Source of the DNA: Pseudomonadales bacterium
Lineage (GTDB): Bacteria; Pseudomonadota; Gammaproteobacteria; Pseudomonadales; Azotimanducaceae
Length of the DNA: 64,000 nt
NCBI GenBank assembly: GCA_028285415.1
Contig: JANQPF010000022.1
Location: 1 to 64,000 of the forward strand
Direction: 5' to 3'
Shown one piece after another: positions 1 to 64,000 of the stretch. The notes under the pieces are model-generated. The model was given only the letters and a program-made list of their open reading frames with translations, ran no database searches and was not told the DNA's origin. The position numbers were made by a program, and so were the translations under genes. Each line of letters begins with the position of its first letter. Position 1 is the first letter of the stretch.

Positions 1-1
1 T

Positions 2-265
2 AGCGGCGTTAACTTTGTCACAACCTTCTTTGCCAACATGTTCAATGTTGGATGGCAGGGCCAATTCAATCTGGACTTCATGATGTTGATAATGGTCACG
101 TCGCTTTGGATTGCCTGGCGCCACAAATTCTCGCTCAATGGTATTGCTATCGCGTTGATCTGGCCTGTCGCAGGGCTTATGTTCTTGAGCATCTACTTGT
201 TGATCGCCAGCTACCGTGCCAACGGTAATGTCGGTAGCATACTACTCGGCGATCAAGTTGCCTGA
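2..265 (+). CDS. C-terminal part of a small membrane protein (gene begins before the window)
   Basis: The frame is open from the first bases, so the ATG at 38 is probably internal and the true start lies upstream of the window. The visible 87 residues hold two hydrophobic stretches (around LDFMMLIMVTSLWIAW and IALIWPVAGLMFLSIYLLIA) separated by a short basic loop, which suggests an inner-membrane protein. The phe-rich N-terminal part, a conserved-looking Asp and the W-I-A-W-R motif recall DUF2834-type proteins, but this is from memory and weak. No function can be given. Confidence 0.55.
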   Translation, partial: SGVNFVTTFFANMFNVGWQGQFNLDFMMLIMVTSLWIAWRHKFSLNGIAIALIWPVAGLMFLSIYLLIASYRANGNVGSILLGDQVA

Positions 266-451
266 CCCGGATACGCTTAACGACTGACGTCTGCTCTTGG
301 CCGAAAGCTGCCCTTGAGATTCTTGTTCGAGAGGGTCTCCTTCCGACCCCAAGCCGACGTTTGCGAGGGCTCAGCTAATTTGAATTACTAGACTGTTTCT
401 CATAGGCTTTTTTCCTTAGTGTCCTGGCATGTTTTCGAGTGGACACGCCAC

Positions 452-1195
452 ATGAGTTCCCCCCGCACCCTCAGTCACTTCGTATGGCAGGATTGCCTAA
501 CACCTAATATTGACAAAGCTCTAAGCTACTTTGAGAAACTTGTTAACTGGAGGGTGTTTGATCAGACATGGCCGAATATTGGCCGTTACCCAATCGTGCA
601 AAGCGAGGTTGGAGCTATTGCCGGTGTGTTGGAAATGCCCAAGTTCCTGCAAGACTCGGGAGTGCCCTCTTATTGGACAGGCTACGTAGAAACAGGCATT
701 GAAGCTGCTGAACAGTCGGTGCCTAAACTCGGCGGTCAAATGTTTACCATGCCAACGACGTCACCGATGGGTACCAGCTTTGTTTTCACTGACCCTGGCG
801 GGGCTGTATTGGCGGCATACGAACTCTCCGATTCTTTTACCGTTCCGTCTTCGTCGAATCTCGACGAGTTTGTATGGCAACGTTTGTACTAAAAAGATAA
901 CGATAGATCCCTTCAGTTCTACAACGCTCTATTTGGTTGGACACTCTCAAATGAGGGAACAAGCACCATGCTTGATCAATCGGAGGTTGTAGTCGCTGAT
1001 GTGGCGGGAGCGCCTTCATGGATCGATCAAGATACCTGGGTGTACTTTCTCGGCGTTGAAAACTTGGCGAAAACCACTTCAGTCATTGAAAGCCTCGGCG
1101 GTGCAGTCATAGAGGAAACGAAAATACAAAACCGTGGCGCTGTGGTTTCTAAAGACTCTCAAGGCGCGGTCATTGGTTTTGTAGAATGGGAATGA
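452..1195 (+). pseudogene. Two-domain VOC (glyoxalase/dioxygenase-fold) protein split by an in-frame TAA
   Basis: ATG at 452 (MSSPRTLSHFVWQD) is preferred to the GTG at 419 because VOC proteins of this type start just before the F-V-W strand. The first VOC domain runs to codon 146, then TAA at 890-892. The same frame continues without any shift through a typical second-domain opening (LQFYNALFGW) to the stop at 1193-1195. The motif F-V-W appears at the start of each domain, as in two-domain VOC proteins of about 250 residues. What is seen is one nonsense codon in an otherwise intact 248-codon gene; whether it is a real pseudogene, a sequencing error or two separately translated halves (ATG at 968) cannot be told here. 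Confidence 0.8.
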
Positions 1196-1379
1196 CCGAC
1201 CGTTGTTGGCCGAAATCAGTCACTTCAACTACGTTGAAACACGACTTTCGTCGCCAACACAGTGCGCATTAGTTGACGTTCACGGCGGACTACCTTCGGT
1301 AAACTCCCGACATGGTCATTCCGCCCACCTTTCGAAAAGTTGTTTCCGTTCGTGCAGCCCTGACGCATGGTGTGTGCAA

Positions 1380-1910
1380 ATGACGCACTGGCGTCTCATG
1401 CTCAGGCTCTTCAACGGCGTCGTAGGCGGCGGTTTGGGGGTGCTGTGTGTTTACGTTGCCATGGTGGTATCCGCTGAGCCGGATCCGTCCGACATTCGGT
1501 GGCTCCCATCATCAGCGGTCGCCTCAGTCAGCCACGAGGTATCAGATAACGGCATCTCCCGTATCCGACTTTTCGACGCCACGGGCTACTGCGTAACCGT
1601 CAGTCAAACCCGCCCGGGATTCGATGAGTTAGACAAAGCGATTACCGGCAGCTTGCCGTACTCCATCGGGTATACCCTGGACAAAGCGCTCTTTTCTTCT
1701 GATGACGTTCTGTATCAGTCGATCGATCAGATTGTCGTGGATGGCCGTGTCCTGCGCGCCGAGCCGATGCGAGCGCGCAGCGGGTTCTGGGTCCTGTTGG
1801 CGATTGGCGTTTTCATGATCGGCTTCGGGAGCTACTGCGCGTTCGGGGCGGACCACTGGTACGACGATCTCGAGCGGCAGCTTACGAAAACTGAAAACGA
1901 TCCAGCATGA
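1380..1910 (+). CDS. Membrane protein with two TM helices around an extracytoplasmic domain
   Basis: The open frame reaches back to 1203, but residues before ATG 1380 are of low complexity and unlike a protein start; MTHWRLMLRLFNGVVGGGLGVLCVYVAMVV from 1380 gives a normal N-terminal helix. A soluble domain of about 100 residues follows (S-R-I-R-L-F-D-A-T-G-Y-C), then a second helix (FWVLLAIGVFMIGFGSYCAF) and a short charged tail. The layout resembles DUF3592-type proteins, without firm identity. Its stop overlaps the start of the next gene (ATGA at 1907-1910), so the two are translationally coupled. Confidence 0.6.
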   Translation: MTHWRLMLRLFNGVVGGGLGVLCVYVAMVVSAEPDPSDIRWLPSSAVASVSHEVSDNGISRIRLFDATGYCVTVSQTRPGFDELDKAITGSLPYSIGYTLDKALFSSDDVLYQSIDQIVVDGRVLRAEPMRARSGFWVLLAIGVFMIGFGSYCAFGADHWYDDLERQLTKTENDPA

Positions 1911-2257
1911 AAGCAGGCGCTATCTGGTTGATTGCATCGTCGAGCGTGGTGCTTGTCGTGACGCTCTGGAACGCGTTGATTGCCGGAGCAGGCGTCAGCC
2001 ACCATCTGGCGGTGAGTGGAGGGATTCTGTGCTTGATGACGGGCATGGCTCTGGCGAGATGGGTGAAGCGGCAATATGAATACCTGCCTTACCTCCTGCT
2101 TCTTGTTGCTGGCCTCACGGTGTACCTTTGCCTGCTGACCGTTGACGAGTTTGTCATCGACTTCTTCAGCCCTAATCTGCTGACGCTCTGTCTAGCGATT
2201 TCACCAATATTCGTTTACGAATATTTCTTCGAAAGACCAGCGCGCGAAGGCGAGTGA
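1907..2257 (+). CDS. Small four-helix membrane protein
   Basis: 116 residues, almost entirely hydrophobic, with about four predicted helices (near residues 5-25, 30-50, 60-80 and 88-108) and a charged C-terminal tail (ERPAREGE). It starts within the stop of the preceding membrane protein gene, so the pair is likely one operon and may act together. It converges on the CadC-like regulator gene, with only 12 bases between the two stops. Function unknown. Confidence 0.65.
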   Translation: MKAGAIWLIASSSVVLVVTLWNALIAGAGVSHHLAVSGGILCLMTGMALARWVKRQYEYLPYLLLLVAGLTVYLCLLTVDEFVIDFFSPNLLTLCLAISPIFVYEYFFERPAREGE

Positions 2258-2269
2258 ACGACGGGGCGG

Positions 2270-2737
2270 TCATGATAAGGCCACCAGAGTACAGTACAAC
2301 ACGAAGGCCACGGGAAAGCAGGCCAGACCGCTCGCGAATGCAACGCGGTTATCACGTGATCTTTTTGGCGCCCCATAGTCGGTCGCACTGAAGAAAATGT
2401 AGCCCTTTCCCGGTATCGTCCGGATGAACCGGGGCGATTCTGCATCATCGCCCAGAGCCTTACGGACGTCTCTTACCAGTCGGTAAATCCCTTCTTGCTT
2501 GCCGACAACCCGGAGTCCCCAAATCTCCCCATAAAGCTGGTCGTAGGTAACGAGTTCCCCCTTTGCTCGAATCAGTACCGACAGCAACGCACTTGCCTTG
2601 GGGCGTAGCGGGACCCGCTTTCCGTCGCGAGTCAGCGTCCCACGTTGAAAGTCGAAACAGAAGTTCTCAAAGCATACAGTTTTCAGCTGAATTTCAGACA
2701 AATTCAGACCCCCAGGTCGTAGCCTTTGAGCATGCAT
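2270..2737 (-). CDS. CadC/ToxR-type membrane-anchored winged-helix regulator, short form
   Basis: Residues about 20-115 form an OmpR/CadC-type DNA-binding domain (Trans_reg_C): F-D-F-Q-R-G-T-L near the N-terminus, L-R-P-K-A-S-A-L-L-S-V-L, then D-x-L-Y-x-E-I-W-G and I-x-T-I-P-G-K-G-Y-I-F at the end, which is the usual wing. A single hydrophobic helix (FASGLACFPVAFVLYCTLVAL) closes the protein, with almost no periplasmic tail. CadC and ToxR normally carry a large sensing domain after this helix, so here the signal must come from elsewhere, possibly the 7-TM protein encoded head to head. The ATG at 2735-2737 abuts the opposite gene's ATG, so the real start may lie further in. Confidence 0.75.
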   Translation of the reverse strand: MHAQRLRPGGLNLSEIQLKTVCFENFCFDFQRGTLTRDGKRVPLRPKASALLSVLIRAKGELVTYDQLYGEIWGLRVVGKQEGIYRLVRDVRKALGDDAESPRFIRTIPGKGYIFFSATDYGAPKRSRDNRVAFASGLACFPVAFVLYCTLVALS

Positions 2738-3469
2738 CGTTACATGAACATCGTGATACCAGCAATGGTTTGCTTCTCCCTTGTCTGGTGTTGCGTGGCA
2801 ATCGTGTTTCCGGGCGAACTAGATACAGACCCTGTTGGTGTTCGGCGCGTTCTCGGCGCAATGGGGCTTGGTTTTCTCGCCTGCGGGATTTTCGCCTTTG
2901 GTCGCGTACGGTCGCCGGAAGCCTCATTGTTTCTGCGCTACACCTCATTGGCCTGTTTTCATTGGGGTGGTGTCATTGGTACAGAGAGCGGTGCCTATAC
3001 CATGGATCTCTTTGCGTTTTACCTGCTCGTGGGAGTTGGTCTCGCAGAGAGTACTTTTCTACATCTTGCGGTCAGTTTCAGAAAGGAATTGAGGCAACGC
3101 TGGCTTTTGCTGCTGATCTACCTGCCGTGCGTGCCGGGACTGCTCTTCCTGCTTCAGACGCTGATAGTGGGCGCTGGAACTGATTGGCTTGCGGGTGCTG
3201 TTTTCCTACTGAGTTCGCTTTACAGCGTGGTCGCCGGCATCGTGTGGATTGTACGCGTTGCACGTCGCGACCTGGATGGCGTCATGATGTCTGGTGGCTG
3301 GCTGCTGGTTGCAGCCCTCATAACAGGTGTCGCTTCGCAACTCCTGGTGGAGGTTGTGTTACTGCCGGAAACTCAAAGCAGCCTTTTCAATCTCGGGCTC
3401 ATCGCGGTCCCTGTGTCGCTCACGTACGTTATTGTTACTTCGCGTTCGATCGGTGAAGTCGATAGGTGA
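2732..3469 (+). CDS. Seven-helix membrane protein, sensor-like, without an effector domain
   Basis: 245 residues from ATG 2732 (a TTG at 2726 and an ATG at 2744 are alternatives). About seven hydrophobic helices are visible and almost no soluble part. The central segment L-H-L-A-V-S-F-R-K-E followed by L-L-L-I-Y-L-P resembles the 7-TM input domains found before histidine kinases and RsbU-type phosphatases, where an L-H-x-x-x-x-F-P motif is followed by a YLP helix. Here the protein ends at the last helix, so it would need a separate output partner. The divergently encoded CadC-like regulator, which lacks a sensing domain, is the obvious candidate. That partnership is inference. Confidence 0.6.
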   Translation: MHRYMNIVIPAMVCFSLVWCCVAIVFPGELDTDPVGVRRVLGAMGLGFLACGIFAFGRVRSPEASLFLRYTSLACFHWGGVIGTESGAYTMDLFAFYLLVGVGLAESTFLHLAVSFRKELRQRWLLLLIYLPCVPGLLFLLQTLIVGAGTDWLAGAVFLLSSLYSVVAGIVWIVRVARRDLDGVMMSGGWLLVAALITGVASQLLVEVVLLPETQSSLFNLGLIAVPVSLTYVIVTSRSIGEVDR

Positions 3470-3520
3470 GAACTTGGCCATGAGGTGGCATTGAAATGCC
3501 CTTGTACAACCCCGTTGTTG

Positions 3521-4726
3521 CTATCCGGTTTGCGGCCCCGCGAACTGCACTTTGATGCCGTCCGGATCGAAGAAGAACACAATGCCAACTTCGGGGCTGC
3601 CGCCAATCGGGCCCAGCTGTTCAAAGCCAAGCTCGTTCATCGTCTTCACCGTTGCGGTCAGGTCTTTCACGTAAAAGTTGATCCGGTCGATGCCGAGATG
3701 GTTGACGGGGGGCGGATAGGGCGGTGCGTCGTCATATGGGGTGATCCATTGCCGTAGCTGGATCGTCGCGCCGTCAGTGCCTTCGCCGAGACTGACATCC
3801 ACACCTTCGAATTCGATAGCGCCGTCGAAGCCGTGGGCGGCGGCGAAGTCGCCGGAACCGGCTTGGGAGTCGGTTGCTGACTCAGTAAAGCCGATCAGTC
3901 GATAGAATTCCCGCGATCGTTCGAGATCGGTCACGTTCATGTTCGTGTTCACCAGCCGCACGAGATTTGGGGGAGCATCCGTGCCGCCAGCCTCATTGGT
4001 CTGTAACAACTTGATGAAAGCGCCGTCCTGCTCTTTCATGAATACGAATCGCTCCCCGTTGGGCGCCGTCGTCGGCGCGGAAACGAATTCCACACCGTTC
4101 GACTCGAGATAGGCGTATGCGCCATCGAGGTCGGTGGTCGAGTACGTGGCATACGTCATCCCGATGTGGTTCAGGTTGGCGTAGGGGGGCTCTTCACGAT
4201 ACGACTCACCCCTGAACTGCACGGTGTCGACGAATGGCATCTCCGGCGGGTCCTGCAAGCTGTGCAGCGAGACGTGGATGAGGTAGTTGTCCTCGAAGCC
4301 GAGAGATCGCGCGAACGTGGTGCTTGTCTCCGGGCCTGCCGGGTAGATCTCGCCGATGAATCCCAGCATCTCGTAGAAGGCGCGCTGGCGTTCGATGTCG
4401 GTGGTGTTGAGTCCGAAGTAGCCCTGGCGTACCAGGCCAAGATCAGCCTGGGTGATCTGGGTGATACGGACACCCAGCGTTCCAGTGCCGGAAACACGGA
4501 TCTCAATTGTGTTTTCCCTTTCCAGCTGCAGCGGTACTGACTCCTCACGGACGTCCTGTGAGTCGATCACGCTGCTGCCGTTGACCTTGATCTCGGCGCT
4601 GTCTATCGCCTCAGGCGTCAGGACGAGCGTTGCCGGTCCCACGATCGCTTTGAACGTTGCGGTTGTCGGCGCCTGTGCAGCGTCGATGGTTAAGGGTCCC
4701 AAGCGGGTCAGATTGGCTTCAGTCAT
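3521..4726 (-). CDS. VOC-family protein: N-terminal beta domain plus two glyoxalase-fold domains
   Basis: 401 residues from ATG 4724-4726 (an upstream ATG at 4747 is less likely). Residues 1-95 form a beta-rich domain with L-Q-L-E-R-E-N-T-I-E-I-R-V-S-G, a pattern seen in carbohydrate-binding-like beta sandwiches. Two VOC domains follow, about 97-245 (GYFGLNTTDIERQRAFYEMLGF) and 258-401 (VNTNMNVTDLERSREFYRLIGF ... FFFDPDGIKVQF). The last domain keeps the family's C-terminal D-P-D-G motif; metal ligands cannot be assigned with certainty. It is the last gene of a minus-strand group with an LEH-like protein and a molybdopterin oxidoreductase. The substrate is unknown. Confidence 0.75.
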   Translation of the reverse strand: MTEANLTRLGPLTIDAAQAPTTATFKAIVGPATLVLTPEAIDSAEIKVNGSSVIDSQDVREESVPLQLERENTIEIRVSGTGTLGVRITQITQADLGLVRQGYFGLNTTDIERQRAFYEMLGFIGEIYPAGPETSTTFARSLGFEDNYLIHVSLHSLQDPPEMPFVDTVQFRGESYREEPPYANLNHIGMTYATYSTTDLDGAYAYLESNGVEFVSAPTTAPNGERFVFMKEQDGAFIKLLQTNEAGGTDAPPNLVRLVNTNMNVTDLERSREFYRLIGFTESATDSQAGSGDFAAAHGFDGAIEFEGVDVSLGEGTDGATIQLRQWITPYDDAPPYPPPVNHLGIDRINFYVKDLTATVKTMNELGFEQLGPIGGSPEVGIVFFFDPDGIKVQFAGPQTG

Positions 4727-4840
4727 GTGTGTCCCCATACGTTTCAAGAGAAGCGTACGTCGATCGGGGGAGTTGCCGCAACGGGCAGCAGCGGGGTTTT
4801 GCGACAGCGGCGCGGCGGGCGGAACGTTCTGCCTACTGAG

Positions 4841-5218
4841 TCAGATGTCCATGCCCATCGCGCGGCCCATGGTGAAACCGTCGAAGTACTCGCGCCACGC
4901 TTTGACCTTGTTGCCTTCGATTTCCATGATGCCCACGACAGGAACCCGGGCGTCTTTGCCGTTGTAGGTAAAGACGTCGTCCCGTTCGAACGTGACGACG
5001 TTGCCGCTCTCGACAAGGGTGCGTACGTCGAAGCTCAACCGCTCAATCCCGCCGGCCACTTCGTTGAGGTGGCCGCGTATGGCATCGTGGCCCTCGTGAC
5101 GGGCGCGCAGCGGCACAATCTCCAACACGCCGTTGTCCGTGAATAGCGCAACAACGGCGTCCCAGTCACGAGCCGTCCAGGCATCCATCATGTTGCCGGC
5201 AACTTCGAGCGCGCTCAT
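4841..5218 (-). CDS. SnoaL/limonene-1,2-epoxide hydrolase-like protein
   Basis: 125 residues starting at ATG 5216-5218, which overlaps the upstream gene's stop (ATGA). It has the NTF2/SnoaL-like fold pattern: W-T-A-R-D-W-D-A-V-V-A-L-F-T-D-N-G near the N-terminus and G-I-M-E-I-E-G-N-K-V-K-A-W-R-E-Y-F-D near the C-terminus. Limonene-1,2-epoxide hydrolases use an Arg and Asp in an E-R-x-D motif, here E-R-D-D, plus an Asp in W-R-D-Y-F-D. In this protein that last position is Glu (W-R-E-Y-F-D), so epoxide hydrolase activity is not assured. The tight coupling to the molybdoenzyme suggests both act in one pathway. Confidence 0.75.
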   Translation of the reverse strand: MSALEVAGNMMDAWTARDWDAVVALFTDNGVLEIVPLRARHEGHDAIRGHLNEVAGGIERLSFDVRTLVESGNVVTFERDDVFTYNGKDARVPVVGIMEIEGNKVKAWREYFDGFTMGRAMGMDI

Positions 5219-7494
5219 GCTTCTATTGCCTCTATTCGGACGGGCACCGATTTGTGCCAGGGGGTGCCGACGTACTCGTCCGCCAGCGCGTTTGAAGTCA
5301 GTTCGTTGGGTGCCGCACCCGTCATCGCGAGCTTCCCGTCCGCGTCCGGATAGTCGAGCCCGAGTCCGTTGGGGAGCGAGACGTGTCCCGCCTGCATACG
5401 CTCGCTCAGCTCGACGATAACGTTGAGTGCGCCGACTTGTGTGGAGATGCGTGCGGAAGATCCTTCTCCCAGATTGAGGCGGGCGGCGTCCTCCGGGTTG
5501 ATGTACAGCGCGCCGTCCGCGTCCTTCTTGCGCCACTCGGGATTGCGCATGATGGTGTTGGCCGTAAACGCGCGTCGCTCACCGGCGGAGAGCAGGAAAG
5601 GAAAGTCTGATGACGTTTCCGCGGGCGTTTCTTCGCCGAGCCGGCGGACGTCGGCGAGCATGTCCTCGAGCGCAAGATTTACGCTTCCACCGGGAACGCG
5701 GTGCCATATGTCTGCCCAGTCCTCTTTGCTGATGATGACAGCAGAAGGTCCGTTGATGATGCCGTCGAAGAGCGCGTCGCCAAGATCCATGCCTTCGCCG
5801 GTGAATCCTGCCGCCTCGATGCTCGCGCGGCTGCCCATGGCGTGTTGGTGGCAAATCGCCCAAAGCGCGGCCGCGTTCTGCATCCCGTCCGGGAGCGTCT
5901 TGCCGAGGGTTCGATAGAGGAGCCCGGGCGCGATGGCAAAAAGTTCAGGGTGCTCGGCCAGCTTCGCGAATACGGCCTCTCTGAAACCTTCGCGTCCGGC
6001 GCTGCGCAGCACCTCATTGAGCTCATCCTCAATGCCCGGCGGCACGGCGCCTAGCGCGCTGGCAAGGCGCATGTGGATTTCCGCTTCGTCCAGCACACCG
6101 TCGGGAGCGGTGAAGAGCGGTGGACGCACGTGAAAGTAGTTTTCCGGAAACTCAAAGTTGAAAAAGGTCGCTTCGGCTTTTTCGTACTGGGTCGTGGCAG
6201 GCAGCACGTAGTCAGCTTCGCGCGCGGTCTCGGTCATTGCGATGTCGATGACGACGCTGACGTCGAGGCTCCGCATGGCCTCACGCCAGCGCGGACTCTC
6301 CGGCAGGCTGTGCACCGGATTGCCGGACTCGATAATCATGGCTCTGTAGTGATCCGGATGATCGCTCAACACTTCGTCGGGAATGACGTTGCAAGGGACA
6401 AGCCCGGCGATGATCCGGGCACCCGCCACTGGACTCCTGCCTTCCTCCTTGCCGGCGCCGAGGTTGCCGAGGCCGTTGGGTGTGTAGTGGGTGCCAGGAT
6501 GGGCGAAGTTACCGCCCAGGATCCAGGTCAGTCGCTGCAGGTAACTCACCAGCGTCGAGTGCCGGTTCATCTGCACGCCAAGATCTTCGAAGACCGCAAC
6601 GCTCTCGGCCGCGGCAATGGTGCGCGCGGTAGAACGGATCACCGCTTCGTCGATGCCGCACTTCGCCGCACAGTCGGCGATGTCGACGTCCTTGAAGACT
6701 TCGATCACGTCAGCCAATCCCTCGGCGTGTTCACTCAGCCAGGCGTGATTTTGTAAATCCTCCTGCACAATCGTGGCTACGATGCCAGCCAGGAGCCAGG
6801 CGTCGCGGCCTGGCTTGACCGCCAGATGGATGTCAGCAAGGTCTGCCGTTTCCGTGCGTTTAGGATCGATGACAATCAGCGTGCGGTCCGGATTCTTCGC
6901 CATCTCGCGGATTTCTGCGCGTGCTCGATGAAAGCCGTGCGACTGCCAGGGATTCTTGCCGAGGAAAATGGCCACCTGCGCGTGCTCGAAGTCGCCGTGG
7001 TTATAGCCGCCGAACATTCGATGGGCCACCCAGAATTCCCCGGTTTTCTCCTGGGCCAGGGCGTTGGAACGGTAGCGCACGCCAAGGGTCGCGAGCGTTG
7101 TGCGCCCGTAGGCGCCGGGCAGGTGATTACCCTGGCCGCCACCGCCGTAGTAAAAAATCTTGTCGCCGCCCCAGGTGTCGCGTACCGCGCCGAGCTTTGC
7201 GGCAACCTCACTAATCGCGGTATCCCAGTCGATCGCCTCGTAGCTGCCGTCGGCGCGCCGGCGCATCGGGCTCAAAAGACGATCGGCGCTGTTCTGATAG
7301 TAGTTCAGGCGGGAGGCTTTGTTGCAGAGATAGCCGGCGGAGGCAGGGTGCTGATCGTCCCCTTTGGTGCGTACGATCTCCGAGCCGTCTTCGGACAGCT
7401 GCACTTTGACGCCACAGTTGAGTGCGCACAGCACGCATGCGGTGGATTTCCAGTTGTCGTCCGATTTCGCCGCCATATCCGTCTCCCTGCTCAA
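5215..7494 (-). CDS. Molybdopterin-dependent oxidoreductase with N-terminal 4Fe-4S cluster
   Basis: 759 residues of the formate dehydrogenase/nitrate reductase (DMSO reductase) superfamily. C20-x2-C23-x3-C27 and C57 (G-Y-L-C-N-K) are the four ligands of the N-terminal 4Fe-4S cluster. The molybdopterin domain includes L-G-K-N-P-W-Q-S-H-G and V-I-D-P-K-R-T-E-T-A-D, and the C-terminal dinucleotide-binding domain includes R-A-F-T-A-N-T-I-M-R-N-P. No twin-arginine signal is present, so it is cytoplasmic. No Cys or Sec is evident at the usual metal-ligand position, which argues against a classic formate dehydrogenase. The start at 7494 has an alternative ATG six codons in. It heads an operon with the LEH-like and VOC genes; the substrate is unknown. 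Confidence 0.85.
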   Translation of the reverse strand: MSRETDMAAKSDDNWKSTACVLCALNCGVKVQLSEDGSEIVRTKGDDQHPASAGYLCNKASRLNYYQNSADRLLSPMRRRADGSYEAIDWDTAISEVAAKLGAVRDTWGGDKIFYYGGGGQGNHLPGAYGRTTLATLGVRYRSNALAQEKTGEFWVAHRMFGGYNHGDFEHAQVAIFLGKNPWQSHGFHRARAEIREMAKNPDRTLIVIDPKRTETADLADIHLAVKPGRDAWLLAGIVATIVQEDLQNHAWLSEHAEGLADVIEVFKDVDIADCAAKCGIDEAVIRSTARTIAAAESVAVFEDLGVQMNRHSTLVSYLQRLTWILGGNFAHPGTHYTPNGLGNLGAGKEEGRSPVAGARIIAGLVPCNVIPDEVLSDHPDHYRAMIIESGNPVHSLPESPRWREAMRSLDVSVVIDIAMTETAREADYVLPATTQYEKAEATFFNFEFPENYFHVRPPLFTAPDGVLDEAEIHMRLASALGAVPPGIEDELNEVLRSAGREGFREAVFAKLAEHPELFAIAPGLLYRTLGKTLPDGMQNAAALWAICHQHAMGSRASIEAAGFTGEGMDLGDALFDGIINGPSAVIISKEDWADIWHRVPGGSVNLALEDMLADVRRLGEETPAETSSDFPFLLSAGERRAFTANTIMRNPEWRKKDADGALYINPEDAARLNLGEGSSARISTQVGALNVIVELSERMQAGHVSLPNGLGLDYPDADGKLAMTGAAPNELTSNALADEYVGTPWHKSVPVRIEAIEA

Positions 7495-7801
7495 ATATGG
7501 CGGCTAGTGTTACATCATCGCCCGCCCTCTGACAAAGCAAACCTGCACGGTTCGCGGGCAGGGTTGCACGGCAGACCGCGTGGCTTGGCTTTGCCGCGCG
7601 GCGGCTGTCTGTGAGACGCGTCCTTCTGAGGCAGTTTGTCCCGGATGATCGGCCGCTCCTCAGGAACCTCGGCGTGGGCGCTCAATAACAGCCTGAACCC
7701 AATCAACAAGCGCATGGGTGTATCTCTCAATGGTGTGGCGCTAGGTTATTGGGGCGCGATGGAAATTAGATCTCGCCGGGGTAACACTGTGTAACAAGAG
7801 G
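7495..7801. other. Intergenic region between molybdoenzyme and glycosidase genes, no gene seen
   Basis: It lies upstream of the molybdoenzyme gene and downstream of the glycoside hydrolase gene, both on the minus strand, so it should hold the molybdoenzyme promoter. The only structure I see is near the glycosidase stop: a 5-base inverted repeat GTAAC-AAGAG-GTTAC. I see no strong terminator hairpin and no convincing coding frame. Confidence 0.4.
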
Positions 7802-10207
7802 TTACGAGCGGAGCCAAAGCTTGAGCGCGCGCAGGTAGCGATGATTGAGCAACGCCAGCATCAGCTCGAGCTGCGCGGGTTTGATCTGACCGCGACCGAA
7901 CAGCACAAGCGCCCTGAGCGGCATGTTATTGGCCATCTCTTCGAACATTTTGTTGAGCGTTGCGTCGTTGCTGCCGCCGCCCATGTTGGCCATGAAACCG
8001 GTTACCACGCGTGCTTTGAAGCGCGCGCCGAGCCAGGTTTCGCCAACCTCTGCGAGTGAAGAATTCAGATGGAACGGTCGCACTGCTTCCGCTTCCGGTA
8101 GTTCACGGTTCAACATAGCCGCGAACGCGGTATCCGTGGCCGGCTGGTCGGGTGCAGGACGCGGTGCGCGCGCGGCTTCGCTGGGTTCGGTCGAGCCGGT
8201 CGTTGCAAAGCTCACGACTGTCCGGATGTCGCGGCTCGAGGCGCCAATGCGCAGTTCGAATTCGCCCCCGGGGTGCACCCACTGTCCGTGGCCGACGTCG
8301 AAGTAGGTGAAGGCATCGGCAGTCAGCGAAAATGACACCGTGCGGCTTTGCCCAGGTGCAAGACGGATTTTCCTGAACCCCTTGAGCTCCTGTTCCGGGC
8401 GGTAAACCGGACTTGCTGCGGCATGCACGTACAGCTGCACAACCTCGGCGCCTGCCACCTGCCCCGTGTTGGTCACCTCGACGCTGACCGTGGGTGTTGG
8501 GTCCTCTGTCAGTATCGCCTCGCCGTAACTGAAGGTGGTATAGGAGAGGCCGTGACCGAATGGGAACAAAACCGGCGCCTCGGCACTGTCGAAGTAGCGG
8601 TAACCGACAAACAGACCCTCCCGGTATTGCACCTGCCGTCCTTCGCCGGGGAAGTATGCGTCGGCTTTGACGTCGGTCCGGGCCAGAGGAAACGTCTCCG
8701 CCAGCCTGCCGCTCGGGTTCGCGTTGCCGAAAAGGAGGTCGGCGACGGCACCCCCGGCTTGCCCCGGCAGGTAAACCTCCAGCACGGCAGGTACCTCAGC
8801 GAGCCACGGCATGGTGACCGGCGCGCCGTTGGCGAGCACAACCACGGTATTGGGATTCGCGGCGCTCACGGCGCTGATCAGCCGGTTGTGCTGCTCCGGC
8901 AGATCCATGTGGCTGCGATCAAAGCCTTCAGATTCGTAGATGCCGGGCAGGCCGGCAAAGACAACGGCCACGTCCGCCGCCTCTGCGTTGGCAACCGCTT
9001 CTGCAATGAGCGCGTCGTCCAGTGGGCTTTGCTTCGGCTCGTAGCCGGCGGCGTAGGTCAGCCTGTCACCTTGCATGTCAGACAGCGCATTCCAGGCATT
9101 GTCCAACTGCGTCGGATTCACCTGAGAGCTGCCCGCGCCCTGGTAGCGGGGGCGTTTGGCGAAGGCGCCGATAACGGCAATCCGGCTTTCTAAGTTCAAC
9201 GGCAACAGGCTGTCATCGTTTTTCAGGAGCACGGCGCTCTCGCAGGCGGCGCGGTGGGCGAGGTTGTGGTTGGCTGCAAGATCAACCGCGTCCTGCCGTG
9301 CCTCTAGCTCCGCACCGAGGAGCGAAAGTGAGACGTTGCGTTGTATCGCCCGGTCGAGATCCGCCGGCTTGAGCTCGCCCGCCTGCACGGCACGGAGGAC
9401 GCGCTCGTCGTTGACGCCGCCGCTGCCTGGCATTTCCAGATCGAGCCCGGATTGCACGCCAGCGACGCGATCGTTGGTTGCTCCCCAGTCTGTAACGACC
9501 AGCCCCTCGAATCCCCATTCGTCGCGCAGCACTTCATTCAGGAGCCAGTTGTGCTCGCTGCAGTAGCTGCCGTTCACGCGGTTGTAGGCACACATGACGG
9601 TCCAGGGCTGCGCCTCGCGTATGGCAATCTCGAAGCCACGGAGATATATCTCGCGCAGCGTCCGCTCGTCGACGATGGCGTCGACGTACATCCGCCCGTG
9701 TTCCTGGTTGTTAACGGCGTAGTGTTTGATGCTGGTACCAACGCCCTGGGACTGGACGCCGTTGATGAGCGCTGCCGCCAGCTTGCCGGTCAAAAGCGGA
9801 TCCTCGGAAAAGTACTCGAAGTTCCGTCCGCAGCAGGGATGCCGTTTGATGTTGACGCCGGGCCCCAGCAGCACCGTGACGTCCTCCGCGGCGCACTCCC
9901 GGCCAAGCGCCCGGCCCACTTCCTCCAGCAGCTCGACGTCCCAGCTTGCCGCCAGCGCGCACGCGGTTGGGAAGCAGGTCGCTGGTACGCTCTTGTTCAA
10001 ACCCACGTGGTCGGCGTCCTGGACCTGCTTGCGCAATCCGTGCGGTCCATCGGTCACCATGATGTTGGGCAGGTTGTGGCGCTCAAGGCGCTCGAGGTGC
10101 CAGAAGCTCTTGCCGGAACAGAACCGCGCTTTTTCCTCCAGGGTCATGTCAGCCACGATGGCAGCTGCCTGATTGTGTTTGGATTTGAGGCCCGGATGTG
10201 TCGGCAT
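7802..10207 (-). CDS. Glycoside hydrolase family 3, beta-glucosidase-like
   Basis: 801 residues from ATG 10205-10207; the frame extends further upstream but M-P-T-H-P-G is the usual kind of start. Domain order is that of GH3 beta-glucosidases: (beta/alpha)8 barrel with the K-H-Y-A-V-N-N-Q-E-H motif (about 161-170) and the nucleophile Asp240 in V-V-T-D-W-G-A, then the alpha/beta sandwich domain (V-V-F-A-G-L-P-G-I-Y-E-S-E-G-F-D-R) and a C-terminal fibronectin-III-like domain (L-K-G-F-R-K-I-R-L-A-P-G-Q). About 110 more residues follow, rich in leucine and without a named domain. No signal peptide is seen, so it is cytoplasmic. The divergent symporter gene suggests uptake of a sugar followed by hydrolysis. 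Confidence 0.9.
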   Translation of the reverse strand: MPTHPGLKSKHNQAAAIVADMTLEEKARFCSGKSFWHLERLERHNLPNIMVTDGPHGLRKQVQDADHVGLNKSVPATCFPTACALAASWDVELLEEVGRALGRECAAEDVTVLLGPGVNIKRHPCCGRNFEYFSEDPLLTGKLAAALINGVQSQGVGTSIKHYAVNNQEHGRMYVDAIVDERTLREIYLRGFEIAIREAQPWTVMCAYNRVNGSYCSEHNWLLNEVLRDEWGFEGLVVTDWGATNDRVAGVQSGLDLEMPGSGGVNDERVLRAVQAGELKPADLDRAIQRNVSLSLLGAELEARQDAVDLAANHNLAHRAACESAVLLKNDDSLLPLNLESRIAVIGAFAKRPRYQGAGSSQVNPTQLDNAWNALSDMQGDRLTYAAGYEPKQSPLDDALIAEAVANAEAADVAVVFAGLPGIYESEGFDRSHMDLPEQHNRLISAVSAANPNTVVVLANGAPVTMPWLAEVPAVLEVYLPGQAGGAVADLLFGNANPSGRLAETFPLARTDVKADAYFPGEGRQVQYREGLFVGYRYFDSAEAPVLFPFGHGLSYTTFSYGEAILTEDPTPTVSVEVTNTGQVAGAEVVQLYVHAAASPVYRPEQELKGFRKIRLAPGQSRTVSFSLTADAFTYFDVGHGQWVHPGGEFELRIGASSRDIRTVVSFATTGSTEPSEAARAPRPAPDQPATDTAFAAMLNRELPEAEAVRPFHLNSSLAEVGETWLGARFKARVVTGFMANMGGGSNDATLNKMFEEMANNMPLRALVLFGRGQIKPAQLELMLALLNHRYLRALKLWLRS

Positions 10208-10263
10208 GTTTCGAACAATCTGGTCGTGAGAGAACGCCCATGCTACCAGAGTAAATGCGTACA

Positions 10264-12003
10264 ATGGCGGTTGTGCTCAGCTTCGGGAAAGGACGAGGAT
10301 TGGCAGCTGAAAACATAACGTTCACCGTCTTGTCGTGTCTGGCATTCATGAGCTTGGTTGGGCTCTATGCTTACTTGAAGACGCGAGGTGAGGTTGCCAC
10401 CCGGGATGGCTACTTTCTCGCGGGGCGCGGTTTGACCGGAACGTTCATCGCCGGTTCGCTGCTACTGACGAACCTGTCTGCCGAACAGCTCATTGGCCTC
10501 AATGGCTCTGCGTACGGATTCAACATGTCGGCCATGGCCTGGGAGGTGACGGCAGGCGTTGCCATCATCGTCATGGCGCTGGTGTTCCTGCCACGCTATC
10601 TGGGCGGGGCTTTCTCCACGCTGCCGGAGTTTCTTGAAGATCGGTTCGACGCAACCGTACGGCGTTTGACGGTGGTTTTGTTTCTCCTGGGTTACGGGCT
10701 CGTGACCATTCCCTCGGTCCTCTACTCGGGCTCTCTGGCGGTGCTGAGACTCTTCGATGTGCCGGCGCTTCTGGGGGTGGGTTTCAGCAGCGGGCTCGTG
10801 CTGACCATTCTTTTTGTTGGCGCCGTGGGTGGGCTCTTCGCAATCTTCGGGGGCTTAAGGGCGGTTGCGGTTTCCGATACCGTCAACGGTCTGGGGCTCC
10901 TGATTGTCGGCTCCCTGGTTCCCATATTTGGTCTCATTGCGCTCGGCGACGGAGATTTCAGCCGTGGACTGGCGACGGTGCTGAGTGAGGACACTGACAA
11001 GCTCAACGCCATTGGTGCGTCCAGTGATCCCGTGCCGTTCGGCACGCTCTTCACCGGCATGATTCTCGCCAACCTCTTCTACTGGGGGACTAACCAGTAC
11101 GTCATTCAGCGGACTCTGGGTGCAAAAAACCTCGCCGAAGGTCAGAAAGGGGTTCTGCTTTCTGGTTTCTTCAAACTGCTCGTGCCGTTTTTCATGATGT
11201 TACCCGGCATCATTGCCTTCCACCTTTACGGGACGGGTCTCGAGCACATTGATCTGGCTTACCCGACGCTGGTTGCAGAGGTGCTGCCGGTGTATCTGGG
11301 CGGGTTCTTCCTGGCGGTGCTGCTGGGTGCGGTGTTCAGCTCGTTCAACTCACTTTTGAACAGCGCCGCGACGCTCTTCTGTCTCGATGTGTATCAACCG
11401 CTGCGGCGTCAGCCGGTGGACGATGCCGAGCTCATTCGCGTGGCCAAAATTGCAAGCCTGGTGATTGCGCTCTTTTCTTTTGCCGCTGCACCGCTTCTGC
11501 AGTATGCCCCTGAGGGACTCTGGCAGATCATCCGAATCTTTACCGGCTTCTATAACATTCCCGTCATCACGCTGGTGCTGGTGGGACTTTTCACTCGTCG
11601 CATCCCCGCGCTGGCAGCTAAAGTCGTGGTTGTGTTCCACGTCGTTGCATACGGTCTCCTGCAGTTTGTGCTCGAGGTGGAGATCAGCTTCATCCATGTG
11701 TATGCCATTCTCTTTGTCGTCGAGGTGGGCATCATGCTACTGATCGGTGCGTTGCGTCCCGCCACGCCGTGGCAGTACGAGCGCCGCGAACGGGTCGATA
11801 TGACACCGTGGCGGTTTGCCGTGCCGGTTTCCATTGTGCTCTTTGCCGGCATTGTGTTGATGTATTTGTTGTTCTCGCCGATTGGTCTCGTCAACGGCGT
11901 TGGCGCAACGTTCTATCTAGCGCTTATTGGCCTGGTCAAGGTCACGGTGGCGTTGTGCTGGCTCGCGGATCGCCGCTGGCTACGGCGACAGGCGGAATGC
12001 TGA
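10264..12003 (+). CDS. Sodium:solute symporter (SSS family), sugar-type
   Basis: About 579 residues with some 14 hydrophobic helices. The start could be ATG 10255 or 10264. Family marks include R-D-G-Y-F-L-A-G-R-G-L, then N-L-S-A-E-Q-L-I-G-L-N-G-S-A-Y, which matches the unwound first core helix of the SGLT/vSGLT subgroup, and G-G-L-R-A-V-A-V-S-D-T-V-N. It is divergent from the family 3 glycosidase, with fewer than 60 bases between starts, so both likely share a control region. Import of a glucoside or its product with sodium is the likely job (inference). Its stop abuts the stop of the convergent S-formylglutathione hydrolase gene. Confidence 0.85.
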   Translation: MAVVLSFGKGRGLAAENITFTVLSCLAFMSLVGLYAYLKTRGEVATRDGYFLAGRGLTGTFIAGSLLLTNLSAEQLIGLNGSAYGFNMSAMAWEVTAGVAIIVMALVFLPRYLGGAFSTLPEFLEDRFDATVRRLTVVLFLLGYGLVTIPSVLYSGSLAVLRLFDVPALLGVGFSSGLVLTILFVGAVGGLFAIFGGLRAVAVSDTVNGLGLLIVGSLVPIFGLIALGDGDFSRGLATVLSEDTDKLNAIGASSDPVPFGTLFTGMILANLFYWGTNQYVIQRTLGAKNLAEGQKGVLLSGFFKLLVPFFMMLPGIIAFHLYGTGLEHIDLAYPTLVAEVLPVYLGGFFLAVLLGAVFSSFNSLLNSAATLFCLDVYQPLRRQPVDDAELIRVAKIASLVIALFSFAAAPLLQYAPEGLWQIIRIFTGFYNIPVITLVLVGLFTRRIPALAAKVVVVFHVVAYGLLQFVLEVEISFIHVYAILFVVEVGIMLLIGALRPATPWQYERRERVDMTPWRFAVPVSIVLFAGIVLMYLLFSPIGLVNGVGATFYLALIGLVKVTVALCWLADRRWLRRQAEC

Positions 12004-12837
12004 TCAGAAAAACGACGCGTGAAAAGCAACGTGCTCGTCGATGAAGCTTGCGATGAAAAAGTAGCTATGGTCGTAGCCGGCATGACGCCGTAGATTCAAA
12101 GGCACCCCAAACGCAGCTGCAGCGGCTTCCAGGCGCTCGGGCATGAGCTGGCCGGTGAGAAAGTCGTCGTCTTCGCCCTGGTCAACGCGCATGGGTAGGG
12201 GCGTCGCGCCGTCTTCGAGCAGAGCGCACGTATCGTAGGCCCGCCATGCGCTGCGATCGGCTCCCAGGTAGTTTGTGAGTGCTTTTTCTCCCCAGGGACA
12301 ATTCATCGGTGATGAGATGGGCGCAAACGCAGAGGCCGCCTGGAAACGTCCCGGATTTTTGAGCGCAATGGTCAGCGCACCGTGACCGCCCATCGAATGT
12401 CCCATGATGCCCTGGCGTGCGGCATCAACCGGAAACTCGGTTTCGATCAGTGCGGGCAGCTCCTGAGTGACGAAGTCGTACATCTGATAGTGCTCTGCCC
12501 AGGGTACTTCGGTTGCGTTGACGTAGAAGCCTGCACCCAGACCAAAATCGTACGCGCCATCGGGATCGTCGGGTACGTCTTCACCCCGCGGACTCGTATC
12601 GGGCGCCACGATCGCAACGCCATGCATTGCTGCCGCACGCTGCGCGCCGGCTTTCTGCACAAAATTCTCGTCAGTGCAGGTCAGTCCGGACAGCCAGTAG
12701 AGAACCGGCACGGGGCCGTCATCTGCCTGGTGCGGCAGATAGATGGAAAACGTCGTTTCACCCTTCAGCGTGTCGGCGCGGTGCTTGAAGCGGAGCTGTC
12801 TCCCGCCGAAGGCCAGGTGTGCGTCGATTTGTTCCAT
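12004..12837 (-). CDS. fghA: S-formylglutathione hydrolase (esterase D type)
   Basis: 277 residues from ATG 12835-12837. An alpha/beta hydrolase of the esterase D family that hydrolyses S-formylglutathione to formate and glutathione, the last step of glutathione-dependent formaldehyde oxidation. Visible marks: Y-W-L-S-G-L-T-C-T-D-E-N-F, nucleophile elbow G-H-S-M-G-G-H-G, N-P-G-R-F, and catalytic His in H-A-G-Y-D-H-S-Y-F-F near the C-terminus. Length and motif order are those of FrmB/FghA. It lies 14 bases after tctA on the same strand, so it is probably cotranscribed with the tricarboxylate cassette. No formaldehyde dehydrogenase gene is visible next to it. Confidence 0.93.
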   Translation of the reverse strand: MEQIDAHLAFGGRQLRFKHRADTLKGETTFSIYLPHQADDGPVPVLYWLSGLTCTDENFVQKAGAQRAAAMHGVAIVAPDTSPRGEDVPDDPDGAYDFGLGAGFYVNATEVPWAEHYQMYDFVTQELPALIETEFPVDAARQGIMGHSMGGHGALTIALKNPGRFQAASAFAPISSPMNCPWGEKALTNYLGADRSAWRAYDTCALLEDGATPLPMRVDQGEDDDFLTGQLMPERLEAAAAAFGVPLNLRRHAGYDHSYFFIASFIDEHVAFHASFF

Positions 12838-12851
12838 ATCGTTCGTCCGTG

Positions 12852-14348
12852 TCAATCTGGTGAGCGGCGCGCAAAGCGTTCCCGCAGAAACGGTCCGGCC
12901 AGTATGACCATTGCGGTGATCATGATGGCAAGGGTCAACGGCCGTTGCCACAGAAACGACCAGCTCTGATCGTAAATGAGCATCGCGCGGCTCAGGTTCT
13001 CTTCCATCAAGCCTCCCAGAATGAAGCCGAGAATCATCGGCGCCATGGGAAAGTCCAGCAGGCGTAGACCCACCGCGGCTGCTGCGAAGATGACCATGAG
13101 CTGGATATCGAACGTGTTGAAGCTGACGAAATACACGCCAATGAGGGAGAAAAAGAGGATCAGCGGGAGCAGGAATTGCCGGGGCACGGCCAGCAGGCGC
13201 GCAATGTAGGGAATGAGCGGCAGATTCAGGACCAGGAGAATCACGTTGCCGATCCACATGGAGACGATGACCGACCAGAATATCTCCGGTTCGTTGATAT
13301 AGAGGAGCGGACCCGGCTGGATGCCATAGGCGATGAGCGCGCCGAGAAGGATTGCCGTTGTACCCGACCCGGGAATGCCGAGGGTCAGGAGCGGTACGAA
13401 CGAGCCGGTGGCGGCGGCGTTATTGGCCGCCTCCGGCGCTGCGATCCCGCGCGGTGCGCCCTCCCCGAATGCGGGTTTCGCTTTTCCGGCCAGACGCTCT
13501 TCGGCACCCCAGGCAAGCAGGCTCGCAATGGTGGCGCCCGCACCGGGTAGGAGTCCAACCAGGAAACCGAGCGCAGAAGAGCGTGTGGCTGCCGGTGCAA
13601 TGTCACCGATTTCGCGGCGGCTCAGGCGCAACGCACCCAGGGCTCGGCCGTCGGCCAACCCCTGCTCGCGGCTGAACCGCATGATGCCGAGGAGTGCCTC
13701 TGACAGTGCGAAGGTGGCCATGACGAGCAGAAGGAACGAGATGCCGTCCACGAGATCCAACTGCCCGAGCGTAAAGCGCGGAATGCCTTGAGTCGGATCT
13801 ACCCCCACGGTTGATAACATGAGACCCAGCACGACCATGGCCAGTGCTTTCAGCATGCCGTCGCGTCCGGCGAACGCGGATACGGTCACCAGGCCCAGAA
13901 CCATCAGCGCAAAGTAGTCGGTGGACTGAAAGCTCAGGGAAATGCGGGCCAGATACGGTGCCGCGATGAGGAGCAGCAGGGCGCCGAGGATGCCTCCCCA
14001 GAACGACGCCGTTGCGGCAATGGCGAGCGCCTTCCCGGGGAATCCGGCGCGTGCCATCGGGAAGCCGTCAAAGGACGTAGCGACTGTGGAAGCCACCCCC
14101 GGCGCGTTGATCAGGATCGACGAGGTTGAGCCGCCGAAAATGGCACCGTAGTAGACCGCAGCCATCATGATGATGCCCGCCCCGGGTTCGAGCGTGGAGG
14201 CAACCGGGATCATTAGCGCAATTGCCGTCATGGGGCCGAGGCCCGGCAGCATGCCGATAAACGTACCTGCCAGGCAACCGAGCATGAGGAACGCGGCGTT
14301 CTGCAGCGTGAACACCGTGGTCAGGCCCATGGTGATCCCTTCCCACAT
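12852..14348 (-). CDS. tctA: Tripartite tricarboxylate transporter, large membrane subunit TctA
   Basis: 498 residues from ATG 14346-14348 (the longer frame upstream is antisense noise). About 12 helices. The TctA signatures are clear: L-P-G-L-G-P-M-T-A-I-A-L-M-I-P, Y-Y-G-A-I-F-G-G-S-T-S-S-I-L-I-N-A-P-G, and G-L-L-P-G-A-G-A-T-I-A-S-L-L-A-W-G. It forms the secondary transporter with TctB, taking substrate from the periplasmic binding protein TctC. The start lies 2 bases after the tctB stop, so the two are coupled. Confidence 0.93.
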   Translation of the reverse strand: MWEGITMGLTTVFTLQNAAFLMLGCLAGTFIGMLPGLGPMTAIALMIPVASTLEPGAGIIMMAAVYYGAIFGGSTSSILINAPGVASTVATSFDGFPMARAGFPGKALAIAATASFWGGILGALLLLIAAPYLARISLSFQSTDYFALMVLGLVTVSAFAGRDGMLKALAMVVLGLMLSTVGVDPTQGIPRFTLGQLDLVDGISFLLLVMATFALSEALLGIMRFSREQGLADGRALGALRLSRREIGDIAPAATRSSALGFLVGLLPGAGATIASLLAWGAEERLAGKAKPAFGEGAPRGIAAPEAANNAAATGSFVPLLTLGIPGSGTTAILLGALIAYGIQPGPLLYINEPEIFWSVIVSMWIGNVILLVLNLPLIPYIARLLAVPRQFLLPLILFFSLIGVYFVSFNTFDIQLMVIFAAAAVGLRLLDFPMAPMILGFILGGLMEENLSRAMLIYDQSWSFLWQRPLTLAIMITAMVILAGPFLRERFARRSPD

Positions 14349-14350
14349 AG

Positions 14351-14794
14351 TCAGATACCGGCCGGCCAGGGGGCGACGTAGACCCCGAGCGCAAAGTTCA
14401 TGAGTAGCCAGAAGCCTGCGGTTACGCTGCCCGCGACCAGACACATGGGCAGCCAACGCCGCTCGCCGAGCACAAAAAAGCCGATGATGAGAAAAAGCAC
14501 GGTACTCAGAATGAAACCCAGCGGCCGCAGGCTCAGGCCGTAGAGAGACATCAACAAGAGGAACACCAGGCCGTGCACCCAATGCAGACGTTCGATGCCC
14601 GCAGGGTGTCCGCGGCGGGTAAGCAGGCCCAGCGACAGCACAATGCCAAGCACACCGAGCGCGCCCGGCATGCTGCGCGCGTTGTAGACGTCGGTGAACT
14701 GAGGCAGGAGAGGAATGGCAAACGTCAGGTAGCAGTACACGCTGCTGAAGAGCAGCAGACTCAACCCTCCCAACTGTTCTTTGCTCAGCCGCAC
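14351..14794 (-). CDS. tctB: Tripartite tricarboxylate transporter, small membrane subunit TctB
   Basis: 147 residues with four predicted helices, the usual TctB layout (R-L-S-K-E-Q-L-G-G-L-S-L-L-L-F-S-S at the start). The GTG at 14792-14794 is chosen because it places the start just after the tctC stop; the open frame further upstream overlaps tctC and lacks any TctB features. It completes the TctABC set between the binding protein and the large permease subunit. Confidence 0.88.
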   Translation of the reverse strand: MRLSKEQLGGLSLLLFSSVYCYLTFAIPLLPQFTDVYNARSMPGALGVLGIVLSLGLLTRRGHPAGIERLHWVHGLVFLLLMSLYGLSLRPLGFILSTVLFLIIGFFVLGERRWLPMCLVAGSVTAGFWLLMNFALGVYVAPWPAGI

Positions 14795-14804
14795 CCGTTG
14801 CGCC

Positions 14805-15746
14805 TCACAGCAGTCCGAGCTCGCGCATGAGCGTACCGATCTGCTGCTCCTGCCGCTCGAGCAGCCGTGTGAAATCTTCGCCCGGCTGGTACAAATCCAC
14901 CCAGCCGTTGCGTGCCCTGATCGCTTGCCAGACCGGCGTAGCGCGCATCTCTTGCAGTAACGTCTGGTAGCCGGCAGCGAGATCCGCATCGACGCCGGAG
15001 GGCGCGAAGAACCCGCGCCAGTTCACGAACACGACATCTTCCGCACCGGCTTCGTTGCAGGTGGGCACGTCGGGTGCCCGCGCCAGACGCTCGGGTGACG
15101 CCGCGCACAGAAGGCGGACCCAGCCCTGCTCGTACATATCGACAACCTCGCCAAAACCGGATGAGAGCAGCTGCACCTCTCCGGAAAGCAGTCCGGCCAT
15201 GGCTTTGCCGCCGGCATCGTAAGGAATGTACTTGGTGGTCGTGGGGTCGTTGCCCACGCCTTTGACCAGAAGGGCTGCAACGATGTGATCCGTCCCGCCG
15301 GGCACCGAGCCACCGGCGATGATCATGCGTCGGGGCGCAGCACGCTGGCGTGCAGCAAAGTCGGCAAGATTGCGAATGTCGGAGTCGCGCTGGACGGCCA
15401 GGACCGAATAGTCGCCGATGATGCTGGCAATCGGCGTGAGATCGCGGAAGGACTGCGGGAAGACGCTCTGCAGCGAACGCACCACAATGGGCGTGGAGTT
15501 GACCATCCACATGTGTGGATTGTCGACCTCAATCAGGTGGGCAATCGCGCGGCCGCCGCCGCCACCGGACATATTCTCGTAGCGGATCTGCGCGACGAGC
15601 CCGCTTTCAGTCAGCGCTTGACCAACGCCGCGGGCGGTGCGATCCCAGCCACCACCGGCACCGCCGGGAATGAGAAAGTGCAGCCGCTCGGCGGCGGCGG
15701 CTGTACCGGCCAACGCCAGGAGCAGAGCCGTCAGCAGCGTTCTCAC
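14805..15746 (-). CDS. tctC: Tripartite tricarboxylate transporter substrate-binding protein TctC (Bug family)
   Basis: 313 residues from GTG 15744-15746, which overlaps the tcuB stop (GTGA). An N-terminal signal peptide is visible (RTLLTALLLALAGTAAAA). The mature part has the Bug/TctC pattern: L-H-F-L-I-P-G-G-A-G-G-G-W-D-R-T-A-R-G-V-G near the N-terminus, the first ligand-binding loop, and P-G-G-T-D-H in the second domain. It would bind tricarballylate, citrate or a related carboxylate in the periplasm for TctAB. Genetic coupling to tcuA and tcuB points to tricarballylate or a similar compound. Confidence 0.92.
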   Translation of the reverse strand: MRTLLTALLLALAGTAAAAERLHFLIPGGAGGGWDRTARGVGQALTESGLVAQIRYENMSGGGGGRAIAHLIEVDNPHMWMVNSTPIVVRSLQSVFPQSFRDLTPIASIIGDYSVLAVQRDSDIRNLADFAARQRAAPRRMIIAGGSVPGGTDHIVAALLVKGVGNDPTTTKYIPYDAGGKAMAGLLSGEVQLLSSGFGEVVDMYEQGWVRLLCAASPERLARAPDVPTCNEAGAEDVVFVNWRGFFAPSGVDADLAAGYQTLLQEMRATPVWQAIRARNGWVDLYQPGEDFTRLLERQEQQIGTLMRELGLL

Positions 15747-16828
15747 GGGTTGTCCCGAGCGAATTTGATGAGGGCAACGCCACGATAGATGCCGTGCACA
15801 AATTTGCCGTACGGCAGCGTGAGGAAGAAGGCGAGCACAAAGCCGAGATGCACCGCAAGCAGAGCACCCATCCAGCTCGTTTCGCGCCACAGCATCAAGG
15901 CAAAACCCGTCAGGCTGATGGTGAAAAGCATGAGCAGCAGCGACCAGTCCATGGGGCTTGTTGGGTCATCCCGCCGCCAGCGCAGCCAGGCAAGCCCCGC
16001 CGGGCCGAGCAAGAGGCCCAGACCGCCAAGGGAGCCGAGCACAACGGGCAGGCTCGTGTAGGGAAAGGGCGACAACCGACCCAGACCGAGCTCGTAGATT
16101 GTTGCGACGCAGGTTGCCGCGAAGCAGAGCAGAAATCCCCACATGGTTGCCTGATGGAAATAGCGCCGCCGATTGGTGTACGCGGCGTCCGTCTCATTGC
16201 AGCCGTCGCCGTGACCGCCGCCGAGATGGCGCATGCTCGCAATCGCGTGTGTGGTGCGAAGCAGGTTGGCGTAATTGAAAACGTCACCGCTCCGCACGCC
16301 AATCGAGCGACCGTAGCGCAAAGCGCTCACGAACATGGCCAGGAGCCCATAGCTGAACGTGACCAGACCGGTTGCCGCCATGACGCCATGGGGAATGACC
16401 GCGTAAAACGCTCCCGGGCCGGTATGCGTCTCCGCGGCGGCCGGGTTCAGCCACATGGTCATGCCGAGAACCAGCGTCAGGCATACTGCCGTCACGACGC
16501 TGGCAATGACTCCGTGGTTTGCGAACAGGTCACCAGCCGGCTTTGGCCACGCATAGTCGGCGTAGCTCTGCTCGCGCGTAGCGGTCAGCGCGCGGGGTAT
16601 GTCGATGCCAAACTCGTGCGGCGGTTTGTATTGACAAGCGTGCAGACAAGCCGTGCAGTGGTGGCACAGGTTGGCGAAATAGTCGATATCCTGCGCCTCA
16701 ACCTTCCGGTAGTGGCTGAGATCCTGAAATACCGCACAGTAGCCTTCGCAGTAGCGGCAGGCGTTGCACACGGTCAGCATCTGCACCGCCTCAGCGGTGG
16801 TGTCCCGGAGGGTCAACGCGTCAGGCAT
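15743..16828 (-). CDS. tcuB: TcuB, membrane-bound iron-sulfur/heme electron carrier for tricarballylate oxidation
   Basis: 361 residues. Two cysteine-rich clusters near the N-terminus, C-N-A-C-R-Y-C-E-G-Y-C and C-H-H-C-T-A-C-L-H-A-C-Q-Y, are the two iron-sulfur sites of the CitB/TcuB family. About six membrane helices with scattered His follow. In Salmonella TcuB reoxidises the flavin of TcuA and passes electrons to the quinone pool. The gene overlaps tcuA by 16 bases and tctC by 4, so the whole cassette is tightly coupled. Confidence 0.93.
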   Translation of the reverse strand: MPDALTLRDTTAEAVQMLTVCNACRYCEGYCAVFQDLSHYRKVEAQDIDYFANLCHHCTACLHACQYKPPHEFGIDIPRALTATREQSYADYAWPKPAGDLFANHGVIASVVTAVCLTLVLGMTMWLNPAAAETHTGPGAFYAVIPHGVMAATGLVTFSYGLLAMFVSALRYGRSIGVRSGDVFNYANLLRTTHAIASMRHLGGGHGDGCNETDAAYTNRRRYFHQATMWGFLLCFAATCVATIYELGLGRLSPFPYTSLPVVLGSLGGLGLLLGPAGLAWLRWRRDDPTSPMDWSLLLMLFTISLTGFALMLWRETSWMGALLAVHLGFVLAFFLTLPYGKFVHGIYRGVALIKFARDNP

Positions 16829-18207
16829 GCGGCCTCACGCCCGGCAATACGGCCGAAAACGCCGCCGATGGTCATCCCCGTACCCGCACAGTATCCCTTG
16901 CCGAGCACGTTACCGGCCATGATTTCCCCGGCTGCGTAGACGTTCTCGCTGGGTTGACCGTCACTCATCAGCACTCGAGCCCGGGCGTCCACCTTGACGC
17001 CGAGGTAAGTAAACGTAATGCCGGGTCGCAGGGGGTAAGCCAGATATGGAGGCTCATCGAGCGCAAGCGCCCAATGGGTTTTGTCCGGCGAGAGCCCCTG
17101 TGTGCGACAGCCGTCTAGCGCGTCGGGATCGTAGTCGCCGGCCTGCACGGCCGCGTTGTAGCCCGATACCGTTGCCTGCAGCGTGTCCGCTGGCACGTCG
17201 ATGGCCGCAGCGAGCGCCTCGATAGAGTCCGCTTCGACAGGCGGGTACACGGAAGGCATGAAGTTGTCGCGGACCTTGTGATCGACAATGGCGAACGCAA
17301 TCTGATCGGGCTGCTGGGCAACCAGCCTGCCCCAGATGGCATAGCGTTTCGGCCAGAAGTCTTCGCCCTCGTCGTAGAAGCGTTGTCCTGCGCGGTTCAC
17401 GACAATACCGAACGGCACACAGTCGAGACGCGAGACAATGCCCCCGTCGTATTTGGGAGCCCGTGCGTCGATGGCCACGGCGTGACACTGTTGCGGATCA
17501 CCCACCGCGGCGGCGCCGCCGTCCAGAAGCGCGCGCAACACGAGGCCACGGTTGTAAGGCGTGCCGCGAATGAGAAAGTTGTCCGCTGCTTCACCCCAGA
17601 CGTCGCGCATCCAGGCGTCGTTTGCCTGAAACCCGCCGCTCGCGGCGACCACGCTCGAGGTGTCGAGCGTATGCGTTGCTCCGGCGTAACGGACAGTAAG
17701 GGAGCGGCAGCACCCTGCCTCCATCTCGAGCGCAATGACCTCGGCATCGTAGAAGACGGCAACGCCCGCGGTCTCCGCCACTTCGTAGAGCGTATTCATG
17801 AGCGCGCAACCGCCGCCCAGAAAAAACGCATTCGTGCGGCTCAGGTTCAGCGTGCCGCTGAGCGCGGGCTGGAAGTGCACGCCCAGATCGCTGAGCCAGC
17901 AGAGGAGGCTTGCGCTCTCGTCGATGGTCAGACGGGCGAGCGCCTCGTCGGTGGCACCCTGGGTGACGCGTAGTAGATCCTGAAAGTACTCCTCGGCGTC
18001 GTAGCTGCCGGTCAGGGTCACAGCCGGGCCGTCGTGGCGCGCTCGCAGGTTGCGCGTGTGTCGGGAGTTGCCGCCGCGCATCGCCAGAGGTGCGCTTTCG
18101 AGCAGGGTAACGCTGGCGCCTTCCCGCGCCGCGCTGATGGCCGCACACAATCCTGCGTGGCCGCCGCCGATCACCGTTACGTCGGCTTGAGGGAAAGGAG
18201 CAGACAT
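16813..18207 (-). CDS. tcuA: TcuA, FAD-dependent tricarballylate dehydrogenase
   Basis: 464 residues of the fumarate reductase/succinate dehydrogenase flavoprotein fold. The N-terminal dinucleotide-binding motif is V-I-G-G-G-H-A-G-L-C-A-A, followed by L-L-E-S-A-P. The C-terminal FAD motif is Y-A-A-G-E-I-M-A-G-N-V-L-G-K-G-Y-C-A-G-T-G-M-T-I-G-G, as in TcuA. The enzyme oxidises tricarballylate to cis-aconitate, which enters the citric acid cycle. It is the first gene of the cassette; no TcuR-type LysR regulator is visible, and only 56 bases separate it from the divergent gene at 18264. Confidence 0.93.
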   Translation of the reverse strand: MSAPFPQADVTVIGGGHAGLCAAISAAREGASVTLLESAPLAMRGGNSRHTRNLRARHDGPAVTLTGSYDAEEYFQDLLRVTQGATDEALARLTIDESASLLCWLSDLGVHFQPALSGTLNLSRTNAFFLGGGCALMNTLYEVAETAGVAVFYDAEVIALEMEAGCCRSLTVRYAGATHTLDTSSVVAASGGFQANDAWMRDVWGEAADNFLIRGTPYNRGLVLRALLDGGAAAVGDPQQCHAVAIDARAPKYDGGIVSRLDCVPFGIVVNRAGQRFYDEGEDFWPKRYAIWGRLVAQQPDQIAFAIVDHKVRDNFMPSVYPPVEADSIEALAAAIDVPADTLQATVSGYNAAVQAGDYDPDALDGCRTQGLSPDKTHWALALDEPPYLAYPLRPGITFTYLGVKVDARARVLMSDGQPSENVYAAGEIMAGNVLGKGYCAGTGMTIGGVFGRIAGREAACLTR

Positions 18208-18263
18208 GCCGCTAGTGTACGAGGTTCACGACGCGTTCACGAGCGGCGACGCATGGTTGTGAG

Positions 18264-18557
18264 ATGGAAGCCATCGACACCGTCAAAGATCACCTGCGCC
18301 CCAGGCTCGAAGCATTGGTCGAGTATCTGAACGAGAACAACGAAGTCGCCGCGGCGAGCTTCTTCACCAACGTGCTCGTGATTCTCGTTGGACTGGAGCA
18401 CGAGGAGGAGCTCCTGGCGCTATTCATTGAGCTCTCGACCACAGCGTTTCAAGGGTTTCTTTTTGACGAAACGTCCTGGGCCATGACGGATGAAATCCTC
18501 GCGTACGCTGAGCAGGTTGCCCATGCGTTTACCGCCAGCGAGGACGAATCTCACTAG
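18264..18557 (+). CDS. Small acidic helical protein of unknown function
   Basis: 97 residues, mostly helical, acidic, without signal peptide or membrane helix. It starts at ATG 18264 and ends 18 bases before the VOC gene at 18576, so both may form a small operon divergent from tcuA. I recognise no domain. Confidence 0.6.
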   Translation: MEAIDTVKDHLRPRLEALVEYLNENNEVAAASFFTNVLVILVGLEHEEELLALFIELSTTAFQGFLFDETSWAMTDEILAYAEQVAHAFTASEDESH

Positions 18558-18575
18558 GCGCGCTACACTGTGGCG

Positions 18576-19010
18576 ATGCCACAGTCCCCATTTCATTTAG
18601 CCATACAGGTTCGTGACATCGCCGAAGCGCGCGATTTCTATGGCGCGCAGATGGGATTTGCCGAAGGTCGAAGCGACACCGATTGGGTCGACTGGAACAT
18701 GTACGGTCATCAGCTGGTTACCCATCTCAATCCGACGCTCGGGCCGGATGGCCACGTGAATGCCATCCGCAACGGGGTTGATGGCCACGGCGTGCCGGTG
18801 CCGCACTTTGGCGTTGTGCTGACGCTGGACGAGTGGGATGAGCTGCGCATACGCGTAGAGCAGTTTGTTACTGATTTCATCATAGCGCCCTACACCCGCT
18901 TTGCCGGTGAGCCGGGTGAGCAGCGCACGATGTTCTTCACGGATCCGTCCGGCAACGCGCTCGAGTTCAAAGCGTTTGCCGACGTTGAGCGTGACCTTTT
19001 CCGAACTTAA
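18576..19010 (+). CDS. VOC-family (glyoxalase/extradiol dioxygenase fold) protein
   Basis: 144 residues from ATG 18576 (a GTG two codons earlier is the alternative). The VOC start F-H-L-A-I-Q-V-R-D-I-A-E-A-R-D-F-Y-G-A-Q-M-G-F and the end M-F-F-T-D-P-S-G-N-A-L-E-F-K-A-F are typical. The His in the first strand (F-H-L-A-I), a His in L-V-T-H-L-N and the Glu in L-E-F-K fit metal binding. Substrate unknown. Its last 4 bases overlap the end of the convergent LLM oxidoreductase gene. Confidence 0.85.
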   Translation: MPQSPFHLAIQVRDIAEARDFYGAQMGFAEGRSDTDWVDWNMYGHQLVTHLNPTLGPDGHVNAIRNGVDGHGVPVPHFGVVLTLDEWDELRIRVEQFVTDFIIAPYTRFAGEPGEQRTMFFTDPSGNALEFKAFADVERDLFRT

Positions 19011-19864
19011 GCCGCCAGCGCTTCGAGCAGCGTCCAATCGGGTTGGCCACCCATGCCCGCACCGACGGGAATGATCACAACGCGTGTCGCGCCGGCATCG
19101 TACTGTGCCTGAATGCGCGCCCGCAGCGTTGCTTCGTCGCCCCAGGCGACCACCGCGTCGATCAGCGCGTTGCTGCCGCCGTCCACGAAATCCTGATCGT
19201 CGAAACCCAGACCCCGCCAGGCTCGATGGTAGTAATCGAGACCAACGTAGTAGGCGATGGCCTTGCGCGCGGTTGCCCTTGCCGTGTCGGGATTGTCGTC
19301 GTGCAGGCAGAAGAGCATCGTGTTGAGAGACGCGTCAGGACCCAGCGCTTTCCGCGCGGACCGTGCGTGCTCGACAGGCATGAGATACGTGTTTGCCCCG
19401 TCCGCAAGCTTAGCGACTGTGGCAAGCATTTTCGGACCGTGAGCGGCGACGTGAACCGGGTATTCCACTTGGGGGCAGGTGAGCTTCACCTTACTCATGG
19501 CGTTCAGGTAGTCGGTCAGCTTGGTGATGGGGTTCTGCCACGCGTGGCCCCGCGCTTTGTTGAGACCGGCGTTGGATACGCCAAGCCCCAGAATGAATCG
19601 TCCGTCGGATAGCTCCGCCAGCGCGCTTGCCGAAGCCACCGTGGCGGCCGGGTCGCGCGCGTAGATGTTGGCGATGCCCGTGGCGAGCTTGATGCGCTCG
19701 GTGGCGGCCAGCAGAAATCCGGAAGTGGCGAAAGGATCGCGTGTGAAAAGCTCAGGCAGCCACAGCGATTCGTAGCCAAGCGCGTCGAGCCGCCGTGCGT
19801 AATTGATGAATTCTCCCGCGTCGAGCCGGTCGGTGTTGAAGAGCACACCCGTTGTCATGATCAA
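19007..19864 (-). CDS. LLM-class (luciferase-like, F420- or FMN-dependent) oxidoreductase
   Basis: 285 residues. A luciferase-like monooxygenase TIM barrel: A-R-R-L-D-A-L-G-Y-E-S-L-W-L-P-E, then I-K-L-A-T-G-I-A-N-I-Y-A-R-D-P, and G-R-F-I-L-G-L-G-V-S in the middle, as in the TIGR036xx 'F420-dependent' group. The cofactor in proteobacteria is uncertain. The start overlaps the stop of the preceding GST gene (ATGA), so the two are cotranscribed. Substrate unknown. Confidence 0.87.
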   Translation of the reverse strand: MIMTTGVLFNTDRLDAGEFINYARRLDALGYESLWLPELFTRDPFATSGFLLAATERIKLATGIANIYARDPAATVASASALAELSDGRFILGLGVSNAGLNKARGHAWQNPITKLTDYLNAMSKVKLTCPQVEYPVHVAAHGPKMLATVAKLADGANTYLMPVEHARSARKALGPDASLNTMLFCLHDDNPDTARATARKAIAYYVGLDYYHRAWRGLGFDDQDFVDGGSNALIDAVVAWGDEATLRARIQAQYDAGATRVVIIPVGAGMGGQPDWTLLEALAA

Positions 19865-20469
19865 CCCCGCCAGCGCGTGGCATCGAACGCGGGCAGCGCA
19901 TTGGCGCGCGCCGCGAGCGCAATCAGACGCGGACCGGCATCAGCCGCGATCCCGGGCGCCGCGATGGCGGCAAAGTCGTAGGCGACCACCGCGTTCACGT
20001 CCGCCATGTTGGGCACTTCGCCGCCGAAAAAGCCCTCTTCGGAAACCGCTTCGTCGAGTGCCTGCAGGCCGGCGAGAGCCTGACCCAGGACCTTTTCCCG
20101 GTAAGGCTCGTGCACTTTCTCTTCAGGGCGTTTGCTGCGTTCGTACGCCGCAACCAGCACCTTCTCCATGACACCAATCGCAATCGTTGAGATGCGCCAG
20201 ACGCGTCTGCGTTCGGGACCCGATGCGGGACAGAGCTGGTGATCGGGGTCGGCTGTCTGCAGGACGTGGTCGAAGATGGCGGCGCTGTCGAGGATGGCGT
20301 CCTCTTCGCCGATGTCGAGTGCGGGCACACGCGCCAGCGGATTGTACGGCGCCAGCGCGTCCACCTCATCAGTGGTGATTTCGCGCTGCTCGTACTCGAG
20401 CCCGGCCAGCTGCATGAGCGTGGCCGAACGCCGCACAAACGGTGACAGATAGCGGCCAATGAGTATCAT
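19861..20469 (-). CDS. Glutathione S-transferase family protein
   Basis: 202 residues from ATG 20467-20469; the longer open frame upstream is not GST-like. The thioredoxin-like N-terminal domain begins M-I-L-I-G-R-Y-L-S-P-F-V-R-R, with S-P-F-x-R as the likely glutathione-activating loop and V-P-A-L-D with its cis-Pro, followed by an E/D-S-A-A-I motif for the gamma-glutamyl group (I-L-D-S-A-A-I-F). An all-helical C-terminal domain follows, with P-N-M-A-D-V-N-A-V-V-A-Y as its N-capping box. Coupled to the LLM oxidoreductase gene. Confidence 0.88.
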   Translation of the reverse strand: MILIGRYLSPFVRRSATLMQLAGLEYEQREITTDEVDALAPYNPLARVPALDIGEEDAILDSAAIFDHVLQTADPDHQLCPASGPERRRVWRISTIAIGVMEKVLVAAYERSKRPEEKVHEPYREKVLGQALAGLQALDEAVSEEGFFGGEVPNMADVNAVVAYDFAAIAAPGIAADAGPRLIALAARANALPAFDATRWRG

Positions 20470-20524
20470 CTGTGTCTCCCCGAAAATCGTCGCGGCCAAG
20501 CATAGCAAGATCGCGCAAGCCGCA

Positions 20525-21118
20525 GTGGAGGAAGCTGCCATCGAAGCCCGTTTCGAAACCGTCGACAGTCTGCGGATTGGCCTCATTGCCGATACGCACA
20601 TGCCCGGCACCATCGCGTCGCTCTGGCCGCAGATCTACGATGGTTTCGCCGACGTCGACTGCATTCTGCATGCCGGGGACCTGCACGTCGCGGCAGTCAT
20701 CGACGAGCTCGAGGCGATGGCACCCACCTACGTGTGTGCGGGCAACGGCGATCTCGACGTGCGTCATCACCGGTTGCAGGAACGCTGGGAGGGTAACCTC
20801 GCCGGGCTCAACGTTGGCCTCATTCATCGATTCCCGACGCCGCGACGGGCGGACGAGGCACGTCTCGAGAAAAAGCTCACCCAGCACTTCGGTCACACCG
20901 GACTCGAAGTGGTAATCTACGGCCACACCCATCTTGCGGAGGTGCACAGCGTCGCCGGCCGTACGTACATCAACCCCGGATCGCCCACGCTACCGAACAA
21001 CCAGTCAACCCGTCATGGCACCGTGGGCTTTCTGAACATCCGTCCGGAAGGGGCAGAGGTTGAGCTCATGCAGATCAACGACAATGGACTGGAGCTTGTG
21101 GTCAGCCACGCGATTTGA
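20525..21118 (+). CDS. YfcE/MJ0936-type metallophosphoesterase
   Basis: Calcineurin-like phosphoesterase: G-L-I-A-D-T-H-M-P (first metal motif), I-L-H-A-G-D-L-H, C-A-G-N-G-D-L-D (G-N-x-D), then Y-G-H-T-H-L-A at the end with I-N-P-G-S-P. This is the complete motif set of the YfcE-type family, which are cytoplasmic Mn-dependent phosphodiesterases of unclear natural substrate. Start choice is uncertain: the frame opens at ATG 20459, which lies inside the divergent GST gene's first codons; GTG 20525 puts the start a usual distance before the first motif. Confidence 0.82.
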   Translation: MEEAAIEARFETVDSLRIGLIADTHMPGTIASLWPQIYDGFADVDCILHAGDLHVAAVIDELEAMAPTYVCAGNGDLDVRHHRLQERWEGNLAGLNVGLIHRFPTPRRADEARLEKKLTQHFGHTGLEVVIYGHTHLAEVHSVAGRTYINPGSPTLPNNQSTRHGTVGFLNIRPEGAEVELMQINDNGLELVVSHAI

Positions 21119-21131
21119 GCGATGGCGGGGC

Positions 21132-21172
21132 GCGTTGCAGGCGGTTTTTTGCAACGCACTTTAGGGTAGAAT
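21132..21172 (+). promoter_or_regulatory. Stem-loop and probable tRNA promoter with GC-rich discriminator
   Basis: An 8-base inverted repeat GCGTTGCA (21132-21139) / TGCAACGC (21150-21157) with a 10-base loop follows the phosphoesterase gene. A -10-like TAGAAT sits at 21167-21172, followed by the C/G-rich run CCCCGCCCC before the tRNA. G/C-rich discriminators are usual at growth-rate-controlled stable RNA promoters. The -35 is weak (T-rich stretch around 21144-21149), so this is a tentative call. Confidence 0.4.
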
Positions 21173-21183
21173 CCCCGCCCCAC

Positions 21184-21260
21184 GCTCCCGTAGCTCAGCT
21201 GGATAGAGTGTCGGCCTCCGAAGCCGAAGGTCGCGCGTTCGAATCGCGCCGGGAGCGCCA
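21184..21260 (+). tRNA. tRNA-Arg (anticodon CCG)
   Basis: A 77-base cloverleaf: acceptor stem GCTCCCG pairing with CGGGAGC, D-arm GCTCAGCTGGATAGAG, anticodon stem TCGGC / GCCGA around loop CTCCGAA with anticodon CCG at 21218-21220, T-arm GCGCG-TTCGAAT-CGCGC, discriminator G and encoded CCA ending at 21260. It decodes CGG. An A+T-richer stretch with an integrase remnant at its far end starts directly after it, so this tRNA is a plausible attachment site. Confidence 0.96.
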
Positions 21261-21721
21261 GTAACTTCCTGTTTTCTAAAGCAAATACTAATAGTTCTGT
21301 TGTTAGATTGAGGGAAGTTAGTTTCTATCGCAACTATGTGAATGCTGCTGTATCGCTCGGGTGTGTCTTGCAAGCTTTCTAGCCAATACACAGTCGTTAC
21401 TAGTCAGCTTTTCTGTTCTCAGATGGAGCATGGTTAACTCGAACCAGAGAGCCTCCATCCTGTCCACATCGAGGTTGTGGCGTTTGCTATCGCTTCAAAT
21501 CTGGCTTGCCGCAGTTTGCCGGGGACATTCCAAGCTCGCTATTCTAATTGCGCCTTCTCCTTTGTCTCTTCGTTTAACTGAGCTGTTTTCTCAGTTTTCA
21601 CGGAATTTTCCATCTACCTCAGTCCTCACGTCTAACGCTTTAGGCTCGACTTGAGGGACATCGTATCTAGAGTTCCCCGCGGTTAGAACTCGGAGTTTTA
21701 TTGATCGCCAGAATAGCTGAC
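21261..21721. other. 461-bp stretch after the tRNA, no credible gene
   Basis: A+T-rich and without a convincing coding frame; a 97-codon frame at 21361-21654 has no protein-like features. An 8-base inverted repeat, TAACTTCC (21262-21269) and GGAAGTTA (21314-21321), begins right after the tRNA end; it may be chance, a tRNA terminator arm or an integrase arm site. Confidence 0.4.
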
Positions 21722-22237
21722 TTAGATTCTTTCGCAGAATTTCAGGACCACAAATGGGCTCATATTATTGTGGGGTTCGTTACCGCCAGTGGCGCCCATT
21801 GCACCGTGGTTTTGGATTGGAATTCGAGCATTGCTTTGGTGATGTTCTACGGAATAGCCTCCATACGCGACTATCCCTGAGTGCCTGTGAGAAGGCATCT
21901 GTTCGACCGTTAGCGTTTCGGTTTCTGTGCCTCCTGACTCCCCTACTTCGCGCTGTGACAGTCTCCTGTCGTTCTGATCTCGATTGCCTTCACCCGCTCC
22001 TAACACCATTCGGCCGTTTGCGGGAGTGAAGTCTGTCCAACCTTGAGGACACTCTTGCAAGTTAAACGCCATCACTGCGCCTCGAGGAACAGCGATTCTA
22101 TGCTGGACCTTTGATTGTAAAGCTGCCTCTACAGCTACCTGGGCGCAGTCGGCTACGGTCGTACACACCTCAGCCGCTGCCGCATAGTTGAGACTACAAA
22201 ACAGGAATGATGCAAGAAGTGAGGACATTACTTTCAA
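21722..22237 (-). CDS. Secreted protein with phage tail-collar-like C-terminus
   Basis: 171 residues with an N-terminal signal peptide (MKVMSSLLASFLFCSLNYAAAA). From about residue 50 the sequence follows the tail-collar/tail-fibre pattern: G-A-V-M-A-F-N, C-P-Q-G-W-T-D-F, N-G-R-M-V-L-G-A-G, G-G-T-E-T-E-T-L-T-V-E-Q-M-P-S-H-R-H, and the closing P-H-N-N-M-S-P-F-V-V-L-K-F-C. Phage collar proteins have no signal peptide, so this is probably a surface or periplasmic protein built on the same fold. It is the last gene of a four-gene minus-strand operon in the island. Confidence 0.75.
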   Translation of the reverse strand: MKVMSSLLASFLFCSLNYAAAAEVCTTVADCAQVAVEAALQSKVQHRIAVPRGAVMAFNLQECPQGWTDFTPANGRMVLGAGEGNRDQNDRRLSQREVGESGGTETETLTVEQMPSHRHSGIVAYGGYSVEHHQSNARIPIQNHGAMGATGGNEPHNNMSPFVVLKFCERI

Positions 22238-22259
22238 GTTGTTTACTCCTGAATACAGA

Positions 22260-23015
22260 TCAATCCACTCTTAGGATCTCGGTCCAAGGCTTGTTTAGGC
22301 GCTCGAACTCCAAATAATCACGTACGAAGATAATTGACTGATTTTGATCGATGTAATGGCACTGTGTGAGCCGGGCGAGTCTGGCAAGATTCAAATAGGT
22401 CGAAACGATGATGTACGCATCATCGGTGGCCGTGAGATTCGCTAGTCTGGCTTGTCTTTGCTGTTTTACCGCTCTATATGCTATGTCAGGATCAGGAATG
22501 TCTATTGGTTCGATTTCTGTTCCAGCGACTCTTAGACCGAAGAACGTAAAGTTCGGATCTGCCGCGCGAAGAGTGTTTACGGCGTCTGCAAGTGCTCGCT
22601 TCAGAGAATCTGTTGCAAAAACTTCACTTGCACACTGCACTCGATAAACGATGTCAATCGCATCTTGATAAATCCGTTCTTCAAGTGCTTCGGCTCTTGC
22701 AGCTAACTCAAGAAGAGTATTTTCGGCGCGCTGCCCCGTCTGTTCGATCGACTCGGTAATCAGTCGCGCGATCGAATCTATTTCGCTCAGATAGTCGCGA
22801 ATGTCCCGATCCGTTTCCTCTTGGATTAGCTTTAGCTGTATAAGAGCCCGATCCAACGCGTCTGATGCTGTCTTCGCTGCCGACCCTGCGTTCAATGGAT
22901 CGGTAACCAACCCTGCTGCATCGTCCAACACAGTAGCAGCTCGCGTGTTACTGCATACTAATATTGTCAGAATTAGGAGCGTGCCATGTAAGAACGTCAT
23001 TAGTTCACCGAACAT
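22260..23015 (-). CDS. Secreted helical (coiled-coil) protein of unknown function
   Basis: 251 residues; a signal peptide is likely (T-F-L-H-G-T-L-L-I-L-T-I-L-V-C-S-N-T-R-A). The next 110 residues are strongly helical with heptad-like patterns (L-I-Q-L-K-L-I-Q-E-E-T-D-R-D-I-R-D-Y-L). The C-terminal half has two cysteines (V-Q-C-A-S, T-Q-C-H-Y). I know no family. It begins at the base next to the preceding gene's stop and 22 bases before the collar-like gene, so all are one operon. Confidence 0.65.
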   Translation of the reverse strand: MFGELMTFLHGTLLILTILVCSNTRAATVLDDAAGLVTDPLNAGSAAKTASDALDRALIQLKLIQEETDRDIRDYLSEIDSIARLITESIEQTGQRAENTLLELAARAEALEERIYQDAIDIVYRVQCASEVFATDSLKRALADAVNTLRAADPNFTFFGLRVAGTEIEPIDIPDPDIAYRAVKQQRQARLANLTATDDAYIIVSTYLNLARLARLTQCHYIDQNQSIIFVRDYLEFERLNKPWTEILRVD

Positions 23016-23204
23016 CTAGCGAGGAGTTTTTCGAGGATCGTTTTTCCTCTGATACGTTTGCTCTTCCTGGATCTGACCATCTTGTTTATGGATGCGTACT
23101 GAGCCCGTCTTGTTGCTCATGCAGCCCCTCACCTTGTCTATGGTCTCTGCGTTGGTGTGCCGGTGACGACAGCTCGGTTTGAACCCGCTTCTTCCATTCG
23201 CCAT
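23016..23204 (-). CDS. Small basic protein in the RHH operon
   Basis: 62 residues, rich in Lys, Arg, His and Gln, with C-R-H-R-H near the N-terminus and another Cys in R-G-C-M. It lies 3 bases after the RHH gene and directly abuts the secreted-protein gene, so its position is that of a toxin in an antitoxin-first operon, but nothing in the sequence resembles a known toxin. It may also be a small accessory DNA-binding protein. Function unknown. Confidence 0.5.
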   Translation of the reverse strand: MANGRSGFKPSCRHRHTNAETIDKVRGCMSNKTGSVRIHKQDGQIQEEQTYQRKNDPRKTPR

Positions 23205-23207
23205 ATG

Positions 23208-23468
23208 TCACCCCTCATAGTGGCGTGATACTTGCCCAGTGCCATCTGAGTGTCCTCGTGTACTGTTAGTCCGCGCCGCCCCCCGCCGGTTGGTCACATC
23301 TACGTCGTCAAATAGATCTGCTTGCCTAGGCGACGGTTCATTTACATAGCCCTGCATGAACTCTCTGATTGCTTGGGCGGCGGTTTGGCCCCGCGCCTTA
23401 CAGGTCAGCAGGAACTGCTCTCGCAATTCACGATCTACCCTGATTCTCATGCCCACGTCTTTCATCAC
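23208..23468 (-). CDS. Ribbon-helix-helix DNA-binding protein (RelB/ParD-like)
   Basis: 86 residues. The N-terminal half fits a ribbon-helix-helix domain: strand G-M-R-I-R-V-D, then helix R-E-L-R-E-Q-F-L-L-T-C-K-A-R-G and helix T-A-A-Q-A-I-R-E-F-M-Q-G-Y, as in RelB/DinJ-like antitoxins and plasmid repressors. The C-terminal half is polar and probably disordered, a usual place for a toxin-binding tail. A perfect palindrome lies 14 bases upstream of its ATG, which is the expected position for an autoregulatory operator. It opens a four-gene operon. Confidence 0.75.
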   Translation of the reverse strand: MMKDVGMRIRVDRELREQFLLTCKARGQTAAQAIREFMQGYVNEPSPRQADLFDDVDVTNRRGAARTNSTRGHSDGTGQVSRHYEG

Positions 23469-23481
23469 GCCAGTTTAGCTG

Positions 23482-23505
23482 ATGGCTACACATATGTGTA
23501 GCCAT
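23482..23505. promoter_or_regulatory. Perfect 24-bp palindrome, likely operator of the RHH protein
   Basis: The left arm ATGGCTACACAT (23482-23493) is followed directly by its exact reverse complement (23494-23505), with no spacer or mismatch. It lies 14 bases before the RHH start codon (23468, minus strand) and about 185 bases before the plus-strand wHTH/HEPN operon. RHH dimers bind short repeats as tandem dimers, and the core TACACATATGTGTA contains two inverted TACA/TGTA half sites. It could control both divergent operons. Confidence 0.7.
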
Positions 23506-23689
23506 AGTGCCCAACACCTGGTATCTTCCGCGCCGGAATATCAGTAATTGCCCCAGTTGTCCGGAGAGATAGCGGGTTCCACTGAGATAATGAGGACTGT
23601 GCAACTCGGACTTCGCCGCTGGACCATTCCTGGTTCTTCGCATGACTTCTCGGGTCGCCAGAAAATAGACCCTGCTGAGGAGAACAATT

Positions 23690-24208
23690 GTGTGCGATGG
23701 CGACAGTAAATTGGCTCCGGACAAATCTCGAATCCGCATCAAGTTAGGCGGCCTGGAAATCGAGTTCGAAGGTACTGAAGCGTACTTGGAAAAGAACCTA
23801 CCTGAATTGGTCGAGATGCTCGCTACGATCGAGCCGCCTGAAAACTATGACGAAGAAGACACAGAAGGGGAACTCCTAGAAGCGTCTGGAGACAAGTCGA
23901 AGCAGAAGTTAGACATGTCGACCAGTATGATCGCGAATAAGCTCAACGCGAATAGTGGAGGAGCTCTCATCTTGGCTGCATGCGCCCATCTTCACCTAGT
24001 AAAAGGTCACGACAAATACACTCGGTCAAACATCCTGGCAGAAATGCAGACTGCGACAAGCTATTACAAAGCCACCTATAGCAAAAACCTCAGCAACTAC
24101 TTCAAAGCGTTGGTTAAGTCTGGTGATCTTAATGAGCTTGGTGAAAAAACGTACTCGTTGCATGAGACGAGAGTTGTGAAGCTCGTGGGGGAACTAGGTG
24201 GCAAGTGA
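23690..24208 (+). CDS. Island operon protein 1: beta-hairpin domain plus winged helix
   Basis: 172 residues from GTG 23690, supported by GAGGAG at 23677-23682, a good ribosome site. Residues 13-45 (I-R-I-K-L-G-G-L-E-I-E-F-E-G, then a helix) form a short beta-hairpin-helix unit seen at the N-terminus of many uncharacterised prokaryotic proteins. An acidic linker follows (about 50-75), and residues 80-172 form a winged-helix-like domain (A-L-I-L-A-A-C-A-H-L ... Y-T-R-S-N-I-L-A-E-M ... L-S-N-Y-F-K-A-L-V-K-S-G-D-L). No enzyme motif is visible. Its end overlaps the next gene by 11 bases. Confidence 0.65.
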   Translation: MCDGDSKLAPDKSRIRIKLGGLEIEFEGTEAYLEKNLPELVEMLATIEPPENYDEEDTEGELLEASGDKSKQKLDMSTSMIANKLNANSGGALILAACAHLHLVKGHDKYTRSNILAEMQTATSYYKATYSKNLSNYFKALVKSGDLNELGEKTYSLHETRVVKLVGELGGK

Positions 24209-24917
24209 TGTTGCTTCATTGATCAACTCTCCTGATCTTGATCGAAAATATGCAGTCCTTCTATTGCTAGATGCATGTGAAGGGCGAGCCATGCCTGCCG
24301 CCATTCAAAAGCTTGGTGGCGAGCATGGATTCAATAAAGTCAAAAAGTGGAACGTCTCTCAGCTTCTGAAAGACCTAGGCATTCTCGTTGCTCGCTATAA
24401 GGATGGCTGGGCGATTACAGACCATGGGAAAGACAAGCTTGCAGAATTGGGTTTGTTGGATGAGTCCCCCACCAAAAGCCCACAAATTGCGTTGCGCGCG
24501 ATCTTGCCTCAGATCTCAGATGACCAATCGCGCATTTTCGTTGAGGAAGCTGTGCAGGCTTTGGAGTACAAGCTTCTAAGGTCCGCGGTTGTGCTTAGTT
24601 GGGTTGGTGCTGTCGCGGTACTGCATAAGAAAGTATTTGATAATCACCTTCACGACTTTTACAACGAGCTTAAAAAGAGCTTTCCAAAGGCAAAGCCGAT
24701 TAAGAAGCTGGCAGACCTTGGTGATATGAAGGAATCCAACTTCCTTACAGTAGCGTGTTCTGCTGGAATTTTTGATAAGAACATCAAAGGGGAGCTTGAG
24801 GGATGCCTAAAGTATCGCAACGGTTGTGGTCACCCAAACGCACTAAAGATCGCACCCCATCGCGTGGCCAGCCACATCGAAACGCTCATCCTCCATGTGT
24901 ATGAACCGTTCACCTGA
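24198..24917 (+). CDS. Island operon protein 2: winged helix plus HEPN-like domain
   Basis: 239 residues from GTG 24198, overlapping gene 1. Residues 17-85 look like a winged helix (K-W-N-V-S-Q-L-L-K-D-L-G-I-L-V ... G-W-A-I-T-D-H-G). Residues 95-239 are all helical and open with E-E-A-V-Q-A-L-E-Y-K-L-L-R-S-A-V-V-L-S-W, the pattern of HEPN-type helices, and end with R207-N-G-C-G-H212-P, matching the R-x4-6-H motif of HEPN ribonucleases. HEPN domains cleave RNA in many toxin and anti-phage systems. The family call rests on pattern only; a non-catalytic DUF4145-like relative is possible. Confidence 0.6.
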   Translation: MASDVASLINSPDLDRKYAVLLLLDACEGRAMPAAIQKLGGEHGFNKVKKWNVSQLLKDLGILVARYKDGWAITDHGKDKLAELGLLDESPTKSPQIALRAILPQISDDQSRIFVEEAVQALEYKLLRSAVVLSWVGAVAVLHKKVFDNHLHDFYNELKKSFPKAKPIKKLADLGDMKESNFLTVACSAGIFDKNIKGELEGCLKYRNGCGHPNALKIAPHRVASHIETLILHVYEPFT

Positions 24918-24929
24918 TGTGTACCAACT

Positions 24930-25520
24930 ATGTTTGCTGAATTCATAGGCGCGTCGCTAGCAGATCAGGTCAACATAGCTCTTGGTGTGTTGGGTATTTT
25001 TGGGGTGATCGTCGGTGCCAATATTGGCTTGTATAGGCTCATCAACCGTCATGACAAGAGCAAGCTGGATCTAAAGCAAACTGAGCTAGCCAATGAGCGA
25101 GCCTTCCACCAAAAAACCAAAGAACAGAGGGATAGCTACAAAGCTGAGATCAATCGGCTGAAGGGATTGGTTGAGAAGTTGGAAGCTCAGATAACATCGC
25201 TCGATTATCAGCGTATTGCACCAGTAGAACGCAAACTTACAACGGATAAACTATCGGAACTCGAGCGCGAAATCATCGCCATATTCCCTCTGGCTGACGT
25301 TGCAGTCCTCAGTGTGAATGAGGCTCATGAGAGTGTTAGTGAGGACACAGAGTACACGCTTCTTGAGGTTCGAACTGCGATGAAGCAAATGGAGGCGGGA
25401 GGCTGGCTGTTAAAGAGGGGCAAAAACGCGAGCAACCAACACTACCTGCTTACTGATGAAGCGGAACCGTTGATGAGTCGGATTGCTCAGCAAATCCGAG
25501 AGCAACAATCTCGAACGTGA
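24930..25520 (+). CDS. Island operon protein 3: membrane anchor, coiled coil and winged helix
   Basis: 196 residues from ATG 24930, 12 bases after gene 2. One N-terminal membrane helix (N-I-A-L-G-V-L-G-I-F-G-V-I-V-G-A-N-I-G-L-Y) is followed by a long coiled coil (about 45-90) and a C-terminal winged-helix-like domain (about 100-190; L-L-E-V-R-T-A-M-K-Q-M-E-A-G-G-W-L ... Q-H-Y-L-L-T-D-E-A). This would tether a nucleic-acid- or protein-binding module at the membrane. It is the third wHTH-bearing product of the same operon and may be the membrane-acting partner of the HEPN protein. I know no named family. Confidence 0.6.
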   Translation: MFAEFIGASLADQVNIALGVLGIFGVIVGANIGLYRLINRHDKSKLDLKQTELANERAFHQKTKEQRDSYKAEINRLKGLVEKLEAQITSLDYQRIAPVERKLTTDKLSELEREIIAIFPLADVAVLSVNEAHESVSEDTEYTLLEVRTAMKQMEAGGWLLKRGKNASNQHYLLTDEAEPLMSRIAQQIREQQSRT

Positions 25521-25593
25521 GTTGCTCTTTCATTGCGTTTCTTTTTCTAAGAGCAACCTGTTTTGGCAGCTCGGCTCAGTCGGCCAGTTCCTC

Positions 25594-26271
25594 TCAATTC
25601 GCCTCCCGATGTTCGACTCGAAGTTCTGGGTCGATGTTCGCCTCAGACGCCCAGTATCTGGCGTCCGCGCTGGACCATAAAGCATGTAGTTGTGCTGCTT
25701 TGATCTGTTTCGGGGTCTTTCGCTGATGCAACCCAAGTAGATACTCTTCCCACGCCTCTACTGCCTCATCTCGCTCGTCCAAGTCAGCATACTTGTTGTT
25801 GGTCCGCTGCATCGATGGTCTGAGGTGCCCCAAGATCCGATCGGCGAGCTCAGGGGTGCAGCCCACTAGCTTCGTAGCCGCGGTGACCCGCCAGTCGTGG
25901 TTCGGTCTGATGTAGGTCAGCGGTTCCTCTGAATCCGCCGCCTTCGTGTAGAGTGCGTTTGCCTTCTCGGCCATCAACATGCCAGCTTTGTTCCAACCGG
26001 AGTAGGGGGCATGCCCATCCTTGCCGATGGCTGAGAACACGAAGGGGCCTGAATGCTCTTTACTAGCCTCGCGCTCGAGTAGCACCAAGGCTGAGTCCAC
26101 CAACGACATATGAAAGGGAGCGCTTGTCTCGTACCTTATCTGACTGATCTCAAGCATGCGGTATTTAAAGTTGACCTCGTCCCATTCAAGGTCGGTGATC
26201 TCAGCTTGTCGACACGCAGTCAGCATCACCAATTGTGTGATCGGTCCGTACGCGCGATTGTTAGCGGCCGC
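25594..26271 (-). pseudogene. Tyrosine recombinase (integrase), N-terminal part missing
   Basis: The open frame begins right after an in-frame TAG at 26272-26274; the first usable start is TTG 26230-26232. The retained part is the catalytic domain: box I Arg in T-A-C-R-Q-A-E-I, H-D-W-R, L-G-H, and the nucleophile Tyr in N-N-K-Y-A-D, so all five catalytic positions (R-H-R-H-Y) are present. The core-binding N-terminal domain is absent, leaving only about 225 of the usual 380-420 residues. It is a degraded integrase at the right edge of the island, facing into it. About 60 residues follow the Tyr. Confidence 0.85.
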
Positions 26272-26346
26272 CTACTCAGCCGCCAGCCAGTAGTAGCGAA
26301 TGCTGCCGTCCAAGGCGACGGTCCCTGCGTTCAGGTTGGGGAATCA

Positions 26347-26997
26347 CTAGACCCCCTGACCACAGATCGCAACCTCGGAAGCGAGGATGTAATAACGCAG
26401 GTATTCCTCATCCTCGCCGTAACTCTTTTCACGTACTTCGCGCAGGCGGTTCTCCGGCTTCTTGTCTTCTTCTGACTCGGCGGCCTCGTCTTCACCCGGT
26501 TCGACGCTTACGGTGGTGAGGCGGCCAGAACGGTCCTCGCTTGCTTCAGCTGCTTTCTTTCCCGCCTCCTTGACCAGATCCATCAATCGCTTCGCCGTAT
26601 CCCAGGTGTCTCCCGACACTTCCTTTTCCACGACGTCAACGTAAAGCGCCGGGCCGTAACCCTTGGACTTGTCATCTTCGTCGATGGGGGCTTGCCGAAT
26701 GGACAGGGTAAGGTAGTCGTTTGCGAGGCGTTCAGGGTCGAGAAGCGTCGCGTCGCAGACCAGGGGGCTCCCTGCGGCGGCTTTCTTTTCCGCCGCCGCG
26801 GTGAGTGCGCTCAGCGTTGCCATGGCGCGCTCAGCCTGGATGTCACGCTCGCCGCCAACCTTGGTGCCGAAGATCACGGCAATGACGCTGAGGGCAATCA
26901 GACTGTACACGACCCACTCGGAAACGGCGCGCCTAAGGAAGCGGGAGACGGGCGGGATCTCGTCGTCTGCCTCGGGATTGTTGTTCTCGGTCGTCAT
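26347..26997 (-). CDS. Membrane-anchored protein of unknown function
   Basis: 216 residues with one membrane helix (residues about 28-46, W-V-V-Y-S-L-I-A-L-S-V-I-A-V-I-F-G). The remainder is soluble, with an Ala/Lys-rich helical segment and an acidic low-complexity stretch near the C-terminus (E-D-E-A-A-E-S-E-E-D-K-K). The gene is G+C-rich again and so probably belongs to the core genome beyond the island. It ends with tandem TAG TGA stops. No family recognised. Confidence 0.65.
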   Translation of the reverse strand: MTTENNNPEADDEIPPVSRFLRRAVSEWVVYSLIALSVIAVIFGTKVGGERDIQAERAMATLSALTAAAEKKAAAGSPLVCDATLLDPERLANDYLTLSIRQAPIDEDDKSKGYGPALYVDVVEKEVSGDTWDTAKRLMDLVKEAGKKAAEASEDRSGRLTTVSVEPGEDEAAESEEDKKPENRLREVREKSYGEDEEYLRYYILASEVAICGQGV

Positions 26998-27362
26998 GTC
27001 GTGTGCTTACTACCTATCTTGAGTACGAGTGGCGCTTGCAAACCATTCAACAAATCACTCACCCATTCACTCAGCAAATGACGTGCCATGTAGGCTGCCT
27101 CGTTGACATAGGTCTGAACGCCCGGTGGTTTTTCAGCGTTTCGAGCGAGCTCGTGGCGTTCGACACTGCACTAGAAATAGTCATTTCGAGCGGTCCTGCA
27201 CTACTTCAGTGCTGTTCCATGGTCTCCAAACCTGGGCGTGTCCGCTTGCGATCCATAGAAAACACCGGCGTCAGGGAAGGACGGCGGTTGGTCTGTTTTT
27301 TGCAGTATCCATGAATGGCAGGAACCAAGACAGACGCGAAGTTAGCCATGGAGAACGATTGA
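26998..27362. other. 365-bp region upstream of the first desaturase gene, no gene seen
   Basis: A divergent promoter region between the membrane protein gene (minus) and the hydroxylase gene (plus). Open frames at 27003-27314 and the leader of 27125 have no protein-like features. No clear hairpin or operator was found. Confidence 0.4.
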
Positions 27363-28327
27363 TGAGCGAGAATGCGCTGGACCGTGTTGAGCTCTCGCAA
27401 AGCGCTGAACCCGGTCAGACGACCAGAACCTGGAAAGACATCTTCTGGACGGTGTTGCAGCCGACGGTCGGGATGGGTGCACCGCTCCTCGTCGCCGTCA
27501 CGCTGACCACCGGTGTCTGGAAAGAAGAAGACCGGATGCTCTTCGCCCTGGTGATGATCTTCCTTCCGATCCCCATATTCGTGTGGGCTGAGCGGCGCTT
27601 CGGCCGAGACGATTGGAAGCTCAAACCATCGGAGCTTGCCGAGGATGGCTTCTGGGTTGCGATGGGCGCGTTCCTCTGGGCGCCGCTCATCACCGACATG
27701 TACCGCACTCCGGTTTCCGAGGGTTTTCGCGCCATTCGCGATCGAACTTTCCTTGAGATCAGTGTCGAGCCGACAACCGTGCTGGGTCTCTTCGGTGCAG
27801 TCATCTTCATCCGCATCTGCACGGCCTTTCCTTACTACTGGCTGCACCGCGTTCAGCACGAAGTCCTCTTCTGGTGGCGCATGCACGCGACGCATCATCA
27901 CATTACGAAAATGAGTTTCTTGCGCGGCGAGCGAACGCATCCGTTCGAATATCTGGCGCTGTCGCTGGGTCGGGTGATGGTCCTGGCGTTCATCGGCGCG
28001 AGCGACGCGGTACTTGCGGTTTCGGCGGCATTTGGCATGTGGAACGGCAAGTTCAATCACTCGAACCTGCCGCTCAAGTCGCTGCCGGTCTACGATTGGG
28101 TTTTCGCAACTGCGCCTCAGCATCACGTGCACCATTCGCTGAACCGCCGGCAGAGCGATTCGAACTATGGCTGCTACATCATCCTCTGGGACCGCATCTT
28201 CGGCACCTACTGTGGTGATGCAACGAGCGACGTTAAAAAGACCGGCGCCGGCAAGGCCGTGCCGCTCTCGATCAAAGAGCAGCTGATGCTGGCCTTCTAC
28301 CCCAACAAACGGCTGGTTGACCTGTGA
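27363..28327 (+). CDS. Fatty acid hydroxylase/sterol desaturase family protein, copy 1
   Basis: 321 residues from ATG 27363; the frame upstream is not protein-like. A di-iron membrane hydroxylase: His boxes H-R-V-Q-H, H-A-T-H-H-H and Q-H-H-V-H-H are all present, embedded between about four membrane helices. Such enzymes hydroxylate or desaturate lipids such as sterols, fatty acids or carotenoids. A close paralogue lies at 30396; the two share long identical stretches from the first His box onward. The 84-residue membrane protein after it may be a partner. The real lipid substrate is unknown. Confidence 0.88.
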
Positions 28328-28372
28328 CGTGCGCGTTCCATCTGAATTGTCAGGCATGGTGAGTCGAGATTC

Positions 28373-28627
28373 ATGAGCAATCCCTGGTTCCTGATCCCGT
28401 TTCTGATCGGGACCGCTGCCTTCCTGGCAACGCTCTATGTGACGATGTTTGTGCCGAACATGTCGGACACGCCCTGGTACGAGGGAGAACCCGAGGAAGT
28501 ACATCCACTCAGGCGCTGGGACACGGTCATCACCTGGCTCATGTGGGGAGGCTGGGGTGTCGCCATGATCATGCACTTCCTGGATAAAAACGAAATGCTC
28601 GACCAGATCGAGCGGCTGGTAAGCTGA
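28373..28627 (+). CDS. Small two-helix membrane protein
   Basis: 84 residues, with helices near residues 5-27 and 50-68 and an acidic loop (W-Y-E-G-E-P-E-E). It follows the first desaturase gene by 45 bases on the same strand and may be cotranscribed. No family recognised. Confidence 0.6.
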   Translation: MSNPWFLIPFLIGTAAFLATLYVTMFVPNMSDTPWYEGEPEEVHPLRRWDTVITWLMWGGWGVAMIMHFLDKNEMLDQIERLVS

Positions 28628-28658
28628 CAAAACGACGAATCGGTATATAGTGCCGTGA

Positions 28659-29306
28659 ATGAGTGCGGCCTTCTCCACGACCTGGATTGACCCGATATCC
28701 GTCGATGCGGAAGGGATTGTCGTTGGTAAGAACAGTGCATTCGGTATTGGTACGTTACTCGTCCTGAAGTGCCGGACCACTAACCGCGTGTTGATGGGAC
28801 GCAAATCTTTCAGAGCAGGCTTCGAAGGGTCCAATCAGTTCACCTTTCCGGGGGGAATGTTGCGATCGGAAGGCGCCCTGGATTTCAACGCTTGCATCCA
28901 ACGTACGCTTCGCGAGCGTGTGTCTGCAGAGGCTGGTGTCTCGATACACGCCCTCGAGCATCTGGTTGCGCTTGATCATTGGCCGCCGATCGTCGGGCGA
29001 TACACCATCAAAGGCGATCGATTGGTGTCCACATCGATCCTGCCGTTTTATGGCGAAGTCGAAACGCAGCTCCCCGCGTCGTCGAACGACTCAACCGTCC
29101 ATTCGGTGACCTGGTACGACCCACTGGAAGTGATGCATGAGGTGACGCAAACGAACGCACTCATTCTGGCGCAGGCACTTTGGACGAAATGGTCGATCGC
29201 AGAGCAGGAACGAATCAAGCCGATTCTGATGCCTCACTTCGAAGCCGTTCGTGACAACGCTGAGTCTGTCGGCGCTACTCTGCCTGAGCCGCCCTGGGGG
29301 AGCTGA
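28659..29306 (+). CDS. NUDIX-like protein with a degenerate Nudix box
   Basis: 215 residues. The segment Q-F-T-F-P-G-G-M-L-R-S-E-G followed by T-L-R-E-R-V-S-A-E-A-G-V occupies the place of a Nudix box (consensus G-x5-E-x7-R-E-U-x-E-E-x-G-U). Here the first part lacks the usual G-E-x2 spacing and the last part has one residue more than the consensus, so pyrophosphohydrolase activity is doubtful. The fold resembles NUDIX proteins of the Nudt7/GDP-mannose type; other homologies are possible. It overlaps the next frame, and the two may be cotranscribed. Confidence 0.6.
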   Translation: MSAAFSTTWIDPISVDAEGIVVGKNSAFGIGTLLVLKCRTTNRVLMGRKSFRAGFEGSNQFTFPGGMLRSEGALDFNACIQRTLRERVSAEAGVSIHALEHLVALDHWPPIVGRYTIKGDRLVSTSILPFYGEVETQLPASSNDSTVHSVTWYDPLEVMHEVTQTNALILAQALWTKWSIAEQERIKPILMPHFEAVRDNAESVGATLPEPPWGS

Positions 29307-29322
29307 AGGTGATGTTCGACTA

Positions 29323-30000
29323 GTGCCTGAAATTCCTGACTTTCCCCGCTTTCCCGAGTCTGTTTCGGATAGCGCGCTTCAAGAAATGACGCACATCGTC
29401 TTTGGTAACGCGTCCGTTGTCGAACCTTGCGATCTGATGTTCGTCTTCGGCGGCATCGATCCCGGATTGTGGAAAACGGCGCTCGAGGCGTATCAGAGAG
29501 GTTTGGCGGATCGCCTGTTGATAACCGGTGGTGTGAAAACCCAAGGCCTTGACCCCAGAACCACGGGCGATCCTCCCGAGTCCGAGATCATGAGAGACGA
29601 ACTGGTGGCTGCGGGCGTGCCCGCTGGCGCCATCCAGGTTGAAACGCGCTCGAGCAATACGTACGAAAACGTTCGGTATGCGTTGGAAGTCCTCGACTTC
29701 GAATCGATCGCGTCCATACTCGCGATATGTACTAGCCGCGGCGTTGGTCGGCAAACGCGAACTTTGCAGCACGCCTTACCCGGCGTACGAATTCTGCCGT
29801 ACGCCTTTCATTCGGAAATTCGACAAAGATCGGGGTTACTCACCCCGGCAAACTGGCGTGACGATGACGTTGGCCGCCGCTATGTCTGGGGTCAGGTCAT
29901 GCGCATCTTCGAATATGGCCGGCGGGGCCACCTACTGCCGTTGACCGGTATCAGCGACGAGCTCAATGCGCTCATCCACGCTGCCTTGTCAGACCAATAG
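29323..30000 (+). CDS. YdcF/DUF218-family protein
   Basis: About 225 residues. The DUF218 pattern is present: D-L-M-F-V-F-G-G near the start, then A-L-E-A-Y-Q-R-G-L-A-D-R-L-L-I-T-G-G, S-E-I-M-R-D-E-L-V-A-A-G-V-P, and S-S-N-T-Y-E-N-V-R-Y-A-L, which is the usual conserved core. The family binds S-adenosylmethionine or acts in envelope metabolism in a few studied members, without one firm function. The start is uncertain: the open frame reaches back to GTG 29251 inside the NUDIX-like gene; GTG 29323 places the first core strand a normal distance in. Confidence 0.72.
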   Translation: MPEIPDFPRFPESVSDSALQEMTHIVFGNASVVEPCDLMFVFGGIDPGLWKTALEAYQRGLADRLLITGGVKTQGLDPRTTGDPPESEIMRDELVAAGVPAGAIQVETRSSNTYENVRYALEVLDFESIASILAICTSRGVGRQTRTLQHALPGVRILPYAFHSEIRQRSGLLTPANWRDDDVGRRYVWGQVMRIFEYGRRGHLLPLTGISDELNALIHAALSDQ

Positions 30001-30395
30001 GTCCCGAGCGTTCGCGCCGTCTCTGGCGTGTCGTTGTTTCGGCTGACCGGGTGTCCACTTGTCAGCAGCAAACGGCCTGGGCGCCTTCGACGCGGATCCG
30101 TCAAGCCCCGTCACGGGGCATCGCCCAAGATTGGGGCTCAGGATTGATTCAAAATTGGGCTTGCTGAGCTTTCGAGGTTGGTAACTCCCGGTCGGTCGTT
30201 TCTTCGATATGGTGGTGTACTGCGTGTTCCGACAAGGTTCGTAATCCCCTAACTCACTGATTTGTATGGTAAGAATCCAAGGCGTTGTTATCCGGATCAC
30301 CTGAGGTACGCTGGGCCGATATTTCTGGCCGGGATCTTGCACAGGGTCTTGCAAAGGCAGAGTGATGCAAATCCGTGTACTCGAGGGCAGTTTCG
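30001..30395. other. 395-bp region upstream of the second desaturase gene
   Basis: No coding frame is convincing. It holds a 6-base inverted repeat GCCCAA/TTGGGC in an A+T-richer stretch near 30124-30165, and a near direct repeat GGGATCTTGCA / GGGTCTTGCA at 30331-30353. The first of these overlaps a weak sigma-54-like element (separate entry). Confidence 0.4.
30326..30341 (+). promoter_or_regulatory. Weak sigma-54-like promoter upstream of desaturase copy 2
   Basis: TGGCCGGGATCTTGCA has the GG-N10-GC spacing and a perfect -12 (TTGCA), but the -24 reads TGGCCG in place of TGGCAC. It lies 55 bases before the start codon at 30396. No NtrC-like pair is obvious nearby, so this is only a candidate. 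Confidence 0.25.
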
Positions 30396-31349
30396 ATGAG
30401 CGATCAGGTAGAGGATCTTCCCAAAGACATCGTTTCGGGTGAGCCCGCCCGGAAGGCGTGGACGAAGAAGGAGGTAATATGGGCGCTGCCCCAACCGATT
30501 CTTGTGTTGGGGTCCATGTTTCTCGTGGCAACCATGATTACGGAAGAATGGATGCACCACGAGCTCTTCGCAGCAATCATGATCGTGGTGCCGATCCCAT
30601 TGTTGATCTTTGCAGAGCGCATCTGGACCAAGCGTAAGGATTGGCTACTCGAGCCGAAAGAGATGGCCGAAGACGCGTTCTGGCTGGCCTTTGCGGGCCT
30701 GCTCTGGGTGCCGCTGTACAGTGATTTTTATGAGACGCCCATATCGGAAGGCATCAAGGCCGTTCGCGATATGACACCGCTGCAGGTGAGCCTAGAGCCT
30801 GCTTCCATGTTGGGTTTGATCGGCAGCGCGCTCCTTGTCATCTCTGTCTCGAGCTTCGTGTATTACTGGCTGCATCGGGTGCAGCATGAGTCTTTGTTCT
30901 GGTGGCGGATGCATGCCACGCATCACCACATTACCAAGATGGGCTGCATGCGCGGCGACCGCACCCATCCGCTCGAGTACATTGCGCTGTTCATGGGCAC
31001 GCCGATCGCGTTGGCGCTGTTCGGTGCCAGTGACGAAGTGATGGCGGTCGCCGGAGCCTTCAGCATCTGGAACGGCACGCTCAATCACTCGAATCTGCCG
31101 CTGAAGTCCATGCCGGTCTACAACTGGTTTTTCGCGACTGCGCAACAACACCATGTGCATCATGCTCTGGTGTTGAACCAGAGTAACTCGAACTACGGCT
31201 GTAACATCATCTTGTGGGATCGTTTGTTCGGCACCTACTGCGGTGATGAAGAGGTGGGCCAGATCGGTGCGGGCAAGGCGGTGCCGTTGTCCATTAAGGA
31301 GCAGCTTGCGCTTGCGTTCTATCCCAACGAGAAACTCACGAACCTTTGA
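30396..31349 (+). CDS. Fatty acid hydroxylase/sterol desaturase family protein, copy 2
   Basis: 317 residues from ATG 30396 (MSDQVEDLPKD). It carries the same three His clusters as the copy at 27363 (H-R-V-Q-H, H-A-T-H-H-H, Q-H-H-V-H-H) and near-identical segments such as N-H-S-N-L-P-L-K-S, and ends L-S-I-K-E-Q-L-A-L-A-F-Y-P-N. A tandem duplicate separated by three intervening genes, possibly with different lipid specificity. Confidence 0.88.
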   Translation: MSDQVEDLPKDIVSGEPARKAWTKKEVIWALPQPILVLGSMFLVATMITEEWMHHELFAAIMIVVPIPLLIFAERIWTKRKDWLLEPKEMAEDAFWLAFAGLLWVPLYSDFYETPISEGIKAVRDMTPLQVSLEPASMLGLIGSALLVISVSSFVYYWLHRVQHESLFWWRMHATHHHITKMGCMRGDRTHPLEYIALFMGTPIALALFGASDEVMAVAGAFSIWNGTLNHSNLPLKSMPVYNWFFATAQQHHVHHALVLNQSNSNYGCNIILWDRLFGTYCGDEEVGQIGAGKAVPLSIKEQLALAFYPNEKLTNL

Positions 31350-31360
31350 GGCGGGGCACG

Positions 31361-31999
31361 ATGTTTGCTCTCAAGAATGCCGGCGCGGTCATTCTCTGCT
31401 GCGCGCTCGTCGGGTGTTCGCCGGAGGCTGAGCCCGACAAGCCTGAAACGCCCGCTCCGGAATCGGTTGCACCGCTCCCGACAGAGCCGCTGCAATCGGA
31501 TGCTGGAGGAACACCGTTCATTCCCGCGTCGTTTGAGCCCCCGGTCCTGGTAGAAGCGGACGGTTTCAAAATCGTGCCGCTCGGGCCTGACCTGGTAAAA
31601 ATCGACTTCGACGCCTACATGTCGTCGATAGAGCATCTACAGCAGACGTTTACACGGAGCACCAGCTGGCCGCGGGAAGACATCACAGACGAAGAGGCCA
31701 TGCTCGACATGGAAACGGAGCAGCGCAGATTCCTCAATCGCGAATCGTTTGCGTATGCCGTCTTGACGCCTGACGGTACCCGCGAGCGCGGGTGTGTGTA
31801 CGTGAGGCCGAGCAACAAGCCGGGCTACGACGCCATCGTGCGGCTCTGGGTGACCAAGCCTGAGTTTGATGCAGGTTTCGATGCCGAGTTGTATGCCTGG
31901 ACGGTTGACTGGATCAGCGCAAGCTGGCCGTTCGAGAGCGTCGCCTATCCCGGCCGCGCCATTGACTGGGATACCTGGGACGCGCTTGCCGAAATCTAG
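31361..31999 (+). CDS. Lipoprotein with GNAT-like C-terminal region
   Basis: 212 residues from ATG 31361, with signal peptide and lipobox A-L-V-G-C giving a lipoprotein with a Pro/Glu-rich linker. The C-terminal 140 residues (D-F-D-A-Y-M-S-S-I-E-H-L, W-P-R-E-D-I-T-D-E-E, F-A-Y-A-V-L-T-P-D-G-T-R-E-R-G-C-V-Y-V-R-P) resemble GNAT acetyltransferases in layout; no acetyl-CoA loop of the R/Q-x-x-G-x-A type is visible, so it is probably a non-catalytic relative at the membrane. It follows the second desaturase gene by 11 bases and may be in its operon. Confidence 0.6.
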   Translation: MFALKNAGAVILCCALVGCSPEAEPDKPETPAPESVAPLPTEPLQSDAGGTPFIPASFEPPVLVEADGFKIVPLGPDLVKIDFDAYMSSIEHLQQTFTRSTSWPREDITDEEAMLDMETEQRRFLNRESFAYAVLTPDGTRERGCVYVRPSNKPGYDAIVRLWVTKPEFDAGFDAELYAWTVDWISASWPFESVAYPGRAIDWDTWDALAEI

Positions 32000-32004
32000 A
32001 GGGT

Positions 32005-32583
32005 TCAACTCCCTCCATCTTTGTGGACCATGAACTGACGGTAACCTTCGGTCATGGCTCTCGCACAGTCTTGAGGCGTGGGGCCCCCGTCGAAGAATCC
32101 CTGGCAGGGTCCGGTCATCACTTCAGGCATGTTTTCCAGCACCCAGTCCCTTGCCTCGTAGTAGATGGGCTGGTCGTTGGAGCTCGTTTCGATTGCAGTG
32201 ATTGAAGATCCCTCGAACGTCACGGTAAACGTATCGGTGACGTTGAACCCGGTTTTCAGTGCCAGCACCGGGTCGTCCTGCACGGTAATTGCGCACAGGA
32301 TGCGTTCCGCCGACTCGGCTTTACAGGGACTACGCTCGAGCACTACGTAGTTCCCACCTTCTGCCCAGCCCTGGTAGTAGAGGACGGCGGGTGCGGATTC
32401 GTCCGCCTCCGCCAGTAATGGCCTGAGACGATCGGCGTCGAAGGAGTAGAACGCATCAATCAGGCCTTCGGCAGTTGCGAGGTTCTCTTGCAACACTGCG
32501 TCGGTGTCAGCGCAGGCTGCCGAGCTCGCCATGCCGAGACCGACAACGAGGTGTGGAATGAACGCTCTGGTTTTCTTTGTCAT
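32005..32583 (-). CDS. Exported protein of unknown function
   Basis: 192 residues from ATG 32581-32583, with a signal peptide (R-A-F-I-P-H-L-V-V-G-L-G-M-A-S-S-A-A-C-A) and about four further cysteines. The mature part has an NTF2/SnoaL-like feel (A-E-G-L-I-D-A-F-Y-S-F-D-A-D-R-L), but the evidence is thin. It is downstream of allophanate hydrolase on the same strand, 41 bases after its stop, and could be part of that transcript. Confidence 0.6.
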   Translation of the reverse strand: MTKKTRAFIPHLVVGLGMASSAACADTDAVLQENLATAEGLIDAFYSFDADRLRPLLAEADESAPAVLYYQGWAEGGNYVVLERSPCKAESAERILCAITVQDDPVLALKTGFNVTDTFTVTFEGSSITAIETSSNDQPIYYEARDWVLENMPEVMTGPCQGFFDGGPTPQDCARAMTEGYRQFMVHKDGGS

Positions 32584-32624
32584 TGGAGTAGTCTCATCGA
32601 TTGTTTTTTTCGGGCGGTTTGTCC

Positions 32625-34424
32625 TCACCGGCGCTCCGCCATGTACGCGCGCCACCCGCCATAGTGTGTAATCTCTTCGGCATCTTCGATACCGCCGGGC
32701 TCGCAGACGAATCCGCTCACGGTCCGGCCATCTTCGAGCTCAACTTTGCCGATTGCCAGCGGCCACGGAATATTGTCGAGGAAGCTGGCCACGGTGCTGG
32801 CCGGCAGGCGCCACACCTCCACGTCGATCGCTTCCCCGCGGTCTGGGTCCCGCACCATCCCCGGTCGATAGGGTGGTCCCCCGGCCAACGCGAAGAGGCG
32901 GTAGTCTGGCGTGGTTTTTGTCCGGGCGATCAGCTGTCCCCCTCGCTCTGTCAGCTGCCAGTTTAGCGGCAGCTCGGACATGTGGGCGCCGCATGCCACC
33001 AGATCCATGGTTTTGAGGTTGGTGTGCTCGAGGGGCAGCGTTGCGCTCGACCCGATGATCTCTTCGAGGCGTTGGCCAATCGAAAGCAGCATCGTATCTA
33101 CCAGACGATCACCGACGAGGCTGATGCCGAACGGCAGACCTGCGGTGGTTTCAGCCCCGGGGAGCGCCAATCCGCTCAGATCGAGCAGATTCATGAAATT
33201 GGTGTAATAGCCGAGGTTGGTATTGGCAACCAGCGGCTCCGCGTTGACATCGCTCAGTTGGTAGTGCGTGCCGGCAGTCGGAATCAACAGTGCATCGCAG
33301 CGATCGAGCTGCGTCGTAGCGTCACGACGTAGCTCTGCAAGTTTGTATTGCGACGTGAGCAGATCCGTGGCTGAAGGCGTACGTCCGGCGCTGATGATCT
33401 GATGGGTAATCTTCAGGAGCGCATCCGGGCGATCCTCGATGAGGGGCTGTATGGCCAGATAGCGTTCAGCGATCCACGGCCCTTCGTAAAGCTCGCTGGC
33501 GGCTTGGCGAAACGGTTCGAAGGCTACCGGAGTGGTTTTGATGCCGGCGTTCCGCAGCTTGTCAAGTGTCGACCGATAGGCGTCACTGTAGCTCGTATCG
33601 CCGAAGAACTGCAGCTGATCAGCATCCAGCACGCCCAGCGTGAGCTCGCCGCGCCAGCTGCCGAAGTTTGCCGGTGAGTTGATGAACGGGTTGCGTCGCG
33701 CGTAAGCGTCCTGGTCGTCATAGTCGATCATCGAAGCGGCGACAGTAGCGGCATCTTGAACGTTACGGGTGAGCAAGCTGACACAGTCGAGGCTGCGGCA
33801 GGCGGGCACCACGCCCGAGGTGGACACCAATCCGCGGGTTGGCTTGTACCCGACGATGCCGTTGAAGGCAGCCGGGATTCGGCCTGAACCTGCGGTATCG
33901 GTACCTAAGGCAAAGCTCGCCAGACCGCAGCTCACCGCCACCGCCGACCCTGAACTGGAACCGCCGCTGATGTGCTCCGGCCGGTCAGGATGAGTGCAGA
34001 TGCCATAAGGGGAACGGGTACCGACCAGACCGGTGGCGAACTGATCCAGATTCGTTTTACCAACGGGTATTGCTCCGGCAGCGATGAGCTGGGCCACGAC
34101 GTGCGCTGAGTGCTCTGGCTGATAGGTGTACGCGCTGCAGGCAGCCGTCGTCGCGGCACCCGCGAGATCTATGTTGTCCTTGATGGCAAATGGCACCCCC
34201 CAAAGCGGGGTGGCATCGATGTCCTTTGTGGAGAGCGCGTCCAGATACGGATCGATCAGCTCGCGGCTCGGCGCTTCGATCCAGATGTTGTGTTGCTTCA
34301 GCTCTACGGATCGCTGAATGATGTGTTCGATGACGTGATCCGGCTGTACGTTGCCGCATCGATACGCGTCTTGCAGACCTGTGATCGGCTGTGTGAGGAG
34401 TCGTTGAATGGTGTCGCTGTTCAT
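32625..34424 (-). CDS. atzF: Allophanate hydrolase
   Basis: 599 residues. An amidase-signature enzyme plus C-terminal domain, the length of single-function allophanate hydrolases (AtzF type). It hydrolyses allophanate to ammonia and carbon dioxide. The Ser-cisSer-Lys triad is visible: K82 in F-A-I-K-D-N-I-D, the Ser-rich G-G-S-S-S-G-S (154-160), and S180 in D-T-A-G-S-G-R-I-P-A. The C-terminal 150 residues match the family's second domain (F-A-L-A-G-G-P-P-Y-R-P-G-M-V-R ... Y-G-G-W-R-A-Y). It is divergent from the DUF1989/carboxylase operon and has its own consensus sigma-54 promoter, so it is expected to be induced by nitrogen limitation. Confidence 0.93.
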   Translation of the reverse strand: MNSDTIQRLLTQPITGLQDAYRCGNVQPDHVIEHIIQRSVELKQHNIWIEAPSRELIDPYLDALSTKDIDATPLWGVPFAIKDNIDLAGAATTAACSAYTYQPEHSAHVVAQLIAAGAIPVGKTNLDQFATGLVGTRSPYGICTHPDRPEHISGGSSSGSAVAVSCGLASFALGTDTAGSGRIPAAFNGIVGYKPTRGLVSTSGVVPACRSLDCVSLLTRNVQDAATVAASMIDYDDQDAYARRNPFINSPANFGSWRGELTLGVLDADQLQFFGDTSYSDAYRSTLDKLRNAGIKTTPVAFEPFRQAASELYEGPWIAERYLAIQPLIEDRPDALLKITHQIISAGRTPSATDLLTSQYKLAELRRDATTQLDRCDALLIPTAGTHYQLSDVNAEPLVANTNLGYYTNFMNLLDLSGLALPGAETTAGLPFGISLVGDRLVDTMLLSIGQRLEEIIGSSATLPLEHTNLKTMDLVACGAHMSELPLNWQLTERGGQLIARTKTTPDYRLFALAGGPPYRPGMVRDPDRGEAIDVEVWRLPASTVASFLDNIPWPLAIGKVELEDGRTVSGFVCEPGGIEDAEEITHYGGWRAYMAERR

Positions 34425-34450
34425 TGGCTTCCCGGTTCCTGGAGGAAAAG

Positions 34451-34466
34451 AGCAACAATCGTGCCA
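34451..34466 (-). promoter_or_regulatory. Sigma-54 promoter of the allophanate hydrolase gene
   Basis: Read on the minus strand: TGGCACGATTGTTGCT, an exact match to TGGCACG-N4-TTGCW with GG-N10-GC spacing. Its -12 lies about 27 bases before the start codon (34424), with a possible ribosome site AGGAA between. The paired NtrC-like sites lie upstream of it. Confidence 0.8.
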
Positions 34467-34519
34467 ACGGGGTGGATGCTTTTCGGCCGGCTCCGATCAT
34501 CTACGCGGCGTTTGATAGC

Positions 34520-34564
34520 GATCCATATTGGTGCGCTGCCGTTTCCGGGTCACCGTACTGGTGC
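34520..34564. promoter_or_regulatory. Paired NtrC-like enhancer sites between two sigma-54 promoters
   Basis: Consensus GCACY-N5-RGTGC. Site 1 (34520-34534) is GATCCATATTGGTGC; site 2 (34550-34564) is TCACCGTACTGGTGC, whose CACC/GGTG arms are inverted. The right half (GGTGCGCT) repeats at exactly 30 bases, about three helical turns. They lie about 55-110 bases from each of the two flanking promoters, the usual enhancer distance. Confidence 0.55.
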
Positions 34565-34629
34565 GCTCGTTTGGCTCGAGAACGCCTGAGAACCCGGTGA
34601 TGCGTACGATGTCGGTCACACCCGGCGTG

Positions 34630-34645
34630 TGGCACCAGTTTTGCA
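34630..34645 (+). promoter_or_regulatory. Sigma-54 promoter of the DUF1989/carboxylase operon
   Basis: TGGCAC (34630-34635), 5 bases, TTGCA (34641-34645), with GG-N10-GC spacing. The start codon at 34682 is 37 bases further, preceded by GGAG at 34672-34675. It mirrors the sigma-54 promoter of the divergent allophanate hydrolase gene. Confidence 0.8.
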
Positions 34646-34681
34646 TTCCCTTTGTCATTCGAGAACGTCTTGGAGCGAGGG

Positions 34682-35395
34682 ATGCCGTTAACGAGCTATG
34701 CCGACACGCTGCCGGGTGGACGTCATTGGTCGATGCGCCTCCGTCGTGGCGTTGCGCTCGAGCTGACTGACCTCCACGGTGGAGGCAACGTCGGCATGAT
34801 TTTCTATAACCCGGAGAACCCGCTCGAGCGTCTCAACCTGCCGGATTCGCTGAAGTGTCAGCACACGTTCAAAATCACACAGGGACATTGCCTCTACTCC
34901 GACATGGGGCGCATTTTCTGCTCGGTCGTCGAGGATGACTGGGGTTGGCACGATGCTGCCTGCGGTACCTGTAACGCCGACATGGTGGTCGCCAAATGGG
35001 GACATTCGAGCTATCAGGACAGCCGGAACGACTATCTGCGCAACGGCAGGGACTCTTTTCTCATCGAACTCGGCAAGTACGGCATGGGTAAACGCGATCT
35101 GACCGGGAACATGAACTGGTTCAGTCAGGTCAACGTCGATGAGGCAGGGAAGCTCAGTCTCGATCCACGCCAGGCCCCTGGTGCGCGGGTCGTGCTGCGT
35201 TTCGAAATGGACACGATTGTCGTGCTGCACACTTGTCCGCATCCGCTGAACGCCTCTGCCGAGTATCCACGCCGCGATATCGGCTATCGGGTGTTTGCTG
35301 TGCCGTCACCGGCTGAAAACGACCCCTGTCGGCTGTCGCGTGAGGAGAATGCTCGCGGATACGAAAACACAGAACTTTATTACCTGGGATCGTAA
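34682..35395 (+). CDS. DUF1989 protein, urea-carboxylase-associated protein 1 / carboxyguanidine deiminase subunit
   Basis: 237 residues from ATG 34682. DUF1989: M-I-F-Y-N-P-E-N-P-L-E-R-L-N, then S-D-M-G-R-I-F-C-S, H-D-A-A-C-G-T-C-N-A-D, Y-Q-D-S-R-N-D-Y, M-N-W-F-S-Q-V-N and H-T-C-P-H-P. The paired DUF1989 proteins next to urea carboxylase were long called UAAP1/2; later work showed that in guanidine-using bacteria they form carboxyguanidine deiminase (CgdAB), making allophanate. Here the set (two DUF1989, carboxylase, allophanate hydrolase) is complete for that pathway. Which subunit it is cannot be fixed without comparison. Confidence 0.88.
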   Translation: MPLTSYADTLPGGRHWSMRLRRGVALELTDLHGGGNVGMIFYNPENPLERLNLPDSLKCQHTFKITQGHCLYSDMGRIFCSVVEDDWGWHDAACGTCNADMVVAKWGHSSYQDSRNDYLRNGRDSFLIELGKYGMGKRDLTGNMNWFSQVNVDEAGKLSLDPRQAPGARVVLRFEMDTIVVLHTCPHPLNASAEYPRRDIGYRVFAVPSPAENDPCRLSREENARGYENTELYYLGS

Positions 35396-36040
35396 GTGCT
35401 CAAAGAAAGTCACAGAGATCCGGCACTCGCGCTGGATCGTCACAACGTAGATGCAGGCAGCTTCTGGCTGGGTCGGTTGTCTGAAGGCCAGGTGCTGCGG
35501 ATCACTGATCTTGAGGGCAACCAGGCTGTAGACACGTTGTTCTTCAACTCGGATAACCCCAGGGAGCGCTACAGCGCGTTCGATACCATTCGCAGCCAGG
35601 GGGAAGTCTATCTAACGAGCGGATCGACGCTGCTTTCCGATGAAAACCACGCGATGTTGCGGATCGTTGCGGACACGTGTGGGCGTCACGATACGCTCGG
35701 TGGAGCGTGCGCGGCGGAAAGTAATACCGTGAGGTATGCGCTCGAAAAGAAAACCATGCACTCCTGTCGTGACAGCTGGCTTCTGGCTTTGACGACAGAG
35801 TACGCGGATATCGGGCTCAGCAAACGCGATCTCTCCCACAACGTCAATTTTTTCATGAATGTGCCGGTGACCCCATCGGGTGGTCTGACCTTTGAGGACG
35901 GGGTCAGCGGGCCGGGCAAATACGTGGAAATGCAGGCGCTGATGAACGTTCTCATCCTCATTTCAAATTGCCCACAGCTCAACAATCCCTGTAACGGTTA
36001 CAACCCGACGCCGGTTGATCTGACCATCTGGGCTGAGTGA
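35396..36040 (+). CDS. DUF1989 protein, urea-carboxylase-associated protein 2 / carboxyguanidine deiminase subunit
   Basis: 214 residues from GTG 35396, directly after the stop of the first DUF1989 gene. Matches include L-F-F-N-S-D-N-P-R-E-R-Y, T-C-G-R-H-D-T-L-G-G-A-C-A-A-E-S-N, L-S-H-N-V-N-F-F-M-N-V and S-N-C-P-Q-L-N-N-P-C-N-G-Y-N-P-T near the end, the usual DUF1989 conserved blocks with their Cys and His. It would pair with the preceding protein to act on the product of the carboxylase. Its stop overlaps the carboxylase ATG (TGATG). Confidence 0.88.
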   Translation: MLKESHRDPALALDRHNVDAGSFWLGRLSEGQVLRITDLEGNQAVDTLFFNSDNPRERYSAFDTIRSQGEVYLTSGSTLLSDENHAMLRIVADTCGRHDTLGGACAAESNTVRYALEKKTMHSCRDSWLLALTTEYADIGLSKRDLSHNVNFFMNVPVTPSGGLTFEDGVSGPGKYVEMQALMNVLILISNCPQLNNPCNGYNPTPVDLTIWAE

Positions 36041-39000
36041 TGTTCGACAAGGTTCTCATTGCCAATCGGGGCGTTGCCGCCGTGCGTATTGAACGCACGC
36101 TCAGGCGACTGGGCGTTCAGAGCGTCGGGCTACGTTCTTCAGCGGAAGCGGATGCCACCTACTTCTCCGCCATGGATGAGGTGTTCGATCTAGGCGACGG
36201 GCCATTGGCTGATACCTATTTGAACGCTTCGCGCATTGTAGACGCGGCTGTAGAAACCGGCGTCCAGGCAATTCATCCGGGATATGGATTCTTGAGCGAA
36301 AACGCAGACTTTGCGGAAGCCGTTGCCGATGCCGGACTGACCTTTGTTGGTCCTAGTCCGGCAACAATTCGCGCGTTCGGTTTCAAGCACCGCGCTCGAG
36401 AAATTGCCCGGCAGGCCGGCGTGGAGATGCTCCCCGGCAGCGAATTGCTGGCCGACCCGGATGCGGCGGTCGCAGCTGCCGAGGAACTCGGGTTTCCGGT
36501 CATCCTCAAGAGTACCGCCGGTGGTGGCGGCATCGGGATGCAGCGTTGCGATTCCGTCGAGGAGCTCAGCAGAGCCTATTCCACCGTTCGCGATCTTGCG
36601 GCGGCCAATTTTGCGGCGCCCGACATGTTTCTCGAGAAATTCCTGGTTGCGCCAAGGCATGTCGAAGTTCAGATCTTCGGCGATGGGTGTGGGGGCGTTG
36701 TGGTGCTGGGTGATCGTGACTGCTCTCTCCAACGCCGCAATCAGAAACTGGTGGAAGAGTGTCCGGCGCCCGCTGTGCCTGATGAAGTACGCTCACAGCT
36801 GCACGCTCAGGCGGCCGCCCTTGCTCGAGCGACTGACTATGCCAGCGCCGGCACCGTGGAGTTTCTCTACGACGCGGTGGAAAACCGGTTTTACTTTCTC
36901 GAGGTGAACACCCGTCTGCAGGTTGAGCATGGCGTTACCGAGCTGGTCTACGGCGTAGACCTCGTGGAATGGATGCTGCAGCTTGCTGCCGGAGAGCTGC
37001 CTTCAGCGCATCTTCTCGCGGAATCGCTGACGCCCCATGGCGCTGCAATCCAGGCGCGACTCTATGCGGAAGATCCCTACCATGATTTTCGTCCAACACC
37101 CGGCCCTGTTGATATCGACTATCGAACAGAGACTCGCGTCGATACCTGGGTGCTGGGTTCCGAATTGGTTCCGCACCAGTTTGATCCTTTGCTTGCCAAC
37201 GTCATTTGCCACGCTGACGATCGTTCAGCAGCAATGGTGAAACTGCGCCGGACCCTGGCCCAGGCTGACATCTACGGCATCGCTACGAATCGGATGTACC
37301 TGGCGGAAGCGCTCGCCGGGCAGGCGTTTGCGGATGCCTCGATGAGCACCGCCATGCTCGGGTCGTTGGTTTACGAGCCGGATGAAGTGGAGGTGGTGAG
37401 TGCCGGACTACAGACCACAATACAGGCGTTTCCCGGCAGGCAGGGTTATTGGGAAGTTGGTGTGCCGCCGTCAGGGCCAATGGATGACCTGTCGTTTCGT
37501 CTGGCCAACAGGCTGCTTGGCAACGCCGAGGACGCCGCCGGACTGGAGATTGTATTCGAGGGCCCAACGTTGTTGTTTCGCAGCGCCGTTGATGCCGTCG
37601 TTACCGGCGCTGACGTGCCCGTTCTTCTCGATGGGCAACCGGTAGCAGCCTGGCAGGTTCTGCGGGTGCAAGCCGGCCAGCGGCTCGATATTGGCCGGGT
37701 TGAAAATGGCATGCGCTGTTACCTGCAGGTTCGCGGGGGCTTTGACGCCAAAACCGTGCTGGGATCGGTGACAACTTTTACTCTGGGCAATATGGGCGGC
37801 CACGAAGGCCGGCAGCTGCGCACCGGGGACGTTCTGCGCTGGCGCGCGGCAGACCCGGTGGATGCCGCAGCTCCCGCAAAACTCGACATCAGCGCTCGAC
37901 TCAAAATACGCGTGCTTCCGGGTCCGCATACCGCCCCCGATTTTTTTACGCCCGAAGACATCCAGCAGATCTTCGCGGCACGCTGGCGTGTGCATCACAA
38001 TTCGAGCCGGACAGGCGTGCGCCTGATCGGGCCGCAGCCGGTCTGGGCCCGGGAGGATGGTGGGGAAGCAGGTTTGCATCCGTCGAACATTCACGACAAC
38101 GCCTATGCTTTCGGAGCGCTGGACTTCACGGGCGACATGCCGGTCATTCTCGGTCCGGATGGGCCGTCACTCGGCGGCTTCGTCTGCCCTGCGGTGGTCA
38201 TCAACGCCGACCGCTGGAAGCTCGGTCAGCTGCAGCCCGGTGACGAGGTGGATCTCGTTTGTGTCTCTGCCGCAGAGGCGGAGGCGGCCCTCGCCGAGCA
38301 GGAAGCCTATCTCGCTAACCCTGCCGGAGGTTTGATCGAGACTTCCGGCGAAGGCGCATCGCCTCTAGCGAGCCCCGTGTGCTGGCAGAGTACGCAGCAG
38401 GAACTCGATCTTCCGGTTGTCGTCCGCCGGGCGGGTCAGGAGTGGCTGCTGATCGAGTTTGGTGCGCCGGTCCTTGATATCCGGATTCGCGTTGTTGTGC
38501 ACGTACTGATGAAACTTCTCATGGACGAGCGCCTGGAGGGTCTAGTTGAGATGACGCCGGGTGTGCGCTCGCTGCAGGTGCGGTTCGATCATCGCCGGTG
38601 GTCAACGCAAACGCTCATCGAGGCGCTCAGACCTTGTATAGAGGAAGCCACGCGGGCCCGGTCACATACGCTGAGTTCTCGCATCGTGCACATGCCGCTC
38701 TCCTGGGACGATCCGGCCTGCCAGCTGGCGGTCGAGCGTTACTTGAGCAGCGTTCGTGCGGATGCCCCCTGGTGTCCGGACAATATCGAGTTCATTCGAC
38801 GCATCAACGGTCTTGATGAAAAAGCGGACGTCAAACGGATCGTCTTTGACGCAAGTTACCTGGTGCTCGGTCTGGGCGATGTATACCTTGGGGCGCCGGT
38901 TGCCACGCCGGTGGATCCTCGTCACCGTCTCGTGACAACCAAATACAATCCCGCACGCACCTGGACGGCTGAGAACAGCGTGGGCATTGGCGGCTCGTAC

Positions 39001-39603
39001 ATGTGCGTTTACGGGATGGAAGGGCCAGGCGGCTACCAGTTCGTGGGACGTACGACCCCGGTGTGGCGTCTTGAAGGCTTTTCAGCGGATGAGCAGGCCT
39101 GCTGGCTCCTGAACCATTTTGACCAGATCCGCTTCCATGAAGTGGATCCGCAAACGCTGATGGAACTGCGCGAAGCGACTCGGCGCGGTGCGTACGTGCC
39201 GGACGTAGAAGAATGCAGTTTCAGCCTGGATGGCTACGAGGAGTTGTTGAGGGACAACGCGAACGAGATCGAGGCGTTCAGCGCGCGTCGCACCGCCGCT
39301 TTTGCTGCGGAATTGCAGCGCTGGCGGGAACTGGGGCTGCATACCTTTGCAGAAGCTGCGGAAAGTGAAGCGCCGGAGACAGAGCCCGTTGACGGTTATG
39401 TCGTAGCAAGCCCGATGGCTGCCTCGGTGTGGCGTATCAACAGCTCGGCGTCTCGCGGTGTCGATGCGGAAAGCGAAATCCTCCTGCTCGAAGCGATGAA
39501 GTCCGAGATCAGCGTGCTCAGCCCGGTATCCGGATGCGTTGAATTTCTTGTTAAAGAAGGGCAGGTTGTTGAGCCGGGGCAGGCGCTTGCGGTGGTTCGC
39601 TGA
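36040..39603 (+). CDS. Urea/guanidine carboxylase (biotin-dependent)
   Basis: 1187 residues from ATG 36040 (the GTG one codon earlier is within the overlap). Domains: biotin carboxylase with ATP-grasp (1-450; K-S-T-A-G-G-G-G-I-G-M, H-V-E-V-Q-I-F-G-D), then the KipA-like AHS2 domain (about 465-775; G-V-P-P-S-G-P-M-D-D-L-S-F-R-L-A-N), the KipI-like AHS1 domain (about 790-1000; L-I-E-F-G-A-P-V-L-D-I-R ... T-P-G-V-R-S-L), and a biotinyl domain with E-A-M-K-S-E (biotin Lys about 1154). It carboxylates urea to allophanate or guanidine to carboxyguanidine. The two DUF1989 partners favour guanidine; specificity cannot be read from sequence alone here. Confidence 0.92.
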   Translation: MFDKVLIANRGVAAVRIERTLRRLGVQSVGLRSSAEADATYFSAMDEVFDLGDGPLADTYLNASRIVDAAVETGVQAIHPGYGFLSENADFAEAVADAGLTFVGPSPATIRAFGFKHRAREIARQAGVEMLPGSELLADPDAAVAAAEELGFPVILKSTAGGGGIGMQRCDSVEELSRAYSTVRDLAAANFAAPDMFLEKFLVAPRHVEVQIFGDGCGGVVVLGDRDCSLQRRNQKLVEECPAPAVPDEVRSQLHAQAAALARATDYASAGTVEFLYDAVENRFYFLEVNTRLQVEHGVTELVYGVDLVEWMLQLAAGELPSAHLLAESLTPHGAAIQARLYAEDPYHDFRPTPGPVDIDYRTETRVDTWVLGSELVPHQFDPLLANVICHADDRSAAMVKLRRTLAQADIYGIATNRMYLAEALAGQAFADASMSTAMLGSLVYEPDEVEVVSAGLQTTIQAFPGRQGYWEVGVPPSGPMDDLSFRLANRLLGNAEDAAGLEIVFEGPTLLFRSAVDAVVTGADVPVLLDGQPVAAWQVLRVQAGQRLDIGRVENGMRCYLQVRGGFDAKTVLGSVTTFTLGNMGGHEGRQLRTGDVLRWRAADPVDAAAPAKLDISARLKIRVLPGPHTAPDFFTPEDIQQIFAARWRVHHNSSRTGVRLIGPQPVWAREDGGEAGLHPSNIHDNAYAFGALDFTGDMPVILGPDGPSLGGFVCPAVVINADRWKLGQLQPGDEVDLVCVSAAEAEAALAEQEAYLANPAGGLIETSGEGASPLASPVCWQSTQQELDLPVVVRRAGQEWLLIEFGAPVLDIRIRVVVHVLMKLLMDERLEGLVEMTPGVRSLQVRFDHRRWSTQTLIEALRPCIEEATRARSHTLSSRIVHMPLSWDDPACQLAVERYLSSVRADAPWCPDNIEFIRRINGLDEKADVKRIVFDASYLVLGLGDVYLGAPVATPVDPRHRLVTTKYNPARTWTAENSVGIGGSYMCVYGMEGPGGYQFVGRTTPVWRLEGFSADEQACWLLNHFDQIRFHEVDPQTLMELREATRRGAYVPDVEECSFSLDGYEELLRDNANEIEAFSARRTAAFAAELQRWRELGLHTFAEAAESEAPETEPVDGYVVASPMAASVWRINSSASRGVDAESEILLLEAMKSEISVLSPVSGCVEFLVKEGQVVEPGQALAVVR

Positions 39604-39701
39604 CGCCGGAGCCGGGCACCAAGTTTGCGCTTCTTCGGTTTCTTCGACCCATTCCCGTGCATCGTTCGAATTTCCCGTGTTCATTCCATGTGCACGTTTG
39701 C

Positions 39702-39745
39702 GCACCGATTTGGTTCGACGGCGCTTGAACTCCCCGTTGTAGTGC
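39702..39745. promoter_or_regulatory. Paired NtrC-like sites upstream of the first TonB receptor
   Basis: Site 1 (39702-39716) GCACCGATTTGGTTC, with 9 of 10 specified bases of GCACY-N5-RGTGC. Site 2 (39731-39745) TCCCCGTTGTAGTGC, with a perfect right half. Spacing is 29 bases, about the same as in the other two promoter regions of the cluster. They lie 65-108 bases before the sigma-54 promoter. Confidence 0.5.
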
Positions 39746-39808
39746 GAAAACGCTGAAAAAACCCGTCTTCGCTTCGATAACTGCGAAAACAAGTCGTTGG
39801 AAAGGCGT

Positions 39809-39824
39809 TGGCACGCTCTTTGCT
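39809..39824 (+). promoter_or_regulatory. Sigma-54 promoter of the first TonB receptor gene
   Basis: TGGCACGCTCTTTGCT is an exact match to TGGCACG-N4-TTGCW with GG-N10-GC spacing. It ends 51 bases before the start codon at 39875, which has a ribosome site AAGGGGG at about 39864-39870. Confidence 0.8.
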
Positions 39825-39874
39825 GAATCTGCTGGAAGTTTCATTGCAATCAAATGCAAGCAAAGGGGGTAAAT

Positions 39875-42800
39875 ATGAAACGACGCACGCGCGGGCTTTA
39901 CGTTCTTGCGATTGTCATATCTGCGGTCGGCCTGTCACCTTCAGGCGTTGTTCTGGCGGCCGAAGAAGAAGCAGAAATAGAAGAAGTGGTAGTCACCGGC
40001 ACACGGTTGAAAACTTCCAACGCGAACTCCTCACAGCCGATTGTGTCGGTCACAGCGGAGCAACTCGTGGAAGGGGGGCAGCTGGACATCAGCGAGGTGC
40101 TGAATGATGCGCCGCCTCTGCTCAACAGTATTTCATCGACCAACTCTCTCGACGGGGTTGCTTCGAATCTGGATCTCGAAAATACACAGAATTTCGGCGG
40201 GGCGGCGCTCGACCTTCGCGGCCTGGGAGACAAACGTACGCTCACCCTGGTCAACGGGCGGCGCCACGTGTCGGGGATTGAAGGCTCCGCAGCCGTAGAC
40301 ATCACAACCATACCGTCGGCGCTGATCGATCGGATCGACGTGCTGTCGGGTGGTGCGTCAGCGGTCTATGGATCCGATGCCGTAACCGGGGTTGTCAACG
40401 TCATTTTGAAAGACGACTTCGAAGGCATGGAAATCTCCTTCCAGGGGGGCGCAGCAGAGGCGGGTGACAACGACGGCGGCCGCTTCTCCTTTATCGGCGG
40501 TTCAAATTTCGCGGACGGGCGAGGTAACGTCACGGTTGCGATTCAATACGAAGAAGACTCCGGATTGCTCATGGGTGACCGGGGCTTTCTGGGGAACAAC
40601 AATCTCGCAAACGATGATGCGAATCCGGCGTTGAGGTTCCAGTTCGGGGATATCACCGAGTCCACCCCCAACTTCGCAAGATATTACAACTTTGAAAACA
40701 CCGGTTTGTTTGGTCTGGGTTTACGTATTCCCGAATCCGAAACCTTCATCGCCGACTACACCTCTGAATTTGGCGAGGCACCGACTCTGACCCAGGCTGA
40801 GCTGGATCTGCTGGATCGGGGCGCCAACGCCTTTCCCCAGGCAATCCTGCCCGGCCGCACGTTCAATATCACCAGCCCTTACGGCGTGGTGGCGATCGGC
40901 GACTTCGGCACCGAGTTTCCTCTGGGCACCGAGCCGGACCTGGACGGTGACGGCACAACAGACTGCTTGCAGAGCTTCAATGGCTACAACAGTTCCCTGG
41001 ATGGCGCGGGTTCGTTCGGTATTGCGGGCGGTTGCTGGGCAATCAACGCTGACGGGCAACTCGTTCCGTACGAGGACGGCTTGATTGCCGGGTCCTTCAA
41101 TCACTTCGGAGCGGAGCAGAGTTACGTCCGCCCGGATGACTTCCATGCGATTCCGGAGCGTAAACAGTACTCCATCGACGTCATCGGACACTTCGACATG
41201 ACCGAGGCCGCCTCAATTTTCTGGGAAGCCAAATACGTCTACCAGGAGATCGAAGCGATCGAGCAGTATCACAACTTTACCGACCTGCTCTACGGTGCGC
41301 CCGATAACCCTTATCTACCCGAGGAGCTGAGCGCGTTCGTCAACAACGCCGGGCTCGGATTTGGTGGTATCGACGGAGGATTGCACATCTCTCGTGATTC
41401 CGACGACTGGGGTGAGAATCTCACGACGAACGAACGAGAAACCATGCGGTTTGTCGTGGGTATCGAAGGCGCCATTGGTGACGTCTTCTCATATGAGATC
41501 AGCGGCAACTACGGCAAGTTCGAGCGCGAGATGGTCGATCGCGAAGACATGATTGCCGACCGTTTTTTCGCCGCAATCGACGCGGTGACGGACCCGGCAA
41601 CGGGTGAAGCTGTATGCCGCTCGGATCTGGACCCAACGGCATATCCGCGCACAACGCCCTTCAATATCTTCCAGTTCGTGGGCGGCGGTGTGCCGTCCTC
41701 GTTCTTTACGTTTACGCCCGGTGACGGGCAGTGCCGCCCGATGAACATATGGGGCGGCAGGGGTGCCATGTCGCAGGAGTCCATCGACTTCGTGACCTAT
41801 GATCGTGAAGTGAATGAAGAGATCGAGCAGACGGTGTTCACCGCGTTCGTCACCGGTGATTCCTCGCCCTGGTTCGAATTGCCTGCGGGGCCCATTGGCA
41901 TCGTCGTGGGTGCCGAATGGCGTGAAGAAAAAACCAGCCAGGATTTTGGTCTCCTCGATCAGGGTATTCTGCCGGTTTCCGGAGTGACGTCGGATGGCAC
42001 CCCGTTCAGCGCGGGAGACTGGGTTGGTGACGTGAGTGCCGCCCAGAGCCTGGGGCCGGTTCCGTCGACCCGATTGTTGCCGAGTTCATCGGACTACGAC
42101 TTCTTCGACTATTTCGTAGAAGTCTCGATTCCGCTGCTTGCCGATCTGCCTGGCGCGCAGGAGCTGGGTATTGATCTCGCGTATCGCGAAAGCGACAACT
42201 CCGTCTTCGGCAGCAATGACACCTACAAATACGGCCTGAACTGGGCGCCGACGTCGGACGTGCGTTTCCGCTATACGTTCAGCGAGGCTACCCGGGTTCC
42301 CAATCTGTTTGAGCTCTTCTCGCCAGAGCAGGGTGCACGTTTCCGGCCGGATGATCCCTGTGACGCCAACAACATCGTGACCGCGGCGGATCCTTCTCTG
42401 CGTGAAGCAAACTGCATCGTTGACCTGCAGGCCAACGGCGTGGCGGATGCGGCGATATTCGACTCGCTCGGCAACTACGCGTTTGAAGACCCGCTGTCCG
42501 CAGGTTTCCCGGGTGCCATCGGCGGTAACCCGGATCTGCTGCCGGAGACGGGAGAAACGACCAGCTACGGCATCGTGCTGACGCCGAGATTCCTCGAAGG
42601 GCTGACCCTCAGCGTCGACTACATCCAGATAGAAATTGAAGACGCCATTCTCGATGTATCGGAACAGAACATTGTGAATCGTTGCTACGACTCGTCGAGT
42701 CTGGCGAACCAGTTCTGTCCGCTCATCAGTCGGAACGATGACCCGACGTCCGCTCAGTCGGGTGGTCTCGACTTTCTGCGACAGGTGCAGCTGAACTTCG

Positions 42801-43282
42801 GTTCGGCGGACTACGAAGGGTACGACATTACCGTCCAGTATGACTTTACCGCCTTTGAAACGAATTTCTCGGCGCTGTTGAGCTGGACGGTGGTGGAGAC
42901 TCTGGAACTCATCGAAGAGGGAGGCGTCGTCGACGATGAGCTCGGCGAAATGCGGCGTCCGGAAGATGCGGCGCTTCTGACCCTGTCCGTCGATCGCGGC
43001 CCCTTCAGTTTCAGCTGGACCACCCAGTACCTCAGTCAGCAGCTTCTGACGTATGAAGACGGCGCAGAAATCGAAACGGCCAGCGTCAACTTCGGACCGA
43101 GTGCGTTTACGGATAACGATACGTTCATTCACGACTTCCGAGGTTCGTTTACGCAGGCAAGCTACTCCCTTTTCGGCGGAATTAACAACGTGACGGACGA
43201 GGAGCCGTTCATCACGGAACGTGCTTATCCGGTCAGCCCCATCGGGCGCTACTACTATGTGGGCGTCACCGTCGCGCTATAG
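39875..43282 (+). CDS. TonB-dependent outer-membrane receptor, sigma-54 controlled
   Basis: 1135 residues from ATG 39875, with a signal peptide ([22 protein letters not shown]). The TonB box region is E-E-V-V-V-T-G-T-R; the plug follows ([13 protein letters not shown] ... [41 protein letters not shown]), then a barrel of about 950 residues ending in F ([10 protein letters not shown]). It is of the large proteobacterial type used for sugars, peptides or other organic matter. Its own sigma-54 promoter ties it to the nitrogen genes around it, so an organic nitrogen compound is a likely substrate (inference). Confidence 0.9.
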   Translation: [1135 protein letters not shown]

Positions 43283-43298
43283 CGATGTAAACGCGTTT

Positions 43299-43333
43299 TG
43301 CCGGCCCCGCTTCTGACGAGCGGGTGGCCGGCA
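43299..43333 (+). terminator. Terminator hairpin after the first TonB receptor gene
   Basis: GCCGGCC (43300-43306) pairs with GGCCGGC (43326-43332), and CCGCT with AGCGG inside it, a long stem with a bulge. A short T-rich run follows (TTTCGTT). It lies 17 bases after the receptor stop. Confidence 0.65.
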
Positions 43334-43435
43334 TTTCGTTCCCGTAAAGCAACGTCGTGCACGTGCGGTCGGCGTCACACATTCCTCCGGTTTTTGGACT
43401 ACCATTAGCGGTGAGAGAGGAATGGAGACCGTTGC

Positions 43436-43672
43436 ATGTTGTGCTTCGGGAACGTCGCGCGCGCTTGCGTGCTCGCGTGTCTTTGCTTGCTTTTCGGTTG
43501 TGCCGGCAATCCCGCTGATTTCGAAACCCTCACGGGTTCGAGTCTGCAGCCCGCAAACTCGACGGCACGCGAAAGTTGCCCCTCTGGTCAAATCAAGGTG
43601 TGTGATCGACGTAAAGCGATTGGCTGTCGTTGCCAGTCGCCTCGTCACATGCGTGCCCTGATCGGCGCCTGA
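43436..43672 (+). CDS. Small cysteine-rich lipoprotein
   Basis: 78 residues from ATG 43436 with a lipoprotein signal (A-C-V-L-A-C-L-C-L-L-F-G-C-A). The mature part of about 50 residues has four cysteines (E-S-C-P, K-V-C-D, G-C-R-C). I recognise no family. The coding start has no strong ribosome site, but the lipobox makes a real gene likely. Confidence 0.55.
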   Translation: MLCFGNVARACVLACLCLLFGCAGNPADFETLTGSSLQPANSTARESCPSGQIKVCDRRKAIGCRCQSPRHMRALIGA

Positions 43673-43676
43673 GGCC

Positions 43677-43722
43677 GCGCTATTTTAGTGCGCTGATGCC
43701 GGACGTTGTCCGGTATGTGTGC
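43677..43722. promoter_or_regulatory. Paired NtrC-like sites upstream of the HupE/ABC operon
   Basis: Site 1 (43677-43691) GCGCTATTTTAGTGC, an inverted repeat with 9 of 10 specified bases of the NtrC consensus. Site 2 (43708-43722) GTCCGGTATGTGTGC is weaker. The repeat GTGCGCT recurs at 31 bases, as in the 34.5-kb region. Between them lies CCGGAC-GTT-GTCCGG (43699-43713), a separate perfect inverted repeat. Confidence 0.45.
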
Positions 43723-43762
43723 GCTTTGCTCCCAAAACCCCCACCAGCCCGCCGAATCCCGT

Positions 43763-43778
43763 TGGCATAGTTATTGCT
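43763..43778 (+). promoter_or_regulatory. Sigma-54 promoter of the HupE/MBL/ABC operon
   Basis: TGGCATAGTTATTGCT has TGGCA in the -24, GG-N10-GC spacing and a perfect TTGCT -12. It ends 79 bases before the first start codon (43858). All genes from here to 49761 run on the same strand with little or no spacing. Confidence 0.7.
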
Positions 43779-43857
43779 ATCAATTTGGGGGGCGCTGGCG
43801 TTCATCGCCGGTGCGGTAATAACAGAATAATGCCCAACAATGGGGCTCTGGTGTTTC

Positions 43858-45003
43858 ATGAAGGGGGTCTTCTACATAGCCGGTCTGCTCTTGCTGCCGG
43901 CGGCGTTTCCGGCGCACGGCCATCTTCTCAACATGACGGAGATGCATCTGCAGGGTGCGCAGGACGGATCCGCGATCCTCGAGGTGCGGATTGATCTCGG
44001 GCAATCGCTCATGACGCCGGAAGCCTACTGGCAGGCCGCTCTGGCCAACGGCCGCAAAGAACAGAAGCAGCACTTGGAACATGCCATTCTAGCGCTCACC
44101 GATGGCCTGTCCGTCGTCGCAGACGACCGTCGAGCAAACCTCACGCTCCGCGACTGGCGGCTGGAAGCGGTGTCTCCGGAAGCGATTCGTAATCCGCTCA
44201 CCCCGCAGATGGCAACCTTGCGGTTTGATGTGAACCTGCGTTCCGCGGCGAAGGTGGAAGTCAGTCTGACGGAAAAGCTGCAGGTGCCCTGGCCATGCCT
44301 GCTCCGTGTCGATATTCCGGGCGTAGACCTGCCGGTGTCGCGGCTGCTTACGGACGACGTGCGCTCGAGCCGCGCCGTTGCGATGGTGAGCGGTGCGGAT
44401 ACGGGCAACGCCCCGACGCTGGCTCAGCTTGCCTCCTCCTTCCAGTCGGTCGTTCCCGCGATCACCTGGGTGGCGGTCGGTTTTCAGCACATCATTCCCC
44501 GCGGGTTGGATCACATTGTCTTTCTCCTGGGTTTGTTCTTTCTTTCGCTGCGATTCTCCACGCTGTTGTGGCAGGTGTCGTGTTTCACGCTGGCGCATTC
44601 GCTGACCTTGGGCATGGCGACGTTCGGGCTGGTGCAGGTCCCGGCGGCGATTGTCGAGCCGCTGATCGCGGCGTCCATCATCTACGTTGCCGTCGACAAC
44701 CTTTACAGCGAACGTCTCGCCAGGTGGCGAATGATGGTCGTTACTGTGTTCGGTCTGCTCCACGGCCTCGGGTTTGCCTCCGCTCTGGGACACGTGCGCG
44801 TACCTGAGGATACCTTCCTGCTGTCTCTGGCGATGTTCAACTTGGGCGTCGAGCTGGGCCAGCTGACGGTACTCGCGTGCGCTTTTCTGGTGGTTGGATG
44901 GTTGCGTCGCTGGTCTGCCTACCAGGTACGCGTGGCGCAGCCGGCTAGCGTGACGATCGCTGGTGTGGGTCTCTACTGGCTCGTCAAGCGGCTCGCTTTT
45001 TGA
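43858..45003 (+). CDS. HupE/UreJ-like membrane protein with periplasmic N-terminal domain
   Basis: 381 residues from ATG 43858 with a signal peptide (M-K-G-V-F-Y-I-A-G-L-L-L-L-P-A-A-F-P-A-H-G). About 170 residues of periplasmic domain follow, then a six- to seven-helix HupE/UreJ_2 region with its usual motifs: G-L-D-H-I-V-F-L-L-G-L, A-H-S-L-T-L, F-G-L-L-H-G-L-G-F-A and F-N-L-G-V-E-L-G-Q. HupE and UreJ proteins are thought to move nickel or cobalt, but this longer subfamily is uncharacterised. Its place in front of the MBL and ABC genes suggests help with uptake of the operon's substrate. Its stop overlaps the next frame. Confidence 0.85.
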   Translation: MKGVFYIAGLLLLPAAFPAHGHLLNMTEMHLQGAQDGSAILEVRIDLGQSLMTPEAYWQAALANGRKEQKQHLEHAILALTDGLSVVADDRRANLTLRDWRLEAVSPEAIRNPLTPQMATLRFDVNLRSAAKVEVSLTEKLQVPWPCLLRVDIPGVDLPVSRLLTDDVRSSRAVAMVSGADTGNAPTLAQLASSFQSVVPAITWVAVGFQHIIPRGLDHIVFLLGLFFLSLRFSTLLWQVSCFTLAHSLTLGMATFGLVQVPAAIVEPLIAASIIYVAVDNLYSERLARWRMMVVTVFGLLHGLGFASALGHVRVPEDTFLLSLAMFNLGVELGQLTVLACAFLVVGWLRRWSAYQVRVAQPASVTIAGVGLYWLVKRLAF

Positions 45004-45014
45004 GGCTGAAGGTT

Positions 45015-45986
45015 GTGAACGCGAAGCAATCCATGCTGGCAATTTTGATGGTGACGGTGTCGCTCTTCGTCGTGGAAGGGGCGCTTTCTGCTGTTGGGGG
45101 TAAGGTACTCGAGTTTCCGGCTGACGGCAGGGCGGCGGGCGAATTCCCGGACGTCTGGATTCACGGCTCCAAGTCTGCCATGGACAATGATGATCCAGCC
45201 GTGCAGGTGCATCGCTATAACGATCACACGTTCATTCTGCGTGAAAACAAGGCGATCAACTACGAAGGTGCGTTTATGTACCTCTTTTTCGGCAACGACG
45301 TGGCGTTGCTTGTTGATCAGGGCTCGACGTCTTCGCCCGCGTTGTTTCCCTTGCGGAAAGTTGTCGACGATCTCATTGATTCCTGGGGGCGAGAGTTCGG
45401 CCGGACGGATATCCGGCTCATTGTCGCCAATAGTCACCTGCACGGAGACCACTACGCAGCATGGAATCAGTTCGTGGACCGACCCAATACGGTCATGGTT
45501 GGACTCACGCACGAGGAAATGATGGCGTTCTGGGGCTTCGAAGCCTACCCGGACGAGCGGATCGAATTCGACCTGGGCGGACGGGAGTTTGTCGTCACGG
45601 GCACGCCGGGTCACCAGGCGTCAGAAATTGCTTTGTACGACAAGTGGACCGACTTGCTTTACACGGGCGACATGTTTTACCGCGGACGTCTGTATCTGGA
45701 AGATTGGGAAGCGTGGGCCGCGAGCATCAAGCGGCTGCGCGCGCTTGCAGATGACTACCCGGTTGCGCACCTCGTCAACAACCACATCGAAATGACCCGC
45801 AAACCCGGGGTCGACTATCCGATCGGAACAACCTGGCAGCCGGACGAGCCGCCCATGCAGATGACCATGAGCATGCTCGATCAGGCAGTTCGAGCCACGG
45901 CAGACATCTCGGCGCCGGGCATTTATACGTTCGATGATTTCCTCATCTACAACGAAGTGCCATGGGCATACACAACGGATCCGTGA
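45015..45986 (+). CDS. Secreted metallo-beta-lactamase-fold hydrolase, active-site ligands present
   Basis: About 323 residues from GTG 45015 (ATG 45033 is an alternative), with a signal peptide (S-M-L-A-I-L-M-V-T-V-S-L-F-V-V-E-G-A-L-S-A), so it acts in the periplasm. The MBL zinc motifs are complete: H-x-H-x-D-H as S-H-L-H-G-D-H, then T-P-G-H, T-G-D and N-N-H-I-E-M. A motif W-I-H-G-S ... V-Q-V-H-R-Y-N-D-H-T-F-I-L precedes the fold. The substrate is unknown. It is followed by a close paralogue that has lost these residues. Confidence 0.85.
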   Translation: MNAKQSMLAILMVTVSLFVVEGALSAVGGKVLEFPADGRAAGEFPDVWIHGSKSAMDNDDPAVQVHRYNDHTFILRENKAINYEGAFMYLFFGNDVALLVDQGSTSSPALFPLRKVVDDLIDSWGREFGRTDIRLIVANSHLHGDHYAAWNQFVDRPNTVMVGLTHEEMMAFWGFEAYPDERIEFDLGGREFVVTGTPGHQASEIALYDKWTDLLYTGDMFYRGRLYLEDWEAWAASIKRLRALADDYPVAHLVNNHIEMTRKPGVDYPIGTTWQPDEPPMQMTMSMLDQAVRATADISAPGIYTFDDFLIYNEVPWAYTTDP

Positions 45987-46969
45987 GCAGGGTGAGGAGA
46001 ATCATTGCGATCCTGTGCGTTCTGAATGCGGGCGTGGTCCACGGTGAAATTCTTTTCGACACCACAGACGTGGCGCCCGGTAATCTTCGATTCACCTGGA
46101 TACACGGCAGCCTGTCTGCCAAGGCAAACACGGATGTCCGGATTCAGGTGCATCGATACAACGAGCACACCTACATTCTGCGTCAGAATCCCGCGGTCCA
46201 CTGGGAAGCACCTTTCATGTATCTCTTGATGGGTAACCATACGGCCGTTCTTCTGGATGCGGGCGCGCTGGAAGAGGCGGAGTACTTTCCCTTGCGCGAG
46301 GTGGTCGAGAGGACCATGGAGCGCTGGATGTATGCCAACGACATTCGAGAGATGAAGCTGGTTGTGCTGCCGCTGGGGAATGATCCCTCACAAACGGCAG
46401 CGCTTGAACAGTTCGGCAACCGACCGGATACCGTGGTTGTCCCTCCTGAGCCCCGTGGCCGTCGCGAGGTTCTGGGAACTGACTGGCCGCAGGCCGGCCG
46501 CCTGGATCTGGGAGGCCGCGAGCTCGAGGTGCTGGCGACGCCCGGACTGGATGCGGCGGCCGTCACTGTCTACGATCCATGGTCGCGCGTGCTCTTTACG
46601 GGCAACGCCTTCTATCCCGGCCGTCTCGTGATTCGCGACTTCACCGCTTACAAGAGCTCACTTCGTGACCTCGCAGCGTTCAAGGAAATGCACCCGGTGC
46701 GCTGGATCTGGGGCGGCAGAATCGAGATGACGGCACAACCGGGTCTCGATTACATCTTGCGGACCAACTATCGACCCAACGAACACCCGCTGGAGCTCAG
46801 CCCCGATCTGCTCGACGACGCGTTGCAGATCGTCAGCATGATCAATGGGTCGACGGACATCCGCATACATGATGACTTCATTGTCATGCACGGTGTGGGC
46901 AGAGGCGCTCGCGACTACGGATGGCCCGTGTTCATTCCCGAACGGTTCCGCGAATTAAATACACGTTGA
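45983..46969 (+). CDS. Metallo-beta-lactamase-fold paralogue without metal ligands
   Basis: 328 residues from GTG 45983, which overlaps the previous stop (GTGA); the frame reaches back to ATG 45962. A signal peptide follows (R-R-I-I-A-I-L-C-V-L-N-A-G-V-V-H-G). It aligns along its length with the upstream MBL protein, including W-I-H-G-S, V-H-R-Y-N-E-H-T-Y-I-L and R-I-E-M-T, yet every zinc position is changed: S-H-L-H-G-D-H becomes L-P-L-G-N-D-P, T-P-G-H becomes T-P-G-L, T-G-D becomes T-G-N, and N-H-I-E-M becomes G-R-I-E-M. It is therefore probably a catalytically dead twin, perhaps a binding or partner subunit. Confidence 0.82.
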   Translation: MSRVRRIIAILCVLNAGVVHGEILFDTTDVAPGNLRFTWIHGSLSAKANTDVRIQVHRYNEHTYILRQNPAVHWEAPFMYLLMGNHTAVLLDAGALEEAEYFPLREVVERTMERWMYANDIREMKLVVLPLGNDPSQTAALEQFGNRPDTVVVPPEPRGRREVLGTDWPQAGRLDLGGRELEVLATPGLDAAAVTVYDPWSRVLFTGNAFYPGRLVIRDFTAYKSSLRDLAAFKEMHPVRWIWGGRIEMTAQPGLDYILRTNYRPNEHPLELSPDLLDDALQIVSMINGSTDIRIHDDFIVMHGVGRGARDYGWPVFIPERFRELNTR

Positions 46970-46988
46970 TGAGTTGAGGAGTAACGCC

Positions 46989-47951
46989 GTGCGTTTCGTT
47001 GCCAGTATTGTTTTTTCGGTGTTGTTAGCCCTGGCGCTGCCGGTGTCTGCCCAAACTCCGCTGATCGTTGGCTACAGCGACTGGCCGGGCTGGGTTGCCT
47101 GGGAGATTGCGCTCGAAAAGGGATGGTTCGACGAGGCGGGCGTTGAGGTGGAGTTCGAGTGGTTCGATTATGTCGCCTCCATGGAAGCGTTTGCCGCCGG
47201 GCGTCTGGATGCGGTTTGCATGACAAATGGTGACACGCTTGTAACCGGCGCAACGGGCAGACGTGCGCAGATGATGCTGATCAACGACTTTTCGAACGGA
47301 AACGACATGGTTGTGGCGCGTCCAGGGATTGATTCCGTGAATGCTCTGGCAGGCGGAAAGGTTGGCGTTGAAGTCGGGTTCGTCAGCCATTTATTGCTGC
47401 TGCGTGCGCTCGAGTCGGTTGGTCTCAGCGAAGACGACCTCGAGCTCGTAAACGTCAGAACCAACGAAACGCCGATGGTGCTTGCTTCGGGTGAAGTCGA
47501 TGCCATTGTTGCCTGGCAGCCGAATTCTTCTCAATCGCTACTGATGAGCCCCGGTTCGAGCGCAATATTCACTTCGAGAAACGACCCTGGGCTGATTTAT
47601 GACGTTCTGGCGGTAGCGCCGGAGAGTCTGGCCGCGCGTCGAGATGAATGGCAGAAGGTATTTGATGTCTGGTACCGGATCGTCGACTACCTCGCGGTGC
47701 CGGAGAATCTGCCGGAAGGCCTGAGCATCATGGCTGATCGGGTAGGTGTCAGCCCCGCAGAATATGCAGAGTTTTTCGAAGGCACGAACATCCTCACGAA
47801 AGCGCAGGCCAAAGCGCGCTACGAGAAGGGTGAGGGGCTCGAGTCACTCTGGGGCTCAACCCGGCTGGCGGACGACTTCAACGTGAAGTATCGGGTCTAC
47901 GCAGAACCGCAGGACGTTGAAGCCTATCTCGACGCCTCTTTTTACGAGTAA
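46989..47951 (+). CDS. ABC transporter substrate-binding protein (NitT/TauT, NMT1-like)
   Basis: 320 residues from GTG 46989, preceded by GAGGAG at about 46976-46981 (GAGTTGAGGAGTAACGCC). A signal peptide (S-I-V-F-S-V-L-L-A-L-A-L-P-V-S-A-Q) and the NMT1/THI5-like pattern (I-V-G-Y-S-D-W-P-G-W-V-A-W-E-I-A-L-E-K-G-W-F-D-E-A-G-V) are clear. Such proteins bind small organic nitrogen or sulfur compounds. Urea-carboxylase clusters commonly include a NitT-type ABC transporter, so guanidine, urea or a precursor is the likely ligand (inference). Permease and ATPase genes follow directly. Confidence 0.9.
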   Translation: MRFVASIVFSVLLALALPVSAQTPLIVGYSDWPGWVAWEIALEKGWFDEAGVEVEFEWFDYVASMEAFAAGRLDAVCMTNGDTLVTGATGRRAQMMLINDFSNGNDMVVARPGIDSVNALAGGKVGVEVGFVSHLLLLRALESVGLSEDDLELVNVRTNETPMVLASGEVDAIVAWQPNSSQSLLMSPGSSAIFTSRNDPGLIYDVLAVAPESLAARRDEWQKVFDVWYRIVDYLAVPENLPEGLSIMADRVGVSPAEYAEFFEGTNILTKAQAKARYEKGEGLESLWGSTRLADDFNVKYRVYAEPQDVEAYLDASFYE

Positions 47952-47962
47952 GCGCAGAAAGT

Positions 47963-48928
47963 ATGTCGGTCTGGGTGCCAGGAACGCCGCTGAGCAACAC
48001 GTCATCGAGAATGCTCACGCTCGCCTCCTTTTCGATACCGCTGCTGCTCTGGTGCGCCGTGAGTTACGTCCCGGCGCTCTGGCATCCCTATGTTGATGTG
48101 AGCGAACCCGGGTCTGTCGCTTACTTTCGCGAGGGCATGCTGGTCGAACGTCAGCAGTTTGCTGACGAGACTGCGGCTGCGCTGGCCAGAGGTGAGGCAC
48201 CCCCCGGCGGTGAACTGGCAAACCCCGTGTACCTGCCCGCACCACACGAGGTTGCGATTGCGCTCTACACAGGCTTCACGACGCCGCCGGAGCGGCGCAG
48301 CGAGCAATGGTTGCACGAGAGCTTGTGGCACAGCATCACAATCATTTTCTGGGGGTTTGCGTATTCGTGCCTGCTTGGGGTGCCTCTGGGTGTGCTTTGC
48401 GGCGCGTATACCGCTGTAGCGCGGCTGCATGAGCCTTTCATCGAGTTTTTTCGTTACTTTCCGGCACCTGCATTCGGCGCCCTCGCTGTTGCGGTCCTGG
48501 GCATTCACGATGCACCGAAGGTTGCGATCATATTCATAGGCACCTTTTTTCAGATGGTTCTGGTGGTGGCCAACACCACTCGAAAACTGGACGTTCGTTA
48601 CATAGAAGCGGCAATGACGCTGGGTGCGGAGCGACTCCGGCTGCTCTTCCGGGTCGTCGTACCCGGGGTTTTGCCGGACTTGTTCCGGGACCTGCGGATT
48701 CTCCTGGGATGGGCGTGGACTTATCTCATCGTTGCCGAGCTCATCGGCACGAGCTCGGGTATCACCTGGTTCATTACTCAGCAGGCGAGATACAAAAACT
48801 TCGACAGAGTGTTTGCGGCGATCATCGTCATCGGGTTGATTGGACTGCTCTCGGACTGGATTCTCGCGCGCGTCGGTCAGAGGCTCTTTCCGTGGCGTCG
48901 CGCGCAGGCGCTCGGTGGGAGCGCATGA
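47963..48928 (+). CDS. ABC transporter permease (NitT/TauT type)
   Basis: 321 residues with about six helices. The EAA loop is present: E-A-A-M-T-L-G-A-E-R-L-R-L-L-F-R-V-V-V-P-G-V-L-P-D-L. A loop of about 75 residues separates the first helix from the rest, longer than in most SsuC/TauC proteins and mostly periplasmic. It overlaps the ATPase start (ATGA at 48925-48928). Confidence 0.9.
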   Translation: MSVWVPGTPLSNTSSRMLTLASFSIPLLLWCAVSYVPALWHPYVDVSEPGSVAYFREGMLVERQQFADETAAALARGEAPPGGELANPVYLPAPHEVAIALYTGFTTPPERRSEQWLHESLWHSITIIFWGFAYSCLLGVPLGVLCGAYTAVARLHEPFIEFFRYFPAPAFGALAVAVLGIHDAPKVAIIFIGTFFQMVLVVANTTRKLDVRYIEAAMTLGAERLRLLFRVVVPGVLPDLFRDLRILLGWAWTYLIVAELIGTSSGITWFITQQARYKNFDRVFAAIIVIGLIGLLSDWILARVGQRLFPWRRAQALGGSA

Positions 48929-49761
48929 TGGCGGACATGTCCATGCCGATGATGTCGTTCGAGAAGCTGGAAAAAGTGTTCGAGTCGAGTGACGGGTCAC
49001 ATCAAGCCCTCGCGGACATCAACGTGGATGTCCGGAGACGCGAGTTTGTGGCCCTGGTTGGTGCATCCGGTTGTGGTAAATCCACCCTCATTCGCATAGC
49101 AGCCGGGTTGGAAAGCGCGTCAGCAGGGAGGGTGATGGTCACCGGCAGGGAAGTATCTTCTCCCGGTCCGGACCGCGGCATGGTGTTTCAACAGTTTTCG
49201 CTGTTTCCCTGGCTCACGGTCAAAGAGAACGTCATGTTCGGTTTGAGCAGCCAGCGCCACTCCCGGGCCACGTGCGAGCAGATTGCATCGCAGTGGATAG
49301 GACTGATTGGGCTTACCGACTTTACGAATCACTACCCCGCGCAACTATCCGGCGGTATGCAGCAGCGCGTTGCGATCGCGCGCGCCCTCGCGCCGAGTCC
49401 GAAAGTGCTGCTGATGGATGAACCCTTCGGCGCGCTCGATCCCCACACCCGGGCCCGCATGCAGGGTTATCTGCTCGATATATGGGCCAATATGGACATC
49501 ACGGTGTTGTTCGTGACGCATGACCTCGAGGAGGCGGTGCTGCTCGCTGATCGGGTGCTGGTGCTCGCGCCAAATCCCGGACGAGTCGTAGGGTGTGTCG
49601 ATGTGCCGGTGCCCAGACGTGAGGATGGTAGAGATCGTTACGACGCCGTGTTCAAGTCCACCGTGGCTAAGATCGAAAGCCTGTCATCGGTGTGTCAGGG
49701 GCAGGATGAGCCACCGCTGGATCTGTTTCGGCTCGCCCGTGTGGATGCGGCGTCCAGCTGA
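48925..49761 (+). CDS. ABC transporter ATP-binding protein (NitT/TauT type)
   Basis: 278 residues from ATG 48925. Walker A G-A-S-G-C-G-K-S-T, Q-loop V-F-Q-Q-F-S-L-F-P-W, signature L-S-G-G-M-Q-Q-R, Walker B L-L-M-D-E-P-F-G-A-L-D and switch His V-T-H-D-L-E-E-A are complete. It energises the preceding permease. Last gene of the sigma-54 operon. Confidence 0.93.
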   Translation: MMADMSMPMMSFEKLEKVFESSDGSHQALADINVDVRRREFVALVGASGCGKSTLIRIAAGLESASAGRVMVTGREVSSPGPDRGMVFQQFSLFPWLTVKENVMFGLSSQRHSRATCEQIASQWIGLIGLTDFTNHYPAQLSGGMQQRVAIARALAPSPKVLLMDEPFGALDPHTRARMQGYLLDIWANMDITVLFVTHDLEEAVLLADRVLVLAPNPGRVVGCVDVPVPRREDGRDRYDAVFKSTVAKIESLSSVCQGQDEPPLDLFRLARVDAASS

Positions 49762-49799
49762 AGGGTGCGCCTGGTCTATTGCCGCTCGGCCAACGCAGC

Positions 49800-50444
49800 C
49801 TAGCCGCCGCCCGGTGCTTGACGTATCGAACTCAGCCAATCATCGATGTCCAGAGACAAGAGTTTGTCCAGCTGAATTCTGCCGCCCTCCACGTAGAACC
49901 ACAGCACATCGTCGTCGTCGTACATGTAGGTACCAATTCTGGCCGAGGGGCTTGCGCCGTAAATACCGCCGGGACCGAAGGCTGAGGCGATGGAATCCCC
50001 CAGTTCGGAAGACTGCTCTGGTGTCGGGGGGCGCCGCGGCATGTCCTTGCGGAACCGCTCGACTTCGAGGGCAAGTTCGTCACTCGCACGCTCATAAGAG
50101 GCCTTCAGTCGGTTGACCCAGTCCGGGTCGAGCTGCTCGGCGTGTGAGAGCGACAAATAGAAGGCCATGTTTGGCTTGGCAAAGTGCTCGAACAGGTCTA
50201 TCGCGGCGGGCGCAATGTGTTTGTAGCGATAGTAGTCGACTTTCGCTGAGGCCTGACGTCCGTCTGTGAAAAACGTGGACTCCCCATCCATGACTTCGTC
50301 GGCGTTGCGCAGGTGATCAAGCAGCACGTCCGCTTTCTGTTCGAACTGATAAATAAACCGATCGTAGGGATCTTCGGGCTCACGATCACAGCTGACCATC
50401 AGCAATGACACGGCCAGGGCGACGACTAGACGTCTCTTGCGCAT
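49800..50444 (-). CDS. Lipoprotein of unknown function
   Basis: 214 residues from ATG 50442-50444 with a lipobox (L-L-M-V-S-C). The mature part is helical with a charged middle and a Pro/Gly-rich end, and Y-M-Y-D-D-D-D-V near the C-terminus. I recognise no family. It converges on the ABC ATPase gene and is divergent from the ankyrin gene. Confidence 0.65.
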   Translation of the reverse strand: MRKRRLVVALAVSLLMVSCDREPEDPYDRFIYQFEQKADVLLDHLRNADEVMDGESTFFTDGRQASAKVDYYRYKHIAPAAIDLFEHFAKPNMAFYLSLSHAEQLDPDWVNRLKASYERASDELALEVERFRKDMPRRPPTPEQSSELGDSIASAFGPGGIYGASPSARIGTYMYDDDDVLWFYVEGGRIQLDKLLSLDIDDWLSSIRQAPGGG

Positions 50445-50545
50445 TGGTTCCCTCCCTCCTTCTGTTACCCTAACACATTATCTATTCCGCAGAATGCTAT
50501 CTCAGGGCGCATCGCCGTGAACGACCGCCGTCGAGTTGAAGAACG

Positions 50546-51526
50546 ATGACCAGAAGCGCCGTCAATTTCCATCGGTGGGGCTGGTTCGTTTGTCTTGCCT
50601 GCGGCCTGATCCAGACCCACGCGGTTACCGATACGCTAGAAACCGCGATCATCAACGAAGATCACCCGCAAGTGCTGCACCTCCTTGCGAATGGTGCGGA
50701 TCCCAACACACGCACCAACCGGGTTTCGCTGAAGAGCGAGATGGGGCATACCTCAACGAATGTCCCGCTGTTCCTGCTTGCAATTCGGCAAGGTAATCCC
50801 GAAGTGATCGAGGCTTTCATCAACGAGGGTGTCGACGTGAATGCGACGAGCTCGGGAGGCGTGTCACCGCTCTACATCGCAGCGCAGCTGGGTGATGCGG
50901 ATCTCGCAGATCGTTTGGTCCAATTGGGAAGCGCGGTGAACGCCCGCACGAACGATCAGGTCACGCCTTTGCACATTGCGGCGCAAAACGACCGCCTGAT
51001 CATTGCGCGACGGCTGCTGGATGCCGGTGCCGAAGTGGATGCGCGCAGACAATACGGACAAACCCCGCTTGGGCTGGCCTGTCGATTTGCCTTCGTTGAG
51101 ATGAGTGAATTGCTCCTCAAGCAGGGTGCTGATCCAAACAACCAGGCGGACAAAGGCACAACTCCCCTGCATCAGGCGGCGCGCACAGGCGAGGTGGCGC
51201 TGGCTGAGTTGCTGCTTGAACACGGGGCTGAAATAGACAGCGTCGACGTGGATCAGCGCACGCCTTTGATTCTGGCAGTCTACGAAGATCAGCAGGCGTT
51301 CGTGACCTTCCTGCTTGAATCCGGCGCGGATGCCACAATCGGCGCCCGAGGCAGCGTCACGCCGTTGCACCTGGCGGCGTCCAAGAACGCCCTGGAAATG
51401 GTGCGTCAGCTCGTGCCCGTATCGAACCTTGCCGCGAAAGACATGCGTGGAGACACGCCCGAAGACGTTGCCCGCAAGCTGAAACACCATCGGCTGTTGC
51501 CACTTTTAAGTGGAAAAACCCCCTAG
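50546..51526 (+). CDS. Exported ankyrin-repeat protein
   Basis: 326 residues with a signal peptide (G-W-F-V-C-L-A-C-G-L-I-Q-T-H-A) and about eight ankyrin repeats through the rest. Repeat marks such as T-P-L-H-I-A-A-Q-N, L-L-D-A-G-A-E-V-D-A-R, T-P-L-H-Q-A-A-R-T-G-E-V and T-P-L-H-L-A-A-S recur at about 33 residues. Periplasmic ankyrin proteins usually protect or bind envelope partners; no partner is visible here. Confidence 0.85.
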   Translation: MTRSAVNFHRWGWFVCLACGLIQTHAVTDTLETAIINEDHPQVLHLLANGADPNTRTNRVSLKSEMGHTSTNVPLFLLAIRQGNPEVIEAFINEGVDVNATSSGGVSPLYIAAQLGDADLADRLVQLGSAVNARTNDQVTPLHIAAQNDRLIIARRLLDAGAEVDARRQYGQTPLGLACRFAFVEMSELLLKQGADPNNQADKGTTPLHQAARTGEVALAELLLEHGAEIDSVDVDQRTPLILAVYEDQQAFVTFLLESGADATIGARGSVTPLHLAASKNALEMVRQLVPVSNLAAKDMRGDTPEDVARKLKHHRLLPLLSGKTP

Positions 51527-51672
51527 CAAAGACGTTTCACGGCGTCCGTGTCTCATTTCGGTCTTTGGACGGCCCTGCGGCGCCGTGTGGGTAATACGGG
51601 TTGATTGAAATCAAGTCGCGGCTGCGTTCCCGCGGTATGCTGTACGCGGATTTTCGTGAAGTGGAGGAATGA

Positions 51673-53175
51673 ATGAACATAGCCGCGCTATCAGAGCAAC
51701 ACAGCGTGCAGGATGTCGGATACTTCGACGTGCTCATTGTGGGGGCTGGCATATCCGGGGTGGATGCCGCTTACCACCTGCAACAGAACTTTCCGGAACG
51801 CACCTTTACGCTGCTCGACACGCTGGAGAGCTTCGGCGGTACATGGCTGACGCATAAGTACCCGGGTATTCGCTCTGACAGCGACCTCTTCACGTTCGGC
51901 TACAAGTGGAAGCCGTGGATGGGTGCACCCATTGCCACCGCGGAAGAGATCCTCAAGTACATGAACGAAGCCATTGAGGAGAACCAGATTGATGAGCACA
52001 TTCGTTATCGGCACAAGGTGCTGAACGCGGAGTGGTCCAGCGAAGAGAAACAGTGGACTGTCGTGGCCGAGAATCTGGAAAGCGGGGAATTTCTGAAATT
52101 CACCTGCAACTTTCTGTGGATGTGCCAGGGGTATTACCACCACGCGGAAGGATATACGCCGGAGTGGGAGGGCATGGCTGATTTCCGCGGGCCGATCGTG
52201 CATCCGCAGACGTGGCCGGAAGACCTCGACTACAAGGGTAAGAAGGTGCTGGTCATCGGCTCCGGCGCCACCGCCGCGACGCTTGTTCCTGCAATGGCGG
52301 CTGACTGCGAACACATCACCATGATTCAGCGCTCGCCGACGTACTTTGCGCCAGGCCTGAATCGCAACGAACTCGCCGATACGTTGCGTGAGCTCGACGT
52401 GCCGGACGAGTGGACCCATGAGATTGTGCGCCGCAAGATCCTGCATGATCAGGAGGAGATCACGCGCCGCTCGTTCGAAGAGCCCGAAGGTTTGAAAGCA
52501 GAGCTGATTGCGGGCGCGCGCGAGTACCTGCCGGAAGACTTCGACATTGAAACCCACTTCACGCCGAAGTACCGCCCGTGGCAGCAGCGGCTCGCGTTCA
52601 TTCCCGACGGTGACCTCTTTCAGGGTATTGCTGCCGGCAAAGCCTCCGTGGTGACCGATCAGATCGACCGGTTTACGGAGAAGGGCATATTGCTGAAGTC
52701 CGGCACGGAGCTCGATGCGGACATCATTGTCACCGCAACCGGGTTCAACCTCTGCGTGTTGGGTGATGTGGACTTTGCTGTCGATGGCGCGCCGGTCAAC
52801 TTCGCCGACTCCGTCGGCTATCGCGGTTTCATGTTCTCCGGCGTGCCGAACATGGCGTGGGTCTTCGGCTATTTCCGCGCCAGCTGGACGCTGCGGGCGG
52901 ACCTCATCTCCGACTACGTCTGCCGCATTTTCCAGCATATGCAGGACCTCGGCGCGACGGTGGTGACGCCGGAGCTTCGCCCGGAAGACAGCAACATGCA
53001 GATCCGCGACTGGGTCGATCCGGACAACTTCAATCCCGGGTATCTGACGCGCAGCATGCACCTGATGCCAAAGCAGGGTGATCACGAACCGTGGGTTTTC
53101 ACCCAGGACTACTGGCGGGAGAAAGACGAATTTCCGGCTGCGAGCCTGGAAGACGGTGCGCTGAAGTACACCTGA
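51673..53175 (+). CDS. Flavin-containing monooxygenase, Baeyer-Villiger type
   Basis: 500 residues. Two Rossmann motifs are visible: G-A-G-I-S-G near the N-terminus with L-D-T-L-E-S-F-G-G-T-W, and G-S-G-A-T-A in the middle. Between them the type I Baeyer-Villiger fingerprint F-x-G-x3-H-x3-W-P is present as F-R-G-P-I-V-H-P-Q-T-W-P. Such enzymes insert oxygen next to a ketone, for example in steroid or terpene breakdown. The following DUF385 gene, and the later SDR, fit a catabolic setting. NADPH and FAD are the expected cofactors. Confidence 0.9.
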   Translation: MNIAALSEQHSVQDVGYFDVLIVGAGISGVDAAYHLQQNFPERTFTLLDTLESFGGTWLTHKYPGIRSDSDLFTFGYKWKPWMGAPIATAEEILKYMNEAIEENQIDEHIRYRHKVLNAEWSSEEKQWTVVAENLESGEFLKFTCNFLWMCQGYYHHAEGYTPEWEGMADFRGPIVHPQTWPEDLDYKGKKVLVIGSGATAATLVPAMAADCEHITMIQRSPTYFAPGLNRNELADTLRELDVPDEWTHEIVRRKILHDQEEITRRSFEEPEGLKAELIAGAREYLPEDFDIETHFTPKYRPWQQRLAFIPDGDLFQGIAAGKASVVTDQIDRFTEKGILLKSGTELDADIIVTATGFNLCVLGDVDFAVDGAPVNFADSVGYRGFMFSGVPNMAWVFGYFRASWTLRADLISDYVCRIFQHMQDLGATVVTPELRPEDSNMQIRDWVDPDNFNPGYLTRSMHLMPKQGDHEPWVFTQDYWREKDEFPAASLEDGALKYT

Positions 53176-53231
53176 GCGAGTGAGATTCCCCACTGCTTAG
53201 GGTGTAAACTCACCGGCGTCGTTTCGGGGAG

Positions 53232-53648
53232 ATGCCGATGAAAGTGGTGAAAATCCTGGCAATCGTGCTGGGTGTTTACGTGCTGATTGTTGTGGCGTTC
53301 GAGTCGTTCATCGGCTATGCACAGCCCGAAAGCGAGGGCACCATCATCATTGTCACCACGGACGAAGATGGGCGGCAGAACGACCGCGTTGTCACGAAGC
53401 TGGATGTCGAGGGCCAGATTTACGTGGCTGCCAACCACTGGCCGCGCGCCTGGTATGAACAGGCGCTGGCCAATCCCGCAATTGAGGTCACCATGAACGG
53501 CGAAACGGCTGGCTACACGGCGGTGCCGGTGCGCGGTGACGAGCACGAGCGCGTAGAGGCGGCCAGGCCGCTGCCTTTCGTCGCGAGATTTCTCATGGGA
53601 TTCCCGCCACGCTACTTCGTCCGGCTCGATCCGGCCCTGGAAACGTAA
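53232..53648 (+). CDS. DUF385 (deazaflavin-dependent nitroreductase-like) membrane protein
   Basis: 138 residues. An N-terminal membrane helix (V-V-K-I-L-A-I-V-L-G-V-Y-V-L-I-V-V-A-F) precedes a split-barrel domain of the DUF385/nitroreductase kind (L-D-V-E-G-Q-I-Y-V-A-A-N-H-W-P-R-A-W-Y ... N-P-A-I-E-V-T-M-N-G-E). F420 or flavin may be the cofactor. It is 56 bases after the monooxygenase gene on the same strand and may be cotranscribed. Confidence 0.72.
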   Translation: MPMKVVKILAIVLGVYVLIVVAFESFIGYAQPESEGTIIIVTTDEDGRQNDRVVTKLDVEGQIYVAANHWPRAWYEQALANPAIEVTMNGETAGYTAVPVRGDEHERVEAARPLPFVARFLMGFPPRYFVRLDPALET

Positions 53649-53654
53649 CGACTA

Positions 53655-54131
53655 CTACTCGTTGCCGCTTGCCCAGAATTTCCACCATGGTCTCTTGGGC
53701 TTCGGGTCAGCCTGTGCCGTTGCCTGGCTGTTGGTGGCTTTGGCGGTGGCCTTGCCCTTGGTCTGATTCCCGGCAGTTTGAGCTTTTTTGGCATTCGCCT
53801 TGGCGGCAGAGTCACCCTTTTCCTTAGCCTTGCGGGCAGCCGCTTCCTGCTTTCTGCGCTCTTTCTTGGCTTGCATTTCAGCGTGCTGCTTGTTTTTCTT
53901 AGCGCGCTGTTTGTCTTGTTTTGCGTGTTGTTTGTCCTTCTTAGCGTGCTGCTTTTCGGTCTTTTCCTTCGCAGTTCGGGTTTTGGTGTTTTTCGCAGCG
54001 CGCTCTTCGGCACTCATGGTTGCCTTGCCGGCATCCTGCTTCGCCTTCATCGTTGCGCTCTGTTCCGCGTCGGATTCTGCCCACGCGGGGCCTGCCAGGA
54101 GCACCAGTAACAAGGGTATGAGTCTGTGCAT
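53655..54131 (-). CDS. Exported Lys/Ala-rich low-complexity protein
   Basis: 158 residues from ATG 54129-54131 with a signal peptide (H-R-L-I-P-L-L-L-V-L-L-A-G-P-A-W-A). The rest is about half Lys, Ala and Gln in short repeats of the K-x-K-Q-H-A-K kind and ends in a Trp-rich tail (P-W-W-K-F-W-A-S-G-N-E). Such proteins may bind acidic polymers or coat the envelope. The low complexity prevents any family call. Confidence 0.65.
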   Translation of the reverse strand: MHRLIPLLLVLLAGPAWAESDAEQSATMKAKQDAGKATMSAEERAAKNTKTRTAKEKTEKQHAKKDKQHAKQDKQRAKKNKQHAEMQAKKERRKQEAAARKAKEKGDSAAKANAKKAQTAGNQTKGKATAKATNSQATAQADPKPKRPWWKFWASGNE

Positions 54132-54221
54132 CGGGAGGTTCCTGTCTGTGAGATGACTCATGTTAAGTTGATTCGGCCGCCCAAGGCCAACCGCAGGCGT
54201 AAAAGAAGCGTAAAACGCCGC

Positions 54222-55001
54222 CTATGCGGAAATGCCCCCGTCGATGACGAGCTCTGTCCCCGTGATATAGCGCGATTCGTCGCTGGCGAGAAACAAAACG
54301 CCGTTGGCAATGTCGAGCGGATAGCCGAGCTCGCCGGTGGGTACGCCCGTTTCCGCCATGCCGTCGAGGTCAACCGCGTTTTCACCTTCCTCGAAGAATT
54401 CCGGATTCACCTTGGTCCAGATGGGCGTGTCGATCACGCCCGGGTGCACGGAGTTCACGCGGATGGGCCAGCGGCTCTGCGCGCACTCGAGGGCCACGCC
54501 TTTGGTGAAAAGGCGTACGCCACCTTTTGTGGCGTTGTAGGCGGCCAGGTTTGCCGCTCCCTTCAAACCGGCAACCGAGGACATGTTGATGATCGAGCCT
54601 GTGCCCGATTCGCGCATGGCGGGTATGGCGTGCTTGACGCCGAGGAAGACGCCGTCGAGATTGATGGCCTGCTGGCGCTGCCAGTCCGCGAGGCTCATCT
54701 CCAGGATGCTGCCGCCGATACCAATACCCGCGTTGTTCACGAGGATGTTGAGTCCCTGGTACTTGTTCAGCGCGTAGGCGATGACACCCGCCCAGGCAGC
54801 TTCGTCGGTCACGTCGTGAGGCAGGAAGTCTGCCGTGCCGCCACCGGCTTCGATCTGTGCCACGGTTTCGCGCCCGCCGTGCTCGTCGATGTCGGTCACC
54901 AGCACCTTTGCACCTTCCTCAGCGAGGCGCAGCGCACAGCCGCGACCGATTCCCGACGCGCCGCCGGTCACAATGGCAACTTTGTCGTCTACTCTACCCA
55001 T
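54222..55001 (-). CDS. Short-chain dehydrogenase/reductase
   Basis: 259 residues from ATG 54999-55001. Classical [18 protein letters not shown], catalytic Ser in S-S-V-A-G and Y-x3-K as Y-N-A-T-K, then H-P-G. The acidic residue D-I-D at the end of the second strand favours NAD over NADP. Substrate likely a hydroxysteroid or similar alcohol, but this is inference from context. Confidence 0.9.
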
Positions 55002-55053
55002 TCGAGTCAATCCTTCTTACAGGTTCAGAAACTGTTAGCGCCGCGGGGCCGAC

Positions 55054-55596
55054 TTAGCTGCGGGTCAGGCTGTTGCTGTCGGTGTGTTCAAACTGTCTGC
55101 CGTAGATGTCGAGTAGCGTCATCTCATCGTAGGTGAGCGTGTCGCCATCGACGGATAGGCGATGTTCGAACGCCAGCGTTTTCGCGTTGTCGCGCATGAA
55201 CGGTGACTGTGCGATGGGCCAGTCCGGATCGCCCGCAGCGGCCCGGACTTCAATACTGCCGTCAGCGCGCACGCCACCACCGGCCACCAGCGCCACCCCG
55301 CGCGGGATTGTCAGGGTCTGCGTCACGAGTCCGGCGTCGGCATCCCAGGAAAGATATCCGCTCTCGTTGTGGAAGACCTTGTCATTGGATTTACGTTGGA
55401 CAACCTGGTGGTAGCGCAGCACCACCAGTTCCTGCTGTTCGGCGTTGTCCACATCACCGATCGCTTCGAAGAGCAGCGTCTCGTAGTACGGACTGTGCTC
55501 CGTGCCGTCCGGCTCCGGCGCTACATCCATGCCTTTGTCGCCGCGCCAGGTTCCGATCAGCGGCGCAAGCGGACCGTAGTCGATATCGTCAGTCAT
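55054..55596 (-). CDS. Heme-binding beta-barrel (nitrobindin/THAP4-like) protein
   Basis: 180 residues. The start P-L-A-P-L-I-G-T-W-R-G-D-K-G fits the family's G-x-W-x-G motif, and the late F-E-H-T-D-S-N-S-L matches the conserved His-containing end of DUF1794/nitrobindin proteins. A ten-strand barrel is expected. It may bind heme or a fatty acid. It lies at the end of the small membrane-protein cluster on the same strand. Confidence 0.75.
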   Translation of the reverse strand: MTDDIDYGPLAPLIGTWRGDKGMDVAPEPDGTEHSPYYETLLFEAIGDVDNAEQQELVVLRYHQVVQRKSNDKVFHNESGYLSWDADAGLVTQTLTIPRGVALVAGGGVRADGSIEVRAAAGDPDWPIAQSPFMRDNAKTLAFEHRLSVDGDTLTYDEMTLLDIYGRQFEHTDSNSLTRS

Positions 55597-55600
55597 GCTT

Positions 55601-55729
55601 CTACTCGGCAGCCAGGCGCAAAATTTCGATCACTTCCATCACCTGCAGGGACCAGAACCAGATGGCGCCAATGACAACCGCCGCGCCAAAGGCGAGCGAT
55701 AGTTTTTCAAGGACGTTTTTTTTGTTCAT
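55601..55729 (-). CDS. 42-residue membrane microprotein
   Basis: ATG at 55727-55729, stop TAG at 55601-55603. It starts M-N-K-K-N-V-L-E-K-L and has one membrane helix (A-F-G-A-A-V-V-I-G-A-I-W-F-W-S-L) and a helical acidic end (V-M-E-V-I-E-I-L-R-L-A-A-E). Too short for the usual length cutoffs. It lies 8 bases after the preceding membrane protein gene and 4 bases before the heme-binding gene, so it fills the gap in a tight operon, which supports it being real. Confidence 0.65.
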   Translation of the reverse strand: MNKKNVLEKLSLAFGAAVVIGAIWFWSLQVMEVIEILRLAAE

Positions 55730-55737
55730 GGCTGATC

Positions 55738-56214
55738 CTAGGAAAATCCAATCCAGCGCCCGGACGCTGCCACGGTAAACCAGATGATGAGTGAGCTGAC
55801 GGCAAGGCTGCGTAGCGCCCAGGGGTTGATGGTGCTGTGGTCATGCTTCAGCAGGGGTTTGCGTATCGCGTAGAAGAAGACAATGCCAATCAGCAGCGTG
55901 ATCATCTTGGCCCAGTACATCTCGTTGTAATAGAGCTTCAGAGCGACCGCGGAGCTCATGAAAATGCCGCTGATGATGAGCACAACGAGGGCCACGCCGA
56001 ACCACTTGTTGGTGTTCTCGACGACAACCTCACTCGGTACGTCTTTCATCAGAACGCCCAGGAGCCGCAGGTCCGACAGAATGACCATGCCGCCGAGCAT
56101 GGACATGGAGAGCAGATGGAACATCTGCACGACGGCAAAGACGCCGCCGTACGCTTTGGACATGGTGGCGAGAAACGAGGTATCGAGCCACTCGAATAAG
56201 AACAGTAAATCCAT
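55738..56214 (-). CDS. DUF6644-like four-helix membrane protein, copy 2
   Basis: 158 residues, four helices. It shares the pattern of the preceding gene: H-L-L-S-M-S-M-L-G-G-M-V-I-L-S-D-L-R-L-L against H-V-L-T-L-M-V-F-L-G-M-L-C-I-I-D-L-R-M-L, with a conserved His before the second helix and D-L-R. Such His residues could bind heme or metal. It lies 9 bases after the paralogue. The DUF name rests on memory. Confidence 0.7.
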   Translation of the reverse strand: MDLLFLFEWLDTSFLATMSKAYGGVFAVVQMFHLLSMSMLGGMVILSDLRLLGVLMKDVPSEVVVENTNKWFGVALVVLIISGIFMSSAVALKLYYNEMYWAKMITLLIGIVFFYAIRKPLLKHDHSTINPWALRSLAVSSLIIWFTVAASGRWIGFS

Positions 56215-56223
56215 CGCCGCCTC

Positions 56224-56823
56224 CTACTGCAGAGCCGCCAGTTCGTCGACGCAGCCGGCCGCCCAGTACATGAAGTTGGGCAACTCCTTGTGGCAGTCGT
56301 ACCAGTCGTAGGCAATGGTACGGCCGGTCACGACAACCCCGGCCCAGAAGCCGAGCGACAGCATTGCGCCGACGCGGATGCGTTTTGGCGCGCGCGCTGC
56401 CGTATCCCAGGTGTGCACCGACTCGCGCATGCGGTTGCGGAAGAGGAGGGCGTTGATACCGGCCGCAATGAGGAGCACCACCTTGATGCGGAACCAGATG
56501 CTCTGTGTGGTGCGCACGGGAATGGCGAAGTACAGGATGAACCCCGTGATGACCATGACCGCAAATCCAATCATCATCGGCTTGTCGAGGCGCTCCGCTA
56601 TGACTGACGCGGGCGTGTCCTTGAACGCGAGGCTCAGCATCCTGAGATCGATGATGCACAGCATGCCGAGAAACACCATGAGTGTGAGCACGTGCGTCGT
56701 TTCGATCCAGGGATACATGTAGTAGGACTCGTGCAGCGCGGTGCTCCACTCGAACGAGTCGAGATAGCGCGCTAAGTCCAGCAATAGTTCGTTTAAGATG
56801 GCGCTGCTCCCCCCAGTAAGCAC
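56224..56823 (-). CDS. DUF6644-like four-helix membrane protein, copy 1
   Basis: 199 residues from ATG 56821-56823. It has a W-I-E-T-T-H-V-L-T-L motif near the first helix, about four helices and a C-terminal Cys-containing tail. It is the first gene of a five-gene minus-strand group (two DUF6644-like proteins, the microprotein, the heme-binding protein and possibly the SDR). Confidence 0.75.
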   Translation of the reverse strand: MLTGGSSAILNELLLDLARYLDSFEWSTALHESYYMYPWIETTHVLTLMVFLGMLCIIDLRMLSLAFKDTPASVIAERLDKPMMIGFAVMVITGFILYFAIPVRTTQSIWFRIKVVLLIAAGINALLFRNRMRESVHTWDTAARAPKRIRVGAMLSLGFWAGVVVTGRTIAYDWYDCHKELPNFMYWAAGCVDELAALQ

Positions 56824-56916
56824 AAAACAGTATAACTGGGCGCCGGGTTATTTAAAAAGTTGCGGCATCTACCTAGCTCAGCGGATTCGGGACAGGCAGA
56901 AACGCGCCACCTGCGC

Positions 56917-56948
56917 AAAAAAAAGCCGGCGCTAGAGCGCCGGCTTTT
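56917..56948 (-). terminator. Terminator after the second TonB receptor gene
   Basis: A perfect stem of 8 pairs, GCCGGCGC (56925-56932) / GCGCCGGC (56937-56944), with loop TAGA. On the minus strand it is followed by a run of eight T (56917-56924 complement), 20 bases after the receptor stop. A run TTTT also flanks the other side, so it could work in both directions. Confidence 0.85.
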
Positions 56949-56963
56949 GTGGTTGGCGGTCGT

Positions 56964-59372
56964 TTAGAGATCGACCGTAAACTCCAGTCCCCAGGTGGAG
57001 GGTGCACCCCAGCCCTGGAAGCCCGTGTTCGGTCCACCGCTCGGCAGCACCTCAGATCCGTCGCCGAGGAAGAGCGCCTGCTCTCGCCATTCGGAGTCGG
57101 TGAGGTTCTTACCGAAGAGCGCAATCGAGGCCATGCCGTCTTCGCTGATCGGGAAGTCGTACTGGATGCGGGCATCCACCTGGCTGTAGCCGCCTTCGAA
57201 GGTGCGCTGGGTGGCGCTGGCCCCGGTGTTCACCAGCAGGAAGTCGCCGACCTTCTTGGCACCGACGTTGGCGGACAGGTAACCCCCGTTTTCCAGCTCA
57301 CGGCCGTAGGAGATGTTGAGCGATGCGTTCCACTCGGGCTGGCGTGAGTCGTCGTTGCCGCCGAACTCACGCTGGGTGCCGATGGGGTCGCCGTTGGCGC
57401 ACGCGTCGATGATGAAACAATCTTTGGTGAAGCGCTTGTTATCGACGTCGATGATGCCGCCGTTGAGCGCAACGGTCCAATTCTCGTTGATCACCCAGGC
57501 AGACTCCATCTCCAGTCCCTGCAGCTCAGACACGCCACCATTGTTGATGATGGTTGTGGTACCGGGAATTGAGCCCGGCGGCAGGGTGATGATGGAGCTG
57601 AACTGCGAGCCGTCGCGCTCCAGATAGAAGTAGGAGAAGTTCAGCTGCACCTTGCGGTCGAAGAACTCGTTCTTGATACCCACCTCGTACTGGAATGCAT
57701 CTTCCGGCTCGAAGGCCGCTTCGTTGGGATCGCGTGCGGAACGGATGCTGAAGCCGCCCGAGCGGAAACCTTCCGAATAGCTGATGTAGGCCATGCTGGT
57801 CTCGGTGAGGTCCCAGCGCGCTGATGCCGTGAAAATCGTGTCGTCCCAGGAATCGGATACCTCGTAAGCCACACCCGCGGTTTCCGGGCGGCCGGTGAAG
57901 TCAAACTCCTGGCTCGGTCCGCCGGTGTCGAAGGTGCCGTCGGTGTAGTCGAAGTAGGAGTTGAATGCGTCTTTCTCCTCGTCGATGTGACGTACACCCA
58001 CTGAGAGTTCTACGCCTTCGGTCGGGCGGAAGTTGAGCTGGCCGAAGAAGGCGGTGGACTCAACGTCTTCCCCTGCAATCTGGATGCTGCGTGCGTTCGA
58101 GAACTGACACAGTGCGTTGCCGATGCTGGGGTTGTCGCGCAGGTTCGGCAGCACGGCGACGCAGGGTACGCCTGCCGGCAGACCGAAGGGGATCTGCAGG
58201 ACGTTGTTGGTCGACTGTTTGAAGTCGAGCTCCGAGTCGAAGTAGTAGGCGCCCAGCATGATATCCAGGTTCTCGTTGATGTCGACGTCAACGCGGAACT
58301 CCTGGGTGAACACTTCATACTCCTGATCACGCAGCGTGTGCAGCTGCGCGAACGGAATGGCGGTACCGCCGAGGCTGCCGCCGTCGAAATCCTGGTTCAC
58401 CAGATCGTCACCGTTGTGCAGACCCGTGATGGAGTGCAGCGTGACGTTTTCGTTGATGTCCCAGTCGGCGCGCAGACCAATCTGGTCGACCTCATAGGAG
58501 GTCGGTTCACGCTTGTCAGCGCGGTTTTCAAACGGCTGAGAGCCGTCGAAGCGCGGATCCTGAGGCGGAATTTCGCTGGAGTCGTCGATGCGATCGTAGG
58601 TCAGAATTGCGTCGAAGGTTTCCGTGGGCGTCCAGCGTAGCGCAATGGTCTGTGCCTCGAAGTCGACGTCACCCTGGTCTCCGCCAAGCGTTTCATTGTC
58701 GTAGTAGCCCTGACGGCTGCGCTCCGTGGCGCCAATCTTGACGGCGAGCGTATCTTCGATGAGTGGCACGTTCACCCGCGCTTTGAACGTCTTGGCGCTG
58801 TAGTTGCCCGCTTCTGCGCTGGCTTTGACACCCCATTCGTTCATCTGCGGCTTGACCCGGTTGACGACGATGTTGCCGCCAATGGTGTTCTTACCGAAGA
58901 GCACCCCTTGTGGGCCGCGGTTGACTTCGATGCTCTCGATATCGAAGGCATCGACCAGCTGGCCGGTGGAGCTGCCGATCTGAATGCCATCGACGATGAC
59001 GCCAACCTGCGGGCTTTGCGTTTTCTCGATGTCCGCATAGCCAACACCGCGAATGAACAGCGCGCTGGCTCCCGGGCCGGCGGTGTTCATGCCCACGTAG
59101 ACGTTGGGCGCCAGACCATCGAAATCGCGCAGCGTTTTCGGCTTGATCTGTTCGATGCGCTCTTCGCCGAACGCGGTCACGGACAACGGCACGTCCTGGG
59201 CGGATTCAGCCCGGCGGCGTGAGGTGACGATGATTTCTTCGATGACACCGGAGGCATCTTCTTCGGCGGCGACGGCGGTGGGTGTCAACACCGGCGCACT
59301 CAGTAGCGTTGCGACAGCGGCATACGCGGCGGGCGCGCTGAACAGCCGAATCAGCTTCGGAACCTGATACAT
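56964..59372 (-). CDS. TonB-dependent outer-membrane receptor, second
   Basis: 802 residues from ATG 59370-59372, with a ribosome site GGGGAGAG before it and a signal peptide (A-A-Y-A-A-V-A-T-L-L-S-A-P-V-L-T-P-T-A-V-A-A). The TonB box E-E-I-I-V-T-S-R-R-R is followed by the plug (Q-D-V-P-L-S-V-T-A-F ... S-I-E-V-N-R-G-P-Q-G-V-L-F-G-K-N-T-I-G-G) and the barrel ending F-T-V-D-L. Layout and length are those of the large FecA/'pesticin receptor'-like group common in marine bacteria. The ligand is unknown; no regulator or siderophore gene lies next to it. Confidence 0.9.
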   Translation of the reverse strand: MYQVPKLIRLFSAPAAYAAVATLLSAPVLTPTAVAAEEDASGVIEEIIVTSRRRAESAQDVPLSVTAFGEERIEQIKPKTLRDFDGLAPNVYVGMNTAGPGASALFIRGVGYADIEKTQSPQVGVIVDGIQIGSSTGQLVDAFDIESIEVNRGPQGVLFGKNTIGGNIVVNRVKPQMNEWGVKASAEAGNYSAKTFKARVNVPLIEDTLAVKIGATERSRQGYYDNETLGGDQGDVDFEAQTIALRWTPTETFDAILTYDRIDDSSEIPPQDPRFDGSQPFENRADKREPTSYEVDQIGLRADWDINENVTLHSITGLHNGDDLVNQDFDGGSLGGTAIPFAQLHTLRDQEYEVFTQEFRVDVDINENLDIMLGAYYFDSELDFKQSTNNVLQIPFGLPAGVPCVAVLPNLRDNPSIGNALCQFSNARSIQIAGEDVESTAFFGQLNFRPTEGVELSVGVRHIDEEKDAFNSYFDYTDGTFDTGGPSQEFDFTGRPETAGVAYEVSDSWDDTIFTASARWDLTETSMAYISYSEGFRSGGFSIRSARDPNEAAFEPEDAFQYEVGIKNEFFDRKVQLNFSYFYLERDGSQFSSIITLPPGSIPGTTTIINNGGVSELQGLEMESAWVINENWTVALNGGIIDVDNKRFTKDCFIIDACANGDPIGTQREFGGNDDSRQPEWNASLNISYGRELENGGYLSANVGAKKVGDFLLVNTGASATQRTFEGGYSQVDARIQYDFPISEDGMASIALFGKNLTDSEWREQALFLGDGSEVLPSGGPNTGFQGWGAPSTWGLEFTVDL

Positions 59373-59428
59373 ATTACTCTCCCCGCGGTTGTGCCTGGCG
59401 GCTCCCCGCGATTGACTCTCCAATGGGC

Positions 59429-59454
59429 GCTGCCGGTTCTAGAAAACCGGCAGC
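59429..59454. other. Hairpin between Lon and the second TonB receptor
   Basis: GCTGCCGGTT (59429-59438) and AACCGGCAGC (59445-59454) form a perfect 10-base stem with a 6-base loop CTAGAA. No T run follows on the minus strand, so it is not a plain terminator for Lon. It lies 57 bases before the receptor start and may be a leader element or a factor-dependent terminator. Confidence 0.55.
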
Positions 59455-59533
59455 TGAGACGGTTTTTAAGGAAAGGCGGGGTCTAAGTCAATGGGCAAAG
59501 ATTCACGGTGCGGGGCTTGTTTGACGTGAAATG

Positions 59534-61912
59534 TCAGAAAACGCGGGCCAGAACGTCGTTCAGCGTTTCCGCAAAATGGATCTTCAGGCCTTTGCGGATG
59601 TGCTCGGGAACCGCCTCAACGTCCGCTTGATTGGCCGCAGGTAGGATGATTTGTTTTATTTTCTGTCTTTTTGCGGCCAGAAGTTTCTCCCGGATCCCGC
59701 CGACGGGATAAACCTGTCCCGTCAGGGTCAGCTCGCCGGTCATGGCAAAACCGGCTCTGATGGCCTTGCCGCGCGCCAGAGACACGAGCGCACAGGCCAT
59801 GGTGATGCCGGCGCTGGGACCGTCTTTTGGGGTAGCCCCGGCAGGTACGTGCAGGTGGATGTTGGCGCTGTCGAAATACGCCTCGGGAGCGCCGAGTTCG
59901 TCAGCGTGCCCGGCCACGTAGCTGTACGCAATATTGGCGCTCTCACGCATGACGTCGCCCAGCTGGCCCGTCAGCTTGAGCCCCGGATTGCGCTCGTGCA
60001 CCCGGGTGGCTTCCACTGGCAACGTTGCGCCGCCGAGCGCCGTCCACGCCAACCCGGTCACGACGCCCACGCCGCGCTGCAGCTGCTCCTTTTCATAGAG
60101 CGGTTTGCCGAGGTATTCCTCAACATCATCATCGGTGACCGTGATGGGCGGGGATGCGTCTGCGAGGAGCTGCACCACGCTTTTCCTCACCAGGCTCGCG
60201 ATGGCTTTATCAAGTCGGCGCACGCCCGCTTCCCGGGAATAGCCTTCAATGACTTTGCGCCACGCTGCGGGCGTGATCTTGAGATCGCCCTTGGTCAAAC
60301 CGGCACGTTGCAGCTGCCTGGGTAAGAGGTGCTTGCGCGCGATGGACAGCTTCTCGTTGTCGAGATAGCCGCTGAGGTGAATGACCTCCATGCGGTCGAG
60401 CAGCGCTCCCGGAATGGTGTCGAGCTGATTGGCGGTACAGATGAACAGCACCTTCGAGAGATCAAATTCGACGTCGAGATAGTGGTCGTGGAACGCGCCG
60501 TTCTGTTCCGGATCCAGCACTTCGAGAAGCGCGCTTGCCGGGTCACCCTGATAGGACGAGCCAATTTTGTCGATCTCGTCGAGCATGATGACGGGGTTGG
60601 CGGCTTCGGTGTCTTTCAGCGCCTGTATCAGCTTGCCGGGCATGGCTCCGATGTAGGTGCGGCGGTGCCCTTTGATTTCAGCCTCGTCGCGCATCCCGCC
60701 CACTGAGAAGCGATAGAAACGCCTCCCCAGCGCCTCGGCGATGCTGCGTCCGAGCGATGTTTTGCCGACCCCGGGCGGGCCGACGAAACAGATGATCGAA
60801 CCGGCGGCGTCACCTTTCATGATGCCGAGCGCAAGAAATTCGACGATGCGTGCTTTGATGTCCTCGAGCCCTTCGTGATGACGGTCGAGTACTTTGGTTG
60901 CCGCGGTGAGATCGGTGGTGTCTTCGGTGACGACGCCCCACGGCAGACAGGTGAGCCATTCGAGGTAGTTGCGCGTCACGCCGTATTCGGCGGAGCCCGT
61001 TTCCAGGATGCGCAGCTTGTTGAGCTCTTCGTCGAGTCGTTTGGCGACCTTGTCGGGGAGATCGAGGTCTGCGATGCGCGCCTCGAAGGCTTCGATCTCA
61101 GCGGTCTTGTCGTCCTTCGACAGTCCGAGCTCTTCCTGAATGTACTTCAGCTGCTGGCGGAGCACCGCCTCGCGCTGATGCCCCTGTATCTCCTGCTCCA
61201 CGTGGGCGCGGATTTCCATTTGCGCCGCGGCAATTTCCACCTCGCGGCGTAGCAGCTTGACGACAAGCTCCATGCGCGGCTGCAGGGCAACGCGTTCGAG
61301 TACCTCCTGCAGATCAGCTTTGCTTGCGGTAGTGAGGCTTGCCGCAAAGTCGGCGAGCACAGCCGGTTCGTTTGGATTCGAGCGGGCCAGGAAAATCTTC
61401 AGTTCTTCGCCGTAGAGCGGGTTGAGCGGAATGAGCTCCTTGATGGTGTTGATGATGGCAACGGCGTAGGCCGTCTCCTCGGCGCTCTGGCTCTGGGACG
61501 GATCGGGGAAGTGCCGCACGCTGGCCGTCAGAGGCGTGTCCTCTTTGATCCACCGACGCACCTGGAAGCGCTGCAGCCCTTCGAGAAGGACCTGCAGCTG
61601 GTCACCTTCACGGTGCACCCGGTGGATCTTGCAGAGACACCCCATATCGTAGAGATCGGATGCACCGGGCACGCCGTCGACGTCATGTTTGGTGGCAATG
61701 AGGCCAATTACGTCCTGATCGCGGCGGCGCACTTCCTCGAGCGTCGGCAGCCACTGCTCGGCGCTCATGATGAGCGGGATGGCCTGGCCCGGAAAAAACG
61801 GCCGGCTTTCCTGCGGAATGACCTGCACAATCCCGGGCAGGGCCGCGGACGGCAGAATGATCTGGCCGCTGGCTTCGGGGCTGATGACTTCGCCGTCCTG
61901 ATCGACATCCAT
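59534..61912 (-). CDS. lon: ATP-dependent protease Lon
   Basis: 792 residues from ATG 61910-61912. The N-terminal substrate domain, the AAA+ module (Walker A G-P-P-G-V-G-K-T-S, Walker B V-I-M-L-D-E-I-D-K-I, M-R-D-E-A-E-I-K-G-H-R-R-T-Y-I-G-A-M-P-G) and the Ser-Lys protease domain (K-D-G-P-S-A-G-I-T-M-A with the catalytic Ser, G-G-I-R-E-K-L-L-A-A-K-R with the Lys) are complete. It degrades misfolded and regulatory proteins in the cytosol. Proteobacterial LonA of about 790 residues is usual. Confidence 0.95.
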   Translation of the reverse strand: MDVDQDGEVISPEASGQIILPSAALPGIVQVIPQESRPFFPGQAIPLIMSAEQWLPTLEEVRRRDQDVIGLIATKHDVDGVPGASDLYDMGCLCKIHRVHREGDQLQVLLEGLQRFQVRRWIKEDTPLTASVRHFPDPSQSQSAEETAYAVAIINTIKELIPLNPLYGEELKIFLARSNPNEPAVLADFAASLTTASKADLQEVLERVALQPRMELVVKLLRREVEIAAAQMEIRAHVEQEIQGHQREAVLRQQLKYIQEELGLSKDDKTAEIEAFEARIADLDLPDKVAKRLDEELNKLRILETGSAEYGVTRNYLEWLTCLPWGVVTEDTTDLTAATKVLDRHHEGLEDIKARIVEFLALGIMKGDAAGSIICFVGPPGVGKTSLGRSIAEALGRRFYRFSVGGMRDEAEIKGHRRTYIGAMPGKLIQALKDTEAANPVIMLDEIDKIGSSYQGDPASALLEVLDPEQNGAFHDHYLDVEFDLSKVLFICTANQLDTIPGALLDRMEVIHLSGYLDNEKLSIARKHLLPRQLQRAGLTKGDLKITPAAWRKVIEGYSREAGVRRLDKAIASLVRKSVVQLLADASPPITVTDDDVEEYLGKPLYEKEQLQRGVGVVTGLAWTALGGATLPVEATRVHERNPGLKLTGQLGDVMRESANIAYSYVAGHADELGAPEAYFDSANIHLHVPAGATPKDGPSAGITMACALVSLARGKAIRAGFAMTGELTLTGQVYPVGGIREKLLAAKRQKIKQIILPAANQADVEAVPEHIRKGLKIHFAETLNDVLARVF

Positions 61913-61944
61913 CGCTGTTGTTCCGGGTAGACTCCTTCATTCCT

Positions 61945-61972
61945 TTATGGAGGCGTATCGACGGATTTAAAG
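61945..61972 (-). promoter_or_regulatory. Sigma-32-like heat-shock promoter of lon
   Basis: On the minus strand CTTTAAA (61966-61972), 13 bases, CTCCATAA (61945-61952). The sigma-32 consensus is CTTGAAA-N13-17-CCCCATNT; 6 of 7 bases match the -35 and the -10 fits at most positions. It lies about 33 bases before the lon start. Confidence 0.5.
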
Positions 61973-62035
61973 GGCTTCTTGATGGCCGCGCGGTGCGCGG
62001 GGAGAATGCGGGTTCGGGGTGACAGGAGACGTTCG

Positions 62036-63229
62036 ATGGCGCAAGCACCATATTTTCCGGCGGCCGTTTATGCAGGCGAGCCGCACAACCAGCCCACGCC
62101 GCGGGTGATGCTGGCACCGCCGAAGTACATTCAGGGCGCAGGCGTGCTCGAGCAGATCGGCCGCTATCTCGGGATATACGAATTCAAGCGCGTGGCAGTC
62201 CTCGCTTCCGCCCGCGGACATGGTGCACAGGCTGCGCAGATCATCGCGCAGGTGTCAGCCGCGGGATGCGAGGCAGTGGCTGCGGTTTTTACCGGTGAAT
62301 GCAGCCTGCCCGAAATTGAAGCGCGGGCCGCGGAGCTCGAGACGGCGGCGGTCGAGTGTCTCATTGCCGTTGGCGGCGGCAAGTGCGTGGATGCCGGGAA
62401 GTGCGTTGCGCATCGCCTGCGCGTACCGCTTGTCGTGGTGCCGACGCTCGCTTCGAACGATGCGCCAACCTCAGCGGTTTCCGTGCTCTATACGCCCGAG
62501 GGCGCGGCTTCGGGTGCGGAGTTTTTCCCCCACAATCCGATCATGGTGGTGGTGGATACCCGTGTGATCGCTGATGCGGGGGAGCGTTACCTGGTTGCAG
62601 GCATGGGTGATGCGATGGCCACCTGGTACGAAGCGAAGGTCTGTATCGAAAACCCCGACGCCCGCACGGTACTCGGCGCCCAGCCGACGCTTGCCGCCTG
62701 CGCCATTGGCGAAACCTGTGCCGCCACCCTCTTTACCCTGGGCCTCGATGCCGCCGCCGCGGTGCGCGAGAATCGCGTCGATGATGCGTTGGAAAGCGTC
62801 GTCGAAGCCAACACGCTCCTGAGCGGGGTGGGCTTCGAAAGTGGCGGGCTCGCGGCGGCCCACGGTTTTGCGCAAGGGTATAGCACGCTGCCGGAGGTCG
62901 AGCGCAACTATCTGCACGGCGAGATGGTGGCCATGGGCCTCGTGGCACAGCTCATGATGCAGGACGAGCCTGCTGAAGCGCGCCGGGTTGCCGAATTTTT
63001 CGCCGTGATTGGCCTGCCGGTGCATCTCGGTCAGATTGGTCTCGATGCCTCGCAGCATGCTCAGATTGACGCCGTCGTGGACGGGGCGCTTGCGTTCGCT
63101 CCCATACACAACCTGCCCTTTCCGGTGAACGCAGACGTAGTGAAAGCGGGTTTGCTCGCGGCGGACGAACTCGGCCGCACGGTGGCAGACGAGATGGGCG
63201 AGGCCGCGTATCAACGGTTACATGGGTGA
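62036..63229 (+). CDS. Glycerol dehydrogenase-like iron/zinc alcohol dehydrogenase
   Basis: 397 residues from ATG 62036. The GldA-type fold: N-terminal K-Y-I-Q-G-A-G-V-L-E, NAD motif V-G-G-G-K-C-V-D-A-G-K, P-T-L-A-S-N-D-A-P-T-S-A-V-S-V-L-Y, then the metal ligands D in G-D-A-M-A-T and His in A-A-A-H-G-F and Y-L-H-G-E. It oxidises glycerol or a related polyol to the ketone with NAD. It lies 20 bases before a TauD-family gene, with which it may be cotranscribed. Confidence 0.85.
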   Translation: MAQAPYFPAAVYAGEPHNQPTPRVMLAPPKYIQGAGVLEQIGRYLGIYEFKRVAVLASARGHGAQAAQIIAQVSAAGCEAVAAVFTGECSLPEIEARAAELETAAVECLIAVGGGKCVDAGKCVAHRLRVPLVVVPTLASNDAPTSAVSVLYTPEGAASGAEFFPHNPIMVVVDTRVIADAGERYLVAGMGDAMATWYEAKVCIENPDARTVLGAQPTLAACAIGETCAATLFTLGLDAAAAVRENRVDDALESVVEANTLLSGVGFESGGLAAAHGFAQGYSTLPEVERNYLHGEMVAMGLVAQLMMQDEPAEARRVAEFFAVIGLPVHLGQIGLDASQHAQIDAVVDGALAFAPIHNLPFPVNADVVKAGLLAADELGRTVADEMGEAAYQRLHG

Positions 63230-63249
63230 GCCCTGAGGAGCACGCATAG

Positions 63250-64000
63250 ATGCAAGTGGAGAGAATGGCCGCGCCGCTTGGCGGTATCGTCACAGGGCTC
63301 GATGTGCGCGACGTGGACGAAGAGGCCTGGCAACAGCTGAATGCCTGGTTCTGTGAGTTCCACGTTCTCGTCTTCCCGGGGCAGGACCTGACGCCTGCCG
63401 ATCAGGTTGCCTTTGCCGAGCGCTGGGGGCCAACGATCCCGTTTCCTTACGGTGGCCTGCCGGACCATCCAAACCTCATCGAGTTGCGCAATCGCGGCAA
63501 ACGGCAGGACATCAACCAGCACTGGCACTCGGACATGACGTACAACCCGGAGCCGCCCAAGCTCACGATGCTCTACGCGCTCGAGGCACCGGCGCATGGT
63601 GGGGAAACCGCTTTTGCCAATCAGGCGCTAGCTTACGATGAGCTGTCGTCCGGTATGCGGCGGGTCATCGATGAACTGTCGGCGCTGCACAGCGCCGAAG
63701 GGTTGGCACGGGTGTACGGGGAAGATCCGCAGGCGGCACCCCGTGCGGAACATCCGGTGGTGCGCACGCACGATGAAACCGGCGCGCGGAGCCTCTATGT
63801 CTGCAAAGCCTTCACAACGCGTTTCAAAGACTGGACCCGGGAAGAAAGCAAGTGGCTGCTGAACTTCCTTTTTGAGCACGGGGTGCGACCCGAATTCCAG
63901 GCGCGCCACCAATGGCGAGCGCGTGATCTGGTGATGTGGGACAACCGCTGTCTGCTGCATTACGCGGTCCACGACCACGGTGATGATCCGCGCCTGATTC
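63250..64000 (+). CDS. TauD/TfdA-family alpha-ketoglutarate-dependent dioxygenase, cut by the window end
   Basis: At least 250 residues visible from ATG 63250, with no stop before the end, so the C-terminus lies beyond the window. The iron site H-x-D is H93-S-D95 (Q-H-W-H-S-D-M-T), preceded by P-F-P-Y-G-G and followed by G-G-E-T-A-F-A-N. A second His is expected in L-L-H-Y-A-V-H. Such enzymes oxidise taurine, aryloxyacetates or other substrates with oxygen and 2-oxoglutarate. The substrate is unknown. Confidence 0.9.
   Translation, partial: MQVERMAAPLGGIVTGLDVRDVDEEAWQQLNAWFCEFHVLVFPGQDLTPADQVAFAERWGPTIPFPYGGLPDHPNLIELRNRGKRQDINQHWHSDMTYNPEPPKLTMLYALEAPAHGGETAFANQALAYDELSSGMRRVIDELSALHSAEGLARVYGEDPQAAPRAEHPVVRTHDETGARSLYVCKAFTTRFKDWTREESKWLLNFLFEHGVRPEFQARHQWRARDLVMWDNRCLLHYAVHDHGDDPRLI

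Follow-up and report, generated by a model that had tools for sequence, protein, structure and literature searches.

How a bacterium of the Azotimanducaceae might turn an organic nitrogen compound into ammonia, and whether the genes for its import and breakdown are switched on together, are questions raised by a 64,000-nucleotide stretch of a Pseudomonadales genome (contig JANQPF010000022.1, positions 1 to 64,000; hereafter the window). An earlier note, made from the sequence alone, had proposed a single nitrogen-starvation regulon with four sigma-54 promoters that control an allophanate hydrolase, a carboxylase operon, a TonB-dependent receptor and a HupE-MBL-ABC operon. Promoters and paired sites support such a regulon, though its extent is larger than claimed: apparently, a nitrogen-starvation island of ca. 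15 genes (26347-49761; Table 1) shares a common switch-on by NtrC and sigma-54, and it comprises guanidine-degrading enzymes, an outer-membrane receptor and several uncharacterized envelope proteins. An integrase gene flanks the island, which could therefore have been assembled by transfer.

Table 1. Genes, candidate promoters and NtrC-like pairs of the island (positions in the window)
Feature	Position	Strand	Evidence or remark
g26347, small membrane-anchored protein, no known family	26347-26997	-	first gene behind fifth sigma-54 site
Fifth sigma-54 site	27073-27088	-	TGGCACGTCATTTGCT, 19.4 bits, one of 15 strict genome sites
FAH1, fatty-acid-hydroxylase-family membrane di-iron protein	27125-28327	+	PF04116 E=7e-26; likely start near 27362
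NtrC-like pair, fifth site	27167-27183 and 27197-27213		30 bp; 7.2 and 16.2 bits; P(best site)=0.0073
FAH2, fatty-acid-hydroxylase-family protein	30375-31349	+	PF04116 E=1e-25; likely start 30396
lipo31, lipoprotein with putative GNAT-like domain	31361-31999	+	Foldseek matches on single-sequence model
lipo216, exported protein	32005-32655	-	downstream of allophanate hydrolase gene
Allophanate hydrolase, AtzF type	32625-34424	-	TIGR02713 706 bits, cut-off 511
Sigma-54 site, allophanate hydrolase	34451-34466	-	TGGCACGATTGTTGCT, 19.4 bits, strict-pattern match
NtrC-like pair, common to divergent hydrolase and carboxylase units	34519-34535 and 34549-34565		30 bp; 13.4 and 9.2 bits; pair P=0.001
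Sigma-54 site, carboxylase operon	34630-34645	+	TGGCACCAGTTTTGCA, 17.0 bits
UAAP1, carboxyguanidine deiminase subunit, DUF1989	34682-35395	+	TIGR03425 312 bits, cut-off 206
UAAP2, carboxyguanidine deiminase subunit, DUF1989	35396-36040	+	TIGR03424 318 bits, cut-off 285
Guanidine carboxylase (annotated urea carboxylase)	36037-39603	+	TIGR02712 1582 bits; Asp696 and Asp948 diagnostic
NtrC-like pair, TonB region	39701-39717 and 39730-39746		29 bp; 16.7 and 9.1 bits; pair P=0.004
Sigma-54 site, TonB receptor	39809-39824	+	TGGCACGCTCTTTGCT, 19.4 bits, strict-pattern match
TonB-dependent receptor	39875-43282	+	Plug PF07715 and barrel PF00593
NtrC-like pair, HupE region	43676-43692 and 43707-43723		31 bp; 16.2 and 5.2 bits; pair P=0.010
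Sigma-54 site, HupE operon	43763-43778	+	TGGCATAGTTATTGCT, 15.8 bits
HupE/UreJ-family membrane protein	43840-45003	+	PF13795 E=3e-46
MBL1, exported metallo-beta-lactamase-fold hydrolase	45000-45986	+	PF00753; metal site intact
MBL2, MBL1 paralogue (37% identical)	45962-46969	+	without metal ligands
ABC transporter substrate-binding protein	46974-47951	+	best NCBIfam TIGR03427, 147 bits, under cut-off 334
ABC transporter permease	47963-48928	+	PF00528
ABC transporter ATPase	48925-49761	+	PF00005

Promoters and paired NtrC-like sites

The four 16-mers proposed as sigma-54 promoters lie exactly where they had been placed, each with the GG-N10-GC arrangement. Scored in bits with a sigma-54 weight matrix, the window has four sites of at least 16 bits compared to a mean of 0.35 per Markov shuffle (20 shuffles of the window), and these include the previously missed fifth site at 27073. 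The site before HupE, the weakest of the original four, is by its score alone within reach of a single shuffle (best per shuffle 12.7-17.0). The strict pattern TGGCAYRN4TTGCW has 15 matches in the 5.97-Mb genome versus six for a reversed control, and four of the 15 fall inside the window (Poisson p ~2e-5); the site of the carboxylase operon is outside this set due to a C at position 7. A -24/-12 element with GG-N10-GC is present at each unit and is weak only at FAH1 (27289-27304, 10.9 bits) and FAH2 (30326-30341, 11.9 bits), where the sites are suggestive by position and were not accepted as firm promoters because they are at chance level in 64 kb (ca. five sites of at least 12 bits per shuffle). 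A further site at 31354-31369 (15.5 bits) overlaps the start of lipo31 and was not counted as a promoter.

The genome has both rpoN and ntrC (NtrC and RpoN models matched over cut-off). NtrC-like sites were scored with a matrix built from a seed consensus and 33 sites located outside the window; at the loci used for training its scores are therefore circular, but the window and the glutamine synthetase gene serve as independent tests. Pairs 29-31 bp apart were indeed found in the three control regions for which they had been claimed, and three is the correct number since two of the four units diverge from one region. Measured upstream from the -24 element, their site centers are at 48-103 bp, close to the 40-110 bp given before, and those of the fifth region at 87-117 bp. 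The second member of the pair is weak in each of the original three regions, and pair P values refer to random window stretches, with a small bias for the TonB region where a stretch of 229 bp was held against a null of 170 bp. The same kind of pair is found at -100/-70 of the glutamine synthetase gene in this genome. With both members required to reach at least 5 bits, a threshold picked after the scores were seen, a pair is present at seven of the 15 strict genome sites (the glutamine synthetase gene, all four window sites and two others) and was not found at the other eight. One of these pair-less sites, L006, was considered as a flagellar promoter and rejected because it points away from the FlgA-like gene.

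The carboxylase core and its substrate

Guanidine carboxylases can be told by Asp at positions 1330 and 1584 of the Kluyveromyces lactis numbering, according to PMC11410670. Aligned to the K. lactis enzyme, Asp696 of the window carboxylase falls on Asn1330, while Asp948 occupies the second diagnostic position, as counted in this alignment and confirmed in a set of homologues; both Asp are present in all 35 of the 37 homologous carboxylases that are readable there. Judging by this Asp pair, the two DUF1989 subunits and the allophanate hydrolase, the core is a guanidine carboxylase pathway, and urea was dropped as the substrate because of the guanidine-type Asp in the carboxylase. The start of UAAP1 was set to 34682 because a TTG at 34652 is too near the promoter. 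The idea of an import-to-ammonia pathway for an organic nitrogen compound is supported, with its TonB link recurring in relatives, but guanidine has to take the place of urea.

Known guanidine operons (gca, cgdAB, atzF and an ABC importer; e.g., that of Vreelandella boliviensis, PMC12508155, and those covered by the review PMC12186494) have the same enzymes, importer and Asp pair as found here. The V. boliviensis operon (PMC12508155) adds a 2-oxoglutarate dioxygenase and a lyase, whereas the window has di-iron hydroxylases instead, and the single operon of known guanidine systems is replaced by several sigma-54 units to which a TonB receptor, HupE, the MBL pair and lipoproteins are added. Moreover, known guanidine operons are under guanidine-I/II riboswitch control, whereas no guanidine riboswitch was found in the window at gathering score, or in 34300-44000 at E<=5, or in the eight other TonB-linked loci (0 of 9 compared to 18 of 23 other loci, in a scan that left out L065-L067).

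The TonB-linked carboxylases occupy four places of the carboxylase tree, which argues that the partnership outlived replacement of the enzyme. A single clade is rejected (p=2e-6) in a test that included two of the ten TonB-cluster rows for which no close TonB homologue was found (G472 and G367); the four places remain without them. The tree leaves out UCA rows of less than 900 residues (2 of 37), and the G415 carboxylase, which reads in two frames, is absent from it.

Envelope genes and their company in relatives

The open reading frame of the TonB-dependent receptor begins at 39854, though the start at 39875 has the better ribosome site. The protein stays under the cut-off of every NCBIfam model among the matches listed, and its best database matches are BtuB-type and in the plug region. 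It resembles other TonB-dependent receptors in plug and beta-barrel, while its NtrC/sigma-54 sites and guanidine link set it apart from those serving iron, cobalamin or glycans. The receptor was also found in the records UBA6968 and LSUCC0112; in the latter, its gene lies away from the guanidine operon and is followed by an arginase-family remnant. Among the genomes of the family, a carboxylase is present in 10 of the 12 with a close TonB homologue (at least 57%) versus 32 of 188 others. Guanidine is small enough for porins, so the receptor would not be needed for guanidine itself.

HupE shares PF13795 with the HupE/UreJ family, whose members are known as nickel/cobalt permeases, and has an exported N-terminal region; its role is probably metal supply. 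What differs here is the MBL1-MBL2 pair that follows, as it does in all eight loci with a close homologue, a sample biased by fetching loci via TonB or MBL1. The metal-ligand set of the superfamily (HxHxDH, His, Asp, His) is kept by MBL1 and lost from MBL2 in eight of eight loci, and the Pfam match of MBL2 (23.8 bits) is close to the cut-off of 22.7. The structure model of MBL1 is poor (pLDDT 53), and its Foldseek matches, generic metallo-beta-lactamase-fold proteins, would neither tell the substrate nor suggest a role in drug resistance. TIGR03427, the best match of the ABC substrate-binding protein, is a model of putative urea or carboxylase-region substrate-binding proteins.

The remaining genes are less familiar. 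At E<=0.001, g26347 matches neither a Pfam nor an NCBIfam model; a weak homologue of it (32% identity) stands behind a sigma-54 site in genome G335. FAH homologues adjoin the TonB or lipo216 gene in relatives. Neither lipo31 nor lipo216 has a Pfam match, and the two are fused in one frame in G384, G044, G335 and G354; lipo216 overlaps the allophanate hydrolase gene as listed, its true start being probably further in. The 50 listed Foldseek matches of a poor single-sequence model of lipo31 (pLDDT 49) are acetyltransferases at a TM of ~0.3, one of them at E<=0.001.

Most promoters and genes of this architecture are kept in related genomes, which are not independent of one another. Absence of the promoter elements from orthologous loci had been named as evidence against a regulon, but the elements are largely present: outside the window, 44 of the 69 unit heads have a sigma-54 site of at least 13 bits versus 1.3% of random stretches. 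Such sites are missing from 26 of all 74 heads, some of which are probably operon-internal genes (six stretches with 42-46% TonB paralogues as well as L052, L055, L056 and L136 were left out). The whole set forms one contiguous 21-kb block in G335, while G471 has HupE-MBL1-MBL2-TonB-ABC in one direction with sigma-54 sites before HupE (16.3 bits) and TonB (13.9 bits). NtrC-like pairs recur at -100 to -104 and -70 to -73 of four TonB heads (window, LSUCC0112, G466 and G471), and at -78 to -80 and -47 to -49 of all four scorable HupE heads. The HupE heads of G384 and G415 yielded no sigma-54 site (for G335, the scored stretch was short), and a site of only 10.7 bits precedes TonB in G347, G299 and G364.

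A proposed acquisition pathway and its rivals

We think it rather likely that NtrC switches on the import of a guanidine-bearing compound and its breakdown to ammonia as one path. The sequence itself shows its promoters and paired sites, the families of its genes, the diagnostic residues and the conservation of the association. Under nitrogen shortage, phosphorylated NtrC would occupy the paired sites and activate transcription by sigma-54 RNA polymerase from the five strong promoters, or perhaps seven, that lie between 26 and 44 kb. The TonB-dependent receptor would carry the compound across the outer membrane, where the exported or membrane-bound MBL1/MBL2 pair, di-iron hydroxylases and putatively GNAT-like lipoprotein may trim it; what the ABC importer then takes up would be guanidine itself or a small product derived from it. 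In the cytoplasm, guanidine carboxylase, carboxyguanidine deiminase and allophanate hydrolase would release ammonia and CO2, steps that are expected from published biochemistry. We infer the substrate, the feeding of the pathway by the receptor's cargo, the sequence in which the periplasmic steps follow one another, and what HupE, the MBL pair and the hydroxylases do.

The main rival is that receptor and HupE import nickel, cobalt or zinc for MBL1, the deiminase or the hydroxylases, while the nitrogen compound enters through a porin and the ABC importer. We regard this as rather unlikely, although it fits the permease family of HupE, the BtuB-type plug matches of the receptor, the CobW-family GTPase genes (PF02492) among those just upstream of HupE in G466 and G471, the remnant beside the receptor gene of LSUCC0112 (the arginase family uses metals), and the mostly metal-related titles of papers that name HupE, UreJ and TonB-dependent together. 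However, the control elements seen are those of NtrC and sigma-54, no cobalamin or NiCo riboswitch reaches gathering score in the window, and TonB and guanidine genes are linked in G347, G299 and G415 with no HupE on the same stretch. A shade less probable still is a role of the receptor, HupE/MBL operon and lipoproteins in scavenging some other nitrogen source (e.g., peptides), with only the NtrC switch and the island in common with the core. The integrase flank with its possible gathering by transfer would be in line with this, as would G360 (87% complete), G354 (84%) and G137 (99%), in which parts of the peripheral set (in G137 a 42% TonB homologue beside lipo216/lipo31) occur and no UAAP1 or allophanate hydrolase was found. 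Two of these three exceptions are incomplete genomes, though, and the third has only that distant receptor, while carboxylases from four places of the tree have this same receptor as their partner and the set is contiguous in G335.

That we merely face an ordinary guanidine operon with passenger genes, i.e., with coincidental or vestigial sigma-54 sites at receptor and HupE, seems highly improbable. The three TonB heads with a weak site would agree with it, and NtrC/sigma-54 control of the carboxylase core is already known (PMC5491218) or predicted (PMC12316311), but NtrC-like pairs recur at near-fixed positions of four TonB and four HupE heads. In its NtrC table for Burkholderia cenocepacia H111, the former lists urea carboxylase, its ABC transporter protein and a "urea carboxylase-related aminomethyltransferase", taken here for a DUF1989 gene; the word TonB is absent from its main text. 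What is new in the island is the attached TonB-dependent receptor, HupE with an intact and a degenerate MBL, two di-iron hydroxylases and putatively GNAT-like lipoproteins.

Returning to the favored NtrC-controlled path, a more specific version appears possible but doubtful: a new kind of organic-nitrogen acquisition in which an energized receptor imports a natural compound that bears guanidine, a periplasmic hydrolase of one live and one dead MBL subunit and a membrane di-iron hydroxylase release the guanidine, and receptor gain went along with loss of the intracellular guanidine riboswitch. The riboswitch would then have been lost because nitrogen shortage, and not guanidine, became the signal that matters.

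A 2025 review (PMC12186494) regards the natural source of guanidine as an open question. That a receptor accompanies the pathway points to a guanidino compound rare or large enough for energized import, so that their partnership may offer a handle on this source. If true, TonB-dependent uptake would be tied to nitrogen and not to iron, cobalamin or glycans, and a shift from riboswitch plus sigma-54 to sigma-54 alone could be compared across close relatives. Since the isolate LSUCC0112 has both pathway and receptor, these parts should be testable.

Sigma-54 promoters and NtrC-like sites in the genome

All four sigma-54 sites that the earlier note had placed in front of allophanate hydrolase, the DUF1989/carboxylase genes, the TonB-dependent receptor and the HupE operon were recovered to the base in a matrix scan of the window, with scores of 19.4, 17.0, 19.4 and 15.8 bits. 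This observation thus stands as a whole and is extended by a fifth strong site that the note had lacked (see the table). Four sites in the window reach at least 16 bits, compared with an average of 0.35 in shuffled windows. Across the genome of 5,972,477 bases, the strict pattern TGGCAYRN4TTGCW has 15 matches (reversed control: 6), of which 4 lie in the window (p about 2e-5). One further match precedes a glutamine synthetase gene (best NCBIfam model GlnII, 376 bits, under its cut-off of 500) on the same contig as ntrC, and rpoN is present as well.

An NtrC matrix was built from 33 sites that precede sigma-54 heads, all of them in other genomes. With it, the best NtrC-like sites in the three control regions at 34.5, 39.8 and 43.8 kb have P values of 0.010, 0.004 and 0.007, and the best one upstream of 27073 has 0.007. 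The pairs that the earlier note had described there are likewise found at 29-31 bp spacing (P 0.001, 0.004 and 0.010). The glutamine synthetase gene, itself outside the training set, carries a pair at -100/-70 (20.6 + 11.5 bits). Pairs in which each member scores at least 5 bits accompany this site, all four window sites and two others among the 15 strict sites, while the remaining 8, one of them preceding a pilin-like gene, lack such a pair; the resulting enrichment at window sites (Fisher p 0.026) uses a 5-bit threshold set after the scores were seen. On this distribution, NtrC is more likely the activator than another enhancer-binding protein.

Positions of features in the window and in fetched loci
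Feature	Location	Strand	Remarks
Rfam Cis8_sRNA match	window 13186-13313		60.9 against threshold of 58
tRNA-Arg	window 21184-21260
Phage-integrase-family gene (PF00589)	window 25594-26232	minus	E=1e-7; adjoins left end of island
Fifth sigma-54 site	window 27073-27088	minus	19.4 bits
Two membrane hydroxylases (PF04116)	window 27-28 kb and 30-31 kb
NUDIX and DUF218 genes	window 28659-30000		between the two hydroxylases
Gene block of relative G335	949,975-971,145
Sigma-54 site, locus L004	C15:172522		elsewhere in the window's genome; 16-mer identical to TonB promoter; single NtrC-like site; only short ORFs downstream
Sigma-54 site, locus L013	C26:330654		with NtrC-like pair, before small lipoprotein-like gene (named by eye)
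Sigma-54 site, locus L014	C29:49353		with NtrC-like pair, before acyltransferase-like gene (named by eye)
Arginase-family remnant, isolate LSUCC0112	L016 13420-14308		stop-broken; directly 3' of sigma-54-driven TonB gene
Rieske-type oxygenase gene	L098 1305-2423
Rieske-type oxygenase gene	L140 7643-8755
Rieske-type oxygenase gene	L092 3990-5141

Promoter elements and gene linkage in related genomes

The same promoter elements recur in orthologous loci, where the earlier note had suggested looking for them: a sigma-54 site of at least 13 bits lies at 44/69 unit heads (stretches upstream of a unit's first gene) outside the window, or at 48/74 with the window included, compared with 1.3% of stretches drawn at random from these loci. 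Window included, such sites precede 24/29 ABC substrate-binding protein (SBP), 9/12 TonB, 5/8 HupE, 5/12 UAAP1 (a DUF1989 carboxyguanidine deiminase subunit), 2/7 allophanate hydrolase, 2/4 lipo216 (an exported protein) and 1/2 lipo31 (a lipoprotein with a putative GNAT-like domain) heads. The three TonB heads below this score (G347, G299 and G364) have a common weaker element of 10.7 bits.

At 27 of 46 heads, NtrC-like pairs score above the 95% null level, 4 of the 27 being in the window and most non-window heads among the 46 having belonged to the training set. All four scorable HupE heads have a pair at -78 to -80 and -47 to -49, and in the window, LSUCC0112, G466 and G471 the TonB head has one at -100 to -104 and -70 to -73. 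Other positions are seen at the TonB heads of G415 (-113/-83) and G335 (-146/-117), and no pair passes at those of G384, G360 and G179.

Receptor matches occur in 18 of 200 family genomes, 12 of them close (57% identity or more) and 6 with 42-46% paralogues only. The carboxylase model (E<=1e-250; 42/200 genomes) matches in 10/12 close-receptor genomes vs 32/188 without a close receptor and 1/6 of the paralogue-only genomes; the two close-receptor genomes without a match are G179, with UAAP1 over its cut-off, and G360, where none was found. Receptor and member genes share a contig for 10 of 13 homologues (the 12 close ones and LSUCC0112, taken as one genome with G044 and G481 because of the same gene place). 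G364 and G179 have the receptor tail adjoining member genes on a second contig, and in LSUCC0112 the two lie apart.

The block in G335 consists of ABC, MBL2, MBL1, HupE, a fatty-acid-hydroxylase-family protein (FAH), the small membrane-anchored protein g26347, a lipo31-lipo216 fusion, FAH, UAAP1, UAAP2, carboxylase, hydrolase and receptor; its only unmatched ORFs of at least 100 residues are two minus-strand ones (100 and 111) that separate hydrolase from receptor. In G471, HupE-MBL1-MBL2-TonB-SBP-permease-ATPase all point the same way, and sigma-54 sites precede both HupE (16.3 bits) and TonB (13.9 bits). MBL1 (E<=1e-60) is found in 9/200 genomes, including a 38% relative in a different setting in G329. 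Against linkage, G354 and G360 (both incomplete) and G137 (99% complete, receptor 42%) have peripheral genes, yet neither UAAP1 nor allophanate hydrolase was found in them; the hydrolase search (E<=1e-100) likewise did not pick up the fragment present in G179.

The integrase gene beside the island and the patchy distribution are consistent with gain by transfer. The Cis8_sRNA match is probably spurious because this family is named from Ruegeria.

Carboxylase replacement and the guanidine riboswitch

The ten TonB-cluster rows of a 35-row carboxylase tree fall in four places, and a single clade for them is rejected (p 2e-6). The window and G384 group in the receptor tree (80% identity, support 100/99), while their carboxylases are 54% identical and separate in the carboxylase tree. 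Two ABC importer types occur: in 9 loci the binding protein shares 62-66% identity with that of the window, and in 24 it shares 27-34%.

At gathering score, a guanidine riboswitch is found in 18/23 scanned loci without a linked receptor (7/12 within the family, 11/11 elsewhere in the order) and in 0/9 with one (Fisher p 0.007 within the family and 7e-5 overall, values that ignore the relatedness of the genomes). The 23 include LSUCC0112, whose carboxylase is still preceded by a Gd-II element and whose receptor lies elsewhere. Judged from these comparisons, receptor-linked loci would have swapped their enzymes and lost the riboswitch. In several relatives (e.g., L048), the riboswitch lies between the sigma-54 site and the first gene; the tandem order of sigma-54 site, guanidine-I riboswitch and guanidine operon is seen in L048, L051, L059, L141, L144 and L146. 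Nothing joining a guanidine riboswitch with NtrC was found in open-licence literature.

Gene functions and the cargo of the receptor

Allophanate hydrolase, both DUF1989 subunits and the carboxylase all exceed curated cut-offs. In alignment, the carboxylase has Asp in place of Asn1330 of the K. lactis urea enzyme and retains the Asp of position 1584, the two positions used to call guanidine carboxylases in a 2024 Nature study (PMC11410670); the Asp vs Asn criterion likewise appears in a 2025 review (PMC12186494). Asp stands at both positions in 35/35 readable homologues from the fetched loci, the remaining 2/37 being gapped there.

Although it contains plug and barrel domains, the receptor reaches the cut-off of no specific family. 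MBL1 and MBL2, paralogues with 37% identity, form a conserved intact/degenerate pair, since MBL1 keeps its metal ligands in 8/8 loci and the adjoining MBL2 has lost every one in 8/8. Neither lipo31 nor lipo216 matches a Pfam family, and the two are fused in one frame in four relatives, as 216-31 in G384 and G044 and as 31-216 in G335 and G354 (loci L091/L092, L058, L094 and L133). For an exported lipoprotein, the putative GNAT-like domain of lipo31 would be unusual because acetyl-CoA is not expected where such proteins reside.

Sigma-54 control of the carboxylase core is not new, since earlier studies describe NtrC dependence of urea carboxylase, of the associated transporter protein and of a related gene in Burkholderia cenocepacia (PMC5491218) and predict DUF1989 (COG3665) under sigma-54 control in proteobacteria (PMC12316311). 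The second of these also predicts such control, called unconfirmed, in Flavobacteriia, for TonB itself rather than for a receptor. In the open-licence literature searched, TonB-dependent, guanidine and urea carboxylase occur together only in genome papers that name them once or twice each, and among the matches listed no title or abstract start concerns a receptor-guanidine link. The word TonB is absent from the main texts of PMC12186494, PMC12508155 and PMC11410670.

The main rival explanation is that TonB and HupE (PF13795) deliver a metal, and CobW-family GTPase genes (PF02492), which precede the HupE operon by a few genes in G471 (L096/L097) and G466 (L110), speak for it. Oxidative release of guanidine has one precedent in methylguanidine demethylation in Vreelandella (PMC12508155); the Rieske-type oxygenase genes of G347, G380 and G384, possible N-dealkylases located at or close to allophanate hydrolase or the cluster, fit such release.

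The earlier note's interpretation, a nitrogen-starvation regulon from import to ammonia, is supported, but with changes. As far as can be read from sequence, nitrogen shortage would act through NtrC-P and sigma-54 on five strong promoters. The receptor may import a guanidino compound, which MBL1/MBL2 and the hydroxylases would free or trim before it reaches the cytoplasm, and guanidine would then be converted to ammonia in the cytoplasm as in published biochemistry.
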